Assembly (NCBI GenBank): GCA_030041005.1
Contig: JASHOR010000114.1
Coordinates: 1-62,678 of the forward strand
Length of the DNA: 62,678 nt
Direction: 5' to 3'
Source of the DNA: Xanthobacteraceae bacterium
GTDB taxonomy: Bacteria; Pseudomonadota; Alphaproteobacteria; Rhizobiales; Xanthobacteraceae
The first letter of the stretch is position 1. Every line of letters starts with the position of its first letter. Position numbers and translations under genes: made by a program. This document shows, piece by piece, positions 1 to 62,678 of the stretch. Below the pieces are notes generated by a model that saw only the letters and a program-made list of their open reading frames with translations, was not told the origin of the DNA and did not search any database.

Positions 1-49
1 TGCAGTTTTTTCCGGCCCGAAACCGCGGTTTGCCGCCGATGCCTCGCGC

Positions 50-532
50 TCAGGGAGCAGGCTCGCCGTGCAGGATTTCAGCGACCCGCGCCTCTTCCGC
101 CGCGCTGAGATTCGCCGGCTCCGAGGACGAACCCGCCGCATGGCGCCGGCGCTCGACAGCGACAACCATCAGAACGCCGAGCAGCAGCAAGGCGGGAGGA
201 GCGCCCCACAGTGCCACGGTATTCCAGGACAGGGGCGGCTTGAGCAGGATGAATTCGCCGTAGCGCGAGACGAGAAAATTGATGATCTGCCGGTCGGTAT
301 CGCCGGCCATGATCCGCCGGCGCACCAGGAGGCGCAGATCATGAGCGAGCGGCGCTTGCGATTCGTCGATCGACTCGTTCTGGCAGACCATGCAGCGCAG
401 CTCTTTGGAAATCGCGCGCGCGCGCGCCTCCAGCACCGGGTTCTTGAGCATCTCGTCCGGCTCGACCGCGCACACCTGCGTCGTCGAGGCGATGAGCGCG
501 ATCAAAAGGGCGAACGCGTGCAGATACTTCAT
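50..532 (-). CDS. ccmH: Cytochrome c maturation protein CcmH (CycL)
   Basis: CcmH is a periplasmic, membrane-anchored thiol protein that reduces the apocytochrome c CXXC motif before haem ligation. The 160-residue product begins with a signal-like hydrophobic stretch ([16 protein letters not shown]), carries the diagnostic [10 protein letters not shown] motif with the redox CXXC, and has a TM helix near residue 110 ([16 protein letters not shown]). The start at 532 is chosen because it gives the signal peptide and lies 5 nt after the ccmF stop. An upstream in-frame extension would run into ccmF. It is the last gene of ccmI-E-F-H. The family assignment is firm. Confidence 0.95.
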
Positions 533-537
533 GGCGA

Positions 538-2559
538 TTACTCGGCCGGCTGCAGCGTCGGCTCGGGCTTGGGCGGCTTGGGCGGCTCGGGCTTGGGCGG
601 CTTGGCTTTCGCCGGCCGCGGCGCCCCAACGCGCAAGCGGCGGTCGGAGAGCGACAGCGCGCCGCCGCAAAACATGAAAACGGCGCCAAGCCAGATCAGC
701 AAGACATAGGGCTTGAAATAGAGACGTACGGGAATGCTGCCGTCCCGGTTCGGATCGCCGATCGAGACATAGAGCTGGCTTACGCCGCGCGACATCAGCG
801 CCGCCTCGGTGGTGGCCATGCCGCGGTCCGGGAATGCGCGCCGGCTTGGTTTCATGACGCCGATCAATTCGCTGCCGCGATGCACGGTGAAATGCCCGAC
901 GACATCCTGATAGTTGGGTCCGGTCCGGTGCGTTACGCCGTCAAAAGTGAGCCGGTAATGAACGATCTGAAGGCTGCCTCCGGGCTTGACTTCGGCAATC
1001 CGCTCGCTGCCCCAGGCGGTAACGCCGATGATGCCGAGCAGCGTCAGGCCGATGCCGAAATGGGCAGCCGCCGTCCCCCAGGCCGATCGCGGCAGTCCGA
1101 TGGCGCGGCGAACGGCAGCCCGCGGCGGCAGGCGCAGGATCATCGTCCGCTCGGCAATGTCGGTCACCGCACCGGCCATCACGAACACAGCGACGCCGAC
1201 GCCCAGCGGCGCCAGAACCGGACCGCCACGAACGATGGCGAACGCCGCCGCCATCGCCAGCGCCGCCACTATGGCGGCCGCGAGCAGCCGTTGCGCCGCG
1301 CCGACGAGATCGCCACGCTTCCAGCCCATCAGCGGGCCGAATGGCATCGCTATCATCAGCGGGATGAACAGCGGGCCGAAGGTCAGGTCGAAGAACGGCG
1401 GCCCAACCGAGATTTTCTCCCCGGTCAGCGATTGGAGCGCCAGCGGATAGAGAGTGCCGATGAACACGGTCGCGCAGGCCGTGACCAGGAACAGGTTGTT
1501 GAAGACCAGCGCGCCTTCCCGCGAAATCGGCGCGAACAGCCCCCCCTGCTTGAGCAGCGGCGCCCGCCAGGCGTAAAGCGAAAGCGCCCCCCCGATGAAA
1601 ATGAGCAGAATGATCAGGATGAAGACGCCGCGCGAGGGGTCGACGGCAAAGGCGTGCACGGAGGTGAGCACACCCGAGCGCACCAGGAACGTCCCAACGA
1701 GCGACAGCGAGAAAGCCAGAATCGCGAGCAGGATGGTCCAGATTTTGAGCGCTTCGCGCTTTTCCATGACGACGGCGGAGTGCAGCAGCGCCGTGCCGGC
1801 GAGCCAGGGCATCAGCGAGGCGTTCTCGACCGGATCCCAGAACCAGAAGCCGCCCCAGCCGAGTTCGTAATAGGACCAATACGAGCCGCCGGCGATGCCG
1901 AGCGTGAGGCACATCCAGGCGATCAGCGTCCAAGGCCGCACCCAGCGCGCCCAAGCCGCGTCGATGCGCCCCTCCAGAAGCGCGGCGATGGCGAAGGAAA
2001 ATGTGATCGAGAAGCCGACATAGCCGAGGTAGAGCATCGGCGGGTGAAAAGCGAGGCCGGGATCCTGCAGGATCGGATTGAGATCGCGGCCCTCGAACGG
2101 CGCATTCGGGATGCGCAGGAACGGATTCGACGTAGTGAGTATGAACAGCTCGAATGCTGCGGCGATCCAGCCCTGCACCCCGAGCGCATTGGCCTTGAGC
2201 ATCGCCGGAAGATTATTGCCGAAGACCGCGACCAGCGCGCCGAAGAACGCCAGGATGGAAACCCACAGCATCATGGAGCCTTCGTGGTTTCCCCAGATGC
2301 TGGTCAGCCGGTAGATCAGCGGCATCGTGGTATTCGAATTCTCGTAGACGTTGAGCACGGAGAAGTCGGACACGACGTAGCACTCGGCGAGCGCGGCGAA
2401 GGCAATCGCGATGAACGCGAACTGCGCAAGCGCGGTGGGCACGGCCATGCTCATGAGCACGGGATCGTTGGTGCGCGCGCCGACGATCGGCATGGTGCCC
2501 TGGATGAGGGCGATTCCGAACGCCAGCATCAAGGCGTAATGACCAAGTTCCGGAATCAT
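538..2559 (-). CDS. ccmF: Haem lyase subunit CcmF (CycK)
   Basis: CcmF is the large polytopic subunit of the cytochrome c haem lyase, which attaches haem delivered by CcmE to apocytochromes in the periplasm. The 673-residue product has many TM segments and the tryptophan-rich WWD-type signature ([19 protein letters not shown]), plus conserved periplasmic His residues. The start ATG overlaps the ccmE stop by 4 nt (ATGA), indicating translational coupling. The C-terminus is a Pro/Lys/Glu-rich tail ([15 protein letters not shown]), longer and more repetitive than usual. Confidence 0.97.
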
Positions 2560-3032
2560 TTGCTCACTCCCGAGACCGGCAGCGACGCGCGCTGCGCGTA
2601 CTCATCCTTCCAGTGCCCGGATTTCTTCAGCGCGTCGACGACCTCCTTGGGCATGTAGGTCGCATCGTGCTTGGCAAGAATCGTATCGGCTCGGAATACG
2701 CCTGACCGGTCAAGTTCACCCTCGGCGACGACGCCCTGCCCTTCCCGGAACAGATCGGGCAACACCCCAGTATAGCGTACCGGAATCTCGGTCTTGCCGT
2801 CAGTGACTTCGAATCGAATGTGCAGACCGTCGCCGCGAACAAGGCTTCCGGTCTTCACCAGGCCACCGAGCCGGATGCGCGTCCCCTCCGCGACGTGGTC
2901 CGCAACAACATCGCTCGGCGAGTTGAAGAAGACGATCGAACTGCGGAACGCGTTGAGCATGAGCGCAACCGCGATGGCCAGCACGCCGAGCGAGCCGCCG
3001 ATGAGAACCAAGCGTCGCTGCCTGCGGGTCAT
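2556..3032 (-). CDS. ccmE: Haem chaperone CcmE (CycJ)
   Basis: CcmE binds haem covalently in the periplasm and hands it to the CcmFH lyase. The 158-residue product has an N-terminal TM anchor (about residues 7-27) and an OB-fold domain. The haem-binding His lies in [12 protein letters not shown] (His122, followed by Tyr126). The start at 3032 ([13 protein letters not shown]) is preferred because this is the usual start of the family and a GGAG lies 9 nt upstream. A second ATG at 3038 is possible. The 3' end overlaps ccmF by 4 nt. Confidence 0.96.
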
Positions 3033-3069
3033 TGCCATCGTCTCCGGCGCATGGTGTCGTCCATCATCC

Positions 3070-4176
3070 TTATCCTTGCAGTCCAAGCGTCCTGACCAGG
3101 TCGTCGATCCGTTTGAGATCGTCGGGCCGTTCGGCAAGCGCCCGCTTGGCCTCGCCGGCGGCGGCTTTCGCCTTGTCCTCGTCGCCAAGCACGACATAAG
3201 CCCGCACCAGGCGGAGCCAACCATCGACGTTGGCGCCGTTGGCGTGCAATTGATCGGAGAGTTTCGCCACCATCGCCCGGATCATCTGCGCACGCTGCGC
3301 TTCGGGCATATTCGCCGCGGCCGCCACGTCCTGCGCACTCGGTCCCGGCCCAGTCACCGGCTGCCCGTCCACGCGCGCCAACGATTGGCGTACGAATTCG
3401 GCCCACGGCGCGTTCGCGGGCGCACTTTGCAGCAGGGCGCGCCATTTGGCCACGGCGGCCTCGCGGTTGCCATCCTGTTCGTCCGCGAGGCCGAGAAAGT
3501 AGCGCGCCTTCGCATTGTTCGATTCGAGCGCCGCGGCCCGCTCGAAGAGCTTCTTGGCCTCGACCGTTACCACGCCGTTCGCTGCGGCCACCAGCGCCTC
3601 GCCGAGATCGGAATCGCGGGTGGCGGTCTCGCCGTTGAGCGCCAGCGATTTGCGGAACGCGGCCACCGCGTCATCGATGCGCCCCATGCGCATGTAGACC
3701 GGCGCGATCACCTGCCAGCCGGCGCCATCGTTCGGATTTTGCGCCAAACGTTGTTCAACCTGACCGACCAGCGCGGCAATCGAATCGTGGTCCGACGGCA
3801 GCGCCAAGCGGGCATAGGCGGGCTGGTCTGGAATGCCGGGCGAGCCGAGCACGGCATAGAGCACGATCGGAAGAGAGCAGAGGACGCCCACGGCCACCAG
3901 CGCCGCAACGCGGCGATGCCAAAGCGGCGGTGGCGGCGGCAGCGCATGCACGTCCGCGGCGGCCAGAAGCCGGCGCGAAACCTCGACTCGAGCCGCCTGC
4001 GCCTCGGGTTCGCCGATCAGGCCGGCGTTGCGGTCGCGCTCGATCTCCTCCAACTGATCCTGATAGACGACGAGATCGCTGCCGCCGGCGGCCGCGCGCG
4101 GCTTATGCGCAAGCGGCCACACCACTGCCAAAGCCGCAGCAGCAGTCATGACCGCAAAAATGATCCAAAGGAGCAT
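3070..4176 (-). CDS. ccmI: Cytochrome c maturation TPR protein CcmI (CycH)
   Basis: CcmI is the TPR chaperone that holds apocytochrome c for the CcmFH haem lyase. The product is 368 residues from the ATG at 4176. It has two N-terminal TM helices ([20 protein letters not shown] and a second near residue 95), a cytoplasmic loop between them ([17 protein letters not shown] is typical of the family), and a periplasmic TPR region ([22 protein letters not shown]). It is the first gene of ccmI-E-F-H, 37 nt before ccmE. Confidence 0.93.
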
Positions 4177-4235
4177 GATTTCTGCACTATCCCATGGCAC
4201 TTTCCCGGCGCCGGAATCAACCGCAGCAGCGGCCT

Positions 4236-4313
4236 CTCGTGTGGCGGTTCAGAAGTCCGCATCATTCCTGCCGCGGGCTCGTCATGCGGATTTCTGAACC
4301 AAAGCCACACGAG
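4236..4313. repeat. Type B hairpin repeat (reverse orientation)
   Basis: This 78-bp imperfect palindrome has matching outer arms (CTCGTGTGG against CCACACGAG) and inner arms (GTTCAGAAGTCCGCAT against ATGCGGATTTCTGAAC). The loop region has CCTGCCGCG. The same module occurs at 44308-44385 and 57668-57745 in the opposite orientation. It lies in the 337-nt gap upstream of ccmI. No protein is encoded. 'Type B' is my label. Confidence 0.85.
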
Positions 4314-4417
4314 ATCAATAAGTTGCTGGTGTCCTTCGATTCAGAAGTCCGCATTATTCCTGCCGCGACCTCGTCATGCGGAGTTCTGAACCAAAGCCAC
4401 ACTAGATCAATAAGTTG
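4314..4417. repeat. Hybrid A/B hairpin repeat with linker
   Basis: The linker ATCAATAAGTTG joins the preceding B module to a second unit. The first bases of that unit (GGTGTCCTTCGATTC) match the end of a type A repeat. It then switches to type B (AGAAGTCCGCAT through GCCACACTAG) and is followed by the same ATCAATAAGTTG linker again. The switch point lies in sequence shared by both families. Read as a recombinant mosaic unit. The rest of the gap (4177-4235 and 4418-4513) shows nothing recognisable. Confidence 0.75.
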
Positions 4418-4513
4418 TAACCCTGAAGCGACCGCATCGGTCAGCAGTTACATCACGGCAAGAATGCGGCTGCAATGGGAAGGCCGGCGCGGCAATTGCG
4501 CGCTGAAATTCCA

Positions 4514-5983
4514 TCATTCGCTGAACGCTCGGACAGGCGGTTTTGCGTTCCAGACGCCCTGCCGTTCGCTCGACAACTCCACCCGCGCCGCCACATCGGC
4601 CGCTTTGGTCAACAACGCGGCGTAATCGGCCCCGAACATGGCCCGGCAAAAACGCACTGCGGCGTCGAACTGCGACTGCCGGAATGGCCGCTCGGCTTCC
4701 TGCGCATGGCGCAAGGCATCGAGCAGGATTCTCGTGCTCATTTCCAGGCATTGCGTCAGGTCGGAATAGGTGCGCCTGGTCACTTCGCTGACCGCGAATT
4801 CCCCCGCGTAATGGCGGCAGACGCCGACCAGCTCCACCCGCGTTTCGACCTCTTGCACGTCGGCGCAATCGAGCAGCGACCCGGGGGCGATCTCCTTGGC
4901 CGGGTGCGGACGCAGCAGCCGGCGGACACGGCCCGTCGTGGTCTCCAGCTCCCCCGTCAACACGTTCGACACGGCGGTGCGGATCGCAGCGGTTTGGCGG
5001 CTCCACGTCGAATCGACGGTAAGGTCCATCTCCGTGCGCATGCCGCGCAAGGCATCGTGCAGGCTTTTGAGCAGCGAGGCGACCGGCCGGCCGGCTTTCA
5101 CCTCGGTGCGCAGCTCGCCCACGGCGCATTCGAGATCGTTGAGCGCAATCGTGACAGCCGCCGCATACGGCGTTGCTGCGACGCGCTCGACGAGATCGCT
5201 CCCCGCCGCGCGCGTGGCGAGACGAATGAGCTGCCACGGCGCCGCCAGCCGGTTGGACAGCATGATCAGCCCATAGAGGACGAAGTCGGCCTTTTGCGGA
5301 GCGGAATGCTGGAGCGATTTTTGCGCGGACACGGCCTCGAAGTCGGCCATGGCCTGATCGATCTCGCGTTCAAACGCACGAATGCGCGGCGGCAGCCGCA
5401 ACGCCAGTTCGCCGAGCTTTTCGCGACAGCGCAAAACGCCCGCCAGCGTCGTCACGTCGTCGACCGCGCGGGGCGTGCCCACCTCCACGCAAAACCGCCG
5501 GTGGTCTTTGTCATCCCCCGCCAGCGACGCGATGGCATCCATCAGGCGCTGGGCCGCACGATCGTGCAACGCGCAAACCAATTGCTCCACTTTGACGTGA
5601 TCTTCCCCAAGCAAGGCGCGATTGATGTCCTCCCTCAAGGCTTTCGCCAAGGCCGGCATCAGATCGCGCCCAATCCATTCCCAGATCGGCTCCAACGAGA
5701 CGCGAGCCAGGCGCCCGATGCGCTTGTGATCGGCGGGCGCGTCGATCAGAAACGGCTCAAGCGGCGTAAAGAACCGGCGCGCCGCATCGCCGATCCGGGG
5801 CGCAGGCTGCGAGCCGGCACGGATCGTGCGGCGCAATTCCTGCAGCACCAGTTCGGTCGTGCCGATGTCCTCGTCGCGCAGCAGGGCGCGTTCGAGTTCG
5901 GCGATCAGCATCGATCGCGCTTGCGGCGAAAGGGACTGCAGATATTCGTGCAGCCGCTCGACGGATGAGCCATCGCCCGGCAT
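4514..5983 (-). CDS. Conserved hypothetical protein, 489 aa
   Basis: I do not recognise this protein. It is soluble, rich in Arg, Ala and Leu, and apparently almost all alpha-helical, with no signal peptide, TM helix or obvious catalytic motif. The N-terminus (VERLHEYLQSLSPQARSMLI) reads like a short helical domain. Several later helices are amphipathic. Codon use matches the neighbours, so it is probably a native gene. ATG at 5983 is used; a GTG at 5989 would add two residues. It is separated from ccmI by the repeat-containing gap and transcribed alone. Confidence 0.75.
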   Translation of the reverse strand: MPGDGSSVERLHEYLQSLSPQARSMLIAELERALLRDEDIGTTELVLQELRRTIRAGSQPAPRIGDAARRFFTPLEPFLIDAPADHKRIGRLARVSLEPIWEWIGRDLMPALAKALREDINRALLGEDHVKVEQLVCALHDRAAQRLMDAIASLAGDDKDHRRFCVEVGTPRAVDDVTTLAGVLRCREKLGELALRLPPRIRAFEREIDQAMADFEAVSAQKSLQHSAPQKADFVLYGLIMLSNRLAAPWQLIRLATRAAGSDLVERVAATPYAAAVTIALNDLECAVGELRTEVKAGRPVASLLKSLHDALRGMRTEMDLTVDSTWSRQTAAIRTAVSNVLTGELETTTGRVRRLLRPHPAKEIAPGSLLDCADVQEVETRVELVGVCRHYAGEFAVSEVTRRTYSDLTQCLEMSTRILLDALRHAQEAERPFRQSQFDAAVRFCRAMFGADYAALLTKAADVAARVELSSERQGVWNAKPPVRAFSE

Positions 5984-6330
5984 TGGCACACCGCTTTTAG
6001 CTGGACCGCAAAGCTCCTGCTTAATCTCGCGGCGCTTAAAAAGCGGTTACGCTGCCTGTCGCAAATTGACGGTGGTCGAGGCCGACAGCCGACCATGGAT
6101 CGCCGCAGCCATTTGGCCGCATTTGGTTTTTCGGCGCCGGGGGACAGGCGATACCGGGAGCCGGCCAGGCGATCGGTCTCACATCGCCTGAACCGGTCCG
6201 CGACCGGACATTGCATTGCCCGCGCCAGGGCCGCTATCTAAGGTATCGCATCTCAAGCGAGATTTGGGGCGCCATCACTCGCGCCGGCCGTAGCGGCAAC
6301 GGCGTCCGCGGACACCAACGAGGAGACGTT
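5984..6330. other. Intergenic region without a recognised gene
   Basis: This 347-nt gap separates two divergently transcribed genes (4514-5983 minus, 6331-7329 plus), so it must contain both promoters. I could not pick convincing -35/-10 boxes, a hairpin terminator or a conserved small ORF. The short ORFs in it have poor composition and look like shadows. Confidence 0.5.
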
Positions 6331-7329
6331 ATGCGGGGCTACTCACGTCGACAGATGCTGCGCACAAGCGGAGGACTGATGCTGGCGCTCGGCGCCGCGC
6401 CGCTCGGCTCCGCGCTTGCGGCGCAGGACGAGGATTATCCGAATCGCGCGGTTAGGATCGTGGTGCCGTATCCTGCCGGCGGCACCGCTGATGTCATGCC
6501 GCGCATCCTCGCCCAACGGCTGGCGCCCAAATGGGGCCAGCCGGTGATCATCGAGAACCGTACCGGCGCCGGCGGCAATATCGGCGCCGAAGTCGTCGCC
6601 AAGGCCGACCCCGATGGTTACACGCTGCTCGCCTCGCCGCCCGGCCCGCTGGTCATCAACCAGAATCTTTATCGGCACCTCGCCTTCGATCCGCTGCAGT
6701 TCGTGCCGATCGTGGTCATGGGTCACGTGCCGAATGGGCTCGTGGTCAATCCCGACAAGATCAAGGCCGATACTGTCAAAGATTTCATCGCCTACGCCAA
6801 GGCGAAGAATGGCAGGGTGACGGACGCTACCCAAGGCAACGGCACCACCTCGCAACTGACCTCGGAATTGTTTCAGCTCATGGCGAAGGTCAAGCTGCAG
6901 AACGTGCCCTATCGCGGCTCGGCCCCCGCGCTCGACGACCTGATGGCCGGCAACGTCGACTGCATGTTCGATAATATCGGCGTGTCGATGCAGTTCGTGA
7001 GGGCCGGCAAGCTGAAACTGCTCGCGGTGGCCTCGCCCAAGCGTGTGAAGTCGCTGCCAAACGTTCCCAGCATCGCCGAGACCCTGCCCGGCTTCGCCTC
7101 GGTGACCTGGTTCGCACTGGTCGCGCCGCCAAAGACTCCGAGCGCAATCGTCGACAAGATCAATGCCGCGGTGAACGAGGCGCTGCACGATCCCGACGTC
7201 GTCAAACGCTTTGCCGCCTTGTCGGCGGAGCCCGCCGGCGGCACGCCGCAGGCGACCGCCGCCTACTTCGACGACGAGGTCGAGCGATGGAAGAAAGTGA
7301 TTGTCGAAGCGCACGTCACGTTGGATTGA
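6331..7329 (+). CDS. Tripartite tricarboxylate transporter (Bug-type) substrate-binding receptor 1
   Basis: Extracytoplasmic solute receptor of the TctC/Bug family, which captures small carboxylates or related compounds in the periplasm. The 332-residue product starts with a twin-Arg-like signal (SRRQMLRTSGG then a hydrophobic stretch ending in SALAAQ), followed by the family hallmark PNRAVRIVVPYPAGGTADVM and the GAGGNIGAEVVAKADPDGYT segment. The start at 6331 has GGAG 6 nt upstream. No TctA/TctB membrane genes are nearby, so it is an orphan receptor. The ligand cannot be inferred. It is probably co-transcribed with the next two genes. Confidence 0.93.
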   Translation: MRGYSRRQMLRTSGGLMLALGAAPLGSALAAQDEDYPNRAVRIVVPYPAGGTADVMPRILAQRLAPKWGQPVIIENRTGAGGNIGAEVVAKADPDGYTLLASPPGPLVINQNLYRHLAFDPLQFVPIVVMGHVPNGLVVNPDKIKADTVKDFIAYAKAKNGRVTDATQGNGTTSQLTSELFQLMAKVKLQNVPYRGSAPALDDLMAGNVDCMFDNIGVSMQFVRAGKLKLLAVASPKRVKSLPNVPSIAETLPGFASVTWFALVAPPKTPSAIVDKINAAVNEALHDPDVVKRFAALSAEPAGGTPQATAAYFDDEVERWKKVIVEAHVTLD

Positions 7330-7336
7330 GCGCACC

Positions 7337-8338
7337 ATGCAGACGAAATCGGACGCGCCGCACCGCGCGTTGAGAGCCCGAATGCCGACCGCAGCTATCG
7401 CGGTCGCGGCGCTCCTTTGCGCCGCCCCTTCCAGCGCCAACGCCGCTCCTTATCCCACCCATCCGATCAGGATGGTGGTCGGCTTTCTCGCCGGCGGACC
7501 GACCGACATCCCGGCCCGCTTCATCGCCGATCGCTTGAGCACGCAGCTCGGCCAGAAGGTCTATGTCGAGAACAAGCCAGGCGCCGGCGGCATGATTGCC
7601 TTAAACGACGTGCTGGCGCAGCCGCGCGACGGCTACAGCCTGTCGTTCTGCACCTATTTCGACGCGATCAATACGCTGCTTTATCAGAACGTGTCGTACA
7701 AGCTGAGCGACATCGCGCCCATCACGATGGTGTCGAAGTATTACTATCTGGTGGGACTCGCCAAATCGGTTCCAGTCAACAATTTCAGTCAATTCGTCAG
7801 CTACGCCAAGGCGCATCCCGGCGATATTCTTTACGGCACGGTCGGTGCCGGATCGACGCAGGAGCTGATCGCGCACGAACTGGAAAAAACCGCCGGCATC
7901 AAGATGACCAGGGTGCCGTTCAAGGGCGCCAACGAGATCACGCAGGAAATGCTGGCCGGACGCGTCCATTTCCAGGTCGGGCCGCCCATCGCCATCGGGC
8001 CCTACTACAAGAGCGGCAAGTTGAAGGTGCTGGCGACCACAAGCCCGGAGCGGCTGACAAGCTTTCCCGACGTGCCGACCTTGACCGAACTGGGTTATCC
8101 GCTGACGCCGTATGGCTGGCTCGGCGTCTGCGCCGGCGCCGGCACGCCGAAGCCGATCATCGACCTGCTCAACCGGCACATCGTGTCGATCACACGGTCG
8201 GACGAATACCGGCAATTCATGGAAAAGACCGGCAATATACCGGTCGCCATGACGCCGGCCGAGTTCGGTGGCGCCATCGTCCAAACCGTCAAGGATGCGG
8301 CCCCCACCATCCGCGAATTCCACATGCAAATCCAGTAA
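7337..8338 (+). CDS. Tripartite tricarboxylate transporter (Bug-type) substrate-binding receptor 2
   Basis: A second receptor of the same family directly follows the first, 7 nt after its stop. The 333-residue product has a signal peptide (AAIAVAALLCAAPSSANA), then YPTHPIRMVVGFLAGGPTD and the GAGGMIALNDVLAQPRDGY segment. An alternative ATG at 7382 has a better purine-rich upstream stretch and would leave a shorter signal. The two receptors are clearly related but divergent, so they probably bind different ligands. The gene ends 4 nt before the MetE-like gene. Confidence 0.92.
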   Translation: MQTKSDAPHRALRARMPTAAIAVAALLCAAPSSANAAPYPTHPIRMVVGFLAGGPTDIPARFIADRLSTQLGQKVYVENKPGAGGMIALNDVLAQPRDGYSLSFCTYFDAINTLLYQNVSYKLSDIAPITMVSKYYYLVGLAKSVPVNNFSQFVSYAKAHPGDILYGTVGAGSTQELIAHELEKTAGIKMTRVPFKGANEITQEMLAGRVHFQVGPPIAIGPYYKSGKLKVLATTSPERLTSFPDVPTLTELGYPLTPYGWLGVCAGAGTPKPIIDLLNRHIVSITRSDEYRQFMEKTGNIPVAMTPAEFGGAIVQTVKDAAPTIREFHMQIQ

Positions 8339-8342
8339 GCCC

Positions 8343-9491
8343 ATGAAACACAGCACCGATCGTATTCTGACCACTCACGCCGGAAGCCTGCCGCGGCCGG
8401 CCGACCTGCTTGCGCTCGCCGAGCGCGAGGGTCCGAAGGCGTTCGACGCCCCGGCGGCGGCAATACAACTGCGCGCCGACGTCGCCGGCGTCGTGAAGAA
8501 ACAGGTCGAACTCGGCATCGACGTGATCGACGACGGCGAATACGGCAAACCGAGCTTCGTCAGCTACATCAACGAGCGGCTCGGCGGTTACGAACTCGAC
8601 ACCGCGGCCGGACCGCGCAACCAATGGGCCACGTCGCGCGAAGGACTGTCGTTCCCCGAGTTCTACGCGCAGACCCACGCCGCTTCGCGCCACGCGCACA
8701 TGGTCTGCACCGGACCGATCACCTACAAGGGACAGGCCCGGCTCAAGCGCGACATTGACAACTTCAAAGCCGCGCTCGACGGCGTAAAGGTCGAAGAGGC
8801 CTTCATGCCGGCGATCTCGCCGTCCAACATCGAGGATTGGCAGCGCAATGCCTTTTACAAGACCCAGGAAGAGTACGTCTTCGCGATCGCCGAGGCGATG
8901 CGCGAGGAATACCGCACCATCGTCGACGCCGGCTTGTTGGTGCAGATCGACGATCCCCGGCTCGTCACCTATTACATCATCCATCCCGAAGCGAGCGTCG
9001 CCGATTGCCGCAAATGGGCGGAAATACGGGTCGCGGCGCCCAATCATGCGCTGCGCGACATCGCGCCGGAAAAGATCCGCTTCCATACCTGCTACGGCAT
9101 CAATATGGGACCGCGCATCCACGACATGGAGCTGAAGGACATCGTCGACATTATTCTGAAAATCCGCGCCGGAGCCTATTCGTTCGAGGCCGCCAATCCG
9201 CGCCATGAGCACGAATGGAAGGTGTGGAAAGACGTCAAGCTGACGGACGGGAAAATTCTGATCCCGGGCGTGATCTCGCACTCGACCGTGCTGGTCGAGC
9301 ATCCCGAGCTTGTCGCCCAGCGCATCGTGCGCTTTGCCGATGTGGTCGGACGCGAGAACGTCATCGCCGGCTCGGACTGCGGCTTCGCCACCTTCGCCGG
9401 ATCGAAGGAGGTGCACCCCTCGATCGTGTGGGCGAAGTTCAAGGCGCTCGCCGATGGCGCGCGGATCGCTTCGAAGGAGCTGTGGGGCTGA
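8343..9491 (+). CDS. Cobalamin-independent methionine synthase (MetE) C-terminal-like methyltransferase
   Basis: A 382-residue protein with the UROD/MetE-like TIM-barrel fold. The zinc ligands expected of the family are visible as His248 and Cys250 (FHTCYGINMG), Glu282 and Cys346 (GSDCGFATF). It lacks the MetE N-terminal barrel. Single-barrel relatives include alkyl-transfer enzymes such as epoxyalkane:coenzyme M transferase, so homocysteine methylation is not assured. It starts 4 nt after the receptor gene, which suggests use of an imported methyl or alkyl donor, but that is inference. Confidence 0.85.
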   Translation: MKHSTDRILTTHAGSLPRPADLLALAEREGPKAFDAPAAAIQLRADVAGVVKKQVELGIDVIDDGEYGKPSFVSYINERLGGYELDTAAGPRNQWATSREGLSFPEFYAQTHAASRHAHMVCTGPITYKGQARLKRDIDNFKAALDGVKVEEAFMPAISPSNIEDWQRNAFYKTQEEYVFAIAEAMREEYRTIVDAGLLVQIDDPRLVTYYIIHPEASVADCRKWAEIRVAAPNHALRDIAPEKIRFHTCYGINMGPRIHDMELKDIVDIILKIRAGAYSFEAANPRHEHEWKVWKDVKLTDGKILIPGVISHSTVLVEHPELVAQRIVRFADVVGRENVIAGSDCGFATFAGSKEVHPSIVWAKFKALADGARIASKELWG

Positions 9492-9512
9492 AGCGGCAGC
9501 GGATAAGAGCGA

Positions 9513-10931
9513 CTATCCCCCCGGCAGCGCCAGCTCGGCGCGCAGCCCGCCGATCGGCGCGGTGCCGAGCGTGAGCACGCCGCTATAGAGGCCGGCAAGC
9601 TCGACCACGATCGACAGGCCGAGACCGGAGCCGGGCTTGGTTTCATCGAGGCGGCGGCCGCGGAACGCCACCTGCTCGCGATCGGCAGGCGACAGGCCCG
9701 GTCCGTCGTCGTCGACAATGATGCGCACGCGCGGCTTTTCGCCGTTATCGCCGGTCTCGCCCTTCTGGCTCCTCTGGCCCTTCTCGTCGCCGTTGGCGCC
9801 GTGATCGGCCAAAACTTCGATGGCGACGCGCGACTGCGCCCACTTGCAGCCGTTGTCCACCAGATTGCCGATCATCTCCTCGAGGTCCTGTTGTTCGCCG
9901 CGGAAAAAGGCATGTTCGGGCACATCGACGGCGATGGCGATCTCGCGTGCGCGATAAAGCTTCTCCATGGTGCGGGCGAGCGCGGTGACGACTGGCGGAA
10001 CGTCGGTCAGTGTTCCGACCGCGGTCAAGCGTGCGGCCAGCCGCGCGCGCTCGAGCTGTCGCGCCACCTGGTCGCGCATGATGTCGGCCTGCTCGTGAAC
10101 CTTTTGCGCCAGCGGATCGTCGGGCCGCGCTGCCGCTTCGTTGACGATGACCGAGAGCGGGGTCTTGAGCGCATGGGCGAGATTGCCGACGTGCGTACGC
10201 GCCCGCTCGACAATTTCCCGATTGGCGTCGAGCAGCGCATTGGCCTCGCGCGCCAGCGGCGCGATCTCGACCGGAAACTCCCCCTCCAGCCGTTCGGCGC
10301 GGCCCGAGCGGATCGCCGCCAGGCGCTGCGAAATGCGCGTCAGCGGCGCCAAGCCGAAGCGCACGCCGAGCGCCGTGGTCAGCAGCAGCGCCAGCGTCAA
10401 GGCCGCGAACGTGGCGCCGATAACGCCGTCGAAGCTGCGCGTCTCATCATCGATCTCGGAGGCGTCGCCGGCGACTTCGATCAAATATTTGCCGTCGTCG
10501 CCGAGGTCGATATTGCGCTCGACCAGGCGCAGCTTCTGGTCTTCCGGTCCGACCGCGTAGCCCTGCCGGTATTCGGCGCTGGCGGCCGACGGGTCGTTTC
10601 CGAGCTTGGGCAGCGTGGAATCCCACAGCGAGCGCGACGAGCGCACCTCCGGCGTCTTCGTATCGAGCCGGGTCACCTGCCAGTACCAGCCGGACAGCGG
10701 CAGCTCGAACAGCGGCTCGCCGATCGATTGCGGAAACTTGTCGCCGACGTCCTGCGGCGAGGCCACATCGGCGACCAGAGTGCGAAGGTAAACGTCGAGG
10801 CGACGATCGAAGGCGCGCTCGACGGCATGACGGTAGAGCGTGGAGAGCGCAACGCCGGTGACAATGAGGATGATCAGCGTCCAGCCCGTCGCCCACAGGA
10901 ACAAGCGCAGCGCCAGCGAATTAGTGCGCAT
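9513..10931 (-). CDS. Membrane sensor histidine kinase (PhoQ/FeuQ-like)
   Basis: A 472-residue inner-membrane kinase. TM1 is at about residues 11-32, a periplasmic sensor at 33-168, TM2 at about 169-190, then a HAMP region. The phospho-acceptor His253 lies in HALKTPLSV, a variant H-box typical of PhoQ-like kinases. The ATP domain has NLVDNGCKWA, DDDGPGL and GSGLGLSIV. Between the N and G1 boxes it carries a Gly/Lys/Glu-rich low-complexity insert (residues about 384-403, GDEKGQRSQKGETGDNGEKP). The start overlaps the regulator stop by 11 nt, so the two are coupled. Confidence 0.93.
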   Translation of the reverse strand: MRTNSLALRLFLWATGWTLIILIVTGVALSTLYRHAVERAFDRRLDVYLRTLVADVASPQDVGDKFPQSIGEPLFELPLSGWYWQVTRLDTKTPEVRSSRSLWDSTLPKLGNDPSAASAEYRQGYAVGPEDQKLRLVERNIDLGDDGKYLIEVAGDASEIDDETRSFDGVIGATFAALTLALLLTTALGVRFGLAPLTRISQRLAAIRSGRAERLEGEFPVEIAPLAREANALLDANREIVERARTHVGNLAHALKTPLSVIVNEAAARPDDPLAQKVHEQADIMRDQVARQLERARLAARLTAVGTLTDVPPVVTALARTMEKLYRAREIAIAVDVPEHAFFRGEQQDLEEMIGNLVDNGCKWAQSRVAIEVLADHGANGDEKGQRSQKGETGDNGEKPRVRIIVDDDGPGLSPADREQVAFRGRRLDETKPGSGLGLSIVVELAGLYSGVLTLGTAPIGGLRAELALPGG

Positions 10932-11589
10932 CGGGCGAGGCGAGCAGGTAGCCGAGACCGCGCACGGTCTGAATCACGTCGACGCCGAGTTTCCTGCGAA
11001 TGCGGCCGACGAAAACCTCGATCGTATTTGAGTCGCGGTCAAAGTCCTGATCGTAGAGATGCTCGACCAGTTCGCTGCGCGACACCACCCGGCCGACGTG
11101 GTGCATCAAATAGGACAGCAGCCGGTATTCGTGCGAGGTGAGCTTGACCGGGTTGCCCTCGACGGTGACGCGCCCGGTTCGGGTATCGAGACGCACCGAA
11201 CCGCAGATGAATTCGCTTTTCGCGTGCCCGGCCGAGCGGCGAAGCAGCGCGCGCAGCCGCGCCAGCACCTCTTCGAGATGAAACGGCTTGGCAACGTAAT
11301 CGTCGGCGCCGGCATCGAAACCCTGGACCTTGTCGCTCCAGCGGTCGCGCGCAGTGAGGATGAGCACCGGCATCGAGCGGCCGGAGCGGCGCCATCCTTC
11401 CAGGACCGAGATGCCATCCATCTTTGGCAGGCCGATATCGAGGATGACCGCATCATAGGGCTCGCTGTCGCCGAGGTAATGGCCCTCCTCACCATCGAAC
11501 GCGCGATCGACGACGTAACCGGCGTCGGTCAGTGCGGTCGAAAGTTGCCGGTTGAGATCGGGATCGTCCTCGACAACCAGCAGGCGCAA
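10921..11589 (-). CDS. OmpR/PhoB-family response regulator (PhoP/FeuP-like)
   Basis: A 222-residue DNA-binding regulator. The receiver domain has the acidic pair EDDPD near residue 8, the phospho-accepting Asp51 (ILDIGLPKMDG) and the conserved Lys in AKPFHLEEVL. The winged-helix domain ends with DSNTIEVFVGRIRRKLG, typical of the OmpR/PhoB class. It partners the downstream kinase. A four-hexamer direct-repeat array with 11-bp period lies upstream of the operon (11972-12010) and is a plausible autoregulatory site. Confidence 0.95.
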   Translation of the reverse strand: MRLLVVEDDPDLNRQLSTALTDAGYVVDRAFDGEEGHYLGDSEPYDAVILDIGLPKMDGISVLEGWRRSGRSMPVLILTARDRWSDKVQGFDAGADDYVAKPFHLEEVLARLRALLRRSAGHAKSEFICGSVRLDTRTGRVTVEGNPVKLTSHEYRLLSYLMHHVGRVVSRSELVEHLYDQDFDRDSNTIEVFVGRIRRKLGVDVIQTVRGLGYLLASPDAH

Positions 11590-11604
11590 GCCGACAAATC
11601 TCCC

Positions 11605-11949
11605 TCACCGTTCGCCGACCAGAGTGCCTTTGACCGCATCGACGGTCAACCGCATCACTTTTCCGTCGCGGGCAAGCACGGTCAGCAGGTAGACCAATCC
11701 ATCTCTACTGCGGCAGATGTTGGCCCGCACCACGGTTCCGGCAACCCGTTTCCTCGCCGCGCGGATGGCGGCGGTCAGGTGGATGACCTTACCGCTCTCG
11801 ATTGCGGCGCGCCGTTGCTTTTGGTTGAGACAGGCGGGGGCGCGAATGGCTGGCTTCGGCGGGTGCACGGGTCCCCCTGCAAGCGCCGGTACAGCCGCAA
11901 GCGCGGTGAGCGCAATCGTCATGATGACTGCCCGCCCGGTGCCAAGCAT
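11605..11949 (-). CDS. Small secreted PepSY-like protein
   Basis: A 114-residue protein with a signal peptide (AVIMTIALTALAAVPALAGG) and a single PepSY-like domain (LTAAIRAARKRVAGTVV, then VYLLTVLARDGKVMRLTVDA). It is the first gene of the operon, 15 nt before the response regulator. Small periplasmic PepSY-type proteins are often encoded beside PhoQ-like kinases and can restrain them; FeuN of Sinorhizobium is a precedent for a small inhibitor next to feuPQ. That role here is inference. An alternative start is at 11922. Confidence 0.8.
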   Translation of the reverse strand: MLGTGRAVIMTIALTALAAVPALAGGPVHPPKPAIRAPACLNQKQRRAAIESGKVIHLTAAIRAARKRVAGTVVRANICRSRDGLVYLLTVLARDGKVMRLTVDAVKGTLVGER

Positions 11950-11971
11950 GTTTCGACCTAAAATTGGTGGC

Positions 11972-12010
11972 CTGAACGGCGCCTGAACGACTGCTTAAGG
12001 GCAAGTTAAG
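11972..12010. promoter_or_regulatory. Four-hexamer direct-repeat array, candidate PhoP/FeuP-type operator
   Basis: Four hexamers are each separated by exactly 5 nt: CTGAAC (11972), CTGAAC (11983), CTTAAG (11994) and GTTAAG (12005). The resulting 11-bp period is the spacing used by OmpR/PhoB-family regulators. The array sits between the divergent PepSY-regulator-kinase operon and the secreted protease gene, so it could control both. No experimental support is available. Confidence 0.6.
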
Positions 12011-12042
12011 CTGGATATGGCGAAACGAGGACCGGAGTAGCT

Positions 12043-12888
12043 ATGAAGATGCGTAGGCGGGCGAAAGGCGGCGCTGCGGGCGCGCGCGCCGCGATAATGG
12101 CGCGTGCGGCTGCCCTATGGATATCTGCGGCGGCTTCCTGCGTCGGCACGGCCGTGCCGGCCGAGGCAATGGTCGGTGGCGCGCCACCGGCCGCTGACGG
12201 CGCCGGCAAATCGGTCGTGATGATTCTCGGGTCACACGGCACCGCGTGCACGGCAACCGCGATCGGGCACGACCTGCTGCTGACCGCGGCCCATTGCGTG
12301 CAGCCGGGATCGGACTACAAGCTCGCCTCGATATCAGCCGACGGACAAGTGGCGCTCAAGGACATCGCGCGGATCGCGCGCAATCCCCAGTTCGACATCA
12401 GGCGACTCTTCAGCCATCTCGCCACCGCCGACGTGGCCTTGGCAAAGCTTGCCCAGCCTCTGCCCGAAAAAATTCCGCCGGCTCCGCTTGACGGTGCGAC
12501 GCTCCCGATCGCGCCGGGCGACCAGTTGGTGGTCGCCGGTTACGGCGTCACCGTGCGCGGCGACGGCCGCACGGGCGGGACCGTACGCGCGGCTACTCTT
12601 GTCGCCACCGGCAGCCCGAACACGCTGCAACTGTGGCTCTTCGACCCGCGCGCCAAAGGTCGACGTCCCGGGCTTGGCGCCTGCGCCGGGGATTCGGGCG
12701 CGCCGGCGTTCCGCAACGACGGCGGTACGCTTGCTATTGTCGGAGTGGTGAGCTGGGCGACCGGTCCAAGACTTTCCGCCGGCTGCGGCGGCCTCACCGG
12801 CGTCACGCCGCTTGTTCGCTACCGTTCCTGGATCATGGGCACTGCGCGCACACTCGGCTCGCCGCTTTCGCCGCCGCGCGACAAATAA
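12043..12888 (+). CDS. Secreted trypsin-like serine protease (S1 family)
   Basis: A 281-residue chymotrypsin-fold protease. A signal peptide covers about residues 15-42 (ending PAEAMVGG), and the mature part carries the catalytic triad His84 (LTAAHC), Asp130 (TADVALAKL) and Ser218 (GACAGDSGAP). The start at 12043 has GGAG 5 nt upstream. It is transcribed away from the two-component operon across the hexamer array, so it may be a target of that regulator. Substrate unknown. The 216-nt stretch after it (12889-13104) holds only a weak GC hairpin. Confidence 0.92.
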   Translation: MKMRRRAKGGAAGARAAIMARAAALWISAAASCVGTAVPAEAMVGGAPPAADGAGKSVVMILGSHGTACTATAIGHDLLLTAAHCVQPGSDYKLASISADGQVALKDIARIARNPQFDIRRLFSHLATADVALAKLAQPLPEKIPPAPLDGATLPIAPGDQLVVAGYGVTVRGDGRTGGTVRAATLVATGSPNTLQLWLFDPRAKGRRPGLGACAGDSGAPAFRNDGGTLAIVGVVSWATGPRLSAGCGGLTGVTPLVRYRSWIMGTARTLGSPLSPPRDK

Positions 12889-13104
12889 GCTCCCCGGCGA
12901 GACCGGGAGGATAGTCTGCCGGGGGCTTGGAACGGCGAACTTCGACAACGCAAAGCCACCGTCCGTATGGAAAACGCGACAGCCGGGACGCCGTTCCCCG
13001 CGGCATCTTCGACGGCACTTTGCCGCAACCGGCGCAGGCGAGGCCATGTCGAGCCGCGCCATGCTCCGCCGGGCGGCTCGAAAGCCGACCTCACCTTGCT
13101 GCAG

Positions 13105-14712
13105 TCATTCCGCCGCAGTTTCGACAGCGGCACGCAGCGGCCCGTGCAACGGGCGCTCCTCGACCGCCAGCAAACATGCAAACGACATGGTCAGGCAGAC
13201 GGCCGCGGCGATGAAAACCCAGTGAAACGCCGGCGCCAGATCGCCATGTCCGGCCGCGAGCGTGTCGAGTGTGCTCGTGCTCGACCCCTCGGTCATGTTG
13301 CCGAGGACAATGGCCCCGAACACCGCCACGACGATGGCGCCGCCGAGCGTGCGGAAGAAATTCAACGTCCCGGTCGCCGTCCCGAGCTGGTGCGGCTTGA
13401 CCGTGTTCTGCATGACGATGGTGCTGACCGGATACATCGGCCCGAGCCCGCAGCCGAGCGCGAACAACAACGCGACAAGCTCGCCGAGCGAATAACCCGC
13501 CGGGTTGGCGGCGAGTGCAACAAGCACGCTGACGGCGACGACAAGCCCGCCCATCGGGACCCGCATATAATGTTTCATGCGTACGATCACCCGCGTGGAC
13601 TGCAACGAGGCGAGCGTCGCGCCGAACATGTAGGCGATCAGCACCACACCCGACAGGCTTGCGGAGACGCCGAGCACCCTTTGGCAATATAGCGGCATGT
13701 AGATCGTCACGCCGATCACGGTGCCGATCGACAGGAATGCGGCCGCCGTGATCGTGCTGGTCACGCGTCCGCGCAGGATTGCAAGCGGAATGAAGGGCTC
13801 GCGCGCGGTAAGAAGGCGCGACGCGAACAGCGCCCAAAGCGCGGCGGAAGCCGCAATCAAACTCAGCATTCGCCATGAGCGCCAAGCGTAATGGGTACCG
13901 CCCAGGCTCAGCGCCAGCATGAGCGCAATTGCGGCGCATACCATCAACGCCGCTCCGAGGAGATCGAGCTGGTGCGGCCGATCATTGCGCGGCAGGCGCC
14001 GCAGTGATCGTTCGGTCATCACCAAGGCGACGCCGCCGAGCGGCACATTGATCCAGAAAATGAATGACCAGTTGAGGTGGTCGGTCAGAAGCCCGCCAAG
14101 CACCGGACCGAGAATGCTGGCGCTCATGAACATGATCGAGGTTCTGCCCTGCACCACCGGGCGTTCGCGCGGCGACAGCAGATCGGCAATGATCGTCTGT
14201 GCGATCGGCAGAAGACCGCCGCCGCCGATACCCTGCAGGCCGCGCGACAGCACGAGCATCCACAGTGTCGGTGCCAACGCGCAGGCCACCGAGCCGAGAA
14301 TGAAAATGCTGATCGCGAACAACATGACTGCACGGCGGCCGTAAATGTCGGAGAGCTTGCCGAACAGCGGCGTCGTGGCGGTGAGCGCCAGAAGATAAGC
14401 GGTGATGACCCAGGACAGGTCATCGATATCTCCCAGGCTCCTGCCGATCGCCGGAAGGGCCGGTGCGACAATGGTCTGTTCCAGCGCCGAGAGGAACATC
14501 GCCAGCATGATGCCGGCGACGATGGCCCGAATCGTCGCGTGATCGATCGGCGCGGCAGCTTCCGCCTGGCCGTGCCCGGCTCCTGAGGCCGCGCTCTCTG
14601 GCGTCGCCGCGTCAAGCCGAACCGCTTCCGCGCCGTTGACCGTCGTCAAATCGCCGCCGCAAACATCGGCGGCGAGGCCCGAAACGTCCTCGGTAACGGC
14701 ATTGCGTGTCAT
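13105..14712 (-). CDS. MFS drug exporter, DHA2 (EmrB/QacA) family
   Basis: A 535-residue transporter with about 14 TM segments. The 14-TM DHA2 class is shown by LDLLGAALM (mid-protein loop), the motif A region GKLSDIYGRRAVML, and motif C-like SIMFMSASILGPVLGGLL. The N-terminus is an unusually long, soluble, Ala/Glu-rich 60-residue tail before TM1 (ATIRAIVAGIMLAMFLSALE). The start is uncertain: ATG at 14712 is used, but 14745 or 14811 are in frame and none has a strong ribosome site. Exports drugs or other organic compounds by proton antiport; substrate not predictable. Confidence 0.9.
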   Translation of the reverse strand: MTRNAVTEDVSGLAADVCGGDLTTVNGAEAVRLDAATPESAASGAGHGQAEAAAPIDHATIRAIVAGIMLAMFLSALEQTIVAPALPAIGRSLGDIDDLSWVITAYLLALTATTPLFGKLSDIYGRRAVMLFAISIFILGSVACALAPTLWMLVLSRGLQGIGGGGLLPIAQTIIADLLSPRERPVVQGRTSIMFMSASILGPVLGGLLTDHLNWSFIFWINVPLGGVALVMTERSLRRLPRNDRPHQLDLLGAALMVCAAIALMLALSLGGTHYAWRSWRMLSLIAASAALWALFASRLLTAREPFIPLAILRGRVTSTITAAAFLSIGTVIGVTIYMPLYCQRVLGVSASLSGVVLIAYMFGATLASLQSTRVIVRMKHYMRVPMGGLVVAVSVLVALAANPAGYSLGELVALLFALGCGLGPMYPVSTIVMQNTVKPHQLGTATGTLNFFRTLGGAIVVAVFGAIVLGNMTEGSSTSTLDTLAAGHGDLAPAFHWVFIAAAVCLTMSFACLLAVEERPLHGPLRAAVETAAE

Positions 14713-14895
14713 TGCGGAGAACAATCTGCCTCGCGCCTTGAGCATTAGCGGACCCGGCGCGCATCTGGTCGCCAAGTTGCACCAATTGGCGTGCCAGGCG
14801 CGCCGACGCAACCGTCCTCTCCGCAGAGCTGGGGTGCCCTTTTCCGGGGATGCCGCAGACTGTCGTGACGGATCGCGAGCGAGCCGCCGGCTCGA

Positions 14896-15402
14896 TCAGG
14901 GCCGCTGCCGGGCCCGCTTCGGCAGCCTGAGCGGCCAGTTCACGATGTACTCCTCCAATTGCTCGTCCGGCACATGGACCTCGCTCGCCCTGACCCGGCC
15001 ACGCACCGAGACTCCGGCCGCGTGCACCGTCTCGGGGTCCCCGGAAACGAGCGGATGCCACCAGTAAAGGTCCCTGCCCTCGGCCAGCAGCACATAGGCG
15101 CAGGACGGAGGCAGCCAGCTAATGGATTCGAGACTTTCCGGCGTCAGGCGCACGCAATCGTCCACCTTGTCCAGACGGTGGGCGTAATCGCGGCAGCGAC
15201 AGGTCTCCCCGTCAAGCAGCCGACAGCCGACGTCCGTATAGAACGTGCGATCGGTTCCCTCTTCCTCCAGCTTGTTGAGGCAGCACCGACCGCAGCCATC
15301 GCACAGGCTTTCCCATTCGGAATCAGTCATCTCCTTCAATGATTTGCGTCGCCAGAACGGGGCGGCAGCCTGACCGTCGGGTTCGCCATCATCGGTTGCC
15401 AT
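14896..15402 (-). CDS. YcgN-family cysteine cluster protein (UPF0260)
   Basis: A 168-residue cytoplasmic protein of the CxxCxxCC family. It contains [15 protein letters not shown] and later [14 protein letters not shown], cysteine clusters suited to a zinc or Fe-S site. The function of the family is not established. The start at 15402 is supported by GGAG about 4 nt upstream (GGAGAACA). Transcribed alone, back to back with the PBP1A gene. Confidence 0.93.
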
Positions 15403-15671
15403 TGTGTTCTCCGGATAACACGGCTTTGCCTCAGCATAAGATCGCAACCGCCCCGTGGCATGCGAGATTTGTCCCTTAAGCCAAATTTCCCCCAATTTCC
15501 CATTCACGCTATGGCTGACGCGGCATTGGCCGACGATGCCGAGTGGGCTAAATCTGCTTCCGCGGACGTTGACTCGGCAAAGCGCCGCGACCCTGGCTTT
15601 GCCCGGGTCAAGGGACCAAATCTCGAGGGACCAAATCGCCCCGGCAGGGCCGGTTCCCGGAGAGCACTATC

Positions 15672-17948
15672 GTGACGGACTTATTTCCCGATCCGGGCGA
15701 CGACTGGCGGCCGAAGATCAAGCGCGCGCTCCTCGATCTCGATTCCCGAATCGATTTTGCGGTTTTTGCCAGCGGCAAGTGGGCGCGAGAGATCTATGAA
15801 CGCTTCACGGCGACGATGGACCGCTTCCACGTTGCCGGGTGGAAGCGCTGGCTGATCGTCGAACCGCTGGCGGAGGCCGCGACGCTCGGCGCCGGCGTCC
15901 TCCTCGTCCTGCTGGCGCTGTCGGTGCCGGCCTACCAGCAAACCTCGGACAAGGATTGGCTGAAGAAATCCGATCTCGCGGTCACCTTCCTCGACCGCTA
16001 CGGCAACAAGATCGGCAGCCGCGGCATCAAGCACAACGATTCGGTGCCGCTCGACGAGATGCCGGATTCGCTGATCAAGGCGGTGCTGGCGACCGAGGAC
16101 CGGCGCTTCTACGAGCATTTCGGCATCGACGTATTGGGCACCTTCCGCGCGGCAGTCACCAATGCCCAGGCCGGCGGCGTGGTGCAGGGCGGTTCCACGA
16201 TCACGCAGCAGCTCGCGAAGAACCTGTTTCTGACCAACGCGCGCACCTATACGCGCAAGATCAACGAAGCGTTCCTCGCAAGCTGGCTGGAAGCGCATCT
16301 GACCAAGAACGAGATTCTCAAGCTCTATCTTGATCGCGCCTATCTGGGCGGCGGCGCGTTCGGCGTCGATGCGGCGGCGGAGTATTATTTCGGCAAATCG
16401 GTACGCGATCTCACGCTCGCGGAATCGGCGATGATCGCCGGCATGTTCAAGGCGCCGGTGAAGTACTCGCCGCTCGTCAACCTGCCGGCGGCGCGCGCGC
16501 GCGCCAACGTCGTGCTCGATAATCTGGTGAATGCCGGATTCATGACGGAAGGTCAGGTGTACGGGGCCCGACTCCATCCGGCGACCCCGATCTACCATAC
16601 CGAGGACGACGCCCCGAACTATTATCTGGACTGGGCGTTCGACGAGATGCGTCGGCTCGTGCAGACTTTCCCGAAATCCGTGACCGACCGCTACTTCGTG
16701 GTGCGAACCGCGCTCGACATGGATCTGCAACGCTACGCCGAGCACGTCGTCGACTCGAATTTGCGCGATTACGGCCGCGAATACGCCGCCAGCCAAGCCG
16801 CCGTCGTGGTCGCCGATCTCGATGGCGCAGTGCACGCGATGGTGGGCGGCCGCAATTACGACGAAAGTCAGTTCAACCGCGCCGTGGACGCGATGCGTCA
16901 ACCGGGCTCCTCGTTCAAGCCCTACGTCTACGCCACTGCGCTCAGCAACGGCTTTACGCCGGATTCGGTGGTCGTCGATTCGCCGGTCTGCATTGGCAAC
17001 TGGTGCCCACACAACTACGAAAACAGTTTTGCGGGCCCGGTTACGCTGATCGATGCCCTGACCCGCTCGATCAACGTCATTCCGGTCAAGCTCTCGATCG
17101 CGCTCGGCGGCGGCAACGCCAAGATCGGCCGGGCCAAGATCGTGCAGACCGCGCGCAACATGGGCATCGTGACGCCGCTGCCGGACACCCCCTCGCTGCC
17201 GATCGGCGCCGATGCGGTCACGCCGCTCGAGCACACGGTCGCCTACGCCACCTTCCCCAACCTCGGCAAAGCGGTCGTCCCGCACGCCGCGCTCGAGGTG
17301 CGGACCGGCACCGGCCAACTGGTATGGCGCTTCGATCGCGACGGCCCTCGGCCGCGCCAGGTGATCAGCCCGCAAGTCGCCGTCGAGATGATCAAGATGA
17401 TGAACTCGGTGGTCGAAAACGGGACCGGCAGGAGGGCACAGCTCGACGGCATTCCCACCTGCGGCAAGACCGGCACCACCAACGACTGGCGCGACGGCTG
17501 GTTCGTCGGCTACACGGGAAACTTCGTCGCCGGCGTGTGGATGGGCAACGACGATTTCTCTCCCACCAACCACATGGTCGGCGGCTCGCTGCCGGCGATG
17601 ACGTGGCACGACATCATGGCGTATGCCAATCAGGGAATCGAGATGCGGCAACTGCCCGGACTGCCGCCGCCGCAGCACGCGCCGGTGATTGCCGAAGGCG
17701 CCTTCAAGGGAAGCGGCGAACCGCATCCGGCATTGCTGACGCGCAAGGCGACCGATGCGCTCGTGCACCTCGAACAAATGTTTGACGACGCCGACCATGC
17801 GCTCGCTGCGAAAGCGTCCGCAGCCAAAACGCTCGGCGCGCTTGATCCCGGCAAGGGCGGCACAAGCAACGCAAACGGCGCCGATCGTGCGGATACCGTG
17901 GCGGCGGCAGCCAACCAGAACTCTCCGCCGACCTTGAGCGGCGACTGA
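15672..17948 (+). CDS. Bifunctional penicillin-binding protein 1A-type peptidoglycan synthase
   Basis: A 758-residue class A PBP that polymerises and cross-links peptidoglycan. It has a cytoplasmic N-terminus, a TM helix at about residues 70-88, a GT51 transglycosylase domain (catalytic Glu142 in EDRRFYEHFGID; GGSTITQQLAKNLF) and a transpeptidase domain with Ser413-X-X-Lys416 (PGSSFKPYVY), Ser466-Ile-Asn468 and Lys599-Thr-Gly-Thr. The C-terminal 70 residues are a low-complexity Ala/Asn-rich tail. The start is a GTG. The 269-nt upstream gap contains a short direct repeat (GGGACCAAATC twice) and no clear gene. Confidence 0.95.
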   Translation: MTDLFPDPGDDWRPKIKRALLDLDSRIDFAVFASGKWAREIYERFTATMDRFHVAGWKRWLIVEPLAEAATLGAGVLLVLLALSVPAYQQTSDKDWLKKSDLAVTFLDRYGNKIGSRGIKHNDSVPLDEMPDSLIKAVLATEDRRFYEHFGIDVLGTFRAAVTNAQAGGVVQGGSTITQQLAKNLFLTNARTYTRKINEAFLASWLEAHLTKNEILKLYLDRAYLGGGAFGVDAAAEYYFGKSVRDLTLAESAMIAGMFKAPVKYSPLVNLPAARARANVVLDNLVNAGFMTEGQVYGARLHPATPIYHTEDDAPNYYLDWAFDEMRRLVQTFPKSVTDRYFVVRTALDMDLQRYAEHVVDSNLRDYGREYAASQAAVVVADLDGAVHAMVGGRNYDESQFNRAVDAMRQPGSSFKPYVYATALSNGFTPDSVVVDSPVCIGNWCPHNYENSFAGPVTLIDALTRSINVIPVKLSIALGGGNAKIGRAKIVQTARNMGIVTPLPDTPSLPIGADAVTPLEHTVAYATFPNLGKAVVPHAALEVRTGTGQLVWRFDRDGPRPRQVISPQVAVEMIKMMNSVVENGTGRRAQLDGIPTCGKTGTTNDWRDGWFVGYTGNFVAGVWMGNDDFSPTNHMVGGSLPAMTWHDIMAYANQGIEMRQLPGLPPPQHAPVIAEGAFKGSGEPHPALLTRKATDALVHLEQMFDDADHALAAKASAAKTLGALDPGKGGTSNANGADRADTVAAAANQNSPPTLSGD

Positions 17949-17959
17949 ACGCGCCGGAT

Positions 17960-18538
17960 ATGCGTCTGCTCGTCGGTTCGTTTTTCACGCTCTTGCTGGC
18001 GGCAGCGGTCGGACTGAGCGCGACGTGGGTCACGCTCACGCGCGGGGTAGCGTTCGGAGCGCTGACCATCGGCGCCTGGACCGCCTGGCCGAAGAGCGGA
18101 TCGCAGGAAATCGACCCCTATGCGCACGCGAGCATTTCTCGCGACGGCGAGTTGCCGATCGGCATCGGCGACGGCGTTTCATTCTATGCCCGTGCCGACA
18201 ACGCCGGTCATCGCTTTGACGGCCGCTGCACATTCGTGCTCAGCGGCATGACACCGCCGGCGCGCTATTGGACCGTAACTCTTTACAATCTGAACGGCGG
18301 GCTGGTCGCCAACGCCATCCATCGCTACGGCTTCACCAGCGAAGAAATCGTCCGCGAGAGCAACGGACGATTGACCATCACGGTCGCGCCGCAAGCCCGG
18401 CCGGGCAATTGGCTGCCCACCGGCGGCATCGAAAATTTCGTCCTGGTGTGGCGTCTCTACGACACGCCGATCGGGGTAGCGACCACGACGATGCAGGAAG
18501 GGCCGATGCCGGCGATTGCGCGAAAGGGCTGCCCATGA
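17960..18538 (+). CDS. DUF1214 domain protein
   Basis: A 192-residue protein with one N-terminal hydrophobic segment (LLVGSFFTLLLAAAVGLSAT) and a single DUF1214-like domain, recognised from RYWTVTLYNLNGGLVANAI and GNWLPTGGIENFVLVWRLYD. The family has no settled biochemical role. In larger proteins this domain follows a DUF1254 domain. Here the two are separate genes, with the DUF1254-like one immediately downstream. It starts 11 nt after the PBP1A stop, so it may be co-transcribed with it. Confidence 0.85.
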   Translation: MRLLVGSFFTLLLAAAVGLSATWVTLTRGVAFGALTIGAWTAWPKSGSQEIDPYAHASISRDGELPIGIGDGVSFYARADNAGHRFDGRCTFVLSGMTPPARYWTVTLYNLNGGLVANAIHRYGFTSEEIVRESNGRLTITVAPQARPGNWLPTGGIENFVLVWRLYDTPIGVATTTMQEGPMPAIARKGCP

Positions 18539-19086
18539 TCCGCTGGCTGTTATGGATCATCGCCGCCATATTGCTCGGCGGCGTCGTGCATCTCGCCAGC
18601 GTGCTGGCGATGCCTCATGAGGCGAGCAAGGACGCTTATTCGCGGCTCGCGGCGATCACCCCGGTCAACGCCATGGCTCCGCTCCCCGCCCCGACGGCCC
18701 AGGGTGCGATCATGCCGTATATGGACCCGGCTTTCGCCACTGCGGTCTGCCGGTACGACCTTTCCGCGGGCTCGATCAAGCTCAATGCCCCGGTGAGCGA
18801 GGCTTACACTTCGGTCACGTTCTACACGCGACGCAGCATAGCCTATTACGCCATCAACGATCGCGCCGCAGGTCACCGCGCCATCGAACTCGATCTGATG
18901 ACGCCGGAGCAGCACGCGCAATTGCCCGAAGAGGAAGACGTGACCGCAGCCGACCGGTTGATCATCGATTCACCGACGACAACGGGACTCATCGTGCTGC
19001 GAGCGCTGGCGCCTGAACCCGGATTGATGCCGATGGCGCGCCAGGCGCTGGCGGCGGCGCAATGCCGCGTCGAGCCCATCCAGTAG
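18535..19086 (+). CDS. DUF1254-like membrane-anchored protein
   Basis: A 183-residue protein with an N-terminal TM anchor (WLLWIIAAILLGGVVHLASV). The rest resembles the DUF1254 domain (AVCRYDLSAGSIKLNAPVS, then SVTFYTRRSIAYYAINDRAA). The start ATG overlaps the stop of the DUF1214 gene (ATGA), so the two proteins are made together and probably form one complex, in the reverse of the usual DUF1254-DUF1214 domain order. Function unknown. Confidence 0.82.
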   Translation: MIRWLLWIIAAILLGGVVHLASVLAMPHEASKDAYSRLAAITPVNAMAPLPAPTAQGAIMPYMDPAFATAVCRYDLSAGSIKLNAPVSEAYTSVTFYTRRSIAYYAINDRAAGHRAIELDLMTPEQHAQLPEEEDVTAADRLIIDSPTTTGLIVLRALAPEPGLMPMARQALAAAQCRVEPIQ

Positions 19087-19087
19087 A

Positions 19088-19885
19088 TCATCTGGACAGA
19101 GCGCCGTCGCCCGTCGCGACAACCGGCAAGCCCGCGAGTTGCGGCGTCTGTGGCAGACCGTCGGCTGCAATCGCCTGCTGCAACTGCGTGAGCACGCCAT
19201 CGACGTCGCCGGCTTCGCTCTCCGGCTCCGCCGCCGCCAAATGCTCGAGCGCAAAGCGATATGCGGCACAGCGCTCGTTCAACGAATATTGTACCCAGGC
19301 GATGATCAGGATGTTCTCGTCGACGCGCGCCTGTGCATTGCGCCGTTCGGCCGGGCTGAGATCGGCAATATGGGCCATGGCCGCTTCGCGCCGGCGATCG
19401 AGATCGACCACGCTGCGCGCAATCTCGACAAACGGCTCGATGCGCACGATGTCGTTGCGGATGTCATCCATCAACTGGTTGTAGCGCGCCGCGGTCGAGC
19501 GGAGGAAATCGCCCTGCAAGTGCCGGTAATAGGCGGCCGGATCGTCGATCCATGCATCGCGGTGCATGAAGCGATCGACCCCGTATTCATAGATCACGGC
19601 GTCCCAGCGCTGCCGATCATAGGGCGGCTCGATCAGCGGAAAGGCGAGATCGCGCAAGGTCCGCTCGTCGTCGGTGAGGTTGTTATGCGAGGCCGGCAGG
19701 CCGGCGTCTCGCGCGGCTTCGCGCCCGACCCAGGCGTGGATGTTGTCGGTTACCAGATCCGGCTGGAGCGTGCCGAGATCGCCGATACTGGAACAGCCGC
19801 CAAGACAGCCACCAAGAACAGAGAGCGCGAGCAACAGGGCAATCGGCGACAGGGTCTCGCGGCGGAGGCGGGCACGCGGCGGCAT
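19088..19885 (-). CDS. Conserved lipoprotein, function unknown
   Basis: A 265-residue protein with a lipobox-like signal (LLLALSVLGGCLGGCSS), so it is probably a lipid-anchored periplasmic protein. The body is charged and helical (DRRREAAMAHIADLSPAERRNAQARVDENI) without catalytic motifs I can name. It is convergent with the DUF1254-like gene, with one base between the stops. Similar proteins occur in Hyphomicrobiales; I cannot assign a role. Confidence 0.8.
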   Translation of the reverse strand: MPPRARLRRETLSPIALLLALSVLGGCLGGCSSIGDLGTLQPDLVTDNIHAWVGREAARDAGLPASHNNLTDDERTLRDLAFPLIEPPYDRQRWDAVIYEYGVDRFMHRDAWIDDPAAYYRHLQGDFLRSTAARYNQLMDDIRNDIVRIEPFVEIARSVVDLDRRREAAMAHIADLSPAERRNAQARVDENILIIAWVQYSLNERCAAYRFALEHLAAAEPESEAGDVDGVLTQLQQAIAADGLPQTPQLAGLPVVATGDGALSR

Positions 19886-19899
19886 CGAGCGAGCCGAGG

Positions 19900-20097
19900 C
19901 TATCGCCGCCTCATGCGTCGCCTGCCACCGTTATCGGCAGGCGGCGGCGTGTGCGGTTCCGCAGCTTCAAACGGCGCGTCGGGAAGACGTTCGATGCGCA
20001 CGACCGGCAATATGATGACGGTCGCCGATTCATTGGCCTCGGCACGCACGAAGCGGACGATGCGCCCCTCGTCCGGAAATTTAATGATGCTACCCAC
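19900..20097 (-). CDS. Small conserved hypothetical protein, 65 aa
   Basis: A small cytoplasmic protein beginning GSIIKFPDEGRIVRFVRA and ending in an Arg-rich tail (GGRRRMRRR). The start is a GTG with AGGGAA 8 nt upstream, which favours a real gene. It lies just upstream of the lipoprotein gene on the same strand, 14 nt apart, so the two are probably co-transcribed. No function can be read from the sequence. Confidence 0.55.
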   Translation of the reverse strand: MGSIIKFPDEGRIVRFVRAEANESATVIILPVVRIERLPDAPFEAAEPHTPPPADNGGRRRMRRR

Positions 20098-20183
20098 CGG
20101 CCAGTTTCCCTGACGGCTGAGCGGGAGCCCTCAATCCCGCACCCGTCGATTTCGGCTCTCCCGCAATTAAGCGGGATGCAGGG

Positions 20184-20199
20184 TTAACGCCTCGCTAAC
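20184..20199. promoter_or_regulatory. Candidate CtrA-like box upstream of the DUF2336 gene
   Basis: TTAA, 7 nt, then CTAAC. This matches the CtrA consensus TTAA-N7-TTAAC except for one base, 65 nt before the DUF2336 start codon. A short AT-rich motif of this kind can occur by chance, although the background here is GC-rich. Confidence 0.3.
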
Positions 20200-20263
20200 G
20201 TGCAGAATCTAGGATGGCGGAGATATTCATCGGCCGGTACCTGTTGCAATTGAGTCACGCATA

Positions 20264-21271
20264 ATGGACACGTCGGCGCTTTCCAGCCTCGAAGGTCTCA
20301 CTGAGATCGGATTGAATGGCAGGGCCGACATGCGGCCCACCCTGCTGCGCGTTCTCACTGATCTTTATGTGCAGAAACTGACCCACACCCCCGACGAGGA
20401 TCGGCATTACACGGAACTGGCGCTGCGGCTGCTCGATTCCGTGGATATGCCGACACGCGCCACAGTAGCGGCTCGTTTGGCGCGGCACTTGTCGCCGCCC
20501 GGTCGGGTCATGCAAAAGCTGGCGGTCGATTTGCCCGAGGTGAGCGCCGCGCTTCGGTCCAATCGGCCGATGCAAGCGGATCAGTCCGCCGTGACCTCGG
20601 TTCGCAACACGCCTGCGGCGCCAGAGCCGGTCCAGGCGCCGGCAAGCGGCGCAGCGGCATGCCCTATTCCATCGGAAACAAGCGCCGCGCCCGACTGGAT
20701 CGCCTCCGACGCGGCAAGCGAGCTTAACGAGTTGTTCTTTGCCGCGAATGCCGACGAGCGGCGCCTTATCCTGCTCAATCTCGATGTTGTGGTTCGCCCG
20801 ACACCGGCGCGTTGCGATCTGGCCAACGACACGACGGCCGGCCGAAAACTGGAAGCCGCGGCGCTCGACCGCAAGCGCGAGGCATTCGCGCGCGAGCTTG
20901 CGCATTGCTTGCGCATTTCGCGCCGACAAGCCCAACGCATCGCCGGCGATCCGCTGGGCGAGCCGATCGTGGTGGCGGCGAAGGCCTTGAACATCCCCGG
21001 CACTCTGCTTCATCGCATCCTGCTGTTCGTCAACACCTCCGTCGGCCACTCGGTGGAACGCGTCCACGCCTTGGCCACTCTCTACGACGAGATGACAGTG
21101 GAGGCCGCGCGCGAAGTGGTGGCCATCTGGCAAGCGCTCAAGCTCGACGAACGCGAACTGCCGACGCATCAGCCGCTTCTCGCCGGCGACGGATCGAGGG
21201 CGCGCTCCGCTGCGGCCGTGCAACGCGCTGCATCACCTTTGCCGAAAGTGGTACGGCGCACCGCCTCGTGA
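20264..21271 (+). CDS. DUF2336 family protein
   Basis: A 335-residue soluble, helical protein. The N-terminal region (LSSLEGLTEIGLNGRADMRP, then RVLTDLYVQKLTHTPDEDRHY) is typical of DUF2336, a family of alphaproteobacterial proteins with HEAT-like helices and unknown biochemistry. A disordered Ala/Pro linker (about residues 106-143) separates two helical halves; the second has FARELAHCLRISRRQAQRI. It stands alone behind a possible CtrA-like box. Confidence 0.85.
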   Translation: MDTSALSSLEGLTEIGLNGRADMRPTLLRVLTDLYVQKLTHTPDEDRHYTELALRLLDSVDMPTRATVAARLARHLSPPGRVMQKLAVDLPEVSAALRSNRPMQADQSAVTSVRNTPAAPEPVQAPASGAAACPIPSETSAAPDWIASDAASELNELFFAANADERRLILLNLDVVVRPTPARCDLANDTTAGRKLEAAALDRKREAFARELAHCLRISRRQAQRIAGDPLGEPIVVAAKALNIPGTLLHRILLFVNTSVGHSVERVHALATLYDEMTVEAAREVVAIWQALKLDERELPTHQPLLAGDGSRARSAAAVQRAASPLPKVVRRTAS

Positions 21272-21283
21272 TACCGCGCCGGG

Positions 21284-21631
21284 TCAACCGGCAACGACAT
21301 CGAGAAAATTTCGCCCCGCGCGATCCTCGGCCTCGACGATCCATAGATCGGGGTCGAATTTGATCTCGCGGGCAAGATAGGCCTCGATCGCCGCATCGAG
21401 CGCCGGCTGCTCGCTCAGGCTCGGGCTGAAGGTGCGCTCCGCTCCGGGCACGGCGTCGAACGCGCTTTGCGGTGCCGGGCCGAACAAATCCGAGGTGCCG
21501 TCGAGCCTGAAGATGCGCACGAATACGGCGCCGGCCTCCTCGGCGCCGCGCCGCCGCACGACTGCATTCACGCCTTCGACGTGACAGCGGCGCAGGTAAG
21601 CGGCGACCCAGAGCGCGGATTTAAGGCGCAT
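21284..21631 (-). CDS. DUF1491 family protein
   Basis: A 115-residue protein. The start RLKSALWVAAYLRRCHVEG, the central RRRGAEEAGAVFVRI and the later KFDPDLWIVEAEDRAG are the hallmarks of DUF1491, a conserved alphaproteobacterial family with no known activity. The start at 21631 has CAGGAC directly upstream. It is the last of three same-strand genes, after the histidine kinase and the peptidoglycan-binding protein. Confidence 0.9.
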   Translation of the reverse strand: MRLKSALWVAAYLRRCHVEGVNAVVRRRGAEEAGAVFVRIFRLDGTSDLFGPAPQSAFDAVPGAERTFSPSLSEQPALDAAIEAYLAREIKFDPDLWIVEAEDRAGRNFLDVVAG

Positions 21632-21708
21632 GTCCTGATTCACATCCGACTGATGAAGCGAGATATGGCCTGTCGCGCCGGACCTGCAAAGGCCAAATGC
21701 TGCAAATG

Positions 21709-22257
21709 CTATTGCAGCGGCTGGCCGATCATGGCGGCAAGTTCGCTTACAAGTCGCTCCGAAATGCGGCCGGTCACCGGCATGTTGTGCTCGCGCTCGA
21801 ATTTCTCGATCGCGGCGACCGTCGGCCGATCGAGCACGCCGGAAGGCTTGATCTGGCCGTAGCCGTACTCCGACAGCGCGCGCTGGATCGCCATGGTGCG
21901 CGAAGACGTTTCGATCAGCCGACCGATCGGATCGTTGCGCGCGAGTGCATCGGTCTGCGGCGCGCGTTCGGAAACCGCCGGGCGCGGCGGCCGGGACGGC
22001 TCGCTGTCGGTGACATTGATGGCGCGGGCCGGCGGCGGTTTCGGCGTCGTGCTGAGCAGGAACGGATGCGGGCGGGAAGCGGACTGCAGAACAAGCGCAT
22101 TGATGACGATGAGCAGACTTAACGCAACCGCGGCCACCAAGGCGAACGAGTCGACGGGACGCCGTGCAGCCCTGATCAAAAGCAGACACAGCGCAGAGAC
22201 GCTAAGCATTGCCGCGTCCAGCACCAAGCTGCGACTTCCCTTGCGTCCTCTAGGCAC
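21709..22257 (-). CDS. Membrane-anchored peptidoglycan-binding domain protein
   Basis: A 182-residue protein with two adjacent hydrophobic segments at about residues 10-27 and 38-56, a Pro-rich linker, and a C-terminal PG-binding-1-type domain (MAIQRALSEYGYGQIKPSG, RPTVAAIEKFEREHNMPVTG). It probably attaches to the cell wall from the inner membrane. The start is a GTG that overlaps the kinase stop by 8 nt, suggesting coupled translation. An ATG at 22209 would remove the first hydrophobic segment. Confidence 0.85.
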   Translation of the reverse strand: MPRGRKGSRSLVLDAAMLSVSALCLLLIRAARRPVDSFALVAAVALSLLIVINALVLQSASRPHPFLLSTTPKPPPARAINVTDSEPSRPPRPAVSERAPQTDALARNDPIGRLIETSSRTMAIQRALSEYGYGQIKPSGVLDRPTVAAIEKFEREHNMPVTGRISERLVSELAAMIGQPLQ

Positions 22258-24139
22258 TTTTTTTCACCGGTATTTCGTGGAACGACGATAATCCGCGACC
22301 GGGCAACCGATCCGCCGCAGACCGATCGAAATGCGCCGCGAGGCGAGCCGTGCCGTGGTTTTCGGGTCCCTCGCCCGCCTCCGCTGCAACGGACCCGCCT
22401 TGCGGACGCGCCTTCTCGCAATCGAGCGGCAGGCGCACGGTGACGCGGGTGCCCTCCCCGAGCCGGCTCCAAATGGATAATTCGCCGCCTTGCAGCCGCA
22501 CCAGGCCCTTGACGATCGACAGCCCCAATCCGGTGCCGCCGCCGCGACGCTCGGAACCACCTCGCGCCTGGAAGTACGGCTCCCCGACCCGCGCCAGATC
22601 CTCCTCGCCGATTCCGATTCCGTGATCCTGCACCGTGAACACGACGGCGCCGGCCTCGGCGCGCGCACCGATGACGACCTTGCCGCCACGCTCGCTGAAG
22701 CGAATGGCGTTGGACAGGAGATTGAGCAGGATCTGGCTCAGCGCACGCTTGTCGGCGATCAGTTCGGGCAGGTCGCCGTCGGCCGAATTTTCTATTTCAA
22801 CATCCGCTGCGCGCGCCTCGAGCGCCACGAGATCGCAGCAGCGGGAAACAACCGGCGCCGGCACAAACGGCTCGGCCGTGATGGCGAAATTGTTGGTCTC
22901 GATCTTGGAGATGTCGAGAATTCCGTTGACCACCGATAAGAGGTGACGCCCGGAATCGCTGATCAGGGCCGCATATTCGCGGCGCTGCTTATGATCGAGC
23001 ATCAACACCTGCTCCTTCATCAGCATTTCCGAAAAGCCGATGATGGCATTGAGCGGCGTGCGCAGCTCGTGGCTCATGGTGGCGAGAAAGCGGCTGTTGC
23101 GGACGCTGACGCGCTCGGCATCCGCGCGCGCTGCCGCCAACGCCTGTTCGTGACGCTTGCGCCCGCTCACATCGCGCAACACGGCGACGACTTCGCGATC
23201 GCCGCAATTGCTTGCCGCCGATGGGACTTCAAGCGGCCGGCAGTGCATCTCGATCCACGCGAATTGGGCGGCAACTTCCGCCTCGCGGGAGCAGCGGACG
23301 CGGAACTCGACCGGGCGATTTTCCGAGAATGATGCGGCCTCGCCGAGTGCAGCGAGGTAAGCGGGACGGTCGGCGACGTGGATGCGCTCGAATAATCCTC
23401 GTCCCAGCAGGCTGACAGCGGGCGAAGCAAACACCGACTGGGCCGCCGGCGAGACGAACGTGACGTCGCCGTTGCGCGCGTGGCGCGTGATCACATCCGT
23501 CATATGGCTCGCCAACAGATGATAACGATCCCGTTCCGTATCCGACAGCAACGAGCCCGCCCGCACCAACGTTTCCGCGCCGAAAGCAAGCACAGTGGCG
23601 TAGAGCGCCGCCGCAATGACGCCGAGTTCGGCCGGAACGGCATATCCGTCGCGCGCGGGCGCCGTCGTCGGCAACAAATGGCTTGAACCCAGGACCGTCA
23701 GCACAGTGGCAGCGCCCAGCGTCAAAGCGAAGGCGAACGCCACCAGCCGTGGCGACATCGAAAGGGCTGCCTCAATCGGCACGAGCGCCAGCCAGACCAC
23801 GGCAAACGAAGCGATGCCCCCGGTCGCGGCGGCGACGGCAGTGGTCAGCGCGCACAGCGCGAGCAAGGACAGCACCTGGGCGCTCTCGTAGCGTCCGGTG
23901 CGGGAGAGAAAATAGGCGGTGAAGAGCGGCAGGACGAGCCAGACAAGGACAACAAGCTCGATCGCGCGCGGAGTGCCGCGCACGATCAGATAGAGCGGCA
24001 ATAGCGCCAAGCCGACGACACCTGCGAGCAACCGTGGCGCTATGAAGGCGCGGTGACGGGCCGCCGTCAGCGCATCCCCAAGCGCGGACGGGTGAACCAG
24101 CGTCCCGAGATAATCTTCAATTGGCGCGAAGACACCCAC
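22250..24139 (-). CDS. PAS-containing membrane histidine kinase, DivJ/PleC-like
   Basis: A 629-residue kinase. The N-terminal 200 residues hold about six TM segments, followed by a PAS-like domain (about residues 203-325), a HisKA domain with His357 in FLATMSHELRTPLNAIIGF, and an ATP domain (LLSNAIRFSERGGKV, VQDHGIGIGEEDL, GTGLGLSIVKGL). The H-box and the architecture are those of the DivJ/PleC group, which control DivK and thereby CtrA. The multi-TM N-terminus resembles DivJ more than PleC. The link to the cell cycle is inference. A possible CtrA-like box lies upstream. Confidence 0.85.
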   Translation of the reverse strand: MGVFAPIEDYLGTLVHPSALGDALTAARHRAFIAPRLLAGVVGLALLPLYLIVRGTPRAIELVVLVWLVLPLFTAYFLSRTGRYESAQVLSLLALCALTTAVAAATGGIASFAVVWLALVPIEAALSMSPRLVAFAFALTLGAATVLTVLGSSHLLPTTAPARDGYAVPAELGVIAAALYATVLAFGAETLVRAGSLLSDTERDRYHLLASHMTDVITRHARNGDVTFVSPAAQSVFASPAVSLLGRGLFERIHVADRPAYLAALGEAASFSENRPVEFRVRCSREAEVAAQFAWIEMHCRPLEVPSAASNCGDREVVAVLRDVSGRKRHEQALAAARADAERVSVRNSRFLATMSHELRTPLNAIIGFSEMLMKEQVLMLDHKQRREYAALISDSGRHLLSVVNGILDISKIETNNFAITAEPFVPAPVVSRCCDLVALEARAADVEIENSADGDLPELIADKRALSQILLNLLSNAIRFSERGGKVVIGARAEAGAVVFTVQDHGIGIGEEDLARVGEPYFQARGGSERRGGGTGLGLSIVKGLVRLQGGELSIWSRLGEGTRVTVRLPLDCEKARPQGGSVAAEAGEGPENHGTARLAAHFDRSAADRLPGRGLSSFHEIPVKKSA

Positions 24140-24571
24140 TTCAGCTTCGCACGCGCCGCATTGCAGACGCGCTCCCCTTGTTCTGGAGCGATCGTGTCAG
24201 AGCCGGCTTAAACGAACGCTAAGGTTAGCCTCCGTTCGGGCCACACGGCGCCGCGGCGGCGGCATGCGCGCAAATGGCAGCAGTGGATTCATCCGACATG
24301 GTGAATCACGCGTTGCCGGACACCTGCCCCGCGCGGCCGTGACCGGCGCGCGCAGCGTCATTGCAAAGGCGGACACCCTGCCGCACCGGCGTAGTCCGAC
24401 CAATTCCAGGTAAATCGTTTCCTCTGCGGATTGCTAAAATTACGCGAAAATTTGCGGCTAATTCTGCTCGATTACGAGTAAAACCCGTCCGGCGCGGCGA
24501 ACGCGGCCTTCAATGCTGCCTGTTAGTTTGCATCCCACTGCAGCGAGACTTGCGGTGGGGATGCGGGAGTC
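24140..24571. other. Intergenic region between divergent genes
   Basis: These 432 nt separate the histidine kinase (minus) from the DUF5330 gene (plus). The only motif I can point to is a CtrA-like TTAA-N7-CTAA at 24208-24222, 69 nt upstream of the kinase start. The ORFs in this gap have biased composition, no good ribosome site and no family resemblance. The stretch at 24420-24500 is locally AT-rich, consistent with promoter DNA. Confidence 0.5.
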
Positions 24572-25102
24572 ATGTTCTTTCTGTTGCGAATGGCGTTTTG
24601 GCTCGGCGTCGTGCTGATCCTCTTGCCCGCTGGCGGAGCGCCGCGCGGCTCGTCGGCGAACCAGGTCGACGCTTCTGAGGCAATCTCGGCCGCATCCGCC
24701 ACCGTCCACGATCTCAAGGGATTCTGCGCGCGCCAACCGAACGCCTGCACAGTCGGCTCCGAGCTCGCCAGGACGATGGGCTACAAGGCGCAGGCCGGAG
24801 CCAAGATGCTATACAATCTGCTGACCGAGGTCGTGGCGCCCCACGACGCCCCGACGGCGCACGATAGCATCGCTCCGCGCGACACGATGACGCCCCGTGA
24901 GGCCATAGCGCCGCGCGATACGATGACGCCGCGTGAGGCCGCGGCGCCGCGCGACACCGGTTCGCTCGGCAATGATCGGAACCGATCCGCACTGCGAAAG
25001 CCCTCGCCGCCGCAGGCTTCGCAGAATACGCTTACTCCGGCCGACCTCGTTCCGGCCTGGCGCGGCCCGCCAATCCGCAAGATCGCTGACCGCTCGACGT
25101 AG
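24572..25102 (+). CDS. DUF5330 family protein with internal repeats
   Basis: A 176-residue protein that begins with FFLLRMAFWLGVVLILLP, the typical membrane-anchoring start of DUF5330. It continues with a conserved segment around FCARQPNACTVGSELARTM. The C-terminal half is variable and contains a 12-residue repeat (IAPRDTMTPREA) present twice and a third time in part. The start has GGGAG 2 nt upstream. The function of this Hyphomicrobiales family is unknown. Confidence 0.85.
   Translation: MFFLLRMAFWLGVVLILLPAGGAPRGSSANQVDASEAISAASATVHDLKGFCARQPNACTVGSELARTMGYKAQAGAKMLYNLLTEVVAPHDAPTAHDSIAPRDTMTPREAIAPRDTMTPREAAAPRDTGSLGNDRNRSALRKPSPPQASQNTLTPADLVPAWRGPPIRKIADRST
24869..24958 (+). repeat. 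36-bp tandem repeat inside the DUF5330 gene
   Basis: Two full 36-bp units (24869-24904 and 24905-24940) and a half unit (24941-24958) encode IAPRDTMTPREA and variants. Differences between units are mostly synonymous, which implies recent duplication with retention of the reading frame. Confidence 0.85.
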
Positions 25103-25230
25103 CCAATCGGCCTCTGCGTTCCCGGTTGGTCTCCCGTCGCTCCGACCGTCGCAGCCAAAAGTCGCGGCACCAAGATCGACGAGCGGCTCCGACGGCCCTA
25201 TATAAAGGCCGAAGCGAGAATGCCGGAGCC

Positions 25231-25665
25231 ATGACCGACATTGCAGAGATCATCGACGATTTCTCGATCCTCGACGATTGGGACGATCGATACAGGTACC
25301 TGATCGAGCTGGGGCGGAAGTTGCCGCCGCTGGCGCCATCGGCGCACAACGACGCCAATAAGGTGCAGGGATGCTCGAGCCAAGTGTGGCTGGAAACGCG
25401 CGTGCGTCCCAATGGCGCAGACGGGCCCGTGCTGATGTTTGCCGGCGACAGCGATGCGCACCTGGTGCGCGGACTTATCGCCATTCTGTTCGCTATCTTC
25501 TCCGGCAAGCACGCAAAGGAAATTCTCGCCGCCGATGCGCTCAGCCTGTTCGAGCAAATGGGCCTGCGCGAGCATCTCACCCCGCAGCGTTCGAACGGCT
25601 TTCGTTCGATGGTCGAGCGGATTCGCTGCGAGGCACAAGCGGCGCTGGCCGGCGCGGCGGTTTGA
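25231..25665 (+). CDS. sufE: Cysteine desulfuration protein SufE
   Basis: SufE takes sulfane sulfur from the cysteine desulfurase SufS and passes it to the SUF scaffold for Fe-S cluster assembly. The 144-residue product has the family start (IAEIIDDFSILDDWDDRYRY) and the acceptor Cys48 in VQGCSSQVWL. The start at 25231 is supported by GGAG 2-3 nt upstream and matches the usual length. No other suf gene is in the window. Confidence 0.95.
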   Translation: MTDIAEIIDDFSILDDWDDRYRYLIELGRKLPPLAPSAHNDANKVQGCSSQVWLETRVRPNGADGPVLMFAGDSDAHLVRGLIAILFAIFSGKHAKEILAADALSLFEQMGLREHLTPQRSNGFRSMVERIRCEAQAALAGAAV

Positions 25666-25712
25666 GCGGCCGCATACGGAGACGCAGCGGGCGCGGCGAG
25701 GATTGGTGGCGG

Positions 25713-26132
25713 TTATTTGCTGCGCCGCCGCCGCTGCTGGCCCAGCCCCATCTGTTTGGCCAATTGCGACCGGGCAGCCGCATAGTTCGGCGCAACCATC
25801 GGATAGTCCGGCAGCAGGCCCCATTTTTCCCGGTATTGCTCCGGCGTCATATTGTATTGTGCGCGCAAGTGCCGCTTGAGCGACTTGAACTTCTGTCCAT
25901 CCTCCAGGCAGACGATGTAATCCGACGTGACCGAGCGCTTGACCGGCACCGCCGGCTTGGGCGGTTCGGCCGACAGCGGCGCCCGTCCGCCTGAAACCGA
26001 TTTCAGCGCGGTGTGCACCTGGTTGATCAGATTTGTTATCTCGTTGCTGGCAACGGCATTGTGGCCAAGATAGGCGGAAACAATTTGCGCGGTCAGTTCA
26101 ATCAAGCCGCTTTCGGGTGAATTCTCAGCCAT
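25713..26132 (-). CDS. MucR/Ros-family transcriptional regulator
   Basis: A 139-residue DNA-binding protein of the MucR family, global regulators of exopolysaccharide, motility and cell-cycle genes in Hyphomicrobiales. The core reads [18 protein letters not shown] followed by [19 protein letters not shown]. The zinc-finger positions are Cys75, Asp78, His88 and Gln92 instead of two Cys and two His, as in family members that fold without a canonical zinc site. The N-terminal region (residues 10-45) is probably the oligomerisation domain. Confidence 0.93.
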
Positions 26133-26449
26133 GAACCCGACTCTGCCGGGGGCCTGTGCATCGTCCGCCCCGAGACGGCGCTCCGAATGCCGCGCCGTGA
26201 AGACCTGAGCAAGCAGCGTCCCTATACTACATGTTTTCAGTAAAAGCAATTGAATGGACAAGAACTTGCGGCCCGGATGCTAGATCAATGAACGGCTTGT
26301 GCTGTGTAAAGGTTCGAGACCAGGCCGGCGATCGGGAATAAGCTGGCCGCCATGTCGGATTGTGCACTGAAATCTCGTTGAGCGCCCTTGTCATTGCGGC
26401 AAGCATCGTTAGGCTGCCGCGGCTACGACAACTTCAAAGGGGGGTCTCG
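26133..26449. other. Intergenic region upstream of the MucR-type gene
   Basis: These 317 nt lie between the divergent MucR-type gene and a small secreted protein. They are comparatively AT-rich around 26225-26270 (TACATGTTTTCAGTAAAAGC), as expected for a promoter and for MucR autoregulation, which uses AT-rich sites with T-A steps. No coding region is convincing. Confidence 0.5.
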
Positions 26450-26665
26450 ATGAGGAAGCTTTCTCTCGCGTTTGCACTGGCGGCTGCGGTCGCCTTCACC
26501 GGCGCGGCGACTTGGGGGGCGCAGGCAGCGCCGACAAGCGGTGCCGGACAGCTCGCGGCCAGCGCCTGGACCGTCAACAACATCATGCACGCGGCTTGCA
26601 GGCATCGCGGCGCACATTGCCCGCGTCATTTTGTCTGGAACGGACATCGCTGCCGGCCCTGCTGA
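26450..26665 (+). CDS. Small secreted Cys-rich protein
   Basis: A 71-residue protein with a clear signal peptide (LSLAFALAAAVAFTGAATWG, cleavage near AQAAP). The mature part of about 43 residues carries four Cys residues near its end (CRHRGAHCPRHFVWNGHRC and a final CRPC). The four cysteines could make two disulfides or bind metal together with nearby His residues. The start has AAGGGGGG about 6 nt upstream. A strong GC hairpin follows the stop. I do not recognise a family. Confidence 0.7.
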   Translation: MRKLSLAFALAAAVAFTGAATWGAQAAPTSGAGQLAASAWTVNNIMHAACRHRGAHCPRHFVWNGHRCRPC

Positions 26666-26726
26666 GACAGGCAGGCGAGTTGCTGCAATCGTTGGGGCTG
26701 CTGAGGTCACCTGACGCTTGCGCTTG

Positions 26727-26751
26727 GCCGCCAGATTGGGGGTCTGGCGGC
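26727..26751. terminator. GC hairpin after the small Cys-rich gene
   Basis: A perfect 9-bp stem (GCCGCCAGA and TCTGGCGGC) with a 7-nt G-rich loop, 62 nt after the stop codon. No run of T follows, so it may act with Rho or only protect the mRNA 3' end. Confidence 0.5.
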
Positions 26752-26876
26752 GGCTCATTTGGGTGATACCTGAAACCACCGAAATCTCTCAAGGGCGGGA
26801 GAGCGGCCGTTTGCCACGAGCCGTTTCGCCGTCGTCGAGCTTCGCTGTCAGCCGCCTCGCTTTCAGCGTCCGGCCG

Positions 26877-27815
26877 TCAGCCGTTCTGTTCGATGTGATT
26901 GCGCAACTCGACGATCGAACCAAAACGCACCGTTCCACCGGGGAGCTGTGCTTCGATCGATCCGTCCGAGTAGAGCGTGTACGCCATGCCCTCCACCACG
27001 CCAGACTTAAGGATAGACACCGCTGCGGCGGATTGTTGCGCATCTGCTACCTGAGCCGTCGCCGGGGCTTCAGCGGTTGCCGCAGGTTCTGATGACGCGA
27101 CCGGCGGGGCCGAGGTCTGCCGCAGCGTTTGTGCGGCTCCTGCCGCCGGCGCCTCGGCGGCTGGGCGCGGCGCTTTCGGCCAAAGCGAATCGAAGACCAA
27201 ACTGTGGGCCGGCGGTTGTGGACGCCGCGGACGGCCGCTCTCCACGACACGCGGCGCGGTTTTGATGAGCCCGGCGCCATTGGCGCCGTTCGCCGCGCCC
27301 TGATCCACGATGCCGTTCCTCTCGCTGGCTCGGACCGGCGCCTTCGGCAACAAGGAGACGTTGGCCGCTTCAACCGCCGCGGCGTTTTCCGGCCGCTCCA
27401 CGGCGAGCGGCCGCGAAGCTTCAACCGGCGCCGCTTCGGCAACGGCGACCGTGCCAGGCGGCGATGCGGCCGGCGATTCCCAACTGGCCGGCACTTTCGG
27501 CGCAGTAGCGGGCAACGCAGTCCGCGCCGGCTCACCGGCCGGCGTAGCTGCCGCCGGTCGCAGGATCGGACGTGATGCAAGCGCCCGCTCGACCCGCAAC
27601 AGAGCGCGAACGACGAACGCAAGCCCGATCAGAACGCAACCACCAATGATTGCAATTATAGCGGGCGTGATATTGCTTGTGTCGAAGGTGTGCTGCTGGA
27701 TGGACACACCCGCCGCGAGAAGCACCACTCCCGCAGCGGTGATGACACCACCTAACGCCAGCAGAAACGCATACATCAGCCGTCCCCAGCCACCGGATAA
27801 CCGCTCGGCGGCCAT
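26877..27815 (-). CDS. Hypothetical membrane protein with long Ala/Pro linker
   Basis: A 312-residue protein. Two TM helices lie at the N-terminus (about residues 15-36 and 50-70). A roughly 190-residue Ala/Pro/Glu-rich disordered linker follows, and then a small C-terminal domain (VEGMAYTLYSDGSIEAQLP, TVRFGSIVELRNHIEQNG). The last part looks structured and conserved, perhaps a cytoplasmic binding module. I cannot name the family. An in-frame ATG at 27776 would remove the first 13 residues. Confidence 0.75.
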   Translation of the reverse strand: MAAERLSGGWGRLMYAFLLALGGVITAAGVVLLAAGVSIQQHTFDTSNITPAIIAIIGGCVLIGLAFVVRALLRVERALASRPILRPAAATPAGEPARTALPATAPKVPASWESPAASPPGTVAVAEAAPVEASRPLAVERPENAAAVEAANVSLLPKAPVRASERNGIVDQGAANGANGAGLIKTAPRVVESGRPRRPQPPAHSLVFDSLWPKAPRPAAEAPAAGAAQTLRQTSAPPVASSEPAATAEAPATAQVADAQQSAAAVSILKSGVVEGMAYTLYSDGSIEAQLPGGTVRFGSIVELRNHIEQNG

Positions 27816-28020
27816 CTTTTCGTACTATTTTGGCCGCCCCGTGGGCACGGTGCAAGCGATAATTGCGGCTCTCTCGATAATGACTTGTAAAAGCTGCGTT
27901 ATTCGTCTCCGGCGGGCGCGAAGCGGCAGCCGGCAGGGTGGGCACTAATTGACGCTGACAGGTTGATCCGACCAGGCCTGCGCGACGGACGTTGCCGAAC
28001 ACCTAGCGATCGGCCTATCT

Positions 28021-28094
28021 AGTGAAGCGGATTTGACATTCGCTACCCCCAAGCCGCTAGGTCTTGAAGCGAGTGTCAAATCCAGAGCTCCACT
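28021..28094. repeat. Type D hairpin repeat
   Basis: A 74-bp palindrome with arms GGATTTGACATTCGC and GAGTGTCAAATCC, outer arms AGTGAAGC and GCTCCACT. Related copies lie at 40288-40365 and 44148-44222. It is followed by a conserved spacer beginning GCACTT and then a type C repeat. 'Type D' is my label. Confidence 0.85.
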
Positions 28095-28112
28095 CGCACT
28101 TGGTAGTCGCTG

Positions 28113-28182
28113 GTGGTCCTTTGATTCCAACATGCGCACGAGGGCGTGCCGAGACGGGATGCGAATGTTGGAATCGGACCAT
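28113..28182. repeat. Type C hairpin repeat
   Basis: A 70-bp palindrome with arms TGGTCCTTTGATTCCAACAT and GATGCGAATGTTGGAATCGG plus the closing ACC. Related copies lie at 40379-40463 and 44401-44470. It is 74 nt upstream of the superoxide dismutase start and could form a hairpin in the leader if the promoter lies upstream of it. The rest of the 441-nt gap (27816-28256) shows nothing else. Confidence 0.85.
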
Positions 28183-28256
28183 TAGTAGGAACTATTCCGT
28201 CATTCCACCCGTTTCACCGACAACCCCGCTTCCGCTTCAGATTGAGGAGTAGACCA

Positions 28257-28859
28257 ATGGCATTCACGCTGCCCGAACTTCCCTATCCGTATGACGCATT
28301 GAGCCCGCACATGTCGCGCGAGACGCTCGAATTTCATCACGACAAGCACCATCAGGCCTACGTGACGACCGGAAATAACCTCGCCAAGGGGACGGAGTGG
28401 GAAAACAAGCCGGTCGAAGAGGTCCTCAAGGGCACGTTCGGCAAGATTCCGGGCCTCTTCAACAATGCCGCGCAGCATTACAACCACATTCATTTCTGGA
28501 AATGGATGAAGAAGGGCGGCGGTGGCGAGAAACTTCCCGGCAAGCTGGAAAAGCAGCTCACCGCCGACGTGGGGCCGCTCGCAAAGGTCAAGGAAGAATT
28601 CGCGCAAGCGGGAGCGACCCAATTCGGCTCAGGTTGGTGCTGGCTTGCCGTCAAGGACGGCAAGATCGTCGTCATGAAGACGCCGAACGGGGAAAACCCG
28701 CTGGTGCACGGCGCCAAGCCAATCCTCGGTTGCGACGTATGGGAGCATTCCTATTACATCGACTACCGTAATCGGCGGCCCGATTATCTCAAGGCGTTCC
28801 TCGACCACCTGGTGAATTGGGACTACGTGGCGGAGATGTACGAAGCGGCGATGAAATAG
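28257..28859 (+). CDS. sodB: Fe/Mn superoxide dismutase
   Basis: Converts superoxide to hydrogen peroxide and oxygen. The 200-residue product shows the metal ligands His27 (EFHHDKHHQAY), His77 (YNHIHFWKW), Asp160 and His164 (CDVWEHSYYIDY). The start at 28257 has GAGGAG 8 nt upstream. It has no signal peptide, so it is cytoplasmic. The metal (Fe, Mn or either) cannot be decided from sequence alone; the gene symbol is by similarity. A terminator follows. Confidence 0.95.
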   Translation: MAFTLPELPYPYDALSPHMSRETLEFHHDKHHQAYVTTGNNLAKGTEWENKPVEEVLKGTFGKIPGLFNNAAQHYNHIHFWKWMKKGGGGEKLPGKLEKQLTADVGPLAKVKEEFAQAGATQFGSGWCWLAVKDGKIVVMKTPNGENPLVHGAKPILGCDVWEHSYYIDYRNRRPDYLKAFLDHLVNWDYVAEMYEAAMK

Positions 28860-28883
28860 CGGATCGCGGTTACACGGCGAACG

Positions 28884-28910
28884 AGCGGGGCCACGGGGCC
28901 CCGCTTTTTC
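28884..28910 (+). terminator. Rho-independent terminator after sodB
   Basis: An 8-bp GC-only stem (GCGGGGCC and GGCCCCGC) with a 4-nt loop (ACGG), followed directly by TTTTT, 25 nt after the sodB stop. This is a classic intrinsic terminator. Confidence 0.88.
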
Positions 28911-28958
28911 CTTGCGCACCGCCGTTCGTGCGCCACGCCCGGCAATTTCGCGGCAGAT

Positions 28959-29831
28959 TCATGCCGCATTCGAATGGGCGTATTCCCAATAAAGCTCGCG
29001 CGCCTTGCGATAGAACGGTCCCGGCTGCAAGGACCGCTCGTCGATACGGCTGATCGGAGTGACCTTGCTGTAATTGCCGGTGCAGAATATCTCGTCCGCC
29101 GACTGGAAGTCGCGATAGCGCAGCGTCGTCTCGACCACCGTCGCGCCGGCTTCGCGCAAGAGGCCAATGACGCGTCTGCGCGTTATGCCCGCAAGAAAAG
29201 TGCCGTTCGCCGTGGGGGTGAAGACGGTACCATCCTTGGAAATGAAGACATTGGCCGTGGCCAGCTCGGCGATGTTGCCGAGCGAGTCGCATACCAGGCA
29301 ATTATCGAAACCGCGCGCCCGCGCCTCGATCATCGCCCGCGCGCTTTGCGGATACAGGCAGCCGGCCTTGGCCTCGACGGGAGCGCTGTCGGGCGTCGGA
29401 CGGCGGAACGGCGATAACGTAATCGCCGTGCCGGTCGGCTTCGGCAGTGGCGCGACGTACATGGTCAGGCACCAACGGGTCGTCTCCGGATCGGGCCGCA
29501 CTGCGCCGCCGGAGGCATCCTCCGCCCAATACATCGGCCGGATGTAAAGCTCGGCATTGCCCTCGAAACGTCTGAGGCCCTCGCGGACCAGCGCCACCCA
29601 GGTTTCCACCGTGACGAGCGGCTTGAGGCACATCGCCTTGGCGGACTCGTTCACGCGTGCGCAGTGCAAAGCGAGATCGGGTGTAACCCCTTCAAAGGCG
29701 CGAGCGCCGTCGAAAACGGAGGTGCAGAGCCACGCCGCGTGGGTACGCGGACCCATGATCGGCACGTTGCCGTCGTGCCAGCCGTCGTCAAGAAACGTCA
29801 CCGTCTTCGACCAGACAACGGGCTTGCTCAT
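28959..29831 (-). CDS. Branched-chain amino acid aminotransferase-like protein (PLP class IV)
   Basis: A 290-residue fold-type IV PLP enzyme that probably transfers amino groups between branched-chain amino acids and 2-oxoglutarate. The PLP Lys is Lys155 (VEAKAGCLYPQSARA). The C-terminal half has the conserved GNIAELATANVFI and GITRRRVIGLLREAG. The start at 29831 is supported by GGAAGGA upstream. Related class IV enzymes include D-amino acid and aminodeoxychorismate enzymes, so the substrate is not certain. Divergent from the haloacid dehalogenase gene. Confidence 0.9.
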   Translation of the reverse strand: MSKPVVWSKTVTFLDDGWHDGNVPIMGPRTHAAWLCTSVFDGARAFEGVTPDLALHCARVNESAKAMCLKPLVTVETWVALVREGLRRFEGNAELYIRPMYWAEDASGGAVRPDPETTRWCLTMYVAPLPKPTGTAITLSPFRRPTPDSAPVEAKAGCLYPQSARAMIEARARGFDNCLVCDSLGNIAELATANVFISKDGTVFTPTANGTFLAGITRRRVIGLLREAGATVVETTLRYRDFQSADEIFCTGNYSKVTPISRIDERSLQPGPFYRKARELYWEYAHSNAA

Positions 29832-29910
29832 CGAACATCCTTCCCATGGACTCGGTTCTCTTCTTCGCACACCCTTTGTCACCAAACCTGCCGCACAGGA
29901 GACCGGAAAA

Positions 29911-30585
29911 ATGATTAACGTTAAGGCCCAGGCTTACGTGTTCGATGCCTATGGCACCTTGTTCGACGTGCATGCCGCGATCGCCCGTTATCGCGCCGAA
30001 GCGGGTGCCGAGGCCGAGCGGTTCTCCGAGATCTGGCGAGCGAAGCAGCTCGAATACACCTGGACGATGACGCTTGCCGGAGACTACGCCGATTTCTGGA
30101 CCCTGACCGAGCGCGCGCTGGATTACACGTTCGCCCGCGTAACGAGCGTCGATCGCAAGCTGCGGCAGAAATTGCTCGAGGCTTATCTGCGGCTCGACGC
30201 CTTCGCCGATGCGCGTGCCGCGCTCACCGCGCTGAAATCGCAGGGAGCGCGGCTTGCCATTCTCTCCAATGGGTCGCCGCCTATGCTCGATGCCGCGGTC
30301 GCGGCCTCGGGCCTCGGCCCGCTGCTTGATGCCGTGTTCTCGGTCGACGCGGCGCGCACCTACAAACCACGTTCGGACGTGTATGCGCTCGTCACCGACG
30401 GTTTCGGCATTGACGCGCGCGAGGTGGTTTTCGTCTCTTCGAACCGCTGGGACATCATGGGGGCGGCAGCGGCGGGTTTCCGCCCGGTCTGGATCAATCG
30501 CGCACGGCTGCCCGACGAATATTCCGAGCACCCGCCGGCTGCCGTGCTGGCCGACCTGGCGTCGCTGCCTTCGCTCGCCCTCTGA
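29911..30585 (+). CDS. Haloacid dehalogenase, type II (HAD superfamily)
   Basis: A 224-residue HAD hydrolase of the L-2-haloacid dehalogenase type. The nucleophile is Asp12 (YVFDAYGTLFD); the downstream motifs are LAILSNGSPPML, TYKPRSDVYALV and FVSSNRWDIMGAAAAGF, the last with the Ser-Asn-Arg/Asp arrangement of true dehalogenases. Hydrolytic removal of halogen from 2-haloacids is the family activity. A natural role in phosphoglycolate-like metabolism is possible. ATG at 29911 follows a purine-rich stretch. Confidence 0.92.
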   Translation: MINVKAQAYVFDAYGTLFDVHAAIARYRAEAGAEAERFSEIWRAKQLEYTWTMTLAGDYADFWTLTERALDYTFARVTSVDRKLRQKLLEAYLRLDAFADARAALTALKSQGARLAILSNGSPPMLDAAVAASGLGPLLDAVFSVDAARTYKPRSDVYALVTDGFGIDAREVVFVSSNRWDIMGAAAAGFRPVWINRARLPDEYSEHPPAAVLADLASLPSLAL

Positions 30586-30659
30586 GCCGCGCCTGCACTG
30601 ATCGTCGCGCCGGCGTCGGGATCGACGGCGGCAAGACGCGAGTTCGATTTCGCGATCGG

Positions 30660-30902
30660 CTACGCAGCGCCGAGGCCCATATCCGCTTCGGGATGCTTGA
30701 GCGCGCTCACGATCTGCTGCTTGGTCAGCCGCGTGCCGTCATCGCCTTCGATCAATAAAACCACCCGGCCGCCCTCATTGACGTGGCGCGCCCAGCTCAT
30801 GGCCTCTTCGAGAAGATTGAACTCCTTGAAGAGATGGCGATCCTTCTCCAAAGGAGAGATGGATTCCGAGCCGCGCGGGCCCGAATAAACGCGATAGGTC
30901 AT
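30660..30902 (-). CDS. Small conserved hypothetical protein, 80 aa
   Basis: A small soluble protein (TYRVYSGPRGSESISPLEKD, then EEAMSWARHVNEGGRVVLLI). The start has GGAGAGAG 3-4 nt upstream. The pattern of charged helix, strand and helix suggests one compact alpha/beta domain. Similar small proteins occur in Bradyrhizobiaceae; no function is known to me. Confidence 0.7.
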   Translation of the reverse strand: MTYRVYSGPRGSESISPLEKDRHLFKEFNLLEEAMSWARHVNEGGRVVLLIEGDDGTRLTKQQIVSALKHPEADMGLGAA

Positions 30903-31036
30903 GGGCTCTCTCCGTCAATTGCGAGCGGTGTTGCATATAACGCCGCTGACGCCGCTTTGTGCCGCATCGAAACGGCACGGTGACGCGAAATTTCCCCTCG
31001 CAGGGAACGGCTCGTCTTCGCCGTCGCATCCGATCG

Positions 31037-31603
31037 TCAGTTCAGTGGCGCGAGCTTGCCGCCGCAGGCCTTGTACTTGCCGGCGTGGCATGCCCGATAG
31101 AGCGCCGGACACGCCCGCGCCGCGGCCAATGCGGCATCGATGGTCTTTGCCCGATCGCCGGCCACGCGCGAGGGCGCATCGTAAGTGAGGATGGCCGCAT
31201 CGCGATCGAGCCCGCGGTCGGTGCGCAGGAATTCCTCTGCAGCATCGAAATAAAGCGTGGCCGTATTGATCGCTTCATTGAGTTTCTTGGTGAACTCCGC
31301 ATTGGCGCGAGGATCGGGCTTGACCACGCGAGCACGAACCGCGGCGTCGGTGTAGAGCACGTTGAGCTTGAAATAGATGCCGCCGCAGTCGGCGAGCGCC
31401 AACCAGTACGGCTGCCCCTTGAAGGGACCCGGCGCGGCCACGATGGTGTCGCGGCTGTCGAAAGAAATCGCCGGCGCGCGTTCGGTCTCGCGCGGCGCGC
31501 GGCGGCGGTAATGGCGCTGCGCATCCGCGCCGGTGGCAACCAGAAGCGCCAGCGCGGCGACAACGCTTATGGCCAGCGCTGACTTAGCGAACACCCCGGA
31601 CAT
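31037..31603 (-). CDS. Hypothetical exported protein
   Basis: A 188-residue protein with an N-terminal signal (SALAISVVAALALLVATGADA). The mature part is helical with four Cys residues, one in ADCGGIYFKLNVLY and three at the C-terminal end (ARACPALYRACHAGKYKAC). The Cys pattern suggests disulfides in the periplasm. Transcribed alone. No family recognised. Confidence 0.75.
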   Translation of the reverse strand: MSGVFAKSALAISVVAALALLVATGADAQRHYRRRAPRETERAPAISFDSRDTIVAAPGPFKGQPYWLALADCGGIYFKLNVLYTDAAVRARVVKPDPRANAEFTKKLNEAINTATLYFDAAEEFLRTDRGLDRDAAILTYDAPSRVAGDRAKTIDAALAAARACPALYRACHAGKYKACGGKLAPLN

Positions 31604-31639
31604 TCATGCAAGTATAAGGAGGACGCAGCGAGCGTCGAT

Positions 31640-32341
31640 TCAAAATCGCTCGACCCAGGGCCGCACCTCGATCTCCCAGGCCCAGGCGCTGCGCTCCTGC
31701 CGCAACAGGCCAAGATAGGCCTGCGCAATGGCGTCGGGATCAAGCGTGCTGTCGGGCCGATCCGGCGGGTCGGCGCGGCGTGCGCTGCGGATGCCGCCAT
31801 CAATGACAACATGACCGACGTGGATGCCTTGCGGCGACAATTCGCGCGCCAGACTTTGCGCCAGCCCGCGCAGCGCGAACTTTCCCATCGCGAAGGGCGC
31901 CGACTGCGGGTAGCCCTTGACGCTGGCGGATGCGCCGGTGAACAGGATCGCGCCGTGGCCGCGCGGCAGCATTCGTTTGGCGGCCTCCTGCGCCACCAGG
32001 AAGCCGCCATACGCACTGACCGTGATCGATCTGGCGACCTCGTCCGGATCGAGTTCGACGAACGGACCGCGCGTGCGATAGCTGGCGTTGTAGACGACGA
32101 CATCGGGCGCGCCAAAGGCGCTTTCGACCTCGGCAAACAGCTTGGCGACCTGGGCGCGATCGGTCGCGTCGCAGGCGAAGGCCCGGCCGCCGACCTCCTT
32201 GGCGAGTGCCGCGAGTTCGCCGCCGCGCCGCGCCGCGAGCGCGACCTTCATCCCGGCCTTGGTGAATAGCCGGGCGAGCGATGCGGAAAGTCCGGCTCCG
32301 ACCCCGACGATAAGTGCTGTTCGATAGGCGATCTCAGTCAT
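31640..32341 (-). CDS. Short-chain dehydrogenase/reductase-like protein lacking the catalytic Tyr
   Basis: A 233-residue Rossmann protein. The cofactor loop is GVGAGLSASLA instead of TGxxxGIG, followed by VVVYNASYRTRG (NNAG position). In the active site the usual YxxxK reads Phe150-Ala-Met-Gly-Lys154, so the catalytic Tyr is replaced by Phe while the Lys is kept. It may bind NAD(P) without ordinary dehydrogenase chemistry. The start at 32341 is fixed by GGAGG 5 nt upstream; a start 12 nt earlier (32353) is less likely. Confidence 0.85.
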   Translation of the reverse strand: MTEIAYRTALIVGVGAGLSASLARLFTKAGMKVALAARRGGELAALAKEVGGRAFACDATDRAQVAKLFAEVESAFGAPDVVVYNASYRTRGPFVELDPDEVARSITVSAYGGFLVAQEAAKRMLPRGHGAILFTGASASVKGYPQSAPFAMGKFALRGLAQSLARELSPQGIHVGHVVIDGGIRSARRADPPDRPDSTLDPDAIAQAYLGLLRQERSAWAWEIEVRPWVERF

Positions 32342-32480
32342 GCGGACCTCCAAGTGGCCGTGACAGCAGGCAAGGTGCTATGAGCCGGCGGATGCCCGCC
32401 GCCGTCAAGCGCCCCGCCGGCGGTCTTGATCGTTCGCAGCCGCATTGCCACCTGCGGACCCGAGACGGCAAAATGGATCA

Positions 32481-32681
32481 ATGCAACGTTTCCTGATCGG
32501 GCTCGGGCTCTTGCTCCTGGTGGCTGGGATCACGTGGCCGCTGTGGTCACGGATCGGATTGGGCCACCTGCCGGGCGACATCGTCTATCGTCGCGGGGGC
32601 GCGACGTTCTATTTCCCGCTGGTCACCTGCATCATCATCAGCGTGGTGCTGAGCGCACTGTTGTGGCTGTTCAATCGCTGA
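32481..32681 (+). CDS. DUF2905 small membrane protein
   Basis: A 66-residue protein with two TM helices (FLIGLGLLLLVAGITWPLW and LVTCIIISVVLSALLWLF) separated by the conserved LGHLPGDIVYRRGGATFYFP, which identifies DUF2905. The family function is unknown. The start at 32481 gives the standard family length. Confidence 0.9.
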   Translation: MQRFLIGLGLLLLVAGITWPLWSRIGLGHLPGDIVYRRGGATFYFPLVTCIIISVVLSALLWLFNR

Positions 32682-32703
32682 GCCCTCGTGGCGGCGCTTC
32701 GGC

Positions 32704-33129
32704 TCAATCCACGACCGCGACCGCGTTGATCTCAATGAGGCAGCGCGGATCGGTGGCAAGCCGCACCACCTGCACGGTGGTCGTCGCCGGCTTGGCGTCG
32801 CGAAAATATTCCGCCCAGACGCGGTTCAGCGCATCCTGATCGGTGAGATCGGTGACGAACCGGTCGGCCGTGACCACGTCGGCAAAGGTGGCGCCGACCG
32901 CGTGCAGTCCGCGCTTGAGATTCTCCAAAGCCGCTCGCGCCTGCCCGGCCATGTCGCGCGGCATGGCGTCAAACTCCTCAGGCCGATGCGGATGGTGATG
33001 ATAGACCGGCGCGGCAGTGACGCCGGCGAGATAGACCGTCGTCCCGCCCTTGACCTTGATCGCCGGCGCATAGGGCATCCACAGGTCCGGCGCATCCGGC
33101 CAATGGACGTGTTCGATGGATTTGGGCAT
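32704..33129 (-). CDS. RidA family protein (YjgF/UK114)
   Basis: A 141-residue RidA-fold protein. Members hydrolyse reactive enamines/imines formed by PLP enzymes or act in related catabolic steps. Visible family features are TVYLAGVTA, MAGQARAALENLKRGLHAVG and the C-terminal CLIEINAVAVV. The Arg that binds the substrate carboxylate in true RidA is probably the one in DPRCLIEINAV. It carries an unusual His-rich insert (YHHHPHRPEEF). Divergent from the brnTA locus. Confidence 0.85.
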   Translation of the reverse strand: MPKSIEHVHWPDAPDLWMPYAPAIKVKGGTTVYLAGVTAAPVYHHHPHRPEEFDAMPRDMAGQARAALENLKRGLHAVGATFADVVTADRFVTDLTDQDALNRVWAEYFRDAKPATTTVQVVRLATDPRCLIEINAVAVVD

Positions 33130-33187
33130 GGGCTTTGGCTTCCTTCTGGCAGCCTTTTGCGATTTGTCGTATATACATTAACTGAAG

Positions 33188-33467
33188 ATGGCAATCGCCT
33201 ATGATCCCGCCAAGCGCGAATGGACGTTACGCGAGCGCGGGCTCGATTTCGAGCATGCGAGGCAGGTGTTCGCCGGACGAACGTTCGACCGCGAAGACGT
33301 GCGGCGCGACTGCGGAGAGGGTGCGCATCGTGACGATCGGCTTCTTGCAAGGCCGAATGATCGTCGTTGTGTGGACGCAACGCGGAAACGATCGACACAT
33401 CATCTCGATGAGGAAGGCAAATGACCGGGAAAAGGCGCGCTACGCCGGCGAGTTCAGGACCTACTAA
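33188..33467 (+). pseudogene. brnT: BrnT-family toxin, frameshifted
   Basis: BrnT is a small RNase toxin. The N-terminal half is read in one frame (AIAYDPAKREWTLRERGLDF, ending near DVRRDCGE), the C-terminal half in another (VRIVTIGFLQGRMIVVVWTQ, then RHIISMRKANDREKARY). Joining them gives a full-length BrnT. The switch lies at the GGG run 33319-33321, where one extra G breaks the frame. Either the toxin is inactive or there is a sequencing error. The antitoxin gene starts inside its 3' end. Confidence 0.8.
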
Positions 33468-33753
33468 ACGTCAATTGCAGAAGATCGACGAGTATGTCCT
33501 TAGCCCCGGGGACTATGCCGAGATTCCGGAATTGACCGATGAATGGTTCCGAAGCGCGACCATGCACGTCGGCGGCGTTCCCGTTCCGCGCGGCCGGCCG
33601 AAATCGAAAAATCCGAAACGGCCCGTCAGCCTGCGGCTCGATCCGGACGTGATCGCGCATTTCCGCCGCGGCGGTCGCGGCTGGCAGAGCCGCATCAATG
33701 CGGTCTTACGCAAGGCGGCGAAGTTGCCGGAGAAGCAACGAAAGAAGGCATGA
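33421..33753 (+). CDS. brnA: BrnA-family antitoxin
   Basis: A 110-residue antitoxin. The C-terminal part PVSLRLDPDVIAHFRRGGRG and WQSRINAVLRKA is the ribbon-helix-helix DNA-binding region of BrnA (DUF4415). BrnA binds BrnT and represses the operon. The gene overlaps the reading frame of the upstream toxin by 47 nt, the normal brnTA layout. Unlike the toxin it is intact. Confidence 0.88.
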   Translation: MTGKRRATPASSGPTKRQLQKIDEYVLSPGDYAEIPELTDEWFRSATMHVGGVPVPRGRPKSKNPKRPVSLRLDPDVIAHFRRGGRGWQSRINAVLRKAAKLPEKQRKKA

Positions 33754-33780
33754 CCCCACGGCAGATATCGATCGAGCCGG

Positions 33781-35391
33781 TTACATCCGAAATACGCCGA
33801 ACTTCGTCTCCGGGATCGGTGCGTTGAGTGCCGCGGAAAAGCACAAAGCCAGCACGCGGCGGGTTTCGGCCGGCGTGATGATGCCGTCGTCCCACAGCCG
33901 GGCGGTGGCGTAGTAAGGATTGCCTTCGGCTTCGTATTGCTCGCGGATCGGCTGCTTGAATTCCTCCTCTTCGACCTCGGACCACTTTTTGCCCGCGGCC
34001 TCGATATTGTCGCGGCGCACGGTGGCGAGCACGCTTGCCGCCTGTTCGCCGCCCATCACCGAGATGCGCGCGTTCGGCCAGGCGAACAGAAAGCGCGGGC
34101 CGTAGGCGCGACCGCACATGCCGTAATTGCCGGCGCCGTATGAGCCGCCGACGATCACCGTGATTTTCGGCACCTGCGCGCAGGCGACGGCGGCAACCAT
34201 CTTGGCGCCATCCTTGGCAATGCCGCCCGCTTCGTACTCGCGCCCGACCATGAAGCCGACGATGTTCTGCAGGAACAACAGCGGCACGCGGCGCGCGCAG
34301 CACAACTCGATGAAATGCGCGGCCTTGAGCGCGCTCTCGGAGAACAGGATGCCGTTATTGCCGAGAATGCCGACCGGGATGCCGTGGATATGGGCGAAGC
34401 CGGTCACCAGGGTGGCCCCGTAGAGCGCCTTGAACTCGTCGAACTCGGAAGCATCGACCAGCCGCGCGATCACTTCGCGCATATCGTATTGCTTTTTCAG
34501 GTCGGCCGGCACGATGCCGTCGAGTTCGCCGATGTCGTATTTCGGCTCCACGGGCTTGGCGAGCGTGATGGGCGGCACGATGGTGCCGGTGTTGAGGTTG
34601 GCGACGATGCGCCGGCACAGCGCCAGCGCATGGCGGTCGTTCTCGGCCAGGTAGTCGGCCACGCCCGACTTTCTGGTGTGCACCTCGGCGCCGCCCAGCT
34701 CCTCGGCGGAAACCACCTCTCCGGTCGCCGCTTTCACCAGTGGCGGGCCGCCGAGGAAGATGGTGCCCTGATTCCTGACGATGATGGTCTCGTCCGACAT
34801 CGCCGGCACGTAGGCGCCGCCCGCCGTGCACGAGCCCATTACCACGGCGATCTGCGCTATGGCGGCGGCGGACATGGTGGCCTGATTGAAAAAAATGCGG
34901 CCGAAATGGTCCCGGTCGGGAAACACCTCGGTCTGGTGCGGCAGGTTGGCGCCGCCGGAATCGACCAGATAAACGCACGGCAGCCGATTCTCGCGCGCGA
35001 TTTCCTGTGCGCGCAGATGCTTCTTCACCGTCATTGGATAGTAGGTGCCGCCCTTGATGGTGGAATCGTTGCACACGATCACGCACTCTCGCCCGGCGAC
35101 GCGGCCGATGCCGGTGATGAGGCCCGCGGCGTGTATGGCGTCGTCGTACATGCCGTAGGCGGCAAGCGGCGAAAGCTCGAGGAACGGCGTGCCGGAATCG
35201 ATCAGCGTCATCACGCGGTCGCGCGGCAACAGCTTGCCGCGGGCCAAGTGACGCTCGCGCGCGCTCGGCGGGCCGCCCTGCGCGGCATCGGCCCGCCTGC
35301 GCTCCAGTTCCGCCACCAGCGCCTGCATGGCAGCCCGGTTGGCGCGGAACTCGCTGGAAGTGTCGGCGATGCTCGAAGTGATGACAGCCAC
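33781..35391 (-). CDS. Acyl-CoA carboxylase carboxyltransferase subunit, methylcrotonyl-CoA type
   Basis: A 536-residue carboxyltransferase beta-type subunit that moves CO2 from carboxybiotin to an acyl-CoA. It has two crotonase-like domains, with the typical [39 protein letters not shown] and [20 protein letters not shown], which best match the methylcrotonyl-CoA carboxylase (leucine breakdown) subgroup. Start: GTG at 35391 with GAGGA 5 nt upstream. The biotin carboxylase subunit and isovaleryl-CoA dehydrogenase genes are not adjacent. The substrate call is by similarity. Confidence 0.9.
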
Positions 35392-35607
35392 GATCTTCCT
35401 CGCCTGGAAAGAAGGAACAAACAGTCGGAAACGGCGTGCTGCGCCTGAACTATGCAGCGCAGCGCGAAGTCCGTTGCCGACGAATATCACATGGAACCGA
35501 AACTTTCCCTACCTCCTCGCGTTCGCCAGAGAGCACCAAAAGCGCGAATGCCGCCGGTAGAAGGGCCGCGCGCAGCGGGGAGCACGCATCACAGAGGAGA
35601 CATTTGA

Positions 35608-36354
35608 ATGAAGAACTACAAGAATATCCTGTTGGCCGGCGTCGCCGGCCTCGCGCTCGTCGCGGCGACCAGCCTCGCTTCGGCACAGGCGCCGGGCGGC
35701 GGGATGTCAAACAACCAACAGCATGGGACGCAGTCGACGCCGGGCAGGAATCCCGGAATGAGCCATGGCAATACCGGCATGAGCCAAGGGGACATGAGCC
35801 AAGGGGGCATGAGCCAAGGGGGCATGAGCCAAGGCAAGGGTCAGGGCATGCAGGCGCAGGGCGGCGGCCCGTCGGGCGCGCAAAACGGGATGGCTCCGAA
35901 CAACCGATATCAGGCGCAGAACCCTGGCCAGCCTAACCAAGGCGGCGCAGCGCATAACGAGCGCGGAATGCAACGCAATGGGCAGAGCACGGCCCAGCGG
36001 GCGCACACGCTTCACGGCCTCCAGGGCAACGCGTCCGGGCAAATGCAGGGCGCCAATGCCCCGCAAGGCACGGCCGGGACGAGCGACACGAACGTCCGGC
36101 TCTCACAACAGCAGCGCGCGCAAATCCACCGCAGGATTATCGACGCGCGCGGCGCGCCGCGGGCTGGCCACGTAAATTTCGACGTTCGTGTCGGCACAAT
36201 GATCCCGCGCGGGCGCATTCGCATCATGCCGGTTCCGCAAACACTGGTGCGGATCCAGCCGCGCTGGCGCGGCTACCTTTATTTCGTCTATGCAGACGAA
36301 ATCGTGGTCGTTAATCCGCGCGACATGAGAATCGTCGCCGTTCTTTCGGCCTGA
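35608..36354 (+). CDS. DUF1236 domain exported protein
   Basis: A 248-residue exported protein. The signal peptide (ILLAGVAGLALVAATSLASA) is followed by a 130-residue Gly/Gln/Asn/Met-rich disordered region and a C-terminal DUF1236 domain (RIRIMPVPQTLVRIQPRWRG, YLYFVYADEIVVVNPRDMRI). The disordered part contains a perfect-to-near-perfect GMSQG pentapeptide repeat. The start has GAGGAG 7 nt upstream. DUF1236 proteins are common in Hyphomicrobiales and have no known role. A terminator follows. Confidence 0.88.
   Translation: MKNYKNILLAGVAGLALVAATSLASAQAPGGGMSNNQQHGTQSTPGRNPGMSHGNTGMSQGDMSQGGMSQGGMSQGKGQGMQAQGGGPSGAQNGMAPNNRYQAQNPGQPNQGGAAHNERGMQRNGQSTAQRAHTLHGLQGNASGQMQGANAPQGTAGTSDTNVRLSQQQRAQIHRRIIDARGAPRAGHVNFDVRVGTMIPRGRIRIMPVPQTLVRIQPRWRGYLYFVYADEIVVVNPRDMRIVAVLSA
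35776..35835 (+). repeat. 15-bp tandem repeat, four copies
   Basis: Four consecutive units of GGCATGAGCCAAGGG (the second starts GAC, the fourth ends GGC) encode GMSQG/DMSQG. The near-perfect DNA identity suggests slippage expansion. Confidence 0.9.
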
Positions 36355-36373
36355 CGCGCAACCGGCAGACAGA

Positions 36374-36407
36374 AGCGAGAACGGCGCAAAACCGCTCTCG
36401 CTTTTCT
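36374..36407 (+). terminator. Rho-independent terminator after the DUF1236 gene
   Basis: A 7-bp outer stem (AGCGAGA and TCTCGCT) encloses a short loop region, followed by TTTCTT, 20 nt after the stop codon. It is immediately followed by a palindromic repeat. Confidence 0.7.
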
Positions 36408-36410
36408 TCA

Positions 36411-36459
36411 GAGCATGATCCGGAAAAGTGGAAACCGGTTTTCCGAAAAGATCATGCTC
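36411..36459. repeat. Palindromic intergenic repeat of the common Hyphomicrobiales type
   Basis: A 49-bp palindrome: GAGCATGATC at the left pairs with GATCATGCTC at the right, and the inner arms CGGAAAA and TTTTCCG surround GTGGAAACCGG. This element is familiar from many Bradyrhizobium and related genomes and differs completely from types A-D in this window. It sits between the DUF1236 gene and the convergent ABC permease gene. Confidence 0.85.
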
Positions 36460-36488
36460 CACCAAAATCCTAGAAGGCCAATTGCGCT

Positions 36489-37451
36489 CTAGGCGCGCAC
36501 TTCCTGCCGTTGAAAGACCACGTAGCCGATCACGAACAGGATGATCGACGTGGCGATCAAGCCGACGATCTGCGGCCAGGCGATCAGCACGCTGGCGCCG
36601 AGCGGCAGCGGAGCGCCGAGAACCGCGCCCTGCAATTGGCTGAGATAGATCGGCCCGAGCGCCCGGGTGGTGGGATCAAGGATCGCGACCACGATTTCCC
36701 CGAACAAGGTCGAAGGCGACAGGCGGGCCAGGAATTGCTCCAGCACCACCGTTCCCGGCGTCTGCAATCCAAGGGCCATGTAGCGGGGATCGGGCGGCAC
36801 GATGATCTGCGAAATCTCGCCGGCAAGCACCGGCCAGATCACGTAGAAGAACAGCCAAAGCCCGAGCGTCGCCAGAGCCGCAGTGGCCGCCGATCGGAAC
36901 ACGATCGAGAACAGCAGCCCCAACGCAAGCCACACGCCGGCATAAATCAAAGTCACCAGCAGGAAGACGAAGGCGCGTGCCACCTCCTCGCCTCCCGGCG
37001 GAATGCCGATGAACAGAAGACCGAGGCCGATCACCAACAGCCACAGCACCAAGAGCGCAATCGCCAGCGTCATCAGCCCGGCGAGGAACTTGCCGAACAA
37101 GAGGGCGTCGCGATAGATCGGTTGCGAGAGAATGCGCGACAGCGTGCGCCGGTTATATTCGCCGTTGACCGAATCGAAGGCGAGCCCGATCGCCATGACC
37201 GGCACCAAAAGCGACAGCCAGAAGATGAACGACGGCAGCGGCGCGCGCGAGGTGGTGAAGAATTTGAGGAACAGGAACGGGTCCTGGGCGACCGTATCCT
37301 TGATCTGCTGCGTCGCGACGTAGACGGTGCCTACGGCGATCAGCATCACGATTATTTCCAATATGATGAAACGGATGCTGGTGAGGTGGTCAGCCAATTC
37401 CTTGAGCATGACCACGCCGAGACCGTTAAAGGCCGAGCCTTCACGCCGCAT
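36489..37451 (-). CDS. ABC-2 type transporter permease
   Basis: A 320-residue permease with about six TM helices (for example [19 protein letters not shown] and [20 protein letters not shown]) and the ABC-2 signature region [20 protein letters not shown] after TM2. It forms the membrane half of the exporter with the ATPase whose gene it overlaps by 11 nt. An alternative start is at 37409. Substrate unknown; the companion NEW3 protein hints at an extracytoplasmic ligand or envelope component. Confidence 0.9.
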
Positions 37452-38409
37452 GGCGGGCTCCTTCCTTCAGGGTCCCATCGGGCCTCGCCGCGAAGTAATG
37501 GGTATAGATCGCCTCGAGGCTCGGCTCCTGGACGCCGAGAAATTTGAGCCGTCCGTGCTGGGCGACCACTTCCGCGGCCGCCTCCGGCCGCACGTCGCGG
37601 TCGGCGTGCAGGCGCAGCTTGCCGATGCCGGTCTGCTCCACGCGATTGACGCCGGGGACAAGCGCGAGCCTTTCCCCGAGCCCGCTGCCTTCCGCCTCGA
37701 TATCGACCACGTAGCCGGAGCCGAGAACCTCGCGGCCGAGATCGGAGACCGAACCCATCAGGGCGATGCGCCCGGCGCTGAACAAGGCGACGCGGTCACA
37801 GACGCTCTGCACGCGTTCGAGCAGATGCGATGACAGCAGAACCGAAACGCCCTCCGTCTTGAAGCGGCGAATGATCGTCAGCAATTCGGCGGTGGCGTGC
37901 GGGTCGAGCCCCGATGTCGGTTCGTCGAGAATGGCGATCTGCGCGCCCTTCATCAAAATTTCGGCGAGCCCGAGCCGCTGGCGCATGCCGCGCGAAAACG
38001 TGCCGACCCGATGCTCGGCAAATTCGGAGAGGCCGACCCGGTCGAGGGCCTCGCCAATGCGTTTTTCCCGCTCGGCCAGCCGGAAGCCGATCAGGCGCGC
38101 GGTGTAGCGCAAGTTGTCCGCGGCGGTGAGCTGATCATAAAAGCCGACCGTATCGGGCAGGTAGCCGACGCGTCGCTTGACCGAGAGCGGCTCGCGCGCG
38201 GGATTGAACCCGAGCACGCTCACCTGCCCGCCGGAGATGTCGGTCAGGCCGAGCAGCATCAGGATGGTCGTCGTCTTGCCGGCGCCGTTCGGCCCCAGCA
38301 GGCCGAAAATCTCGCCGCGGCCCACGGTGAACGAGATGTGGTCGACGGCGACCGCCTGGCCGTAGGTCTTGGTGAGGCCTTTGGCCTCGATGACAATATC
38401 TCCGCTCAT
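37441..38409 (-). CDS. ABC transporter ATP-binding protein
   Basis: A 322-residue ATPase. Walker A is [10 protein letters not shown], the ABC signature is [13 protein letters not shown], Walker B is [14 protein letters not shown], and the H-loop is [10 protein letters not shown]. The C-terminal 90 residues form an accessory domain typical of drug/copper-type (CcmA/NosF-like) subfamily members. The start ATG overlaps the stop of the NEW3 gene by 4 nt, and the 3' end overlaps the permease gene, so all three are translated together. Confidence 0.95.
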
Positions 38410-39572
38410 CGCCGGCCGAACCTCGCAACCGCCCCGACCATGACCAGGAGCGCGATGCCGATGATGCCGACGCCGGCGATGCCCCACATGGTGGAGGTCG
38501 TCACCGTGACGCGGAAGTCGGTCGACGCCGATTCACCGCGCGCCGCGGCGGTTATCGTCGTCACATAATCGCCGGCGATCGCCTTGTCGGTGGGCGTGAT
38601 CAGCGCCTGCACTTCCTTGTTCGCGTTCGGCGCGATGCGGTCGACCGATTTCGGATTGAACGTCACTTTCCAGCCGTCGGGGGCGCTGCTGCTCAGCTCG
38701 ACATCCTCGGCGGGAGAGGTGCCGGTATTGGTGATGACGACCGGAACGGACGTCTGCTTGCCGGCGGTGGCGCGCGTGGACACCAAGCCCTCGCGGCCGC
38801 TGACATCAAGTTTCGGCTGTCCGGTGATGTCCATCCCGAGGTCCGTCGTCGCCGAAGTATCCTCCGCGCTCACCCGCGCGGTAACCTTGTACTGTCCGGC
38901 TGCTGCCGTGTTCGGCGGCGTGACCTTGAGCTTCACGTTCTTGCTCTGGCCGGCGTCGACCGGGACGGCGTTGACTTCCTGGGTGCCGTATTCCTCGGTG
39001 AACGAGGTATCGAAATTGCGCGGCGCCTGCGCGGCCAGGCTGACAGTCAATTTCTTGCCGCTGTCATTCTTGATCGCGAGCGTGTACTCGAAACTCGATT
39101 TCGAGGTGCCGCGCAATTCCGGAAGCTGCGGCGTCAGGCTCAGCTTGGCTGGCAAATCCTTGGCCAGCGTCACGGCGATCGGAAGCTGCAATTTGCTGCT
39201 GGAGCCGTCGGCGGAAACGGTCAGCGTCTGCGTCCCGATCGCGGCGTTCTTCGGCACGTCGAGCCGCAGATCGAGCGAGACGCTGGAATTGGTCGCGGGC
39301 ATCGCCGCGGCAATCGGCTGACCGCCGCCCATCAACGTTGCCGTCCACCCGGAGGGTACACCGGAGACCGACAGCGCCATACGCTGGGGCGCCATATCGT
39401 AATTCTGCAGCCGCAGATTGATGGTGGAGGTTTCACCGGGCCGTACCGTGACGGCCGGATAGTCGCTCATCAGATAAAGCCCCTTGACGTCTTTCGGGGC
39501 GTCATCGGCCTTGGCGGCCGTCGCGCAAACGACGGCGAGCGCGGCGATGCTCGCGATAATTCCATAACGCAT
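38406..39572 (-). CDS. NEW3-domain exported membrane-anchored protein
   Basis: A 388-residue protein with a signal peptide ([18 protein letters not shown]), three tandem Ig-like repeats of the NEW3 (alpha-galactosidase-associated) type, such as [17 protein letters not shown] and [20 protein letters not shown], and a C-terminal TM helix ([20 protein letters not shown]). It would expose its Ig repeats in the periplasm. As first gene of the ABC operon it is probably a receptor or scaffold for the exporter. The ligand is unknown. Confidence 0.88.
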
Positions 39573-39843
39573 TGAAGTTGGCTCCGTGCAAAGAAATCGT
39601 CCGAGGCGCCCCTCCCTTGACGCGCCCTCTAGAGCGCGACGAGGCGGGGCGGCATTGTCGGCGCAATCGTGACAAAATCATGCAGAGGCGGCCCGTTTTG
39701 GCAAGGCCTGCGTTAGAGAGCCGCAGATTCGGCGGGCCCTGCGCGCATGCGCCGCACCGCCGGCGAAGCGCCGGGGGGCCGGCAAGAATCTGTCACACGA
39801 CGCGGGGTTTCGGCATGACCGACGTTGAACCGGATCGTTTGGT

Positions 39844-40305
39844 ATGACCCGCATCGGCAAGATCAGCGCCGGGCTGCTGGCATTTCGTCGCAGCAACGGG
39901 CTTGAAGTCCTGCTGGCCCATCCCGGCGGACCGTTCTGGGCCAAAAAAGATGATGGCGTCTGGACCATCCCCAAGGGACTGGTCGAGCCGGGAGCCGATT
40001 TGTTAACGACCGCGCGGCGCGAATTCATCGAGGAGACCGGCCTCACACCGGCCGGCGAATTCATCGACCTCCCGGCGGTCAAGCAGAAAGGCGGCAAAGC
40101 GGTCCACGCTTGGGCATTTGAGGCCGATTTCGATCTCGCCCTGTTTGCCAGCAATACCTTCGAGATCGAATGGCCGCCGAAATCCGGACGGCGGAAAGCT
40201 TTTCCCGAGATCGACCGGATCGCCTATTTCGCGCTGCCGGTCGCCGAGACCAAGATCCTGGGTTATCAGCGCCCCCTGCTGCAGGCTCTGGTGGAGCGGA
40301 TTTGA
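39844..40305 (+). CDS. Nudix hydrolase
   Basis: A 153-residue Nudix protein. The Nudix box is present and complete: Gly45, Glu48 and the REFIEETG core (GLVEPGADLLTTARREFIEE). It probably hydrolyses a nucleoside diphosphate-linked substrate; the WTIPKG motif before the box is common in diadenosine-polyphosphate-type relatives. The last six codons and the stop lie inside a type D repeat (40288 onward), so the repeat determines the C-terminus. The 271-nt gap upstream holds no clear feature. Confidence 0.92.
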   Translation: MTRIGKISAGLLAFRRSNGLEVLLAHPGGPFWAKKDDGVWTIPKGLVEPGADLLTTARREFIEETGLTPAGEFIDLPAVKQKGGKAVHAWAFEADFDLALFASNTFEIEWPPKSGRRKAFPEIDRIAYFALPVAETKILGYQRPLLQALVERI

Positions 40306-40365
40306 CATTCGCGACCCGGAAGCCGCCAGCTCGTGAAGCGAATGTCAAATCCAAAGCTCCACCAG
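40288..40365. repeat. Type D hairpin repeat overlapping the Nudix gene end
   Basis: A 78-bp palindrome with outer arms CTGGTGGAGC and GCTCCACCAG and inner arms GGATTTGACATTCGC and GCGAATGTCAAATCC, the cleanest type D copy in the window. It supplies the stop codon of the Nudix gene. The same GCACTT-type linker follows, then a type C repeat. Confidence 0.88.
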
Positions 40366-40378
40366 CACTTAATCCTTG

Positions 40379-40463
40379 CTCGTGGTCCTTTGATTCCAAC
40401 ATTCGCACAAGTGGGGAGACCGGAGGCCGAAATGGGATGCGAATGTTGGAATCGGACCACGAG
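40379..40463. repeat. Type C hairpin repeat
   Basis: An 85-bp palindrome, arms CTCGTGGTCC and GGACCACGAG outside, GATTCCAACATTCGCA and TGCGAATGTTGGAATC inside. It ends 27 nt before the stop codon of the convergent glutathione transferase gene, so it fills the space between two gene ends and could serve as a two-way terminator. Confidence 0.88.
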
Positions 40464-40490
40464 TGGAGCATTCGCTACCTCCTGAGCGGC

Positions 40491-41174
40491 TCACTCCCGA
40501 AGGACTTGCGGCCAGTCTACTTCGTCGTGCGACAGCACCCACGGCTCGCCACGCGCGGCGTCGCGCCATTCGGCCATGGCCGGCAATGCCATGACCGCAC
40601 GCATATAGGCGCGGGCGCCCTCACTCACATCGACGGCGTAGGTGTGAAAGCGCCAGACGACCGGGGCGTACATGGCGTCGGTCGCTCCAAATGCGCCGTA
40701 CAGGAACGGGCCGCCGGCACCAAACCGCGCGCGGCATTCGGCCCAGATTGTGTCGATCCGCGCGGCATCGGCCGCCGCGTCGGCGTCGAGGGCGCGCGCC
40801 TTCACCGGCCGTCGCACGTTCATGGGCAGATGACGCCGCAGTCCCATAAAGCCCGAATGCATTTCCGCCGCTGCCGCGCGGGCATGGGCACGCGCGCTCT
40901 CCGCCGCCGGCCACAAGCCGGACGCGGGAAATCGTTCCGCCAAATATTCGAGGATTGCCAGCGATTCCCAGACACGAACATCGCCGTCGATCAGCATCGG
41001 CACCTTGCCCGGCCCGCCGCCTCCGCTCAGCGCCAGCACCTTGGCCCTGAAATCCGCGGCATCGAGCGAAACCAATGTTTCGTTGAAAGCGATCCCGGCA
41101 ACCTTCATCGCGAGCCAGGGCCGCAACGACCAGGAGGAATAATTCTTATTGCCGATGATCAGACGGAGCGGCAT
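40491..41174 (-). CDS. Glutathione S-transferase family protein
   Basis: A 227-residue GST-like enzyme: thioredoxin-like N-terminal domain (LRLIIGNKNYSSWSLRPWLA, then GKVPMLIDGDVRVWESLAIL, with the cis-Pro and the Glu-Ser glutathione contacts) and an all-helical C-terminal domain. The KNYSSWSLRPW segment is typical of a bacterial subgroup sometimes annotated as YfcF-like. Substrate unknown. Conjugation or peroxidase roles are both possible. Confidence 0.9.
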   Translation of the reverse strand: MPLRLIIGNKNYSSWSLRPWLAMKVAGIAFNETLVSLDAADFRAKVLALSGGGGPGKVPMLIDGDVRVWESLAILEYLAERFPASGLWPAAESARAHARAAAAEMHSGFMGLRRHLPMNVRRPVKARALDADAAADAARIDTIWAECRARFGAGGPFLYGAFGATDAMYAPVVWRFHTYAVDVSEGARAYMRAVMALPAMAEWRDAARGEPWVLSHDEVDWPQVLRE

Positions 41175-41337
41175 GCAGTAACCCCAACCCCCTGCGGGAA
41201 AAGGGAGTTATATCCGCTCGCGGCCTGTGTCACGCTTCAATATGATTCCTGCTCGCAGCCGATCGCGCGCGGCACGACCGGGCATCGGGTCCGATGCGGC
41301 GGCCTTGGCGCGGCAATCCTGTGATCCGCGCTCCCCG

Positions 41338-41499
41338 CTACAGGCTGGTGAGCGCCGTCAGGAAGGAAATGACCAATACTGCCGCCGCAACAATCGAAAT
41401 GGTGAACGCGATCTCGATCCAAGGCCAGCGCACAGGAGGCGGTTCGTCGGCGGTTGCCTCCGGCGCCTGCGCGAGCACTGCAGGGATTTGGGCCGACAT
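41338..41499 (-). CDS. Small single-pass membrane protein, 53 aa
   Basis: A 53-residue protein: short Pro/Ala-rich N-terminus (SAQIPAVLAQAPEATADEPP) and one C-terminal TM helix (IEIAFTISIVAAAVLVISFL). The start at 41499 is chosen because GGGGGA lies 6 nt upstream; an in-frame start at 41547 would add 16 residues of poor quality. No partner or function is visible. It could be a small subunit of a larger membrane complex. Confidence 0.55.
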   Translation of the reverse strand: MSAQIPAVLAQAPEATADEPPPVRWPWIEIAFTISIVAAAVLVISFLTALTSL

Positions 41500-41674
41500 G
41501 GTGTTCCCCCAAAAGGACATTGCTGCAAAAGCGGGGCCACCGCTCAACGGCTCGCTCGACCCCCACCGCTTGGCGAATCAGTCCCCTGGGAGCCAATGTC
41601 CTGCCACAACAATGAATGAATGGTAAACGGCAAGCGGCCGGAATGGCGTTGAGTGGGCGCGCGCAAAGCGGCGA

Positions 41675-42469
41675 TCATGGTGCGGGAAACAACTCGGTTG
41701 TCCTGCCTTCCAGCCGATAAGCCAAGAGCCCCACCCACTCGTGGACGGCCACATCGGTACGGGCCAAACCGGCGCTGACCGTATCGAACATCCGCGCCGC
41801 ATCGACCGGGCCGCCCGTGCGCCAATCGACCGGGTAGGCTTCGACGGGAAAGCCGACGGCGCGAAAGGCGGCGATGGCGCGCGGCATGTGGTAGGCCGAC
41901 GTGATCAGAAGCCAGCGTTCGCCGGGCTTTGGCTGCGCCAGCAGTCGGGAGAAAACGGCATTCTCGATCGTATTGCGGGATTGTTCCTCGGCAGTAATGC
42001 GATCGTGGGCAACGCCGAGCGCTTCCAATTCCCGCACCGCGAAAGGCGCCTCGGGGATGGCATCGAAGACCAAAGCATCGCTGCCGCCCGCATAAATGAT
42101 GCGCGCGTTCGGATAGCGGCGGGCCAGTTCGGCCGCGACGGTGATGCGTTCGGCCGACTTATTGAGCGCCACGACGCGGCGCGCCGCCGACACCTGCGGA
42201 TCGATCGCACCCCCGAGCACAACCATGCCGTCGGGTGGCCCGCGCGAGGGGTCCCACGGCGGAAAGCGCTGCTCGAGCGGCAATATCAGGATATTGCCGA
42301 GCGGCGACAATCCGGCGACTGCGATCAGCACCAGGCTCACCGTGACCAGACCGTTGGCAAGCCGCCTGAACCGGGTCCACAGCAGCAGCACCCCGACGAT
42401 CCCGATCACGACCAGCAGGTTTGACGGCTCCGCAAAGAAGCCCAAAAGCTTGGAGAGGACGAAGAACAT
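41675..42469 (-). CDS. YdcF-family membrane protein (DUF218; ElyC/SanA-like)
   Basis: A 264-residue protein with two N-terminal TM helices and a DUF218 domain, recognised from GMVVLGGAIDP, AEEQSRNTIENAVFSR and LLITSAYHMPRAIAAFRAVG. Members of this family, such as ElyC of E. coli, affect peptidoglycan precursor metabolism or envelope integrity. The neighbour is a monofunctional peptidoglycan transglycosylase on the other strand, which fits an envelope role. Confidence 0.9.
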   Translation of the reverse strand: MFFVLSKLLGFFAEPSNLLVVIGIVGVLLLWTRFRRLANGLVTVSLVLIAVAGLSPLGNILILPLEQRFPPWDPSRGPPDGMVVLGGAIDPQVSAARRVVALNKSAERITVAAELARRYPNARIIYAGGSDALVFDAIPEAPFAVRELEALGVAHDRITAEEQSRNTIENAVFSRLLAQPKPGERWLLITSAYHMPRAIAAFRAVGFPVEAYPVDWRTGGPVDAARMFDTVSAGLARTDVAVHEWVGLLAYRLEGRTTELFPAP

Positions 42470-42507
42470 TCCATGCTCCGCATGAAGGCGCGTTCAAATT
42501 CCCGAGC

Positions 42508-43317
42508 GTGCTACAATGCCGTCACTCTAAGTCAATCGGAGTAGGACCGCTGCGCCACTTGCTACGCAATGCCGCCTTGACGATTGGAGTGCTTTTCGCG
42601 CTCGCCGCGCTGCTGTTCGTTCCGCCGGTCGATCGCGCGCTTGGCGGGCTGTTCGCGCTGTCGGCCGATGGCGCGATAGTCGCGTACTATCCCGATTGGC
42701 TGCGCCAACAATCGACCAGGCACCATTGGGGCTATGTCGATTACTCCAGTATCCCGAAATGCCTGGAGCACGCGATCATCTCGGTGGAAGATAAGCGATT
42801 CATGCTGCACGGCGGCGTCGATCCGATGGCGCTGTCGAGGGCGTCGGTCGAGTATGCCGAGAACGACCACGAAGACCATGGCGGCAGCACGATCACGCTG
42901 CAACTGGCGCGGATCATGCTGCACGTCCCCCGCCGGCAACCTTCGCTCCTCGCCGAGGTGCAAAGCCAATTGCGGGTCTTGCGCGCCGCGCTGATCGTCG
43001 AACACGACTACAGCAAACAGAAGATATTGGAGCTCTATCTCAACGGCGTCTATTTCGGGCGCCGCGCGATCGGCGCAGAAGCTGCCGCCTTGGCGTACTT
43101 CAACATGGGCCTGCAGCAGCTTAACGAGGCGCAGTGCATCTATCTTGCCGGACTGCCAAACGCTCCGGCGCGGTTTGGCGCCGACCCGTCCGGACAGCAG
43201 GCGATAACCCGTTTCAGGCATGTGATCGCGACCATGGAGCGCAACGGCTACCTTACGAAGGAGCAGGCGCTGGCGCTCAACGGCACGCAACTGTTCCCGC
43301 ATTTGTCCGAGAAATGA
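42508..43317 (+). CDS. Monofunctional transglycosylase-like protein (GT51)
   Basis: A GT51 enzyme of about 269 residues without a transpeptidase domain, so it would polymerise lipid II glycan only. It has one TM helix (ALTIGVLFALAALLFVPP), catalytic Glu94 (ISVEDKRFMLHGGVD) and GGSTITLQLARIM, where the usual QQLAKN reads LQLARI. The start is uncertain: GTG at 42508 is used, but no ribosome site is obvious; ATG at 42421 lies antisense to the YdcF gene and TTG at 42559 is also possible. Confidence 0.85.
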   Translation: MLQCRHSKSIGVGPLRHLLRNAALTIGVLFALAALLFVPPVDRALGGLFALSADGAIVAYYPDWLRQQSTRHHWGYVDYSSIPKCLEHAIISVEDKRFMLHGGVDPMALSRASVEYAENDHEDHGGSTITLQLARIMLHVPRRQPSLLAEVQSQLRVLRAALIVEHDYSKQKILELYLNGVYFGRRAIGAEAAALAYFNMGLQQLNEAQCIYLAGLPNAPARFGADPSGQQAITRFRHVIATMERNGYLTKEQALALNGTQLFPHLSEK

Positions 43318-43387
43318 CGGCACCGGCCGGGAGGCAACCCTCAGCGCAGAGCGTGCCTTGCAACATCTCTCGGCCGCGATGGACGGC

Positions 43388-44089
43388 TCAGTCCCGTTTC
43401 TGCCGCCACGCGGCGTAGCGCGCCTTGGCGTCTTCATTCGGCGGGTAAAGGCCCGGCAGCTTCACGCCCTTCTCGACTTCGCTGAACACCCAGCTTTCAT
43501 AGAGTTCGTGCTCGGCGCCCTCGTGGGCGGCGAAGGCGACGAGGTTCTGCGGAATGACGACTGCGCCGTCGTCGTCGGCAACGATCACGTCGCCGGGAAA
43601 AATGGCGCAGCCGCCGCAGCCGATCGGCTGCTGCCAGCCGACGAAAGTCAATCCGTTGACGGAAGCCGGCGCCGCAACGCCCGCGCACCAGACCGGCAGC
43701 GCGCTGGTCAGCACGCCGGCGCGGTCGCGCATGACCCCGTCGGTGACCAGCGCCGCGACATTCCGCTTTTTCATCCGCGCACAAAGGATGTCGCCGAAGA
43801 TGCCGGCCGTGGGCACGCCCATGGCGTCGGCCACCGCGACGACGCCCTCCGGCATGTCCTCGATCGCCGCCCGCGTCGAGATCGGATGCGCCCAGCTTTC
43901 CGGCGTCGCCAAATCCTCGCGCACCGGCACGAAGCGCAGGGTGAATGCCGGGCCGACGATGCGCTCGCCCTTGGCGACAAGCGGTTTTGGACCGGTCATC
44001 CAGCAGCGCCGGATGCCCTTCTTCAGCAGCATCGTGGTGATGGTCGCCGTTGTCACCTTGCGCAGAACGTCAAATGTCGTATCGCTCAT
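43388..44089 (-). CDS. RraA-like / HMG aldolase family protein
   Basis: A 233-residue protein of the RraA fold, which includes 4-hydroxy-4-methyl-2-oxoglutarate aldolases, oxaloacetate decarboxylases and RNase E inhibitors. The active-site region FGDILCARMKKRNVAALVTD then GVMRD has the metal/substrate residues of the aldolase-type enzymes (Gly-Asp and Arg...Asp). It is longer than E. coli RraA and resembles the catabolic members. Specific substrate unknown. Confidence 0.85.
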   Translation of the reverse strand: MSDTTFDVLRKVTTATITTMLLKKGIRRCWMTGPKPLVAKGERIVGPAFTLRFVPVREDLATPESWAHPISTRAAIEDMPEGVVAVADAMGVPTAGIFGDILCARMKKRNVAALVTDGVMRDRAGVLTSALPVWCAGVAAPASVNGLTFVGWQQPIGCGGCAIFPGDVIVADDDGAVVIPQNLVAFAAHEGAEHELYESWVFSEVEKGVKLPGLYPPNEDAKARYAAWRQKRD

Positions 44090-44147
44090 GGCCTGTCTCG
44101 ATCGAAGGGGACGATGAAATAATCATACCGGCTTGATTCCGCGATCC

Positions 44148-44222
44148 AGTGGAGCGGATTCGACATTCGCTACCCCCAAGCCATTCGCTCATCAAGCGAA
44201 TGGCAAATCCAAAAGCTCCACT
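44148..44222. repeat. Type D hairpin repeat (left outer half of a nested cluster)
   Basis: A 75-bp palindrome with arms AGTGGAGC and GCTCCACT and inner arms GCGGATTCGACATTCGC and GCGAATGGCAAATCC. It is joined directly to a type A repeat through the junction CACTAG, whereas D copies elsewhere are followed by a type C copy after a GCACTT linker. Confidence 0.88.
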
Positions 44223-44293
44223 AGTGTCCCGATTCCGAAGTTCGCATCATTATGCGGCACCCTCGTTTGCGAACTTCGGAATCGAAGGACACT
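44223..44293. repeat. Type A hairpin repeat
   Basis: A 71-bp palindrome with arms AGTGTCC and GGACACT outside, GATTCCGAAGTTCGCA and TGCGAACTTCGGAATC inside. A second copy lies at 57583-57653. The linker GGCAACTTATTGAT leads to the next type B module. Confidence 0.88.
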
Positions 44294-44307
44294 GGCAACT
44301 TATTGAT

Positions 44308-44385
44308 CTCGTGTGGCTTTGGTTCAGAACTCCGCATGAGGAGGTCGCGGCAGGAATGATGCGGACTTCTGAACCGCCACACGAG
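44308..44385. repeat. Type B hairpin repeat
   Basis: A 78-bp palindrome with arms CTCGTGTGGC and GCCACACGAG outside, GTTCAGAACTCCGCAT and ATGCGGACTTCTGAAC inside. It is followed by the GCACTT linker that elsewhere joins type D to type C. Confidence 0.88.
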
Positions 44386-44400
44386 CACTTATAGTTGCCA

Positions 44401-44470
44401 GTGGTCCTTTGATTCCAATATTCGCACGAAGGCGTGCCAAAAAGGGATGCGAATGTTGGAATCGGACCCC
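44401..44470. repeat. Type C hairpin repeat (right outer half of a nested cluster)
   Basis: A 70-bp palindrome with arms GTGGTCCTTTGATTCC and GGAATCGGACC. Its last base is the first base (on the + strand) of the stop codon of the downstream aminotransferase, whose gene ends at 44470. No other feature is present in the 380-nt gap 44090-44469. Confidence 0.88.
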
Positions 44471-45645
44471 TAGCCTTTGAGCCAAACGCCGATCCGTTCG
44501 ACCGCCTCACGGATATCCGGCGCGGAGCCCGCGTAACACAGGCGGACGAAATTGCTGCCGCGCAGCGGGTCGAAATCGATGCCGGGAGTGACGGCCACGC
44601 CCGCCTGCTCGAGCATTCGCTTGGCGAAATCGTGACTGTCGGCCGAGAAACGCGACACGTCGGCATAGAGATAGAATGCGCCGTCGGCGGGCAGACAAGA
44701 ATCGAGTCCGACCGCGGGCAGGCTCTCAAGCAGAAAGCGCCGGTTCTCCTGATAACCCCGTTTGATCGCGTCCAGCTCGGCACGGCCGTCGAAAGCCTCC
44801 TGCGCGGCGATCTGCGACAGTGCGGGCACGGAGATGGCCAGATTCTGCTGCAGCCGTTCGACCGCCCGCACCAGTGGCGTCGGCACCACCATCCAGCCGA
44901 TCCGCCAGCCCGTCATGCAGAAATATTTGGAGAATGAGTTGATGATGATCGCATCCGAGGTCAGCCGCGCGGCGGTCTCCGCCGCGAAAGCGTGATCGAG
45001 GCCGTGATAAATCTCATCGGATATGATGGCGATGCCGGCATCCTCTGCACAGCGAACGACATCGGCGAGCGCCGATGCGCTCATCATCGTGCCGCTTGGA
45101 TTGGCCGGCGATGCCAGGACGACACCCCGCAGCGGCCGGATCCGGTGTTGGGCGAGAAGGCTCTCGCCGGTGATGGCCCAGCGAGTCTCGGCGCTCGTCT
45201 CTATGCCGACCGCTTCGCAACCGAGCGCGCTCAGTATGTGGCGATAGGGCGGATAGCCGGGAAGCGCCACGGCAACCCGGTCGCCCGCTTCGAACGCCGC
45301 CAGGAAGGCCAGGATGAAGCCGGCCGAAGAACCGGTCGTGACCGCGATCCGCTCGGCGTCCAGATCGAGGCCGTGCCACTCGCGATAAGCGCGCGCGATG
45401 CGGCGGCGCAGCGACGGCATGCCGAGCGTCTCGGTATAGCCGATCGTGGCGTCGGACAGCGCCGCTCGCGCCGCAGCGATGGCGCATGCCGGGGCCCCTG
45501 CCGCCGGCTGTCCGACTTCCATATGGATGATGCGGCGGCCCTGCGCTTCGAGCCGGGCGGCGGCCGACATCACATCCATCACCATGAACGGCGGCACGCC
45601 GCTGCGCGCGGAAGGTCGTATGAGGCGCTTCGCCTTGTCGAGCAT
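44470..45645 (-). CDS. Pyridoxal-phosphate-dependent aminotransferase, class I/II
   Basis: A 391-residue fold-type I aminotransferase. The PLP Lys is in NSFSKYFCMTGWRIGW, the substrate Arg near NFVRLCYAGS, and the Asp/Tyr of the cofactor site in ISDEIYHGLDH. It looks like an aspartate-, alanine- or valine-type transaminase; the substrate cannot be told. The stop codon touches the end of a type C repeat. Confidence 0.93.
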   Translation of the reverse strand: MLDKAKRLIRPSARSGVPPFMVMDVMSAAARLEAQGRRIIHMEVGQPAAGAPACAIAAARAALSDATIGYTETLGMPSLRRRIARAYREWHGLDLDAERIAVTTGSSAGFILAFLAAFEAGDRVAVALPGYPPYRHILSALGCEAVGIETSAETRWAITGESLLAQHRIRPLRGVVLASPANPSGTMMSASALADVVRCAEDAGIAIISDEIYHGLDHAFAAETAARLTSDAIIINSFSKYFCMTGWRIGWMVVPTPLVRAVERLQQNLAISVPALSQIAAQEAFDGRAELDAIKRGYQENRRFLLESLPAVGLDSCLPADGAFYLYADVSRFSADSHDFAKRMLEQAGVAVTPGIDFDPLRGSNFVRLCYAGSAPDIREAVERIGVWLKG

Positions 45646-45993
45646 CCCTTAGCCCTTCACATCCTGGTCAGCCATTGCATCCGCCAGCTCAAGCGCCGCC
45701 GTGCTGCCGTATTCGCCGGGTTTCGTCACGCCGCGTCGTCGCGGCGAATGAATCGGCATTGTGTTGACCGTGACGCGCCTCGTCCATAGCCTGGGTTTGA
45801 GCCGAGGGGGATCCCATTTGCCCCAGATCACGTTGAGCAGACCTCGTAGCAAGCCACCGCTGGCGAGGCCAGGGTCGGCCGCAGTGACCGCCCCGCCGCG
45901 GTGGACGCCATCCCATCGGCAGGTATTCCGGGGGCGGCGGTCGGCAAAAACGCGCTTGCTATTGGGCCGATGAAAGCAAAAAGGACAGATCCT
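45646..45993. other. Intergenic region upstream of the DsbA-family gene
   Basis: These 348 nt separate the aminotransferase start from the DsbA-family gene, transcribed divergently. The region contains short ORFs without ribosome sites or recognisable sequence. No hairpin or repeat stands out. It must contain the two divergent promoters. Confidence 0.5.
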
Positions 45994-46746
45994 ATGACTT
46001 TGATTTCGCGCGCAATCATTCCGCTTGCGGCCGCATTTCTGCTGGCGATGCCGGCAGCGGCCTCGGCGCAGTCGTTCTCGACCGACCAGCGCCACGAGAT
46101 CGAAAGCATCGTGAAGAATTATCTGATGGCGCACCCCGAGATGCTGCAGGACATGCAGGCCGAACTCGACAGGCGTCAGCAGGAGGCTGAAGCCGCCAAG
46201 GCGCGCACGACCATCAAGAGCGACAGCGCCTCGATCTTCGATTCCCCGCACGATGTCGTGCTCGGAAACCCCAACGGCAAGGTCACGATGGTCGAGTTCT
46301 TCGACTACAACTGCCCGCATTGCAAGGATGCCGTCTCCGACATGCTCGACTTGCTGAAGAACGATCACAACCTGAAATTCGTTCTCAAGGAATTCCCCAT
46401 CTTGACCGAGGGATCGGTCGAGGCCTCTCACGTCGCGATTGCGGTGCGCATGCAGGATCCGACCGGCGCGAAGTACCTTGCCTTCCATAAGGAGCTGTTC
46501 AGCAGCCGTGGCCTCGTTGATGAGGCGCGCGCGCTCGCCGCCGCCAAGGATGTCGGGTGCGACATGGCGCAAATCGAGAAGGATATGAACTCAAACGAGG
46601 TGAAGGTCACGCTGGCCGACAACATGAAGCTGGCCGACGCCCTCGGCGTCAACGGCACGCCGAGCTACGTGATCGGCGACCAGGTGCTGGTCGGCGCCGT
46701 CGGTTACAAGGAACTGAGCGAGAAGCTGGCGGCCTTGCAGAAATAG
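45994..46746 (+). CDS. DsbA-family thiol:disulfide protein
   Basis: A 250-residue exported thioredoxin-fold protein. The signal peptide (AIIPLAAAFLLAMPAAASAQ) is followed by a helical, Gln/Glu-rich N-terminal segment (residues 29-72, as in ScsC/Com1-type proteins that oligomerise) and a DsbA-like domain with Cys107-Pro-His-Cys110 (DYNCPHCKDAV) and the cis-Pro loop VNGTPSYVIGD. It would make or isomerise disulfides in the periplasm. The start at 45994 has AAGGA 8 nt upstream; ATG at 45970 is the alternative. Confidence 0.92.
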   Translation: MTLISRAIIPLAAAFLLAMPAAASAQSFSTDQRHEIESIVKNYLMAHPEMLQDMQAELDRRQQEAEAAKARTTIKSDSASIFDSPHDVVLGNPNGKVTMVEFFDYNCPHCKDAVSDMLDLLKNDHNLKFVLKEFPILTEGSVEASHVAIAVRMQDPTGAKYLAFHKELFSSRGLVDEARALAAAKDVGCDMAQIEKDMNSNEVKVTLADNMKLADALGVNGTPSYVIGDQVLVGAVGYKELSEKLAALQK

Positions 46747-46970
46747 CGGCGCTGCGGCGCTCGCGCGGCTCTCACGGCCCCGCGGTCGCGCCACGGCCGG
46801 CGGCAACCGCAGGCAGGCGCTTCGCCCACCCGCTCGGCAGCCGCGGCCGTTGCAGTCCGGCCCATCGGAGTCGATGACGTGACTTCCCCTCGGCGAGGAC
46901 GTTACCTATAACGGGCGCGGCGGCGCGCTCATTGGCTGCAGCGCCGATTCGGAGCCGGGTCAGCGCGCAG

Positions 46971-47420
46971 ATGTCCAATACCGTTTACGTCGTCAACGGA
47001 CCCAACCTCAATTTGCTGGGTACCCGCGAGCCGGAGCTTTACGGCCGCGCGACGCTGGCCGATGTCGAGAAGCTGTGCCGGGCGACCGCGCAACGGTTCG
47101 GGCTCACCGTGCAGTTTCACCAATCGAACCATGAAGGCGAGATCATCGACTGGATCCATCAAGCGCGCGCCGAGGGCGCGGCTGGGCTCATCATCAACCC
47201 GGCCGGATACACGACCACCTCGGTTGCCATTCTGGACGCCTTGCAGGCGCTGGAAGCGCCGGTCGTCGAGGTGCATATCACCAACATTCATGCACGCGAG
47301 CAATTTCGCCGCCATTCCTATATATCGCGCGTCGCTCGCGCGGTGGTATGCGGGTTCGGCATCGAGGGCTACGCGCTTGCCGTCACCGGCGTAGCCACCA
47401 TGATCGGCGCCAAGGAGTGA
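46971..47420 (+). CDS. aroQ: Type II 3-dehydroquinate dehydratase
   Basis: Catalyses dehydration of 3-dehydroquinate to 3-dehydroshikimate in the shikimate pathway. The 149-residue product has the N-terminal [17 protein letters not shown] (substrate Asn, flexible-loop Arg and Tyr), the [16 protein letters not shown] segment, and [20 protein letters not shown]. In the usual NPGAYTHTS motif the His is Thr here, which seems to be a lineage feature. It starts the aroQ-accB-accC operon: accB begins 2 nt after its stop. Confidence 0.95.
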
Positions 47421-47422
47421 TC

Positions 47423-47905
47423 GTGGCGCGCCAGCCGGGACGCTCGCCAATGCCCAAGGGCACGCCAAAGACGGCCGCCGATCACGACACCATTCGCGAG
47501 TTGGCGAAGCTGCTCGATGAGACCGGACTGACCGAGATCGCCATCGAGCGGGACGGCGTAGCGATTCGCGTTGCCCGCAATCCGGTCGCCGCGCGGGGAA
47601 GGCCGGCCGAGCTGCCGGTCGCGGCGCCTGCGGCGCCCGTTGCTGCGGCGGCGCTCGATCCGAAGCAGCATCCGGGACTCGTCGCCTCGCCGATGGTCGG
47701 CACCATCTATCGCGCCCCGGAACCCGGCGCGCGGCCGTTCGTGGACGTCGGCAGCCAGGTCAAGGCCGGAGATACGCTGATCATCGTCGAAGCGATGAAA
47801 ACGATGAACCAGATACCGGCGCCCCGCTCCGGCACCGTGATCCAGATTCTGGTGGAAGACGGGCAGCCGGTGGAATACGGCGAGCCGCTGATGATCATCG
47901 AGTAG
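47423..47905 (+). CDS. accB: Biotin carboxyl carrier protein of acetyl-CoA carboxylase
   Basis: Carries biotin for acetyl-CoA carboxylase. The 160-residue product has a helical N-terminal region, an Ala/Pro linker and the biotinyl domain with Lys126 in [11 protein letters not shown]. The start is taken as GTG at 47423: AAGGAG lies 5 nt upstream, and the resulting N-terminus (MARQPG) resembles orthologues. ATG at 47450 would lack a good ribosome site. It is coupled to aroQ and followed by accC after 105 nt. Confidence 0.95.
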
Positions 47906-48010
47906 GCGGAATGCCGTTGGCGCGTAGGAAATGGCGGGCGGGCTGATGGCGAAAATGTCCTTCTTCTGTTCTTCGTTCGTCGTTCGCCATTCGCAGCGCC
48001 GGGCCGATCG

Positions 48011-49363
48011 ATGTTCGACAAAATCCTGATCGCTAACCGTGGCGAGATTGCACTGCGTGTGCTGCGCGCCTGCAAGGAACTCGGCGTCGCCACTGTTGCC
48101 GTGCATTCGACTGCGGACGAAGATGCCATGCACGTACGCTTGGCCGACGAGAGCGTCTGCATCGGTCCGCCGCCGGCCAAGGACAGCTACCTCAACATTC
48201 CCGCCATACTGACCGCCTGCGAGATCACCGGCGCCGATGCCGTGCATCCCGGCTACGGATTCCTGTCGGAGAACGCACGCTTTGCGGAAATTCTCGCCGA
48301 GCACAACGTGCACTTCATCGGCCCGCGGCCCGAGCACATCCGCCTGATGGGCGACAAGATCGCCGCCAAACGCGCCGCCAAGAAGCTCGGCCTGCCGACC
48401 GTGCCAGGCTCGGATGACGCGGTCGGCGGCGACGAGGAGGCGGGCCGGCTGGCCGGCGAGATCGGCTTTCCGGTCATGGTCAAGGCAGCGGCAGGCGGCG
48501 GCGGGCGCGGCATGAAAGTCGTCCGCGCCGCCACCGAGCTGCGTCCGGCGCTGGCGACCGCGCGCGCCGAAGCAAAGGCCGCATTCGGCGACGACACCGT
48601 CTACCTGGAGAAGTATTTCGAACGGCCGCGCCACATCGAGATCCAGGTGCTCGGCGACGGCAACGGCTCTGCCATCCATCTCGGCGAGCGCGACTGTTCG
48701 CTGCAACGGCGGCATCAGAAAGTGTGGGAGGAAGGCCCCTCCCCCGCGCTCAACACGGCGATGCGCGACAAGATCGGTGAGCGGGTCGCCGCGGCGATGC
48801 GCGAAATCAAATATCTCGGGGTCGGAACCGTCGAGTTCCTTTATGACGACGGCGGATTTCATTTCATCGAGATGAATACGCGCATTCAGGTGGAGCATCC
48901 GGTGACCGAAATGATCACCGACATCGACCTTGTCCTCGAACAGATCCGGGTCGCCGCCGGCAACGAACTTCCGCTCCAACAGGACAGCGTGAAATTTCAC
49001 GGCCACGCCATCGAGTGCCGCGTCAATGCGGAGAACGCGGTCTCATTTCGTCCCTCTCCGGGCAAGATCGTCCATTATCATCCTCCCGGTGGCCTCGGGG
49101 TGCGGGTCGACTCAGCCGTCTACCACGGCTACGCCATCCCCCCGTATTACGATTCACTGGTCGGCAAGCTGATCGTTCACGGCAAGACGCGGGCCGAATG
49201 CCTGATGCGGCTAAAACGCGCGCTGGACGAATTCGTGGTCGACGGCATCGAGACCACCCTGCCGCTGTTCCGCGCGCTCGTGCAGGAGAAGGACATCATC
49301 GACGGCGATTATCACATCCACTGGCTCGAAGAATTTCTCACCCGAGGCGCAGTGGAACCGTAG
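48011..49363 (+). CDS. accC: Acetyl-CoA carboxylase biotin carboxylase subunit
   Basis: ATP-dependent carboxylation of biotin on AccB, the first step of fatty acid synthesis. The 450-residue product shows FDKILIANRGEIALRVLRAC, the GGGGRGMKVV phosphate loop, ERDCSLQRRHQKVWEEGP and the EMNTRIQVEHPVTEMITDID metal and bicarbonate site. Length and motifs match AccC. It ends 9 nt before the stop of the convergent response regulator. Confidence 0.97.
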   Translation: MFDKILIANRGEIALRVLRACKELGVATVAVHSTADEDAMHVRLADESVCIGPPPAKDSYLNIPAILTACEITGADAVHPGYGFLSENARFAEILAEHNVHFIGPRPEHIRLMGDKIAAKRAAKKLGLPTVPGSDDAVGGDEEAGRLAGEIGFPVMVKAAAGGGGRGMKVVRAATELRPALATARAEAKAAFGDDTVYLEKYFERPRHIEIQVLGDGNGSAIHLGERDCSLQRRHQKVWEEGPSPALNTAMRDKIGERVAAAMREIKYLGVGTVEFLYDDGGFHFIEMNTRIQVEHPVTEMITDIDLVLEQIRVAAGNELPLQQDSVKFHGHAIECRVNAENAVSFRPSPGKIVHYHPPGGLGVRVDSAVYHGYAIPPYYDSLVGKLIVHGKTRAECLMRLKRALDEFVVDGIETTLPLFRALVQEKDIIDGDYHIHWLEEFLTRGAVEP

Positions 49364-49372
49364 GCGAAGCCG

Positions 49373-49795
49373 TCACAGCAGTAAGGCCGCGGCCTCCGAT
49401 CGCACGGCGCCGGCGATGATCCTGACGACCGATTCCGGTTCATAGGGCTTCGGCAGAAGCACACCGCCCGGCACGCGCGCTTCTGCCGAAAGCATGCCGA
49501 CCAGGGCGGACGCGTAGATGACACACAGGTCGGGCTGCAGCTCGCGGGCGCGGCGCGCCAGTGTGACCCCGTCCATCGTGCCTGGAAGATTGATGTCGGT
49601 GAACAGCACATCCACCCGCCCCGCAGCGAGCTGCCGCAGCGCATCGGCGGCGTTGCCCGCGGTCCGCACGACAAACCCCTGCTCGGTCAGACAATCCGCC
49701 GCCCATTCAGCGATCAGAATCTCGTCCTCGACCAGCAAAATGCAAATCCCGGTCATTTCACCGAGTTCCATGGCCCAGCCATCCTTTGTCCCCAT
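49373..49795 (-). CDS. Single-domain response regulator
   Basis: A 140-residue receiver-only protein: acidic pair in LLVEDEILIAEWAAD, phospho-acceptor Asp in VLFTDINLPGTMDGVTLA and the conserved Lys in LLPKPYEPESVV. It has no output domain, so it would act through protein contacts or as a phosphate shuttle, as often beside hybrid kinases. No kinase is adjacent. An alternative start is at 49771, which would give a more usual N-terminus. Confidence 0.9.
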   Translation of the reverse strand: MGTKDGWAMELGEMTGICILLVEDEILIAEWAADCLTEQGFVVRTAGNAADALRQLAAGRVDVLFTDINLPGTMDGVTLARRARELQPDLCVIYASALVGMLSAEARVPGGVLLPKPYEPESVVRIIAGAVRSEAAALLL

Positions 49796-50014
49796 GAACG
49801 GGAAACCTGCTGGGCGCTCTTGCGTTCAAGACGATTAAAATCTTCGACGAAATACGGTTTGCGAGCCGTTAACTTCGGACGGCGTGAAACAAATATCCAG
49901 CGCGTGCGGCGGCGCGCGGTAACTCCAGGCGGAGTCAGACAAGATAACCCGCGCAAGGAACGAACGATGGCGGACCACTTGCGGCGCGCGCCCGCAGCCG
50001 GCTAAACGGGGAGC

Positions 50015-50689
50015 ATGGCCAGTCGCGACTCCGCCCTCATCGACATTACCCCTGAGGTGCTGCTCAAGGCCTACGCCTGCGGCATCTTTCCCATGGCGGA
50101 AAGCGCCGACGATCCGGCGCTTTATTGGATAGAGCCGGAGCGGCGCGGAATTATTCCCCTCGACACTTTCCACGTGCCTGATCGGCTGGCACGCACGGTG
50201 CGTTCCGACCGCTTCATTGTGACGGTCGATCACGACTTCGACGCTGTCGTCGCCGGCTGCGCGCAGCCTGCCCCGGGACGAACGCGGACCTGGATCAACG
50301 GACGCATCCACAATCTCTACCGCAAGCTCTTCGAGCGCGGCGACTGTCATACGATCGAAGTCTATGACGGGGACCTGCTGGTTGGCGGTCTCTACGGGGT
50401 CAGCCTTGGCCGGGCGTTCTTTGGCGAGAGCATGTTCCACCGAGCGCGCGATGCGTCGAAAGTGGCTCTCGTCCACCTCGTGGCCCGGCTGAAGGCCGGC
50501 CACTACCGCCTTTTGGACACGCAGTTCGTCACCGACCATCTGCGGACGTTCGGCGCCACCGAAGTGTCGAGGCCGGCCTATCACAAACTGCTCGATGCCG
50601 CGCTCGTCGGCGAAGGCGATTTTGGCGCGCTCGCGCTCGATCGCCCGATCCCGGGCAGCATCGTGCTGACCCAAATCGCCCCGCACTGA
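50015..50689 (+). CDS. aat: Leucyl/phenylalanyl-tRNA--protein transferase
   Basis: Adds Leu or Phe from charged tRNA to proteins with N-terminal Arg or Lys, marking them for ClpAP degradation (N-degron pathway). The 224-residue product has the family features [51 protein letters not shown] and [16 protein letters not shown]. The start has GGGGAGC directly upstream. The adjacent DUF2155 and NDUFA12 genes are its usual alphaproteobacterial neighbours. Confidence 0.96.
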
Positions 50690-50734
50690 GCGTTTGGAAC
50701 GCCGCCCGGATTGCGGCTTGACGCCCGCCTTGTC

Positions 50735-51724
50735 CTAATGCGTTGCCGGACGGCGCGGCTGCTCGGGCGCCGGGTTGGCGTCCGCCGCCGGCTCAGCCTG
50801 CGAGGTCTCGACCGGCCGCGAGCACCCCGTCAGCCACACGTCATAAATCGGGTGCTCGACGGCGTTCAGGCCGGGACTGGAGGCAAACATCCAGCCGGTG
50901 AAAATGCGTTTGATCTCGCCTTTCAGCGTGACTTCGTCGACCTCGACGAAAGCATCGGTATTTGTCGCTTCAGTCGGCGGGCGCGTATAACAGGCCCGAG
51001 GCGTCACTTGCAGCGCGCCGAACTGGACGGTCTCGCCGATGGCGGCATCAAACTTGATGGTGCGGCCGGTGATCTTGTCGAGGCCGACAAAGGTGGCCCG
51101 TTGGTTTTCGATGTGCGCGGTCGGCCGCTCCACGACCACGTCCTCGTTCGATGCGTTTTCTGCCGCTGGCGCCGGCGCACCCTGAGAATTCGCCGCCGGT
51201 GCGGCCGGGCCGGCCGGCGATGGAGCGACCACGGCGCGTTGGCCTGCCGCCGCCGGCTGCGGAGAGTTCTGCGCCGGATTTTGCGGCTCCACGGTTGCGC
51301 CGGGCGGGGGCGGAAGCGGCTGGGCCTGAATCGTCGGCTGCGGCTGTTCCGGCGCGGCGGGATAGGCCGGGGCACCCTGGCCCTGATAGGGAGGCTGGCC
51401 CTGATAGGAAGACCCGCCCTGATAAGGCGACGCGCCCGGATAGGAAGGCTGCCCTTGATAGGGTGACTGACTTGGATAGGACGACTGACTTGGGTAAGGC
51501 GACTGGGATTGTCCGGGATAGTCGGCCGGATCTTGCGGAGGCGGCGGCTGCTGCGTGAAGGAGCCGTTCGGGACATCGGCCGGAGGAACCGGCGGGTTAT
51601 TGCCGAAGATATTGCCGAATTGAGCCGCGGCCGGCCCCGCCGCGAGCATTACGCCGATCACAAGCGAGAAGGTGGCGATACGGACCATGAATGCCGCGCG
51701 CGTGGCCGTGAAAGCCTCGTTCAT
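50735..51724 (-). CDS. DUF2155 domain exported protein
   Basis: A 329-residue exported protein. After a signal peptide (IATFSLVIGVMLAAGPAAAQ) comes a roughly 150-residue Pro/Gln/Ser/Tyr-rich disordered region with repeats of YPSQS and YQGQP type, and then a DUF2155 domain near residues 195-300 (TAHIENQRATFVGLDKITGR, GEIKRIFTGWMFASSPGLNA). The family is conserved in Alphaproteobacteria beside aat, with unknown function. An alternative start is at 51688. Confidence 0.9.
   Translation of the reverse strand: MNEAFTATRAAFMVRIATFSLVIGVMLAAGPAAAQFGNIFGNNPPVPPADVPNGSFTQQPPPPQDPADYPGQSQSPYPSQSSYPSQSPYQGQPSYPGASPYQGGSSYQGQPPYQGQGAPAYPAAPEQPQPTIQAQPLPPPPGATVEPQNPAQNSPQPAAAGQRAVVAPSPAGPAAPAANSQGAPAPAAENASNEDVVVERPTAHIENQRATFVGLDKITGRTIKFDAAIGETVQFGALQVTPRACYTRPPTEATNTDAFVEVDEVTLKGEIKRIFTGWMFASSPGLNAVEHPIYDVWLTGCSRPVETSQAEPAADANPAPEQPRRPATH
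51374..51520 (-). repeat. Degenerate Tyr-Pro-Gln-rich coding repeat in the DUF2155 gene
   Basis: About eight imperfect units of 5-7 residues (YPSQS, YQGQP, YPGAS, YQGGS) in residues 69-117. The DNA shows the same motif with many synonymous changes, so this is an old, low-complexity tract. Confidence 0.7.
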
Positions 51725-51860
51725 TTCCCTGTGCCCGTCCGGTTAACAGTTCGATTGCGGCAATTCCAGGGATCGATCGCCAGAACACACGTCTCGGGGA
51801 GCCTGAGCCCATGCCCCGCCGACGATTCGCGCAAGGGAAATCCAGGCTGCTGCCGGTTGC

Positions 51861-52277
51861 CTATGACTGATTTCCCGGCGTCCACGCCTTGTAATCGCCG
51901 GTCGCCTTGGGACGGCGACCCTGCGCCAGGGTCGATCCGCTGGGACGATGGGCCGCCGCGGTCCCGGTCAGGTTCGGACGGTGCGGCTTTTCCCAGCGGT
52001 AGGACTTGGTCTTCTCCTGCGTCGGCGGCACGTCGACGGTGTGATGCAGCCAGCCGAACCAATTTGGCGGCACGGTCGACGCTTCGGCGACGCCGGAATA
52101 GATCACCCAGCGTCGCTCGATGCCGAGGGCCGGATCGATCTTGCCGCCCTTGGTGCGATAGTAGCGATTCCCGAACTCGTCCTCGCCGACGAACTCGCCG
52201 TAGAGCGCCGTCCACAACTGGGTGCCGAAAGTCTGCCTGTTCCACCAGGTGAATATGCGCAGCAGCAAGCTTTTCAT
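51861..52277 (-). CDS. NADH:ubiquinone oxidoreductase subunit NDUFA12 (B17.2)
   Basis: A 138-residue accessory complex I subunit found in mitochondria and Alphaproteobacteria. The diagnostic features are LWTALYGEFVGEDEFGNRYY, IERRWVIYSGVAEASTVPPN and WFGWLHHTVDVPPTQ. The C-terminal tail is disordered. It sits next to the DUF2155 gene, a common arrangement. It links this window to complex I although no nuo gene is present. Confidence 0.94.
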   Translation of the reverse strand: MKSLLLRIFTWWNRQTFGTQLWTALYGEFVGEDEFGNRYYRTKGGKIDPALGIERRWVIYSGVAEASTVPPNWFGWLHHTVDVPPTQEKTKSYRWEKPHRPNLTGTAAAHRPSGSTLAQGRRPKATGDYKAWTPGNQS

Positions 52278-52438
52278 CGTCCGTCGTCTGGTCTTTCAAC
52301 CTGTGCTTGGCCTGCGGATTTCGCAGCCGGATTACGAGCTACATGCCATCGTGGCGCCGGGCTGTCCAGCGTGCAATGGCGCGAACCCGCCGCAGGAGGC
52401 GCGCGTTTTCTCTTGTGTTTATCGCTATAGTTCCGGGC

Positions 52439-53572
52439 ATGCAGCCAGAACTCGTCGAGCGACTGCGTTCGTTCTTCATCGGGTTGGGTCACGCGCTTTC
52501 GTTCGCGCCGGAGCGGGTCGCCTCGGTGGCGATCCTGGTCGGCGCGGCGGTGGCGGCGTGGCTGCTTCACGCGGGGATTCGGTGGACGCTGCTCCGGCTG
52601 CTGCGCGAGCGGCATTCCTATCTGCACTCGCTCATCGAGCGGACCGGAAATCAGACGGGATTTGCGCTGTTGCTCATTGCCGTTGCGATCGCGCTGCCGG
52701 CGACGCCGCTCGCTGCCGGAACCAAGGCGCTGATCGACCAGATTCTGCTGTTGGCGGCAATCTGTCTGCTCGGCTGGATCGCGCTGTCGGCCGCGCACAT
52801 CGGCGCCAACCTCTACCTGATGCGGTTTCACACCGATCTCGCCGAGAATCTTTTGGCGCGCAAACATGTGACGCAGGTGCGCGTGCTGTTGCGCGCCCTC
52901 GATACCGTGATCGTGCTCGTCACGTTGGGATTTGTCTTGATGTCGTTCGACACGGTGCGCCAGTACGGCGTGAGCCTGTTCGCCTCCGCCGGAGTTGCCG
53001 GGGTGGTGTTCGGTCTCGCCGCCCAGCCGGTGCTGAGCAACCTGATTGCCGGCGTGCAACTCGCATTCACGCAGCCGATCCGACTCGAAGACGCCGTCAC
53101 CGTGCAGAACCAATACGGCTGGATCGAAGAGATAAACTCAACCTATGTCGTCGTGCGGCTGGAAGATCAGCGGCGGATGATCGTGCCGCTCAATTTTTTC
53201 ATCCAGCAGCCGTTCTTCAACTGGACGCGGCATGCCGCGCCGACGGTCGGTACCGTGGTGCTTTATCTCGATTATGCCGCCCCGGTCGATGTCATTCGCG
53301 CCAAGGCCGCCGAGCTTGTCGCCGATACCAAGCGGGACAATGCCCGGGTGACCAGCGTGCAAGTCACCAATGTGAGCGCCCAGACTATCGAGCTTCATAT
53401 TCAACTGAATTCCGATTCGGCGGCGACCACCGGCAATCTGGGCGCCGCTCTGCGCGAAAAGCTGATCGCCTTCCTGCAACAGCAGCATCCCGAGGCGCTG
53501 CCGCGCCAGCGCAACGAGATCATCGATCCTGCCAAGCGCGAGGGGCGCGAGCCGTCGGCGCGGACGAGCTGA
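52439..53572 (+). CDS. MscS-family mechanosensitive channel
   Basis: A 377-residue channel with about four TM segments and an MscS core: the pore-lining helix is GVSLFASAGVAGVVFGLAAQ, followed by PVLSNLIAGVQLAFTQPIRL and the beta domain (VTVQNQYGWIEEINSTYVVV). It opens on membrane tension and releases solutes under hypo-osmotic shock. The start at 52439 is the first ATG giving a membrane-compatible N-terminus; an upstream extension would be Arg-rich and unlikely. Confidence 0.92.
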   Translation: MQPELVERLRSFFIGLGHALSFAPERVASVAILVGAAVAAWLLHAGIRWTLLRLLRERHSYLHSLIERTGNQTGFALLLIAVAIALPATPLAAGTKALIDQILLLAAICLLGWIALSAAHIGANLYLMRFHTDLAENLLARKHVTQVRVLLRALDTVIVLVTLGFVLMSFDTVRQYGVSLFASAGVAGVVFGLAAQPVLSNLIAGVQLAFTQPIRLEDAVTVQNQYGWIEEINSTYVVVRLEDQRRMIVPLNFFIQQPFFNWTRHAAPTVGTVVLYLDYAAPVDVIRAKAAELVADTKRDNARVTSVQVTNVSAQTIELHIQLNSDSAATTGNLGAALREKLIAFLQQQHPEALPRQRNEIIDPAKREGREPSARTS

Positions 53573-53587
53573 GATGCGGCGGACCAC

Positions 53588-53893
53588 TCAACCTTTGACG
53601 CGAGCCGGGTCCAATAGTGCGGCGACAATTGCCGCCCATTCGGCGGCAAGGTCGCCGCCCGCCGGTTTCCGGCGCGCCTGCCGATACCAGTAGCGGGCGT
53701 TGTCGTGGTCGCCCTCCATCCGGTGCAGATAGGCGTGAACCCAGGCGCTGTCGGCGTCGTTCGCCGCCATGACGAGCTTATGCGCCTTGTCCCAATCGGG
53801 TTTTCCCGCCCACCACAACGCAGCAAGTGCAGGCGAAAGACCATCCGGCGGCATTGCATCGGTGAGCGAGCGCTTGAATGCGGCCGGCGTCAT
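53588..53893 (-). CDS. Small conserved hypothetical protein, 101 aa
   Basis: A small helical protein (LSPALAALWWAGKPDWDKAH, DADSAWVHAYLHRMEGDHDN, ARYWYRQARRKP). The aromatic helix pairs resemble half of a TPR-like fold, but I cannot assign it to a family. It lies 12 nt after the gatA stop on the same strand and could be the last gene of the gat operon. Confidence 0.75.
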   Translation of the reverse strand: MTPAAFKRSLTDAMPPDGLSPALAALWWAGKPDWDKAHKLVMAANDADSAWVHAYLHRMEGDHDNARYWYRQARRKPAGGDLAAEWAAIVAALLDPARVKG

Positions 53894-53905
53894 CGGAGCG
53901 ATCCG

Positions 53906-55381
53906 CTACCACCATTTCTCCGGCATGAACGATCCGGCAGCCCGCTCGATTGACGCGCCGAGCGCGAACAGCGTCTCCTCGTCGAACGGCCGGCCGATCA
54001 GTTGCAACCCGAGCGGCAACCCTTGCGAGTCGAGCCCGGACGGCACCGAAATGCCCGGCAGTCCGGCCATATTCACGGTCACCGTGAAGACGTCGTTGAG
54101 ATACATATCGACCGGATCGGCGCGGCCCATTTCGCCGACGCCGAACGCCGCCGACGGGGTTGTCGGCGTCAGGATGGCATCGATGCCTGCCGCAAAGCAG
54201 CGTTCGAAGTCGCGCTTGATCAGCGTGCGCACCTTCTGCGCCTGCAGATAATAGGCGTCGTAATAGCCGGCGGAGAGGACGTAGGTCCCGACCATGATTC
54301 GCCGTCGCACTTCCTTGCCGAATCCGGCCGCGCGGGTCTGTTCGTACATATCGAGCAGGTCGCGGCCGGGCACCCGCAAGCCGTAACGGACGCCGTCATA
54401 GCGCGCGAGATTGGAGGAGGCCTCCGCCGGCGCCACGATGTAGTAGGCCGGCAGCGCGTATTTCGTCATCGGCAGCGAAATTTCGACCGTCTCCGCTCCG
54501 GCCTCTTGCAGCCATTGCGCGCCGCGCTGCCACAGCGCTTCGATCTCCACGGCCATGCCGGCAACGCGGTACTCCTTGGGGATGCCGATGCGCTTGCCCC
54601 TGACCGAGGCGCCCACCGCCTTCTCATAGTCGGGCACCGGCAGATCGGCACAGGTCGTATCCTTGGCGTCGGAACCCGCCATCGAGCGCAACAGCATCGC
54701 GCAGTCGCGCACCGTGCGGGCAAGCGGCCCGGCCTGATCGAGCGATGACGCGAACGCCACGGTGCCCCAGCGCGAGCAGCGGCCGTAGGTCGGCTTTATT
54801 CCGACGATGCCACAGAACGCAGCGGGCTGGCGGATCGAACCGCCGGTATCGGTGCCGGCGGCGCCGATGCACAGGCGGGCTGCGACCGCCGCAGCCGAGC
54901 CCCCCGAGGAACCGCCGGGAACGAGCGGCCGCTCGTCCCCGCGCCGGCGCCACGGCGATAGCGCCGCGCCGAAAAAAGACGTCTCGTTCGACGACCCCAT
55001 GGCGAATTCGTCGTTATTGGTCTTGCCAAGCAGCAAAGCGCCGTCGCGCCACAGATTGGCTGTGACGGTCGATTCGTAGGTCGGAACGAAATTGTCCAGC
55101 ATGTGCGCGCAGGCCGTGGTGCGCACGCCGGCGGTGCAGAACAGATCCTTGATCCCGAGCGGCAAACCTTCGAGCGGGCCGCCCTCGCCTTTGGCAAGCC
55201 GGGCGTCCGACGCCCGCGCCATGACGCGGGCACGATCCGGAGTTTCCAGGACGAAAGCGTTGAGCCTGCGTCCCCGCTCCATCGCGGCAAGATGCGCCTC
55301 GGCAAGTTCGACTGCGGAGAACTCCCGCTTGCGCAACGCCTCGCGCGCTTGCGCCAGCGTGAGCGAGGTGAGATCGGTCAT
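53906..55381 (-). CDS. gatA: Asp-tRNA(Asn)/Glu-tRNA(Gln) amidotransferase subunit A
   Basis: Amidase subunit of GatCAB, which converts Glu-tRNA(Gln) and Asp-tRNA(Asn) to the amidated forms. The 491-residue product has the Ser-cisSer-Lys triad Lys78 ([10 protein letters not shown]), Ser158 ([11 protein letters not shown]) and Ser182 ([13 protein letters not shown]), at the usual spacing. Length is standard. gatC and one small ORF precede it on the same strand; gatB is outside the window. Confidence 0.96.
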
Positions 55382-55455
55382 CTAAAGAAAATTCCGCTCG
55401 ACTTGATCCGTCATTGCGACCGGCGACTGTAACTCCAGTGCGGCTTTTGGAGTTC

Positions 55456-55731
55456 CTATTGCTGTTTGCGGCCTGGCTGCAGAACTTGCAAATCAGCTTG
55501 CAAATCAGCCGCGTTGGCCGTGGGATCGTCGCAGGAAAACCGATCGCCTGGGGCAACCTGTGCCGATTCGTTCGCGGCCTCTTCAGCCGGCCTTTGCCGC
55601 ATCGGCACCGGCTGTACCGGAAACGAGCCGAACAGCGCTTCGATCGCCGCCGGATCGTCCTGTTTCAACAGGCCGCGGCTCTCAAGATAGGCGAGCCAGA
55701 TCGCATCTTGTTCACAGGCGAGACACATCAT
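55456..55731 (-). CDS. Small Cys-containing protein between gatC and gatA
   Basis: A 91-residue protein starting [20 protein letters not shown]. The ATG at 55731 overlaps the gatC stop (ATGA), and a second ATG follows at 55728, so it is translationally coupled to gatC. The first half is structured with a CXXC pair near the start; the second half is low-complexity ([19 protein letters not shown]). The CXXC could bind metal. I do not recognise a family; its position inside gatC-gatA is the main clue. Confidence 0.65.
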
Positions 55732-56015
55732 TCCACCACTTTCGGAACGACGAAGAAGCAATCTTCGCGCGCCGGCGCATTTTGCATGACGGCATCAACA
55801 ACCGCTCCATCGGTGATCCGATCACTGCGCATCTTCATCGCCATCGGCGTGACCGACGTCATCGGCTCGACGCCGTCGACGTTCACCTCGCGTAGCTGCT
55901 CGACGAACGCGAGTATCCCGTTGAGTTCGCCCTGCAGAGCCGCCACCTCGTCCTCGGAAAGCGAAATCCGCGCCAGATGCGCCACGCGCCGGACGGTCTC
56001 GGCATCGACAGACAT
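55728..56015 (-). CDS. gatC: Asp-tRNA(Asn)/Glu-tRNA(Gln) amidotransferase subunit C
   Basis: The small subunit of GatCAB that stabilises GatA. The 95-residue product matches GatC throughout: [55 protein letters not shown] and the C-terminal [18 protein letters not shown]-like end ([17 protein letters not shown]). The start at 56015 gives the standard length; an upstream extension is low-complexity. It leads the gatC-orf-gatA order. Confidence 0.96.
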
Positions 56016-56145
56016 GAGCGGCAAGCCTGCTGCGGGTTCACGCCATGAAGGTCCGCCTATAGCAGAGGCATGTTGATGCGCCAATAGAGGCTGAGGCGAG
56101 ATCTGGGACGCGATCTTGGGGCGCGATCCGGCGCGGCCCGCCGCC

Positions 56146-56577
56146 TCACCGCGAGGACGCCGTCGCCGCGGCAAGCTGCCGCCTCAGCGTCCGCACCTCC
56201 TCGAACCGCTTGCTGACGTCGCGCATGATGGCGACCAGCCCCACCATGCGGCCGTCGCTGCGCAGCGGAGCAATGGTGAACTCGACCGAGATGGTGGCGC
56301 CGTCCTTGCGCAGAGCCGGGACCGCGAGCACGTCCGCCTCGCCATAGCGGCTCTTGCCGGAGGCCATCACCCGTCGATAGCCGCCCCAATGGCGTTGCCG
56401 CAACCGCTCGGGAATGATGAGATCGAGCGTGCGGCCGTTCGCTTCATCGGCGGAATAGCCGAATAAACGGACCGCCCCCGGATTCCAGAAGCTAATCATG
56501 CCGCGCTCGTCGGCAGCGACGATCGCGTCCGAGCTGGAATGCAAAACGGCGTCGGCAATCAGACTGCAAATATCCAT
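56146..56577 (-). CDS. Stand-alone PAS-domain protein
   Basis: A 143-residue protein consisting of one PAS domain ([60 protein letters not shown]) and a C-terminal helix. It lacks a kinase, GGDEF or other output domain. It is the last gene of the haemoglobin/Rrf2 operon, 16 nt after the Rrf2 gene. A sensory role with haem, flavin or gas ligand is plausible, but no ligand residue can be named. The start at 56577 excludes a Trp/Arg-rich extension. Confidence 0.82.
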
Positions 56578-56593
56578 CGCGGCCTGCAATCGG

Positions 56594-57034
56594 CTAAGCG
56601 GCCGGCACGGCCAGAAGGCGCGCCAAATTCCGGCTCGGCCGCACCAAGTCGGCAAGAGTGTACTTGTCGAGCACTTCTAAGAACGCCGCGAGCGCCGTTC
56701 GCAACGCGCCCTTGAGCACGCATGCCGGTTCGATGACGCACTGGCAGTCGTGCTCCTGGAAACACTCAACCAGCGCAAAATCCCGTTCGGTTTGCCGAAC
56801 CAGTTTCCCCAGGCTGAGCTTGGCCGGGTGATCGGCGAGGCGGATACCGCCCCCCTTGCCCCGCGACGTATGCAGGTAGCCGAGCTGGCCGAGGCGGAAT
56901 ACCACTTTCACCAGATGATTACGATTGATCCTATGGTGCTCTGCAATCTCGTCGATGGTGGCCGGTTCGTCGCCTTTGAGGGCAACAAAGATCAAGGCAC
57001 GAAGACAATAGTCGGTGAAAGCTGTCAGGCGCAT
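56594..57034 (-). CDS. Rrf2-family regulator, NsrR-like
   Basis: A 146-residue winged-helix regulator. The Rrf2 start RLTAFTDYCLRALIFVALKG, the wing TSRGKGGGIRLADHP and a cluster of four cysteines, Cys91, Cys97, Cys99 and Cys105 (ECFQEHDCQCVIEPAC), are seen; three of them would hold an Fe-S cluster as in NsrR, the nitric-oxide sensor. The gene overlaps the upstream haemoglobin gene by 10 nt. An NsrR-type inverted repeat lies before the operon. The spacing of the Cys residues differs slightly from E. coli NsrR. Confidence 0.9.
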   Translation of the reverse strand: MRLTAFTDYCLRALIFVALKGDEPATIDEIAEHHRINRNHLVKVVFRLGQLGYLHTSRGKGGGIRLADHPAKLSLGKLVRQTERDFALVECFQEHDCQCVIEPACVLKGALRTALAAFLEVLDKYTLADLVRPSRNLARLLAVPAA

Positions 57035-57459
57035 GCTTTTCCCTTTTGCGCAGCGATGGCGAATTGAAGACTGTCGGCGATCCGACCCGCCCGGTCAACA
57101 AAGTGCGCAGCGGCGGCCGGCGGGCAAACCTCGCGTGCGGTTTCGGCGAACAATCCGAGCCAGCGTTCGAAATGCGCCGTTGCAATGGGGAGCGGCGCAT
57201 GCGCCGCCATTGGCTGACCGTGATAACGCCCGCTCATCAGCACGACCGACGACCAGAAATCGCACATGCGTCCGATATGGGCGTCCCAATCGGCGACATG
57301 GCTCTCGAATATCGGTCCAATAAGCGGATCGTGCCGCGCCCGGCTGTAGAAGCTCCGGACCAGACGCTCGATCATCGCCGCGTCGATGCCGGTGCGTTCG
57401 ACGATATCGGCGACGATCAGATTTCGCCGCTCTGTCGCACTTTGCAGATCCGTGCTCAT
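57025..57459 (-). CDS. Group III truncated haemoglobin
   Basis: A 144-residue globin of the 2/2 (truncated) class, group III. Distinguishing residues are Tyr38 (position B10) in RSFYSRARHDPLIGPIF and the proximal His96 in IATAHFERWLGLFAE. Such proteins bind O2 or NO and are linked to NO detoxification or redox sensing. The start at 57459 gives the usual length. It is the first gene of the operon with the Rrf2 and PAS genes, 49 nt downstream of an NsrR-like site. Confidence 0.94.
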   Translation of the reverse strand: MSTDLQSATERRNLIVADIVERTGIDAAMIERLVRSFYSRARHDPLIGPIFESHVADWDAHIGRMCDFWSSVVLMSGRYHGQPMAAHAPLPIATAHFERWLGLFAETAREVCPPAAAAHFVDRAGRIADSLQFAIAAQKGKACA

Positions 57460-57508
57460 GTTTTTTGGCCCTATGCGCGGACTTCGATTCTGCTGTCGGC
57501 GCTTATAT

Positions 57509-57531
57509 AACATATATATTAAATATATGTT
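57509..57531. promoter_or_regulatory. NsrR-like 11-1-11 inverted repeat
   Basis: A 23-bp AT-only-core palindrome: left arm AACATATATAT, one T, right arm AAATATATGTT, with 10 of 11 arm positions complementary. This is the 11-1-11 layout of NsrR operators in gamma- and betaproteobacteria. It lies 49 nt before the globin start in an otherwise GC-rich region. The region downstream codes for an Rrf2/NsrR-like protein, so autoregulation is likely. Confidence 0.7.
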
Positions 57532-57582
57532 CAATTCAATATCCACGGCTGCCTGCCATTGCCGCTCGGGTCCTGCAAGTCT

Positions 57583-57653
57583 AGTGTCCCGATTCCGAAG
57601 CTCTCATCATTATGCGGCACCCTCGTTTGCGAACTTCGGAATCGAAGGACACC
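57583..57653. repeat. Type A hairpin repeat
   Basis: A 71-bp copy of the type A module: outer arms GTGTCC and GGACAC, inner arms GATTCCGAAG and CTTCGGAATC. The left inner arm is mutated (CTCTCATC instead of TTCGCATC), so the stem is weaker than at 44223. The linker CAGCTTACTGAT joins it to a type B copy. Confidence 0.85.
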
Positions 57654-57667
57654 AGCAGCTTACTGAT

Positions 57668-57745
57668 CTCGTGTGGCTTTGATTCAGAAATCCGCATGAC
57701 GAGGTCGCGGCAGGAATGATGCGGACTTCTGAACCGCCACACTGG
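57668..57745. repeat. Type B hairpin repeat upstream of trmFO
   Basis: A 78-bp copy of the type B module, in the same orientation as at 44308. It ends 11 nt before the trmFO start codon, so the trmFO ribosome site lies at or within its right arm. No Shine-Dalgarno sequence is seen there. Confidence 0.85.
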
Positions 57746-57756
57746 TTTTCGCGACG

Positions 57757-59133
57757 ATGCATCCCTTGCCCCCGGTCCACGTCATTGGCGGCGGCCTCGC
57801 CGGTTCCGAGGCCGCCTGGCAGCTCGCGCGGGCCGGCGTGCCCGCGGTGTTGCATGAAATGCGGCCCGGGCGTTCAACGCCGGTGCACAAGGGCGAGAAA
57901 CTGGCCGAACTGGTCTGCTCCAACTCGTTTCGCTCCGACGACGCCGCGGCAAGCGCGATCGGACTTCTGCACGCCGAGATGCGGCTTCTTGGCTCGCTGG
58001 TCATGCGCGCGGCCGACAGCCACAAGGTACCGGCAGGGACTGCGCTGGCGGTGGATCGCGAGGGCTTCGCGGGGGCCATCACCGCTGCATTGCAGGCCGA
58101 ACCGCTCGTTGAAATTCGCCGCGAGGAGATCGCGGACCCGCCGCCGGAGTGGGACAGCGTCATCGTCGCCACCGGCCCACTCACCTCTCCCGCGCTTTCG
58201 CAAACGATACGCGCGCTCACCGAAGAAGACGCTCTCGCGTTCTTCGATGCCATCGCGCCGATCGTTCATCGCGACACCATCGATTTCGACGTCGCCTGGT
58301 TCCAGTCGCGTTACGACAAGACGGGTCCCGCCGGGTCGGGCGCGGACTACGTCAACTGTCCGCTCGACCGCGCGCAGTACGAAGCCTTCGTCGATGCGCT
58401 GCTCGCCGGCGAAAAAGTCTCCTTCCACGATTTCGAGGCGGTCACGCCCTATTTCGACGGCTGCCTGCCGATCGAAGTCATGGCCGAGCGCGGACGCGAA
58501 ACGTTGCGCCACGGCCCGATGAAGCCGTTCGGGCTTCGCGATCCGCGCCGTCCCGGCGAAAAACCGTACGCCGTCGTCCAGCTCCGCCAGGACAACAGAC
58601 TCGGCACCCTGTTCAACATGGTCGGATTTCAGACCAAGCTCAAACACGGCGAGCAGGTGCGCATTTTCCGCACCATTCCCGGCCTCGCCGAGGCCGAGTT
58701 CGCCAGGCTCGGCGGGCTGCATCGCAACAGCTTCCTCAACTCGCCAAAATTGCTCGATGGGACGCTGCGGCTCAAGGCCGACCCGCGGCTGCGTTTTGCC
58801 GGCCAGATCACCGGCTGCGAGGGCTACGTCGAGTCGGCCGCGATCGGCCTTGTTGCTGCGCGCTTCGCCGCGGCGGAACGGCTTGGCGAGGCGCCGCGAC
58901 TATTGCCGGCGACGACGGCGCACGGCGCACTGCTGCATCACATCACCGGCGGCCATATCGAGACGATCGATTCCGGTGCCCGCTCCTTCCAGCCCATGAA
59001 CGTCAACTTCGGGCTTTTCCCGCCGCTTGGTGCAGGCGCGGGTCGCGCCGCGAACAAGCCCGCGCTTTGCGCGCGGGCGCTGGCCGACCTTGCCGCCTGG
59101 ACAGGCGCCGCCCTGCCGCACGCCGCGGAGTGA
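57757..59133 (+). CDS. trmFO: Methylenetetrahydrofolate--tRNA-(uracil-5-)-methyltransferase TrmFO
   Basis: Flavoenzyme that methylates U54 of tRNA using methylenetetrahydrofolate. The 458-residue product has the FAD loop [19 protein letters not shown], the [12 protein letters not shown] segment, [20 protein letters not shown] and the C-terminal [18 protein letters not shown]. The family is clear. Start ATG at 57757; translation may begin close behind a repeat arm. The neighbouring downstream genes are on the other strand. Confidence 0.96.
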
Positions 59134-59199
59134 TGACGGATTTGCGCCCGCCTGCCGGTTGCGGTTGCCAAGTCATCGGCCGCGGCGGCGCATTTACGG

Positions 59200-59610
59200 C
59201 TAGTCCGATTCGACAAATGGATTCCGGATCGTCAGCCGATCGATCTTCTGCCCGTGCAGAAGATCTTCCGTGTACAGCGTCGTGCAGCCGGCCCGCAGCG
59301 CCGCCGCGACGATGAGGCTGTCATAGACAGGGATACGATAGCGTTCAGCAATGTCCAAACCGAGGTCGTGCGTTTCGATATCCAGCGCCACGACCGCAAA
59401 GAGAACCCGAAATGCAGAGAGTGTCTCTCTGATCTTGGCAAATTGGATGCCCTTTTTGCCCGCGGCGACGGCCGCAAACTCGTTAAGCACCTGTACGCTG
59501 ATCGCGCCGCCCCGCGCGACAAGCCGCTCGGCGCAATCGGCTTTTTCCGTATCGCCAGATACCAGGTAGAGCAAAACGTTGGTATCGAAGAAAACGTCAA
59601 CGCCGGGCAT
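59200..59610 (-). CDS. PIN-domain toxin (VapC family)
   Basis: A 136-residue PIN-domain RNase. The acidic active-site residues are Asp9 (VFFDTNVLLYL), the Glu in VLNEFAAVAAG, the Asp in YDSLIVAAALRAG and the Asp in YTEDLLHGQ. VapC-type toxins cut tRNA or rRNA when free of antitoxin. It overlaps the upstream antitoxin gene by 14 nt, normal for vapBC operons. Confidence 0.9.
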   Translation of the reverse strand: MPGVDVFFDTNVLLYLVSGDTEKADCAERLVARGGAISVQVLNEFAAVAAGKKGIQFAKIRETLSAFRVLFAVVALDIETHDLGLDIAERYRIPVYDSLIVAAALRAGCTTLYTEDLLHGQKIDRLTIRNPFVESD

Positions 59611-59830
59611 TTGCCTCTTCCCGGTCGAACTTGAATCCGGCCGGTATCAGGCCACGAAGCTTGCGGAGTCGCGCCAGGGCCTCCTCGCGCTTGCGGTCGC
59701 GGGAGACTTCAAATGCGCGCGTGCCCGCCACGGTGATCTCGATCTCGTCGCCCTCTTTGAGCCGGAGCGCTTCGACCAGCGCGCGGGGAAGGCGGACGGC
59801 GAGGCTATTGCCCCATTTCGAAACCTGCAT
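59597..59830 (-). CDS. AbrB/MazE-type antitoxin (VapB-like)
   Basis: A 77-residue antitoxin with an AbrB/SpoVT DNA-binding domain (QVSKWGNSLAVRLPRALVEA, LKEGDEIEITVAGTRAFEVS) and a disordered C-terminal tail that would wrap the toxin (KLRGLIPAGFKFDREEANAR). The start at 59830 is chosen by homology of the AbrB domain; GGGAG lies about 10 nt upstream. A perfect inverted repeat sits 15 nt upstream of the start. Confidence 0.9.
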   Translation of the reverse strand: MQVSKWGNSLAVRLPRALVEALRLKEGDEIEITVAGTRAFEVSRDRKREEALARLRKLRGLIPAGFKFDREEANARR

Positions 59831-59844
59831 TGGCTGGCGCTCCC

Positions 59845-59871
59845 ATGATATACGAATTGAATGTATATCAT
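59845..59871. promoter_or_regulatory. Inverted-repeat operator of the VapBC-like operon
   Basis: A perfect 9-bp inverted repeat ATGATATAC and GTATATCAT separated by the 9-nt GAATTGAAT, 14 nt upstream of the antitoxin start. It probably overlaps the -10 region. AbrB-type antitoxins with their toxins normally repress at such sites. Confidence 0.75.
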
Positions 59872-59942
59872 GCCCAACCATCCGGCCTTCAAGCGGCGCC
59901 GTCGTTGCGCCTGACCGACCGTTTGCTGCCGCGCAAGACACC

Positions 59943-60779
59943 TTACCCGGCGATGCGCGCCGGATTGCGCGCCGCGCGCCAGATCAGCCATTGCCGCCGC
60001 CACGCCGGGATTTCGCTCGGCGCAAACGGACTTGAGCGGGCGAGACGATCGAGCGACGGACCCATAAGCGCGAGCGGGAGGAATGCAGGCAGTGCTGCCG
60101 CGGGCAGCGCCACCAAATGCTCGCGCGCTGCAGCGAGATGGCGGCGCGCGACGCTTCCAAGGTCCGCGACGGCGGCGACGAGCCCCGGCGACGATCGATT
60201 CGCGAACAGGTCGACGCTTTGCACGTCGTGCCGTTCAAGAAGTTCGCGCGGGATAGTGAGCTGACGCCGCGCAGCATGTCGCGGAAAGGCGCTCAACAGG
60301 CCGACAATGCCATAGGCTATTCCGGCCGGCGCCGCCGCCGCTTCCGCCTCGGTATCGGCAAGAATTTTGGCGCCGAGCGAGAAGATCGGCGACGAGGTTC
60401 TTCTCACGTAGGTTTCAAGCTCGGAGAGCCCGGCCATCGGCTCATCGTAGAGATCGAACTGTCGTGCCTCGATGAGTTCGACGAGCTTGGCAGCGTCGAG
60501 ACGATGGCGATCGATGGTCGCCAACAGCGCCCGCGCGATCGGGTTGCCGGCGGCCTCGCCGCTGCGCTCGCCGGCCACCACCTCGCTCCACCAGCGCAGG
60601 CGAATCTCTCCGGCCAGCGGCTGGCGCGCGACCTCGTGCACGCGCGCGACTTCGCTGTCAAAGGCATACAGCGCATGCAGCGATCCGCGACGCTCCGCCG
60701 GTGCGAACAGCGAGGCGAGATAGCGGTCGCGATCGGCGGCACGGACCAGTTCGGCGCAATAGGCAAACGCGTCCTGCAT
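59943..60779 (-). CDS. Squalene/phytoene synthase-family protein, NDUFAF6-like
   Basis: A 278-residue protein with the isoprenoid synthase fold (AYCAELVRAADRDRYLASLF, HALYAFDSEVARVHEVA, EIRLRWWSEVV, GIAYGIVGLLSAFPRHA). The first Asp-rich region is YAFDSEVARV instead of DXXXD, and a second Asp-rich motif is not seen, so catalytic activity is doubtful. In mitochondria the related NDUFAF6 is a complex I assembly factor. ATG at 60779 is used. Lies beside the NDUFAF3-like gene. Confidence 0.85.
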   Translation of the reverse strand: MQDAFAYCAELVRAADRDRYLASLFAPAERRGSLHALYAFDSEVARVHEVARQPLAGEIRLRWWSEVVAGERSGEAAGNPIARALLATIDRHRLDAAKLVELIEARQFDLYDEPMAGLSELETYVRRTSSPIFSLGAKILADTEAEAAAAPAGIAYGIVGLLSAFPRHAARRQLTIPRELLERHDVQSVDLFANRSSPGLVAAVADLGSVARRHLAAAREHLVALPAAALPAFLPLALMGPSLDRLARSSPFAPSEIPAWRRQWLIWRAARNPARIAG

Positions 60780-60823
60780 GAATAAGGAACGAACGCTTCC
60801 GCTGTTCGGACGGGGAGCGAAAA

Positions 60824-61246
60824 TCAATCGATCGCGATCAGGGCCGCGCCGACACGGCGGCCTTCCATCAGCATTACGTTATAGGTCCGCACGGCGGGTC
60901 CGGTGGTCATGGCGTCGGCCGAAATGTGCGCCTCGCGAAAGCGCGAGCGCAAGGGCTCCGGTATCGCCCACGGCTCGGCGCCGCTGCCGATAATGAAAAA
61001 ATCGAGATCGGCGCCGCGGGCAAATGCGAGCGAGAGCGACTCTTCGGTCAGTGCGGCAGCCCCGGCCACCGGCCACGACCAGATGCCGCCCGGCAGGCAC
61101 AGCAACGATCCGCGATGCGACAGGCCGGCAAAGCGGAAGCCGCCGCCGCCATGGGCGTCGATCAGCGCCTGGCGCGGCAGATGCGGCGCCGCTGCCCCAG
61201 CTTCGGCGGATTCGATGGTCCTCTCCGGCTTGCCGGACTCTGGCAT
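60824..61246 (-). CDS. Mth938-like (DUF498) protein, NDUFAF3-like
   Basis: A 140-residue protein of the Mth938 (DUF498) fold: IDAHGGGGFRFAGLSHRGSL, DFFIIGSGAEPWAIPEPLRS and AVRTYNVMLMEGRRVGAALI. The human homologue NDUFAF3 takes part in complex I assembly. It stands between the secF gene (42 nt upstream) and the NDUFAF6-like gene (44 nt downstream), all in the same direction. Confidence 0.9.
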   Translation of the reverse strand: MPESGKPERTIESAEAGAAAPHLPRQALIDAHGGGGFRFAGLSHRGSLLCLPGGIWSWPVAGAAALTEESLSLAFARGADLDFFIIGSGAEPWAIPEPLRSRFREAHISADAMTTGPAVRTYNVMLMEGRRVGAALIAID

Positions 61247-61288
61247 GGCGCTTTCATCCGAAGCTGCGCCGCGCGCTCACATCGTCCG

Positions 61289-62320
61289 CTAGCGGCGCGC
61301 CCTGGCGCGGCGGGCCGGCGGCCGTCTGGTCGGTGCCGGTTTTGCAGCGGCCGGCTGTGCCGCCACCGGCTGTCCGGCCGGTTCGGCCGGAGGCGTTTCC
61401 GGCTCTTCGGCGCCGCCCATGCGGCCGGTGCCGACGCCGAGATAGATCAAGATCGGCGAAGCAATGAAGACCGAAGTATAGGTGCCGACCAGGACGACGC
61501 CGAACATCATCGTCGCGGTAAAGCTGCGGATCGCCTCGCCGCCGAACAGCAATAGCGCAAGCAGCGACATCGCCACGGTGACGTGGGTGACGATCGAACG
61601 CGACAGCGTCGCGTTGACCGACTTGTTGAGCAGATCGGGCATCGGCAGGCGCTTGTAACGGCGCAGCATCTCGCGGATGCGATCGTAGATCACCACCGTG
61701 TCGTTGAGCGAGTAGCCGACGATCGTGAGCAGCGCCGCGATGCTGGTCAGATCGAAATCGACCCGCGTCAGCGACATGAACCCGACGGTGAGCACGACGT
61801 CGTGCACGTTGGCGATCATGGCGCCGAGCGCAAACTGCCATTCGAAGCGGAACCACAAATAGAACAGGATCGCCACGATTGCCGACAACAGCCCGATCGT
61901 GCCGTAGGACAGCAATTCGGTGGAGACGCTGGGTCCGACAACTTCGACGCGGCGATAGGTCACGCTATCGCCCAGCGCGTTCCGCACCTTCTGCACCGCC
62001 GCCTGCTGCGCCTGGTCGCCGCCCGGCTGCTCGGAGATTCGGATCGAGACGTCGTTCGGCGCGCCGAACTGCTGAAGCTGGAAATCGCCGAGATGCAGCG
62101 CGCTGATCTGCGCGCGCATCTTGGCGAGATCGGCGATCGCCGGTTTGGTCTGCACCTCCACCAGGGTGCCGCCGACGAAATCGATGCCGAAATTCAGCCC
62201 GTGAAAGAAGTAGAGCAGGATCGCCACGATCGACAGCATCGCCGAAATGGGGAAGCTGATGCGCCGGAAGCGCATGAAGTCGAAACGCGTATTGTCGGGA
62301 ACGATGCGAAGGAGGCGCAC
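61289..62320 (-). CDS. secF: Protein translocase subunit SecF
   Basis: Membrane partner of SecD that uses the proton gradient to pull secreted proteins through SecYEG. The 343-residue product has six TM helices, the periplasmic domain, and the motifs GLNFGIDFVGGTLVEVQ (TM1 end), YSLNDTVVIYDRIREMLRRY and FTATMMFGVVLVGTYTSVFI. The start is a GTG. The C-terminal 45 residues are an Ala/Pro/Arg-rich tail. It follows secD after 58 nt. Confidence 0.95.
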   Translation of the reverse strand: MRLLRIVPDNTRFDFMRFRRISFPISAMLSIVAILLYFFHGLNFGIDFVGGTLVEVQTKPAIADLAKMRAQISALHLGDFQLQQFGAPNDVSIRISEQPGGDQAQQAAVQKVRNALGDSVTYRRVEVVGPSVSTELLSYGTIGLLSAIVAILFYLWFRFEWQFALGAMIANVHDVVLTVGFMSLTRVDFDLTSIAALLTIVGYSLNDTVVIYDRIREMLRRYKRLPMPDLLNKSVNATLSRSIVTHVTVAMSLLALLLFGGEAIRSFTATMMFGVVLVGTYTSVFIASPILIYLGVGTGRMGGAEEPETPPAEPAGQPVAAQPAAAKPAPTRRPPARRARARR

Positions 62321-62378
62321 GGGGCTGCTTTCAGGAAAGTTCTGTCGGTTCAGGCATCATCGTCGGCGAACATCCGCA

Positions 62379-62678
62379 CTAGATTGGTACCGTGCGCGGC
62401 CGCCACATGCGCACCCAATACGCCACGATCAAGCGCGTCATCGTGAACGCGGTGAACAAGCTCGTCAGGATGCCGACGCCGAGCGTCACGGCGAAACCGC
62501 GCACCGGTCCGCTGCCGGCATAGAACAGAACAGCGGCGGCAATGAACGTGGTGATGTTGGAGTCGAGAATGGTGGCGAGCGCGCGCGTGAACCCGGCGTC
62601 GATGGCGTTGATCGCCGTGCGCCCGGCGCGAACCTCTTCGCGGATGCGCTCGTAGATCAGGACATTGGAATCCACCGC
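62379..62678 (-). CDS. secD: Protein translocase subunit SecD, C-terminal part (gene runs off the window)
   Basis: The last 99 codons of SecD, cut by the right window edge. The visible part has the diagnostic [20 protein letters not shown] and the two final TM helices ([36 protein letters not shown]). The gene continues upstream on the same strand beyond 62678. It is the first gene of the secD-secF-NDUFAF3-like-NDUFAF6-like group. Confidence 0.95.

Follow-up and report, generated by a model that had tools for sequence, protein, structure and literature searches.

Hairpin repeats of four families, A, B, C and D, stand at five loci of a 62,678-nt stretch of Xanthobacteraceae DNA (the window), and the question they raise is what kind of unit they form. 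A preliminary description took the families to be unrelated parts of one modular system with a fixed order. Our analysis confirmed a real, ordered set, but showed that each module is one half, left or right, of one of two related mobile elements, named DC and BA, which insert into each other. Very probably, these are two related non-autonomous MITE families of the IS630/Tc1-mariner type with a two-hairpin body.

Hairpins were present at all five loci. DC elements lie on the plus strand at 28019-28185 (D, 28019-28096; linker, 28097-28109; C on the minus strand, 28110-28185) and at 40288-40463 (D, 40288-40365; linker, 40366-40378; C on the minus strand, 40379-40463). A plus-strand BA element at 57581-57745 (B, 57581-57655; linker, 57656-57667; A on the minus strand, 57668-57745) is located between a globin-like ORF (57025-57546, minus strand) and an ORF of the GidA family (PF01134; 57757-59133, plus strand). 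The D-B-A-C order at 44146-44473 reflects the nesting of one element in another: a DC element, whose D half spans 44146-44224 (plus strand), is interrupted by a BA element on the plus strand at 44221-44385 (B, 44221-44295; linker, 44296-44307; A on the minus strand, 44308-44385), which lies inside the DC linker and separates D from the remaining linker (44386-44397, plus strand) and the C half (44398-44473, minus strand). The first locus, read on the plus strand, comprises an A hairpin with flanking CTCG/CGAG (4236-4313), a BA linker, ATCAATAAGTTG, the reverse complement of CAACTTATTGAT (4314-4325), and a B remnant joined to a second A hairpin that ends in CTAG (4330-4405). This B/A chimera may be what an internal deletion left of two BA units in tandem. 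Three ORFs running into modules were scanned: those at 2794-4389 and 40170-41324 had no Pfam match, and the third, at 28146-28859, encodes a superoxide dismutase, with its domains outside the module.

When set in a common orientation, the four families show one design and one register, as the similar size and arm design noted earlier had implied. A CTAG-like tetramer is followed by an outer stem of 5-6 bp, an inner stem, a loop of about 20-30 nt, a bulge in the inner arm (usually 2-4 nt) and a second tetramer. The families are not unrelated, as had been claimed: outer arms were identical at 17/22 positions for A/B, 16/22 for B/C and 15/22 for C/D, and 0 of 20,000 shuffles was as good for any of these three pairs. 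For A/C (13/22), A/D (13/22) and B/D (12/22), 7, 20 and 55 of 20,000 shuffles did as well. Six modules folded singly gave z scores of -4.0 to -9.3, with equally good folds in 0/200 shuffles for five modules and 1/200 for one. Modules are joined into two elements of about 162 bp, D>-linker-<C and B>-linker-<A. The conserved linkers of the preliminary description are real, but their length has to be corrected to about 12-13 nt (CAACTTATTGAT and CACTTATAGTTG-like). Order and linkers are conserved because each element has its own left-right structure; they are the inner structure of DC and of BA.

Furthermore, the modules are not confined to the window. Arm matches at ≤3 mismatches in the genome of origin numbered 162 for A, 167 for B and 65 for C, compared with 0, 1 and 0 for reversed patterns, and the modules are therefore not due to chance. 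These copy numbers were taken from arm-pattern scans, the BLAST searches having been scored for the best 40 of 251 and the best 40 of 108 candidates. D-C pairs also recurred in Afipia, Bradyrhizobium, Nitrobacter, Rhodoplanes, Aminobacter and Martelella. Among 67 clusters in loci chosen with composite queries, a choice that favors pairs, 25 held only D+C- and 18 only B+A-; over the first 80 of 118 named loci, D+C- stood alone in 66 of 91 clusters. The fixed order prevailed in 40 further places, 20 each from the A-arm and C-arm matches listed, where leaving out places already sampled favors unpaired or odd copies: B+A- neighbors occurred 16 times, other A/B orientations twice, D+C- four times and its alternatives once, while 18 of 41 clusters had a single recognizable module. 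Lone arms outside recognized modules in the loci searched came to 15 entries, explained by contig edges, degenerate pieces or a weak resemblance to the B arm; the part of these entries that was followed showed no gene flanked by a pair of arms. Two candidate loci were set aside: L190, from a Ruminococcus MAG, was a mere pattern match with no module, and L105, apparently a lone A, was a D-A-linker-B/C recombinant.

CTAG led the tetramers at each of the four DC boundaries, both in the named loci (52, 57, 63 and 56 of 83) and in relatives (13, 11, 16 and 16 of 24). In the genome of origin it was commonest only at the two outer boundaries (9 and 8 of 22). Where BA, or B alone, was inserted in the CTAG of a D loop, CTAG stood on both sides (L103, L104, L345), with uninterrupted D loops as the empty-site reference, and tandem BA units have one tetramer in common. 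Left and right BA tetramers were often unequal (CTAG/CGAG in 7/33), and none of 11 copies with a non-CTAG left tetramer had an equal right one, 2 of the 11 being read out of register. Such inequality is not expected from a plain duplication, unless CTAG mutates fast. A scan that recovered 36 AB and 9 CD units at full length also found nine end-to-end units shorter than 150 bp. Of these, BB (L318) proved to belong to a full BA, as its B half, and BD (L338) to be a rearranged nested locus; without them, seven short units (4 AB, 1 AD, 1 BC and 1 CD) retained two outer ends.

The outer arms resemble the ends of IS630 elements. A protein search yielded 60 IS630 loci, from 29 of 198 genomes of the family and 30 of 397 of the order; a TA-flanked terminal repeat was detectable in 42 and absent from 18. 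The terminal-repeat search required the TA and not the C and G, and CTAG made up 68 of the 84 end tetramers. CTAG is reportedly a preferred target of IS630 (Tenzen and Ohtsubo 1991). Twelve of the 42 elements matched a module arm at ≥15/22 positions, compared with a mean of 0.009 and a maximum of 2 for shuffled arms; 11 of the 12 are distinct (L303, L304 and L311 repeat L253, L255 and L272, and L282 is another copy of the element in L255). The best fixed-register match was 19/22, for L256 and L259 against B, both in genomes other than that of origin, and C/D-like ends were seen in L261-L263 and L283 (14-15/22). The single IS630-family gene found in the genome of origin (NF033545) is intact, has CTAG at its boundaries and lies directly next to an A module; its ends matched B at only 15/22 and 14/22. 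No element with a transposase between D and C ends, or between B and A ends, was found among the loci examined. One genome, G021, with at least 20 DC matches (20 of 65 candidates scored), had no IS630 of the matching subgroup at E≤1e-40; it does have another DDE_3 gene.

The units of about 162 bp carry no transposase gene and are shorter than 300 bp, which agrees with the size and gene content of IS630-family MITEs. Each has two unlike outer ends (D with C, or B with A) resembling IS630 ends, and we propose that an IS630 transposase acting in trans would cut at these outer arms. Cut-and-paste transposition into the TA of a CTAG target, with TA as the putative duplicated bases, would then leave CTAG on both sides. 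Each half consists of an outer arm, a loop and an inverted copy of the outer arm with a short insertion, usually of 2-4 nt, and folds into a bulged hairpin, so that the element is two hairpins and a 12-13 nt linker. IS630 ends themselves are not hairpins: no inner inverted copy was present in 13 elements (best, 12/20). Simple internal deletion of IS630 therefore does not explain the two-hairpin body.

The role of the bulge is a more speculative matter. Its length is constant in most copies, and its letters differ in Aminobacter and Martelella. One tentative reading, to which we give little weight as a whole, is that each functional outer end is accompanied by an inverted copy of itself, spoiled by a short insertion at a fixed place, that this insertion has been retained across genera while its letters changed, and that the spoiled copies, which transposase may bind and leave uncut, may act as a decoy or a self-limiting control and force the two-hairpin unit to move as one. 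A bulge-less B hairpin occurred alone in a D-loop CTAG (L345), and a BA unit had a bulge-less B (L318). A bulged B likewise occurred alone in a D-loop CTAG (L104), and the bulge is thus at most a partial barrier.

An alternative is that selection maintains the hairpins as RNA (3' UTR structures, terminators or RNase III sites) or as protein-binding sites in DNA, with mobility secondary. The arms co-vary in all four families, as a check for compensatory changes revealed: cells with double changes, observed versus shuffled, numbered 163/21 in C, 186/33 in D, 66/8 in B and 29/5 in A, the last from 51 copies (8 in the preceding count), with the bulge permitted on the 3' (inner) side only. An earlier count for D, 3/20 pairs, was weak, its copies having been picked for conserved arms. 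The steady bulge length with varying letters would also fit such selection, as would GANTC, which lies inside 64/68 B and 169/176 C modules and is also a feature of CIR repeats. However, the two arms of a hairpin are copies of a single transposon end, and co-variation may reflect a shared constraint on that end or template-switch correction; relatedness of copies inflates the counts, and many copies are internally deleted or rearranged. We consider this explanation rather unlikely.

Far less likely still is that the repeats are REPINs or BIMEs, REP hairpins in inverted pairs that a RAYT, a Y1 tyrosine transposase, moves in single-stranded DNA form. The outline is alike in the available text of PMC3733652: two inverted hairpins, a 5' tetramer, a bulge and many copies, with tagged pairs (GTAG or CGTC, including in Bradyrhizobium) that are often heterodimers; in the same text, units are 20-40 bp and a transposase link is reported for GTAG only. 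Here, in contrast, the tetramer is CTAG-like and flanks each hairpin on either side, and stems are about 20 bp rather than 5-13. Y1_Tnp was detected at E≤0.01 in just 5 of 14 genomes searched and in none of six DC-carrying genomes (incomplete MAGs, 75-95%), no module lay in the ~1.5 kb flanks of 11 Y1 loci, and the Y1 of the genome of origin is only an IS200-like C-terminal relic. With neither a GTAG or CGTC tag nor a linked Y1 transposase, we rejected membership of the GTAG REPs, and the IS630 end match already disfavors it. Finally, an origin as MITEs of another CTAG-targeting DDE transposon, one of the IS5/IS427 type, is hardly credible: elements starting at module boundary tetramers (L136, L172, L197), which we take to be IS5-like from the look of their reading frames, and DUF4096-bearing elements with CTAG ends in the examined genomes (L245, L246) speak for it, but IS5-type terminal repeats (GGCCTGTCCTCAATTGAG and similar) are by eye unlike the module arms, and these elements look like visitors to CTAG.

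As IS630-type MITEs, BA and DC are new families within a known kind, although their two-hairpin body is unusual. A widespread two-hairpin repeat of Alphaproteobacteria thereby gains a candidate transposase family, and offers a testable case of MITE structure controlling which ends are used. In Afipia, Bradyrhizobium and relatives, the repeat also affects where genes border, where other insertion sequences land and where assemblies break.

RIME/ABC are elements of Sinorhizobium. A blastn search of 72,556 plasmid records, Sinorhizobium included, with our composite plus one DC and one BA relative gave no Sinorhizobium match, and own-genome and BA-type queries matched none of these records. Rfam gave 0 matches in the window at gathering scores. 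No description of BA or DC was found in the literature searched, most subscription papers lying outside its coverage, nor in the available portions of PMC3733652, PMC5082802, PMC2229807, PMC2170065, PMC3189936 and PMC10969869. Br-REP1 and Br-REP2 of Bradyrhizobium are palindromic intergenic repeats of the same bacterial group, and Br-REP2 is said to belong to a larger, undescribed element (data not shown there), according to the accessible part of PMC5082802; they differ in sequence, with best matches of 12/20 and 20/40 in the window modules. RUP of Streptococcus pneumoniae, a 107 bp MITE of IS630-Spn1, is likewise short and non-coding with IS630-like ends, and inserts at TA. As far as the available text of PMC2229807 goes, it is unlike BA and DC in its length, in being among single end-to-end stem-loop repeats with no linker, and in sequence and host. 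The CIR repeats of Caulobacter and Brucella (Chen and Shapiro 2003, via PMC2229807), compared by description alone, differ in being about 110 bp rather than 162, in carrying GANTC in the terminal loop rather than in the B and C stems, and in having no assigned transposase in the part of that source available. Their architecture is nevertheless the closest to that of BA and DC in that description: intergenic repeats of Alphaproteobacteria in which a linker connects two long hairpins, with terminal TA and internal GANTC; two hairpins, a linker and TA at the ends are likewise what we found in BA and DC.

The hairpins of the preliminary description were present at all five loci of the window, and their four families (A, B, C and D) share one layout: a CTAG-like tetramer, outer stem, inner stem, loop, inner stem, extra bases, outer stem and tetramer, when the extra stem bases are set 3'. 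Their outer stems are TGGAGC, TGGTCC, TGTCC and TGTGGC. At 4236-4417, a module A+ (signs denote orientation) precedes the fusion of a B remnant with a second A; the other loci (28021-28182, 40288-40463, 44148-44470 and 57583-57745) read D+C-, D+C-, D+B+A-C- and B+A- in a common orientation. The families had been called unrelated; we found instead that arm identity reached 17/22 for A/B, 16/22 for B/C and 15/22 for C/D, values equalled by none of 20,000 shuffles, and 13/22, 13/22 and 12/22 for A/C, A/D and B/D, equalled by 7, 20 and 55 of 20,000, respectively. Given this kinship, D-C and B-A are two versions of one element of about 162 bp, composed of two hairpins and a 12-13 nt linker.

The inner arm carries a bulge of 3 nt in most D (131/155), C (106/130) and A (50/51) modules, and of 2 nt in most B modules (28/42). 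This bulge may mark a non-functional end: B without a bulge occurs by itself inside a D loop (locus L345) and also within a BA unit (L318); however, a bulged B likewise occurs alone (L104). GANTC, the CcrM methylation site, was found in 64/68 B and 169/176 C copies, and more rarely in A (12/77) and D (28/187).

The window elements sit between or beside genes. Their neighbors encode a TPR protein (3070-4200), a superoxide dismutase (28146-28859, the called start of which overlaps the DC unit), a GST (40491-41174), an RraA-like protein (43388-44089) and an aminotransferase (44470-45645, the last bases of which overlap the end of the unit), together with globin-like and GidA-family ORFs. A separate palindrome at 36410-36460 (AGCATGATCCGGAAAAGTGG...CCGAAAAGATCATGCTC) is presumably of a kind common in rhizobia; a similar stretch adjoins a D module in locus L150.

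Copies abound beyond the window, related genomes carry them too, and their order is not random, as the preliminary description had stated. In the source genome (4.9 Mb, 188 contigs, 95% complete), arm searches allowing up to 3 mismatches returned 162 matches for A, 167 for B and 65 for C, versus 0, 1 and 0 for reversed patterns. Four profile models placed 155 modules in 67 clusters among the first loci, which composite queries had brought in: 25 D+C-, 18 B+A-, 5 BA nested in DC, and 19 partial, tandem or mixed. At 40 further places picked from the arm lists among those not yet fetched, B+A- neighbors occurred 16 times and D+C- 4 times, versus 3 cases in which these partners were oriented otherwise (one of them at a tandem junction). 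A single module was seen in 18 of the 41 clusters.

D-C was detected (E ≤ 1e-5) in 13 of 41 genomes, several of them incomplete MAGs: 12 of 20 in the genus, including the source genome, 1 of 5 in other genera of the family, and none of 16 from other families. A 21-base D pattern matched at least 118 stretches in named genomes; the hosts among the matches listed were Afipia, Bradyrhizobium, Nitrobacter, Rhodoplanes, MAGs called Xanthobacteraceae, Hyphomicrobiales or Rhodospirillaceae, and a few MAGs with other labels. For the first 80 of these stretches, D+C- stood alone in 66 of 91 clusters. Furthermore, DC matches with 73-77% identity lie on Aminobacter and Martelella plasmids, with changes on both arms and boundary CTAG at 3/4 and 4/4 positions, respectively.

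Several observations point to mobility. BA units are alike while their flanking DNA differs, and tandem BA units repeat with a period of about 161-163, having one tetramer in common. At L103, L345 and L104, a D loop holds BA or B alone at its CTAG, and a CTAG flanks the insert on each side; D loops without insertion carry a single CTAG. A scan recovered 36 AB and 9 CD full-length units and shortened units with two outer ends (4 AB, 1 AD, 1 BC, 1 CD), so the outer ends are the part retained. Units mixing BA and DC parts were seen at L330, L339, L195, L105 and L338. The recombinants among them (D-linker-A in L195; also L105 and L338) demonstrate that BA and DC swap parts or undergo joint deletions, suggesting common machinery, recombination, or deletion inside nested loci.

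A DDE_3 (PF13358) search of the source genome gave one match, an intact IS630-family gene (1369-2532 of locus L251, contig C183). This element is flanked by CTAG and adjoins an A module, one CTAG being common to both. Using its transposase and a relative from locus L261 as queries, we obtained matches in 29/198 genomes of the family and 30/397 of the order. Terminal repeats were located without reference to the modules, requiring TA and neither the preceding C nor the following G; 42 of 60 IS630 loci had a TA-flanked inverted repeat, and 68 of the 84 end tetramers were CTAG. Tenzen and Ohtsubo reportedly observed in 1991 that IS630 prefers the TA in CTAG. Aligning ends and module arms in fixed register, starting just past CTAG, gave a best match of 19/22; a match of at least 15/22 was reached by 12 of the 42 elements (11 of these 12 being distinct), versus a mean of 0.009 and a maximum of 2 elements in shuffled controls. 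One IS630 group has B-like ends (TGTCCTGAACCAGAAGTTCGC, TGTCCCGAGTCACAAGTTCGC; L256) and another C/D-like ends (TGGATCGCGTCTGACATTTG, TGGATCGAATCTAACACTTG; L262). ISY100, also of the IS630 family, transposes by cut-and-paste with duplication of TA (PMC2170065).

IS5-looking elements begin exactly at module boundary tetramers (L136, L172, L197), so the CTAG of the repeats apparently offers other transposons a place to land.

An RNA role was also considered. Six modules folded singly were far more stable than shuffles, and the arms co-vary in all four families, with double-change cells exceeding shuffled values (C, 163 vs 21; D, 186 vs 33; B, 66 vs 8; A, 29 vs 5). However, kinship of copies and the end sequence common to both arms can be the source of part of this co-variation, which is therefore not proof of an RNA role. 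Plain internal deletion of an IS630 does not explain the double hairpin, as the inner inverted copy was not found in the IS630 ends examined. Left and right tetramers of BA units are often unequal, and boundary-tetramer positions 2 and 3 supply 7 of the 10 most variable columns in a 169-column alignment of BA copies from the source genome. Outside these middle bases, the copies are near-identical. Since CTAG is scarce in the window (16 observed, 6 of them inside modules, vs 43.7 expected), its fast loss may explain these unequal tetramers. For Y1/RAYT transposases, no link to the modules emerged at the Y1 loci of the genomes searched. An IS200-type Y1 C-terminal relic in the source genome (1606-1830 of locus L063, contig C30) has no module and is followed by a hairpin that we take to resemble an IS200 right end.

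The hairpin set is thus real and regular, and is explained to a good degree as two families of IS630-type MITEs, each with a body made of two hairpins. L105, L338 and one B unit were withdrawn as evidence, and the odds of this reading stayed the same. The regularity of the preliminary description stands, while its single modular system gives way to these two families. IS630-type MITEs are a known kind, of which the two-hairpin variant is new as far as literature searches show.
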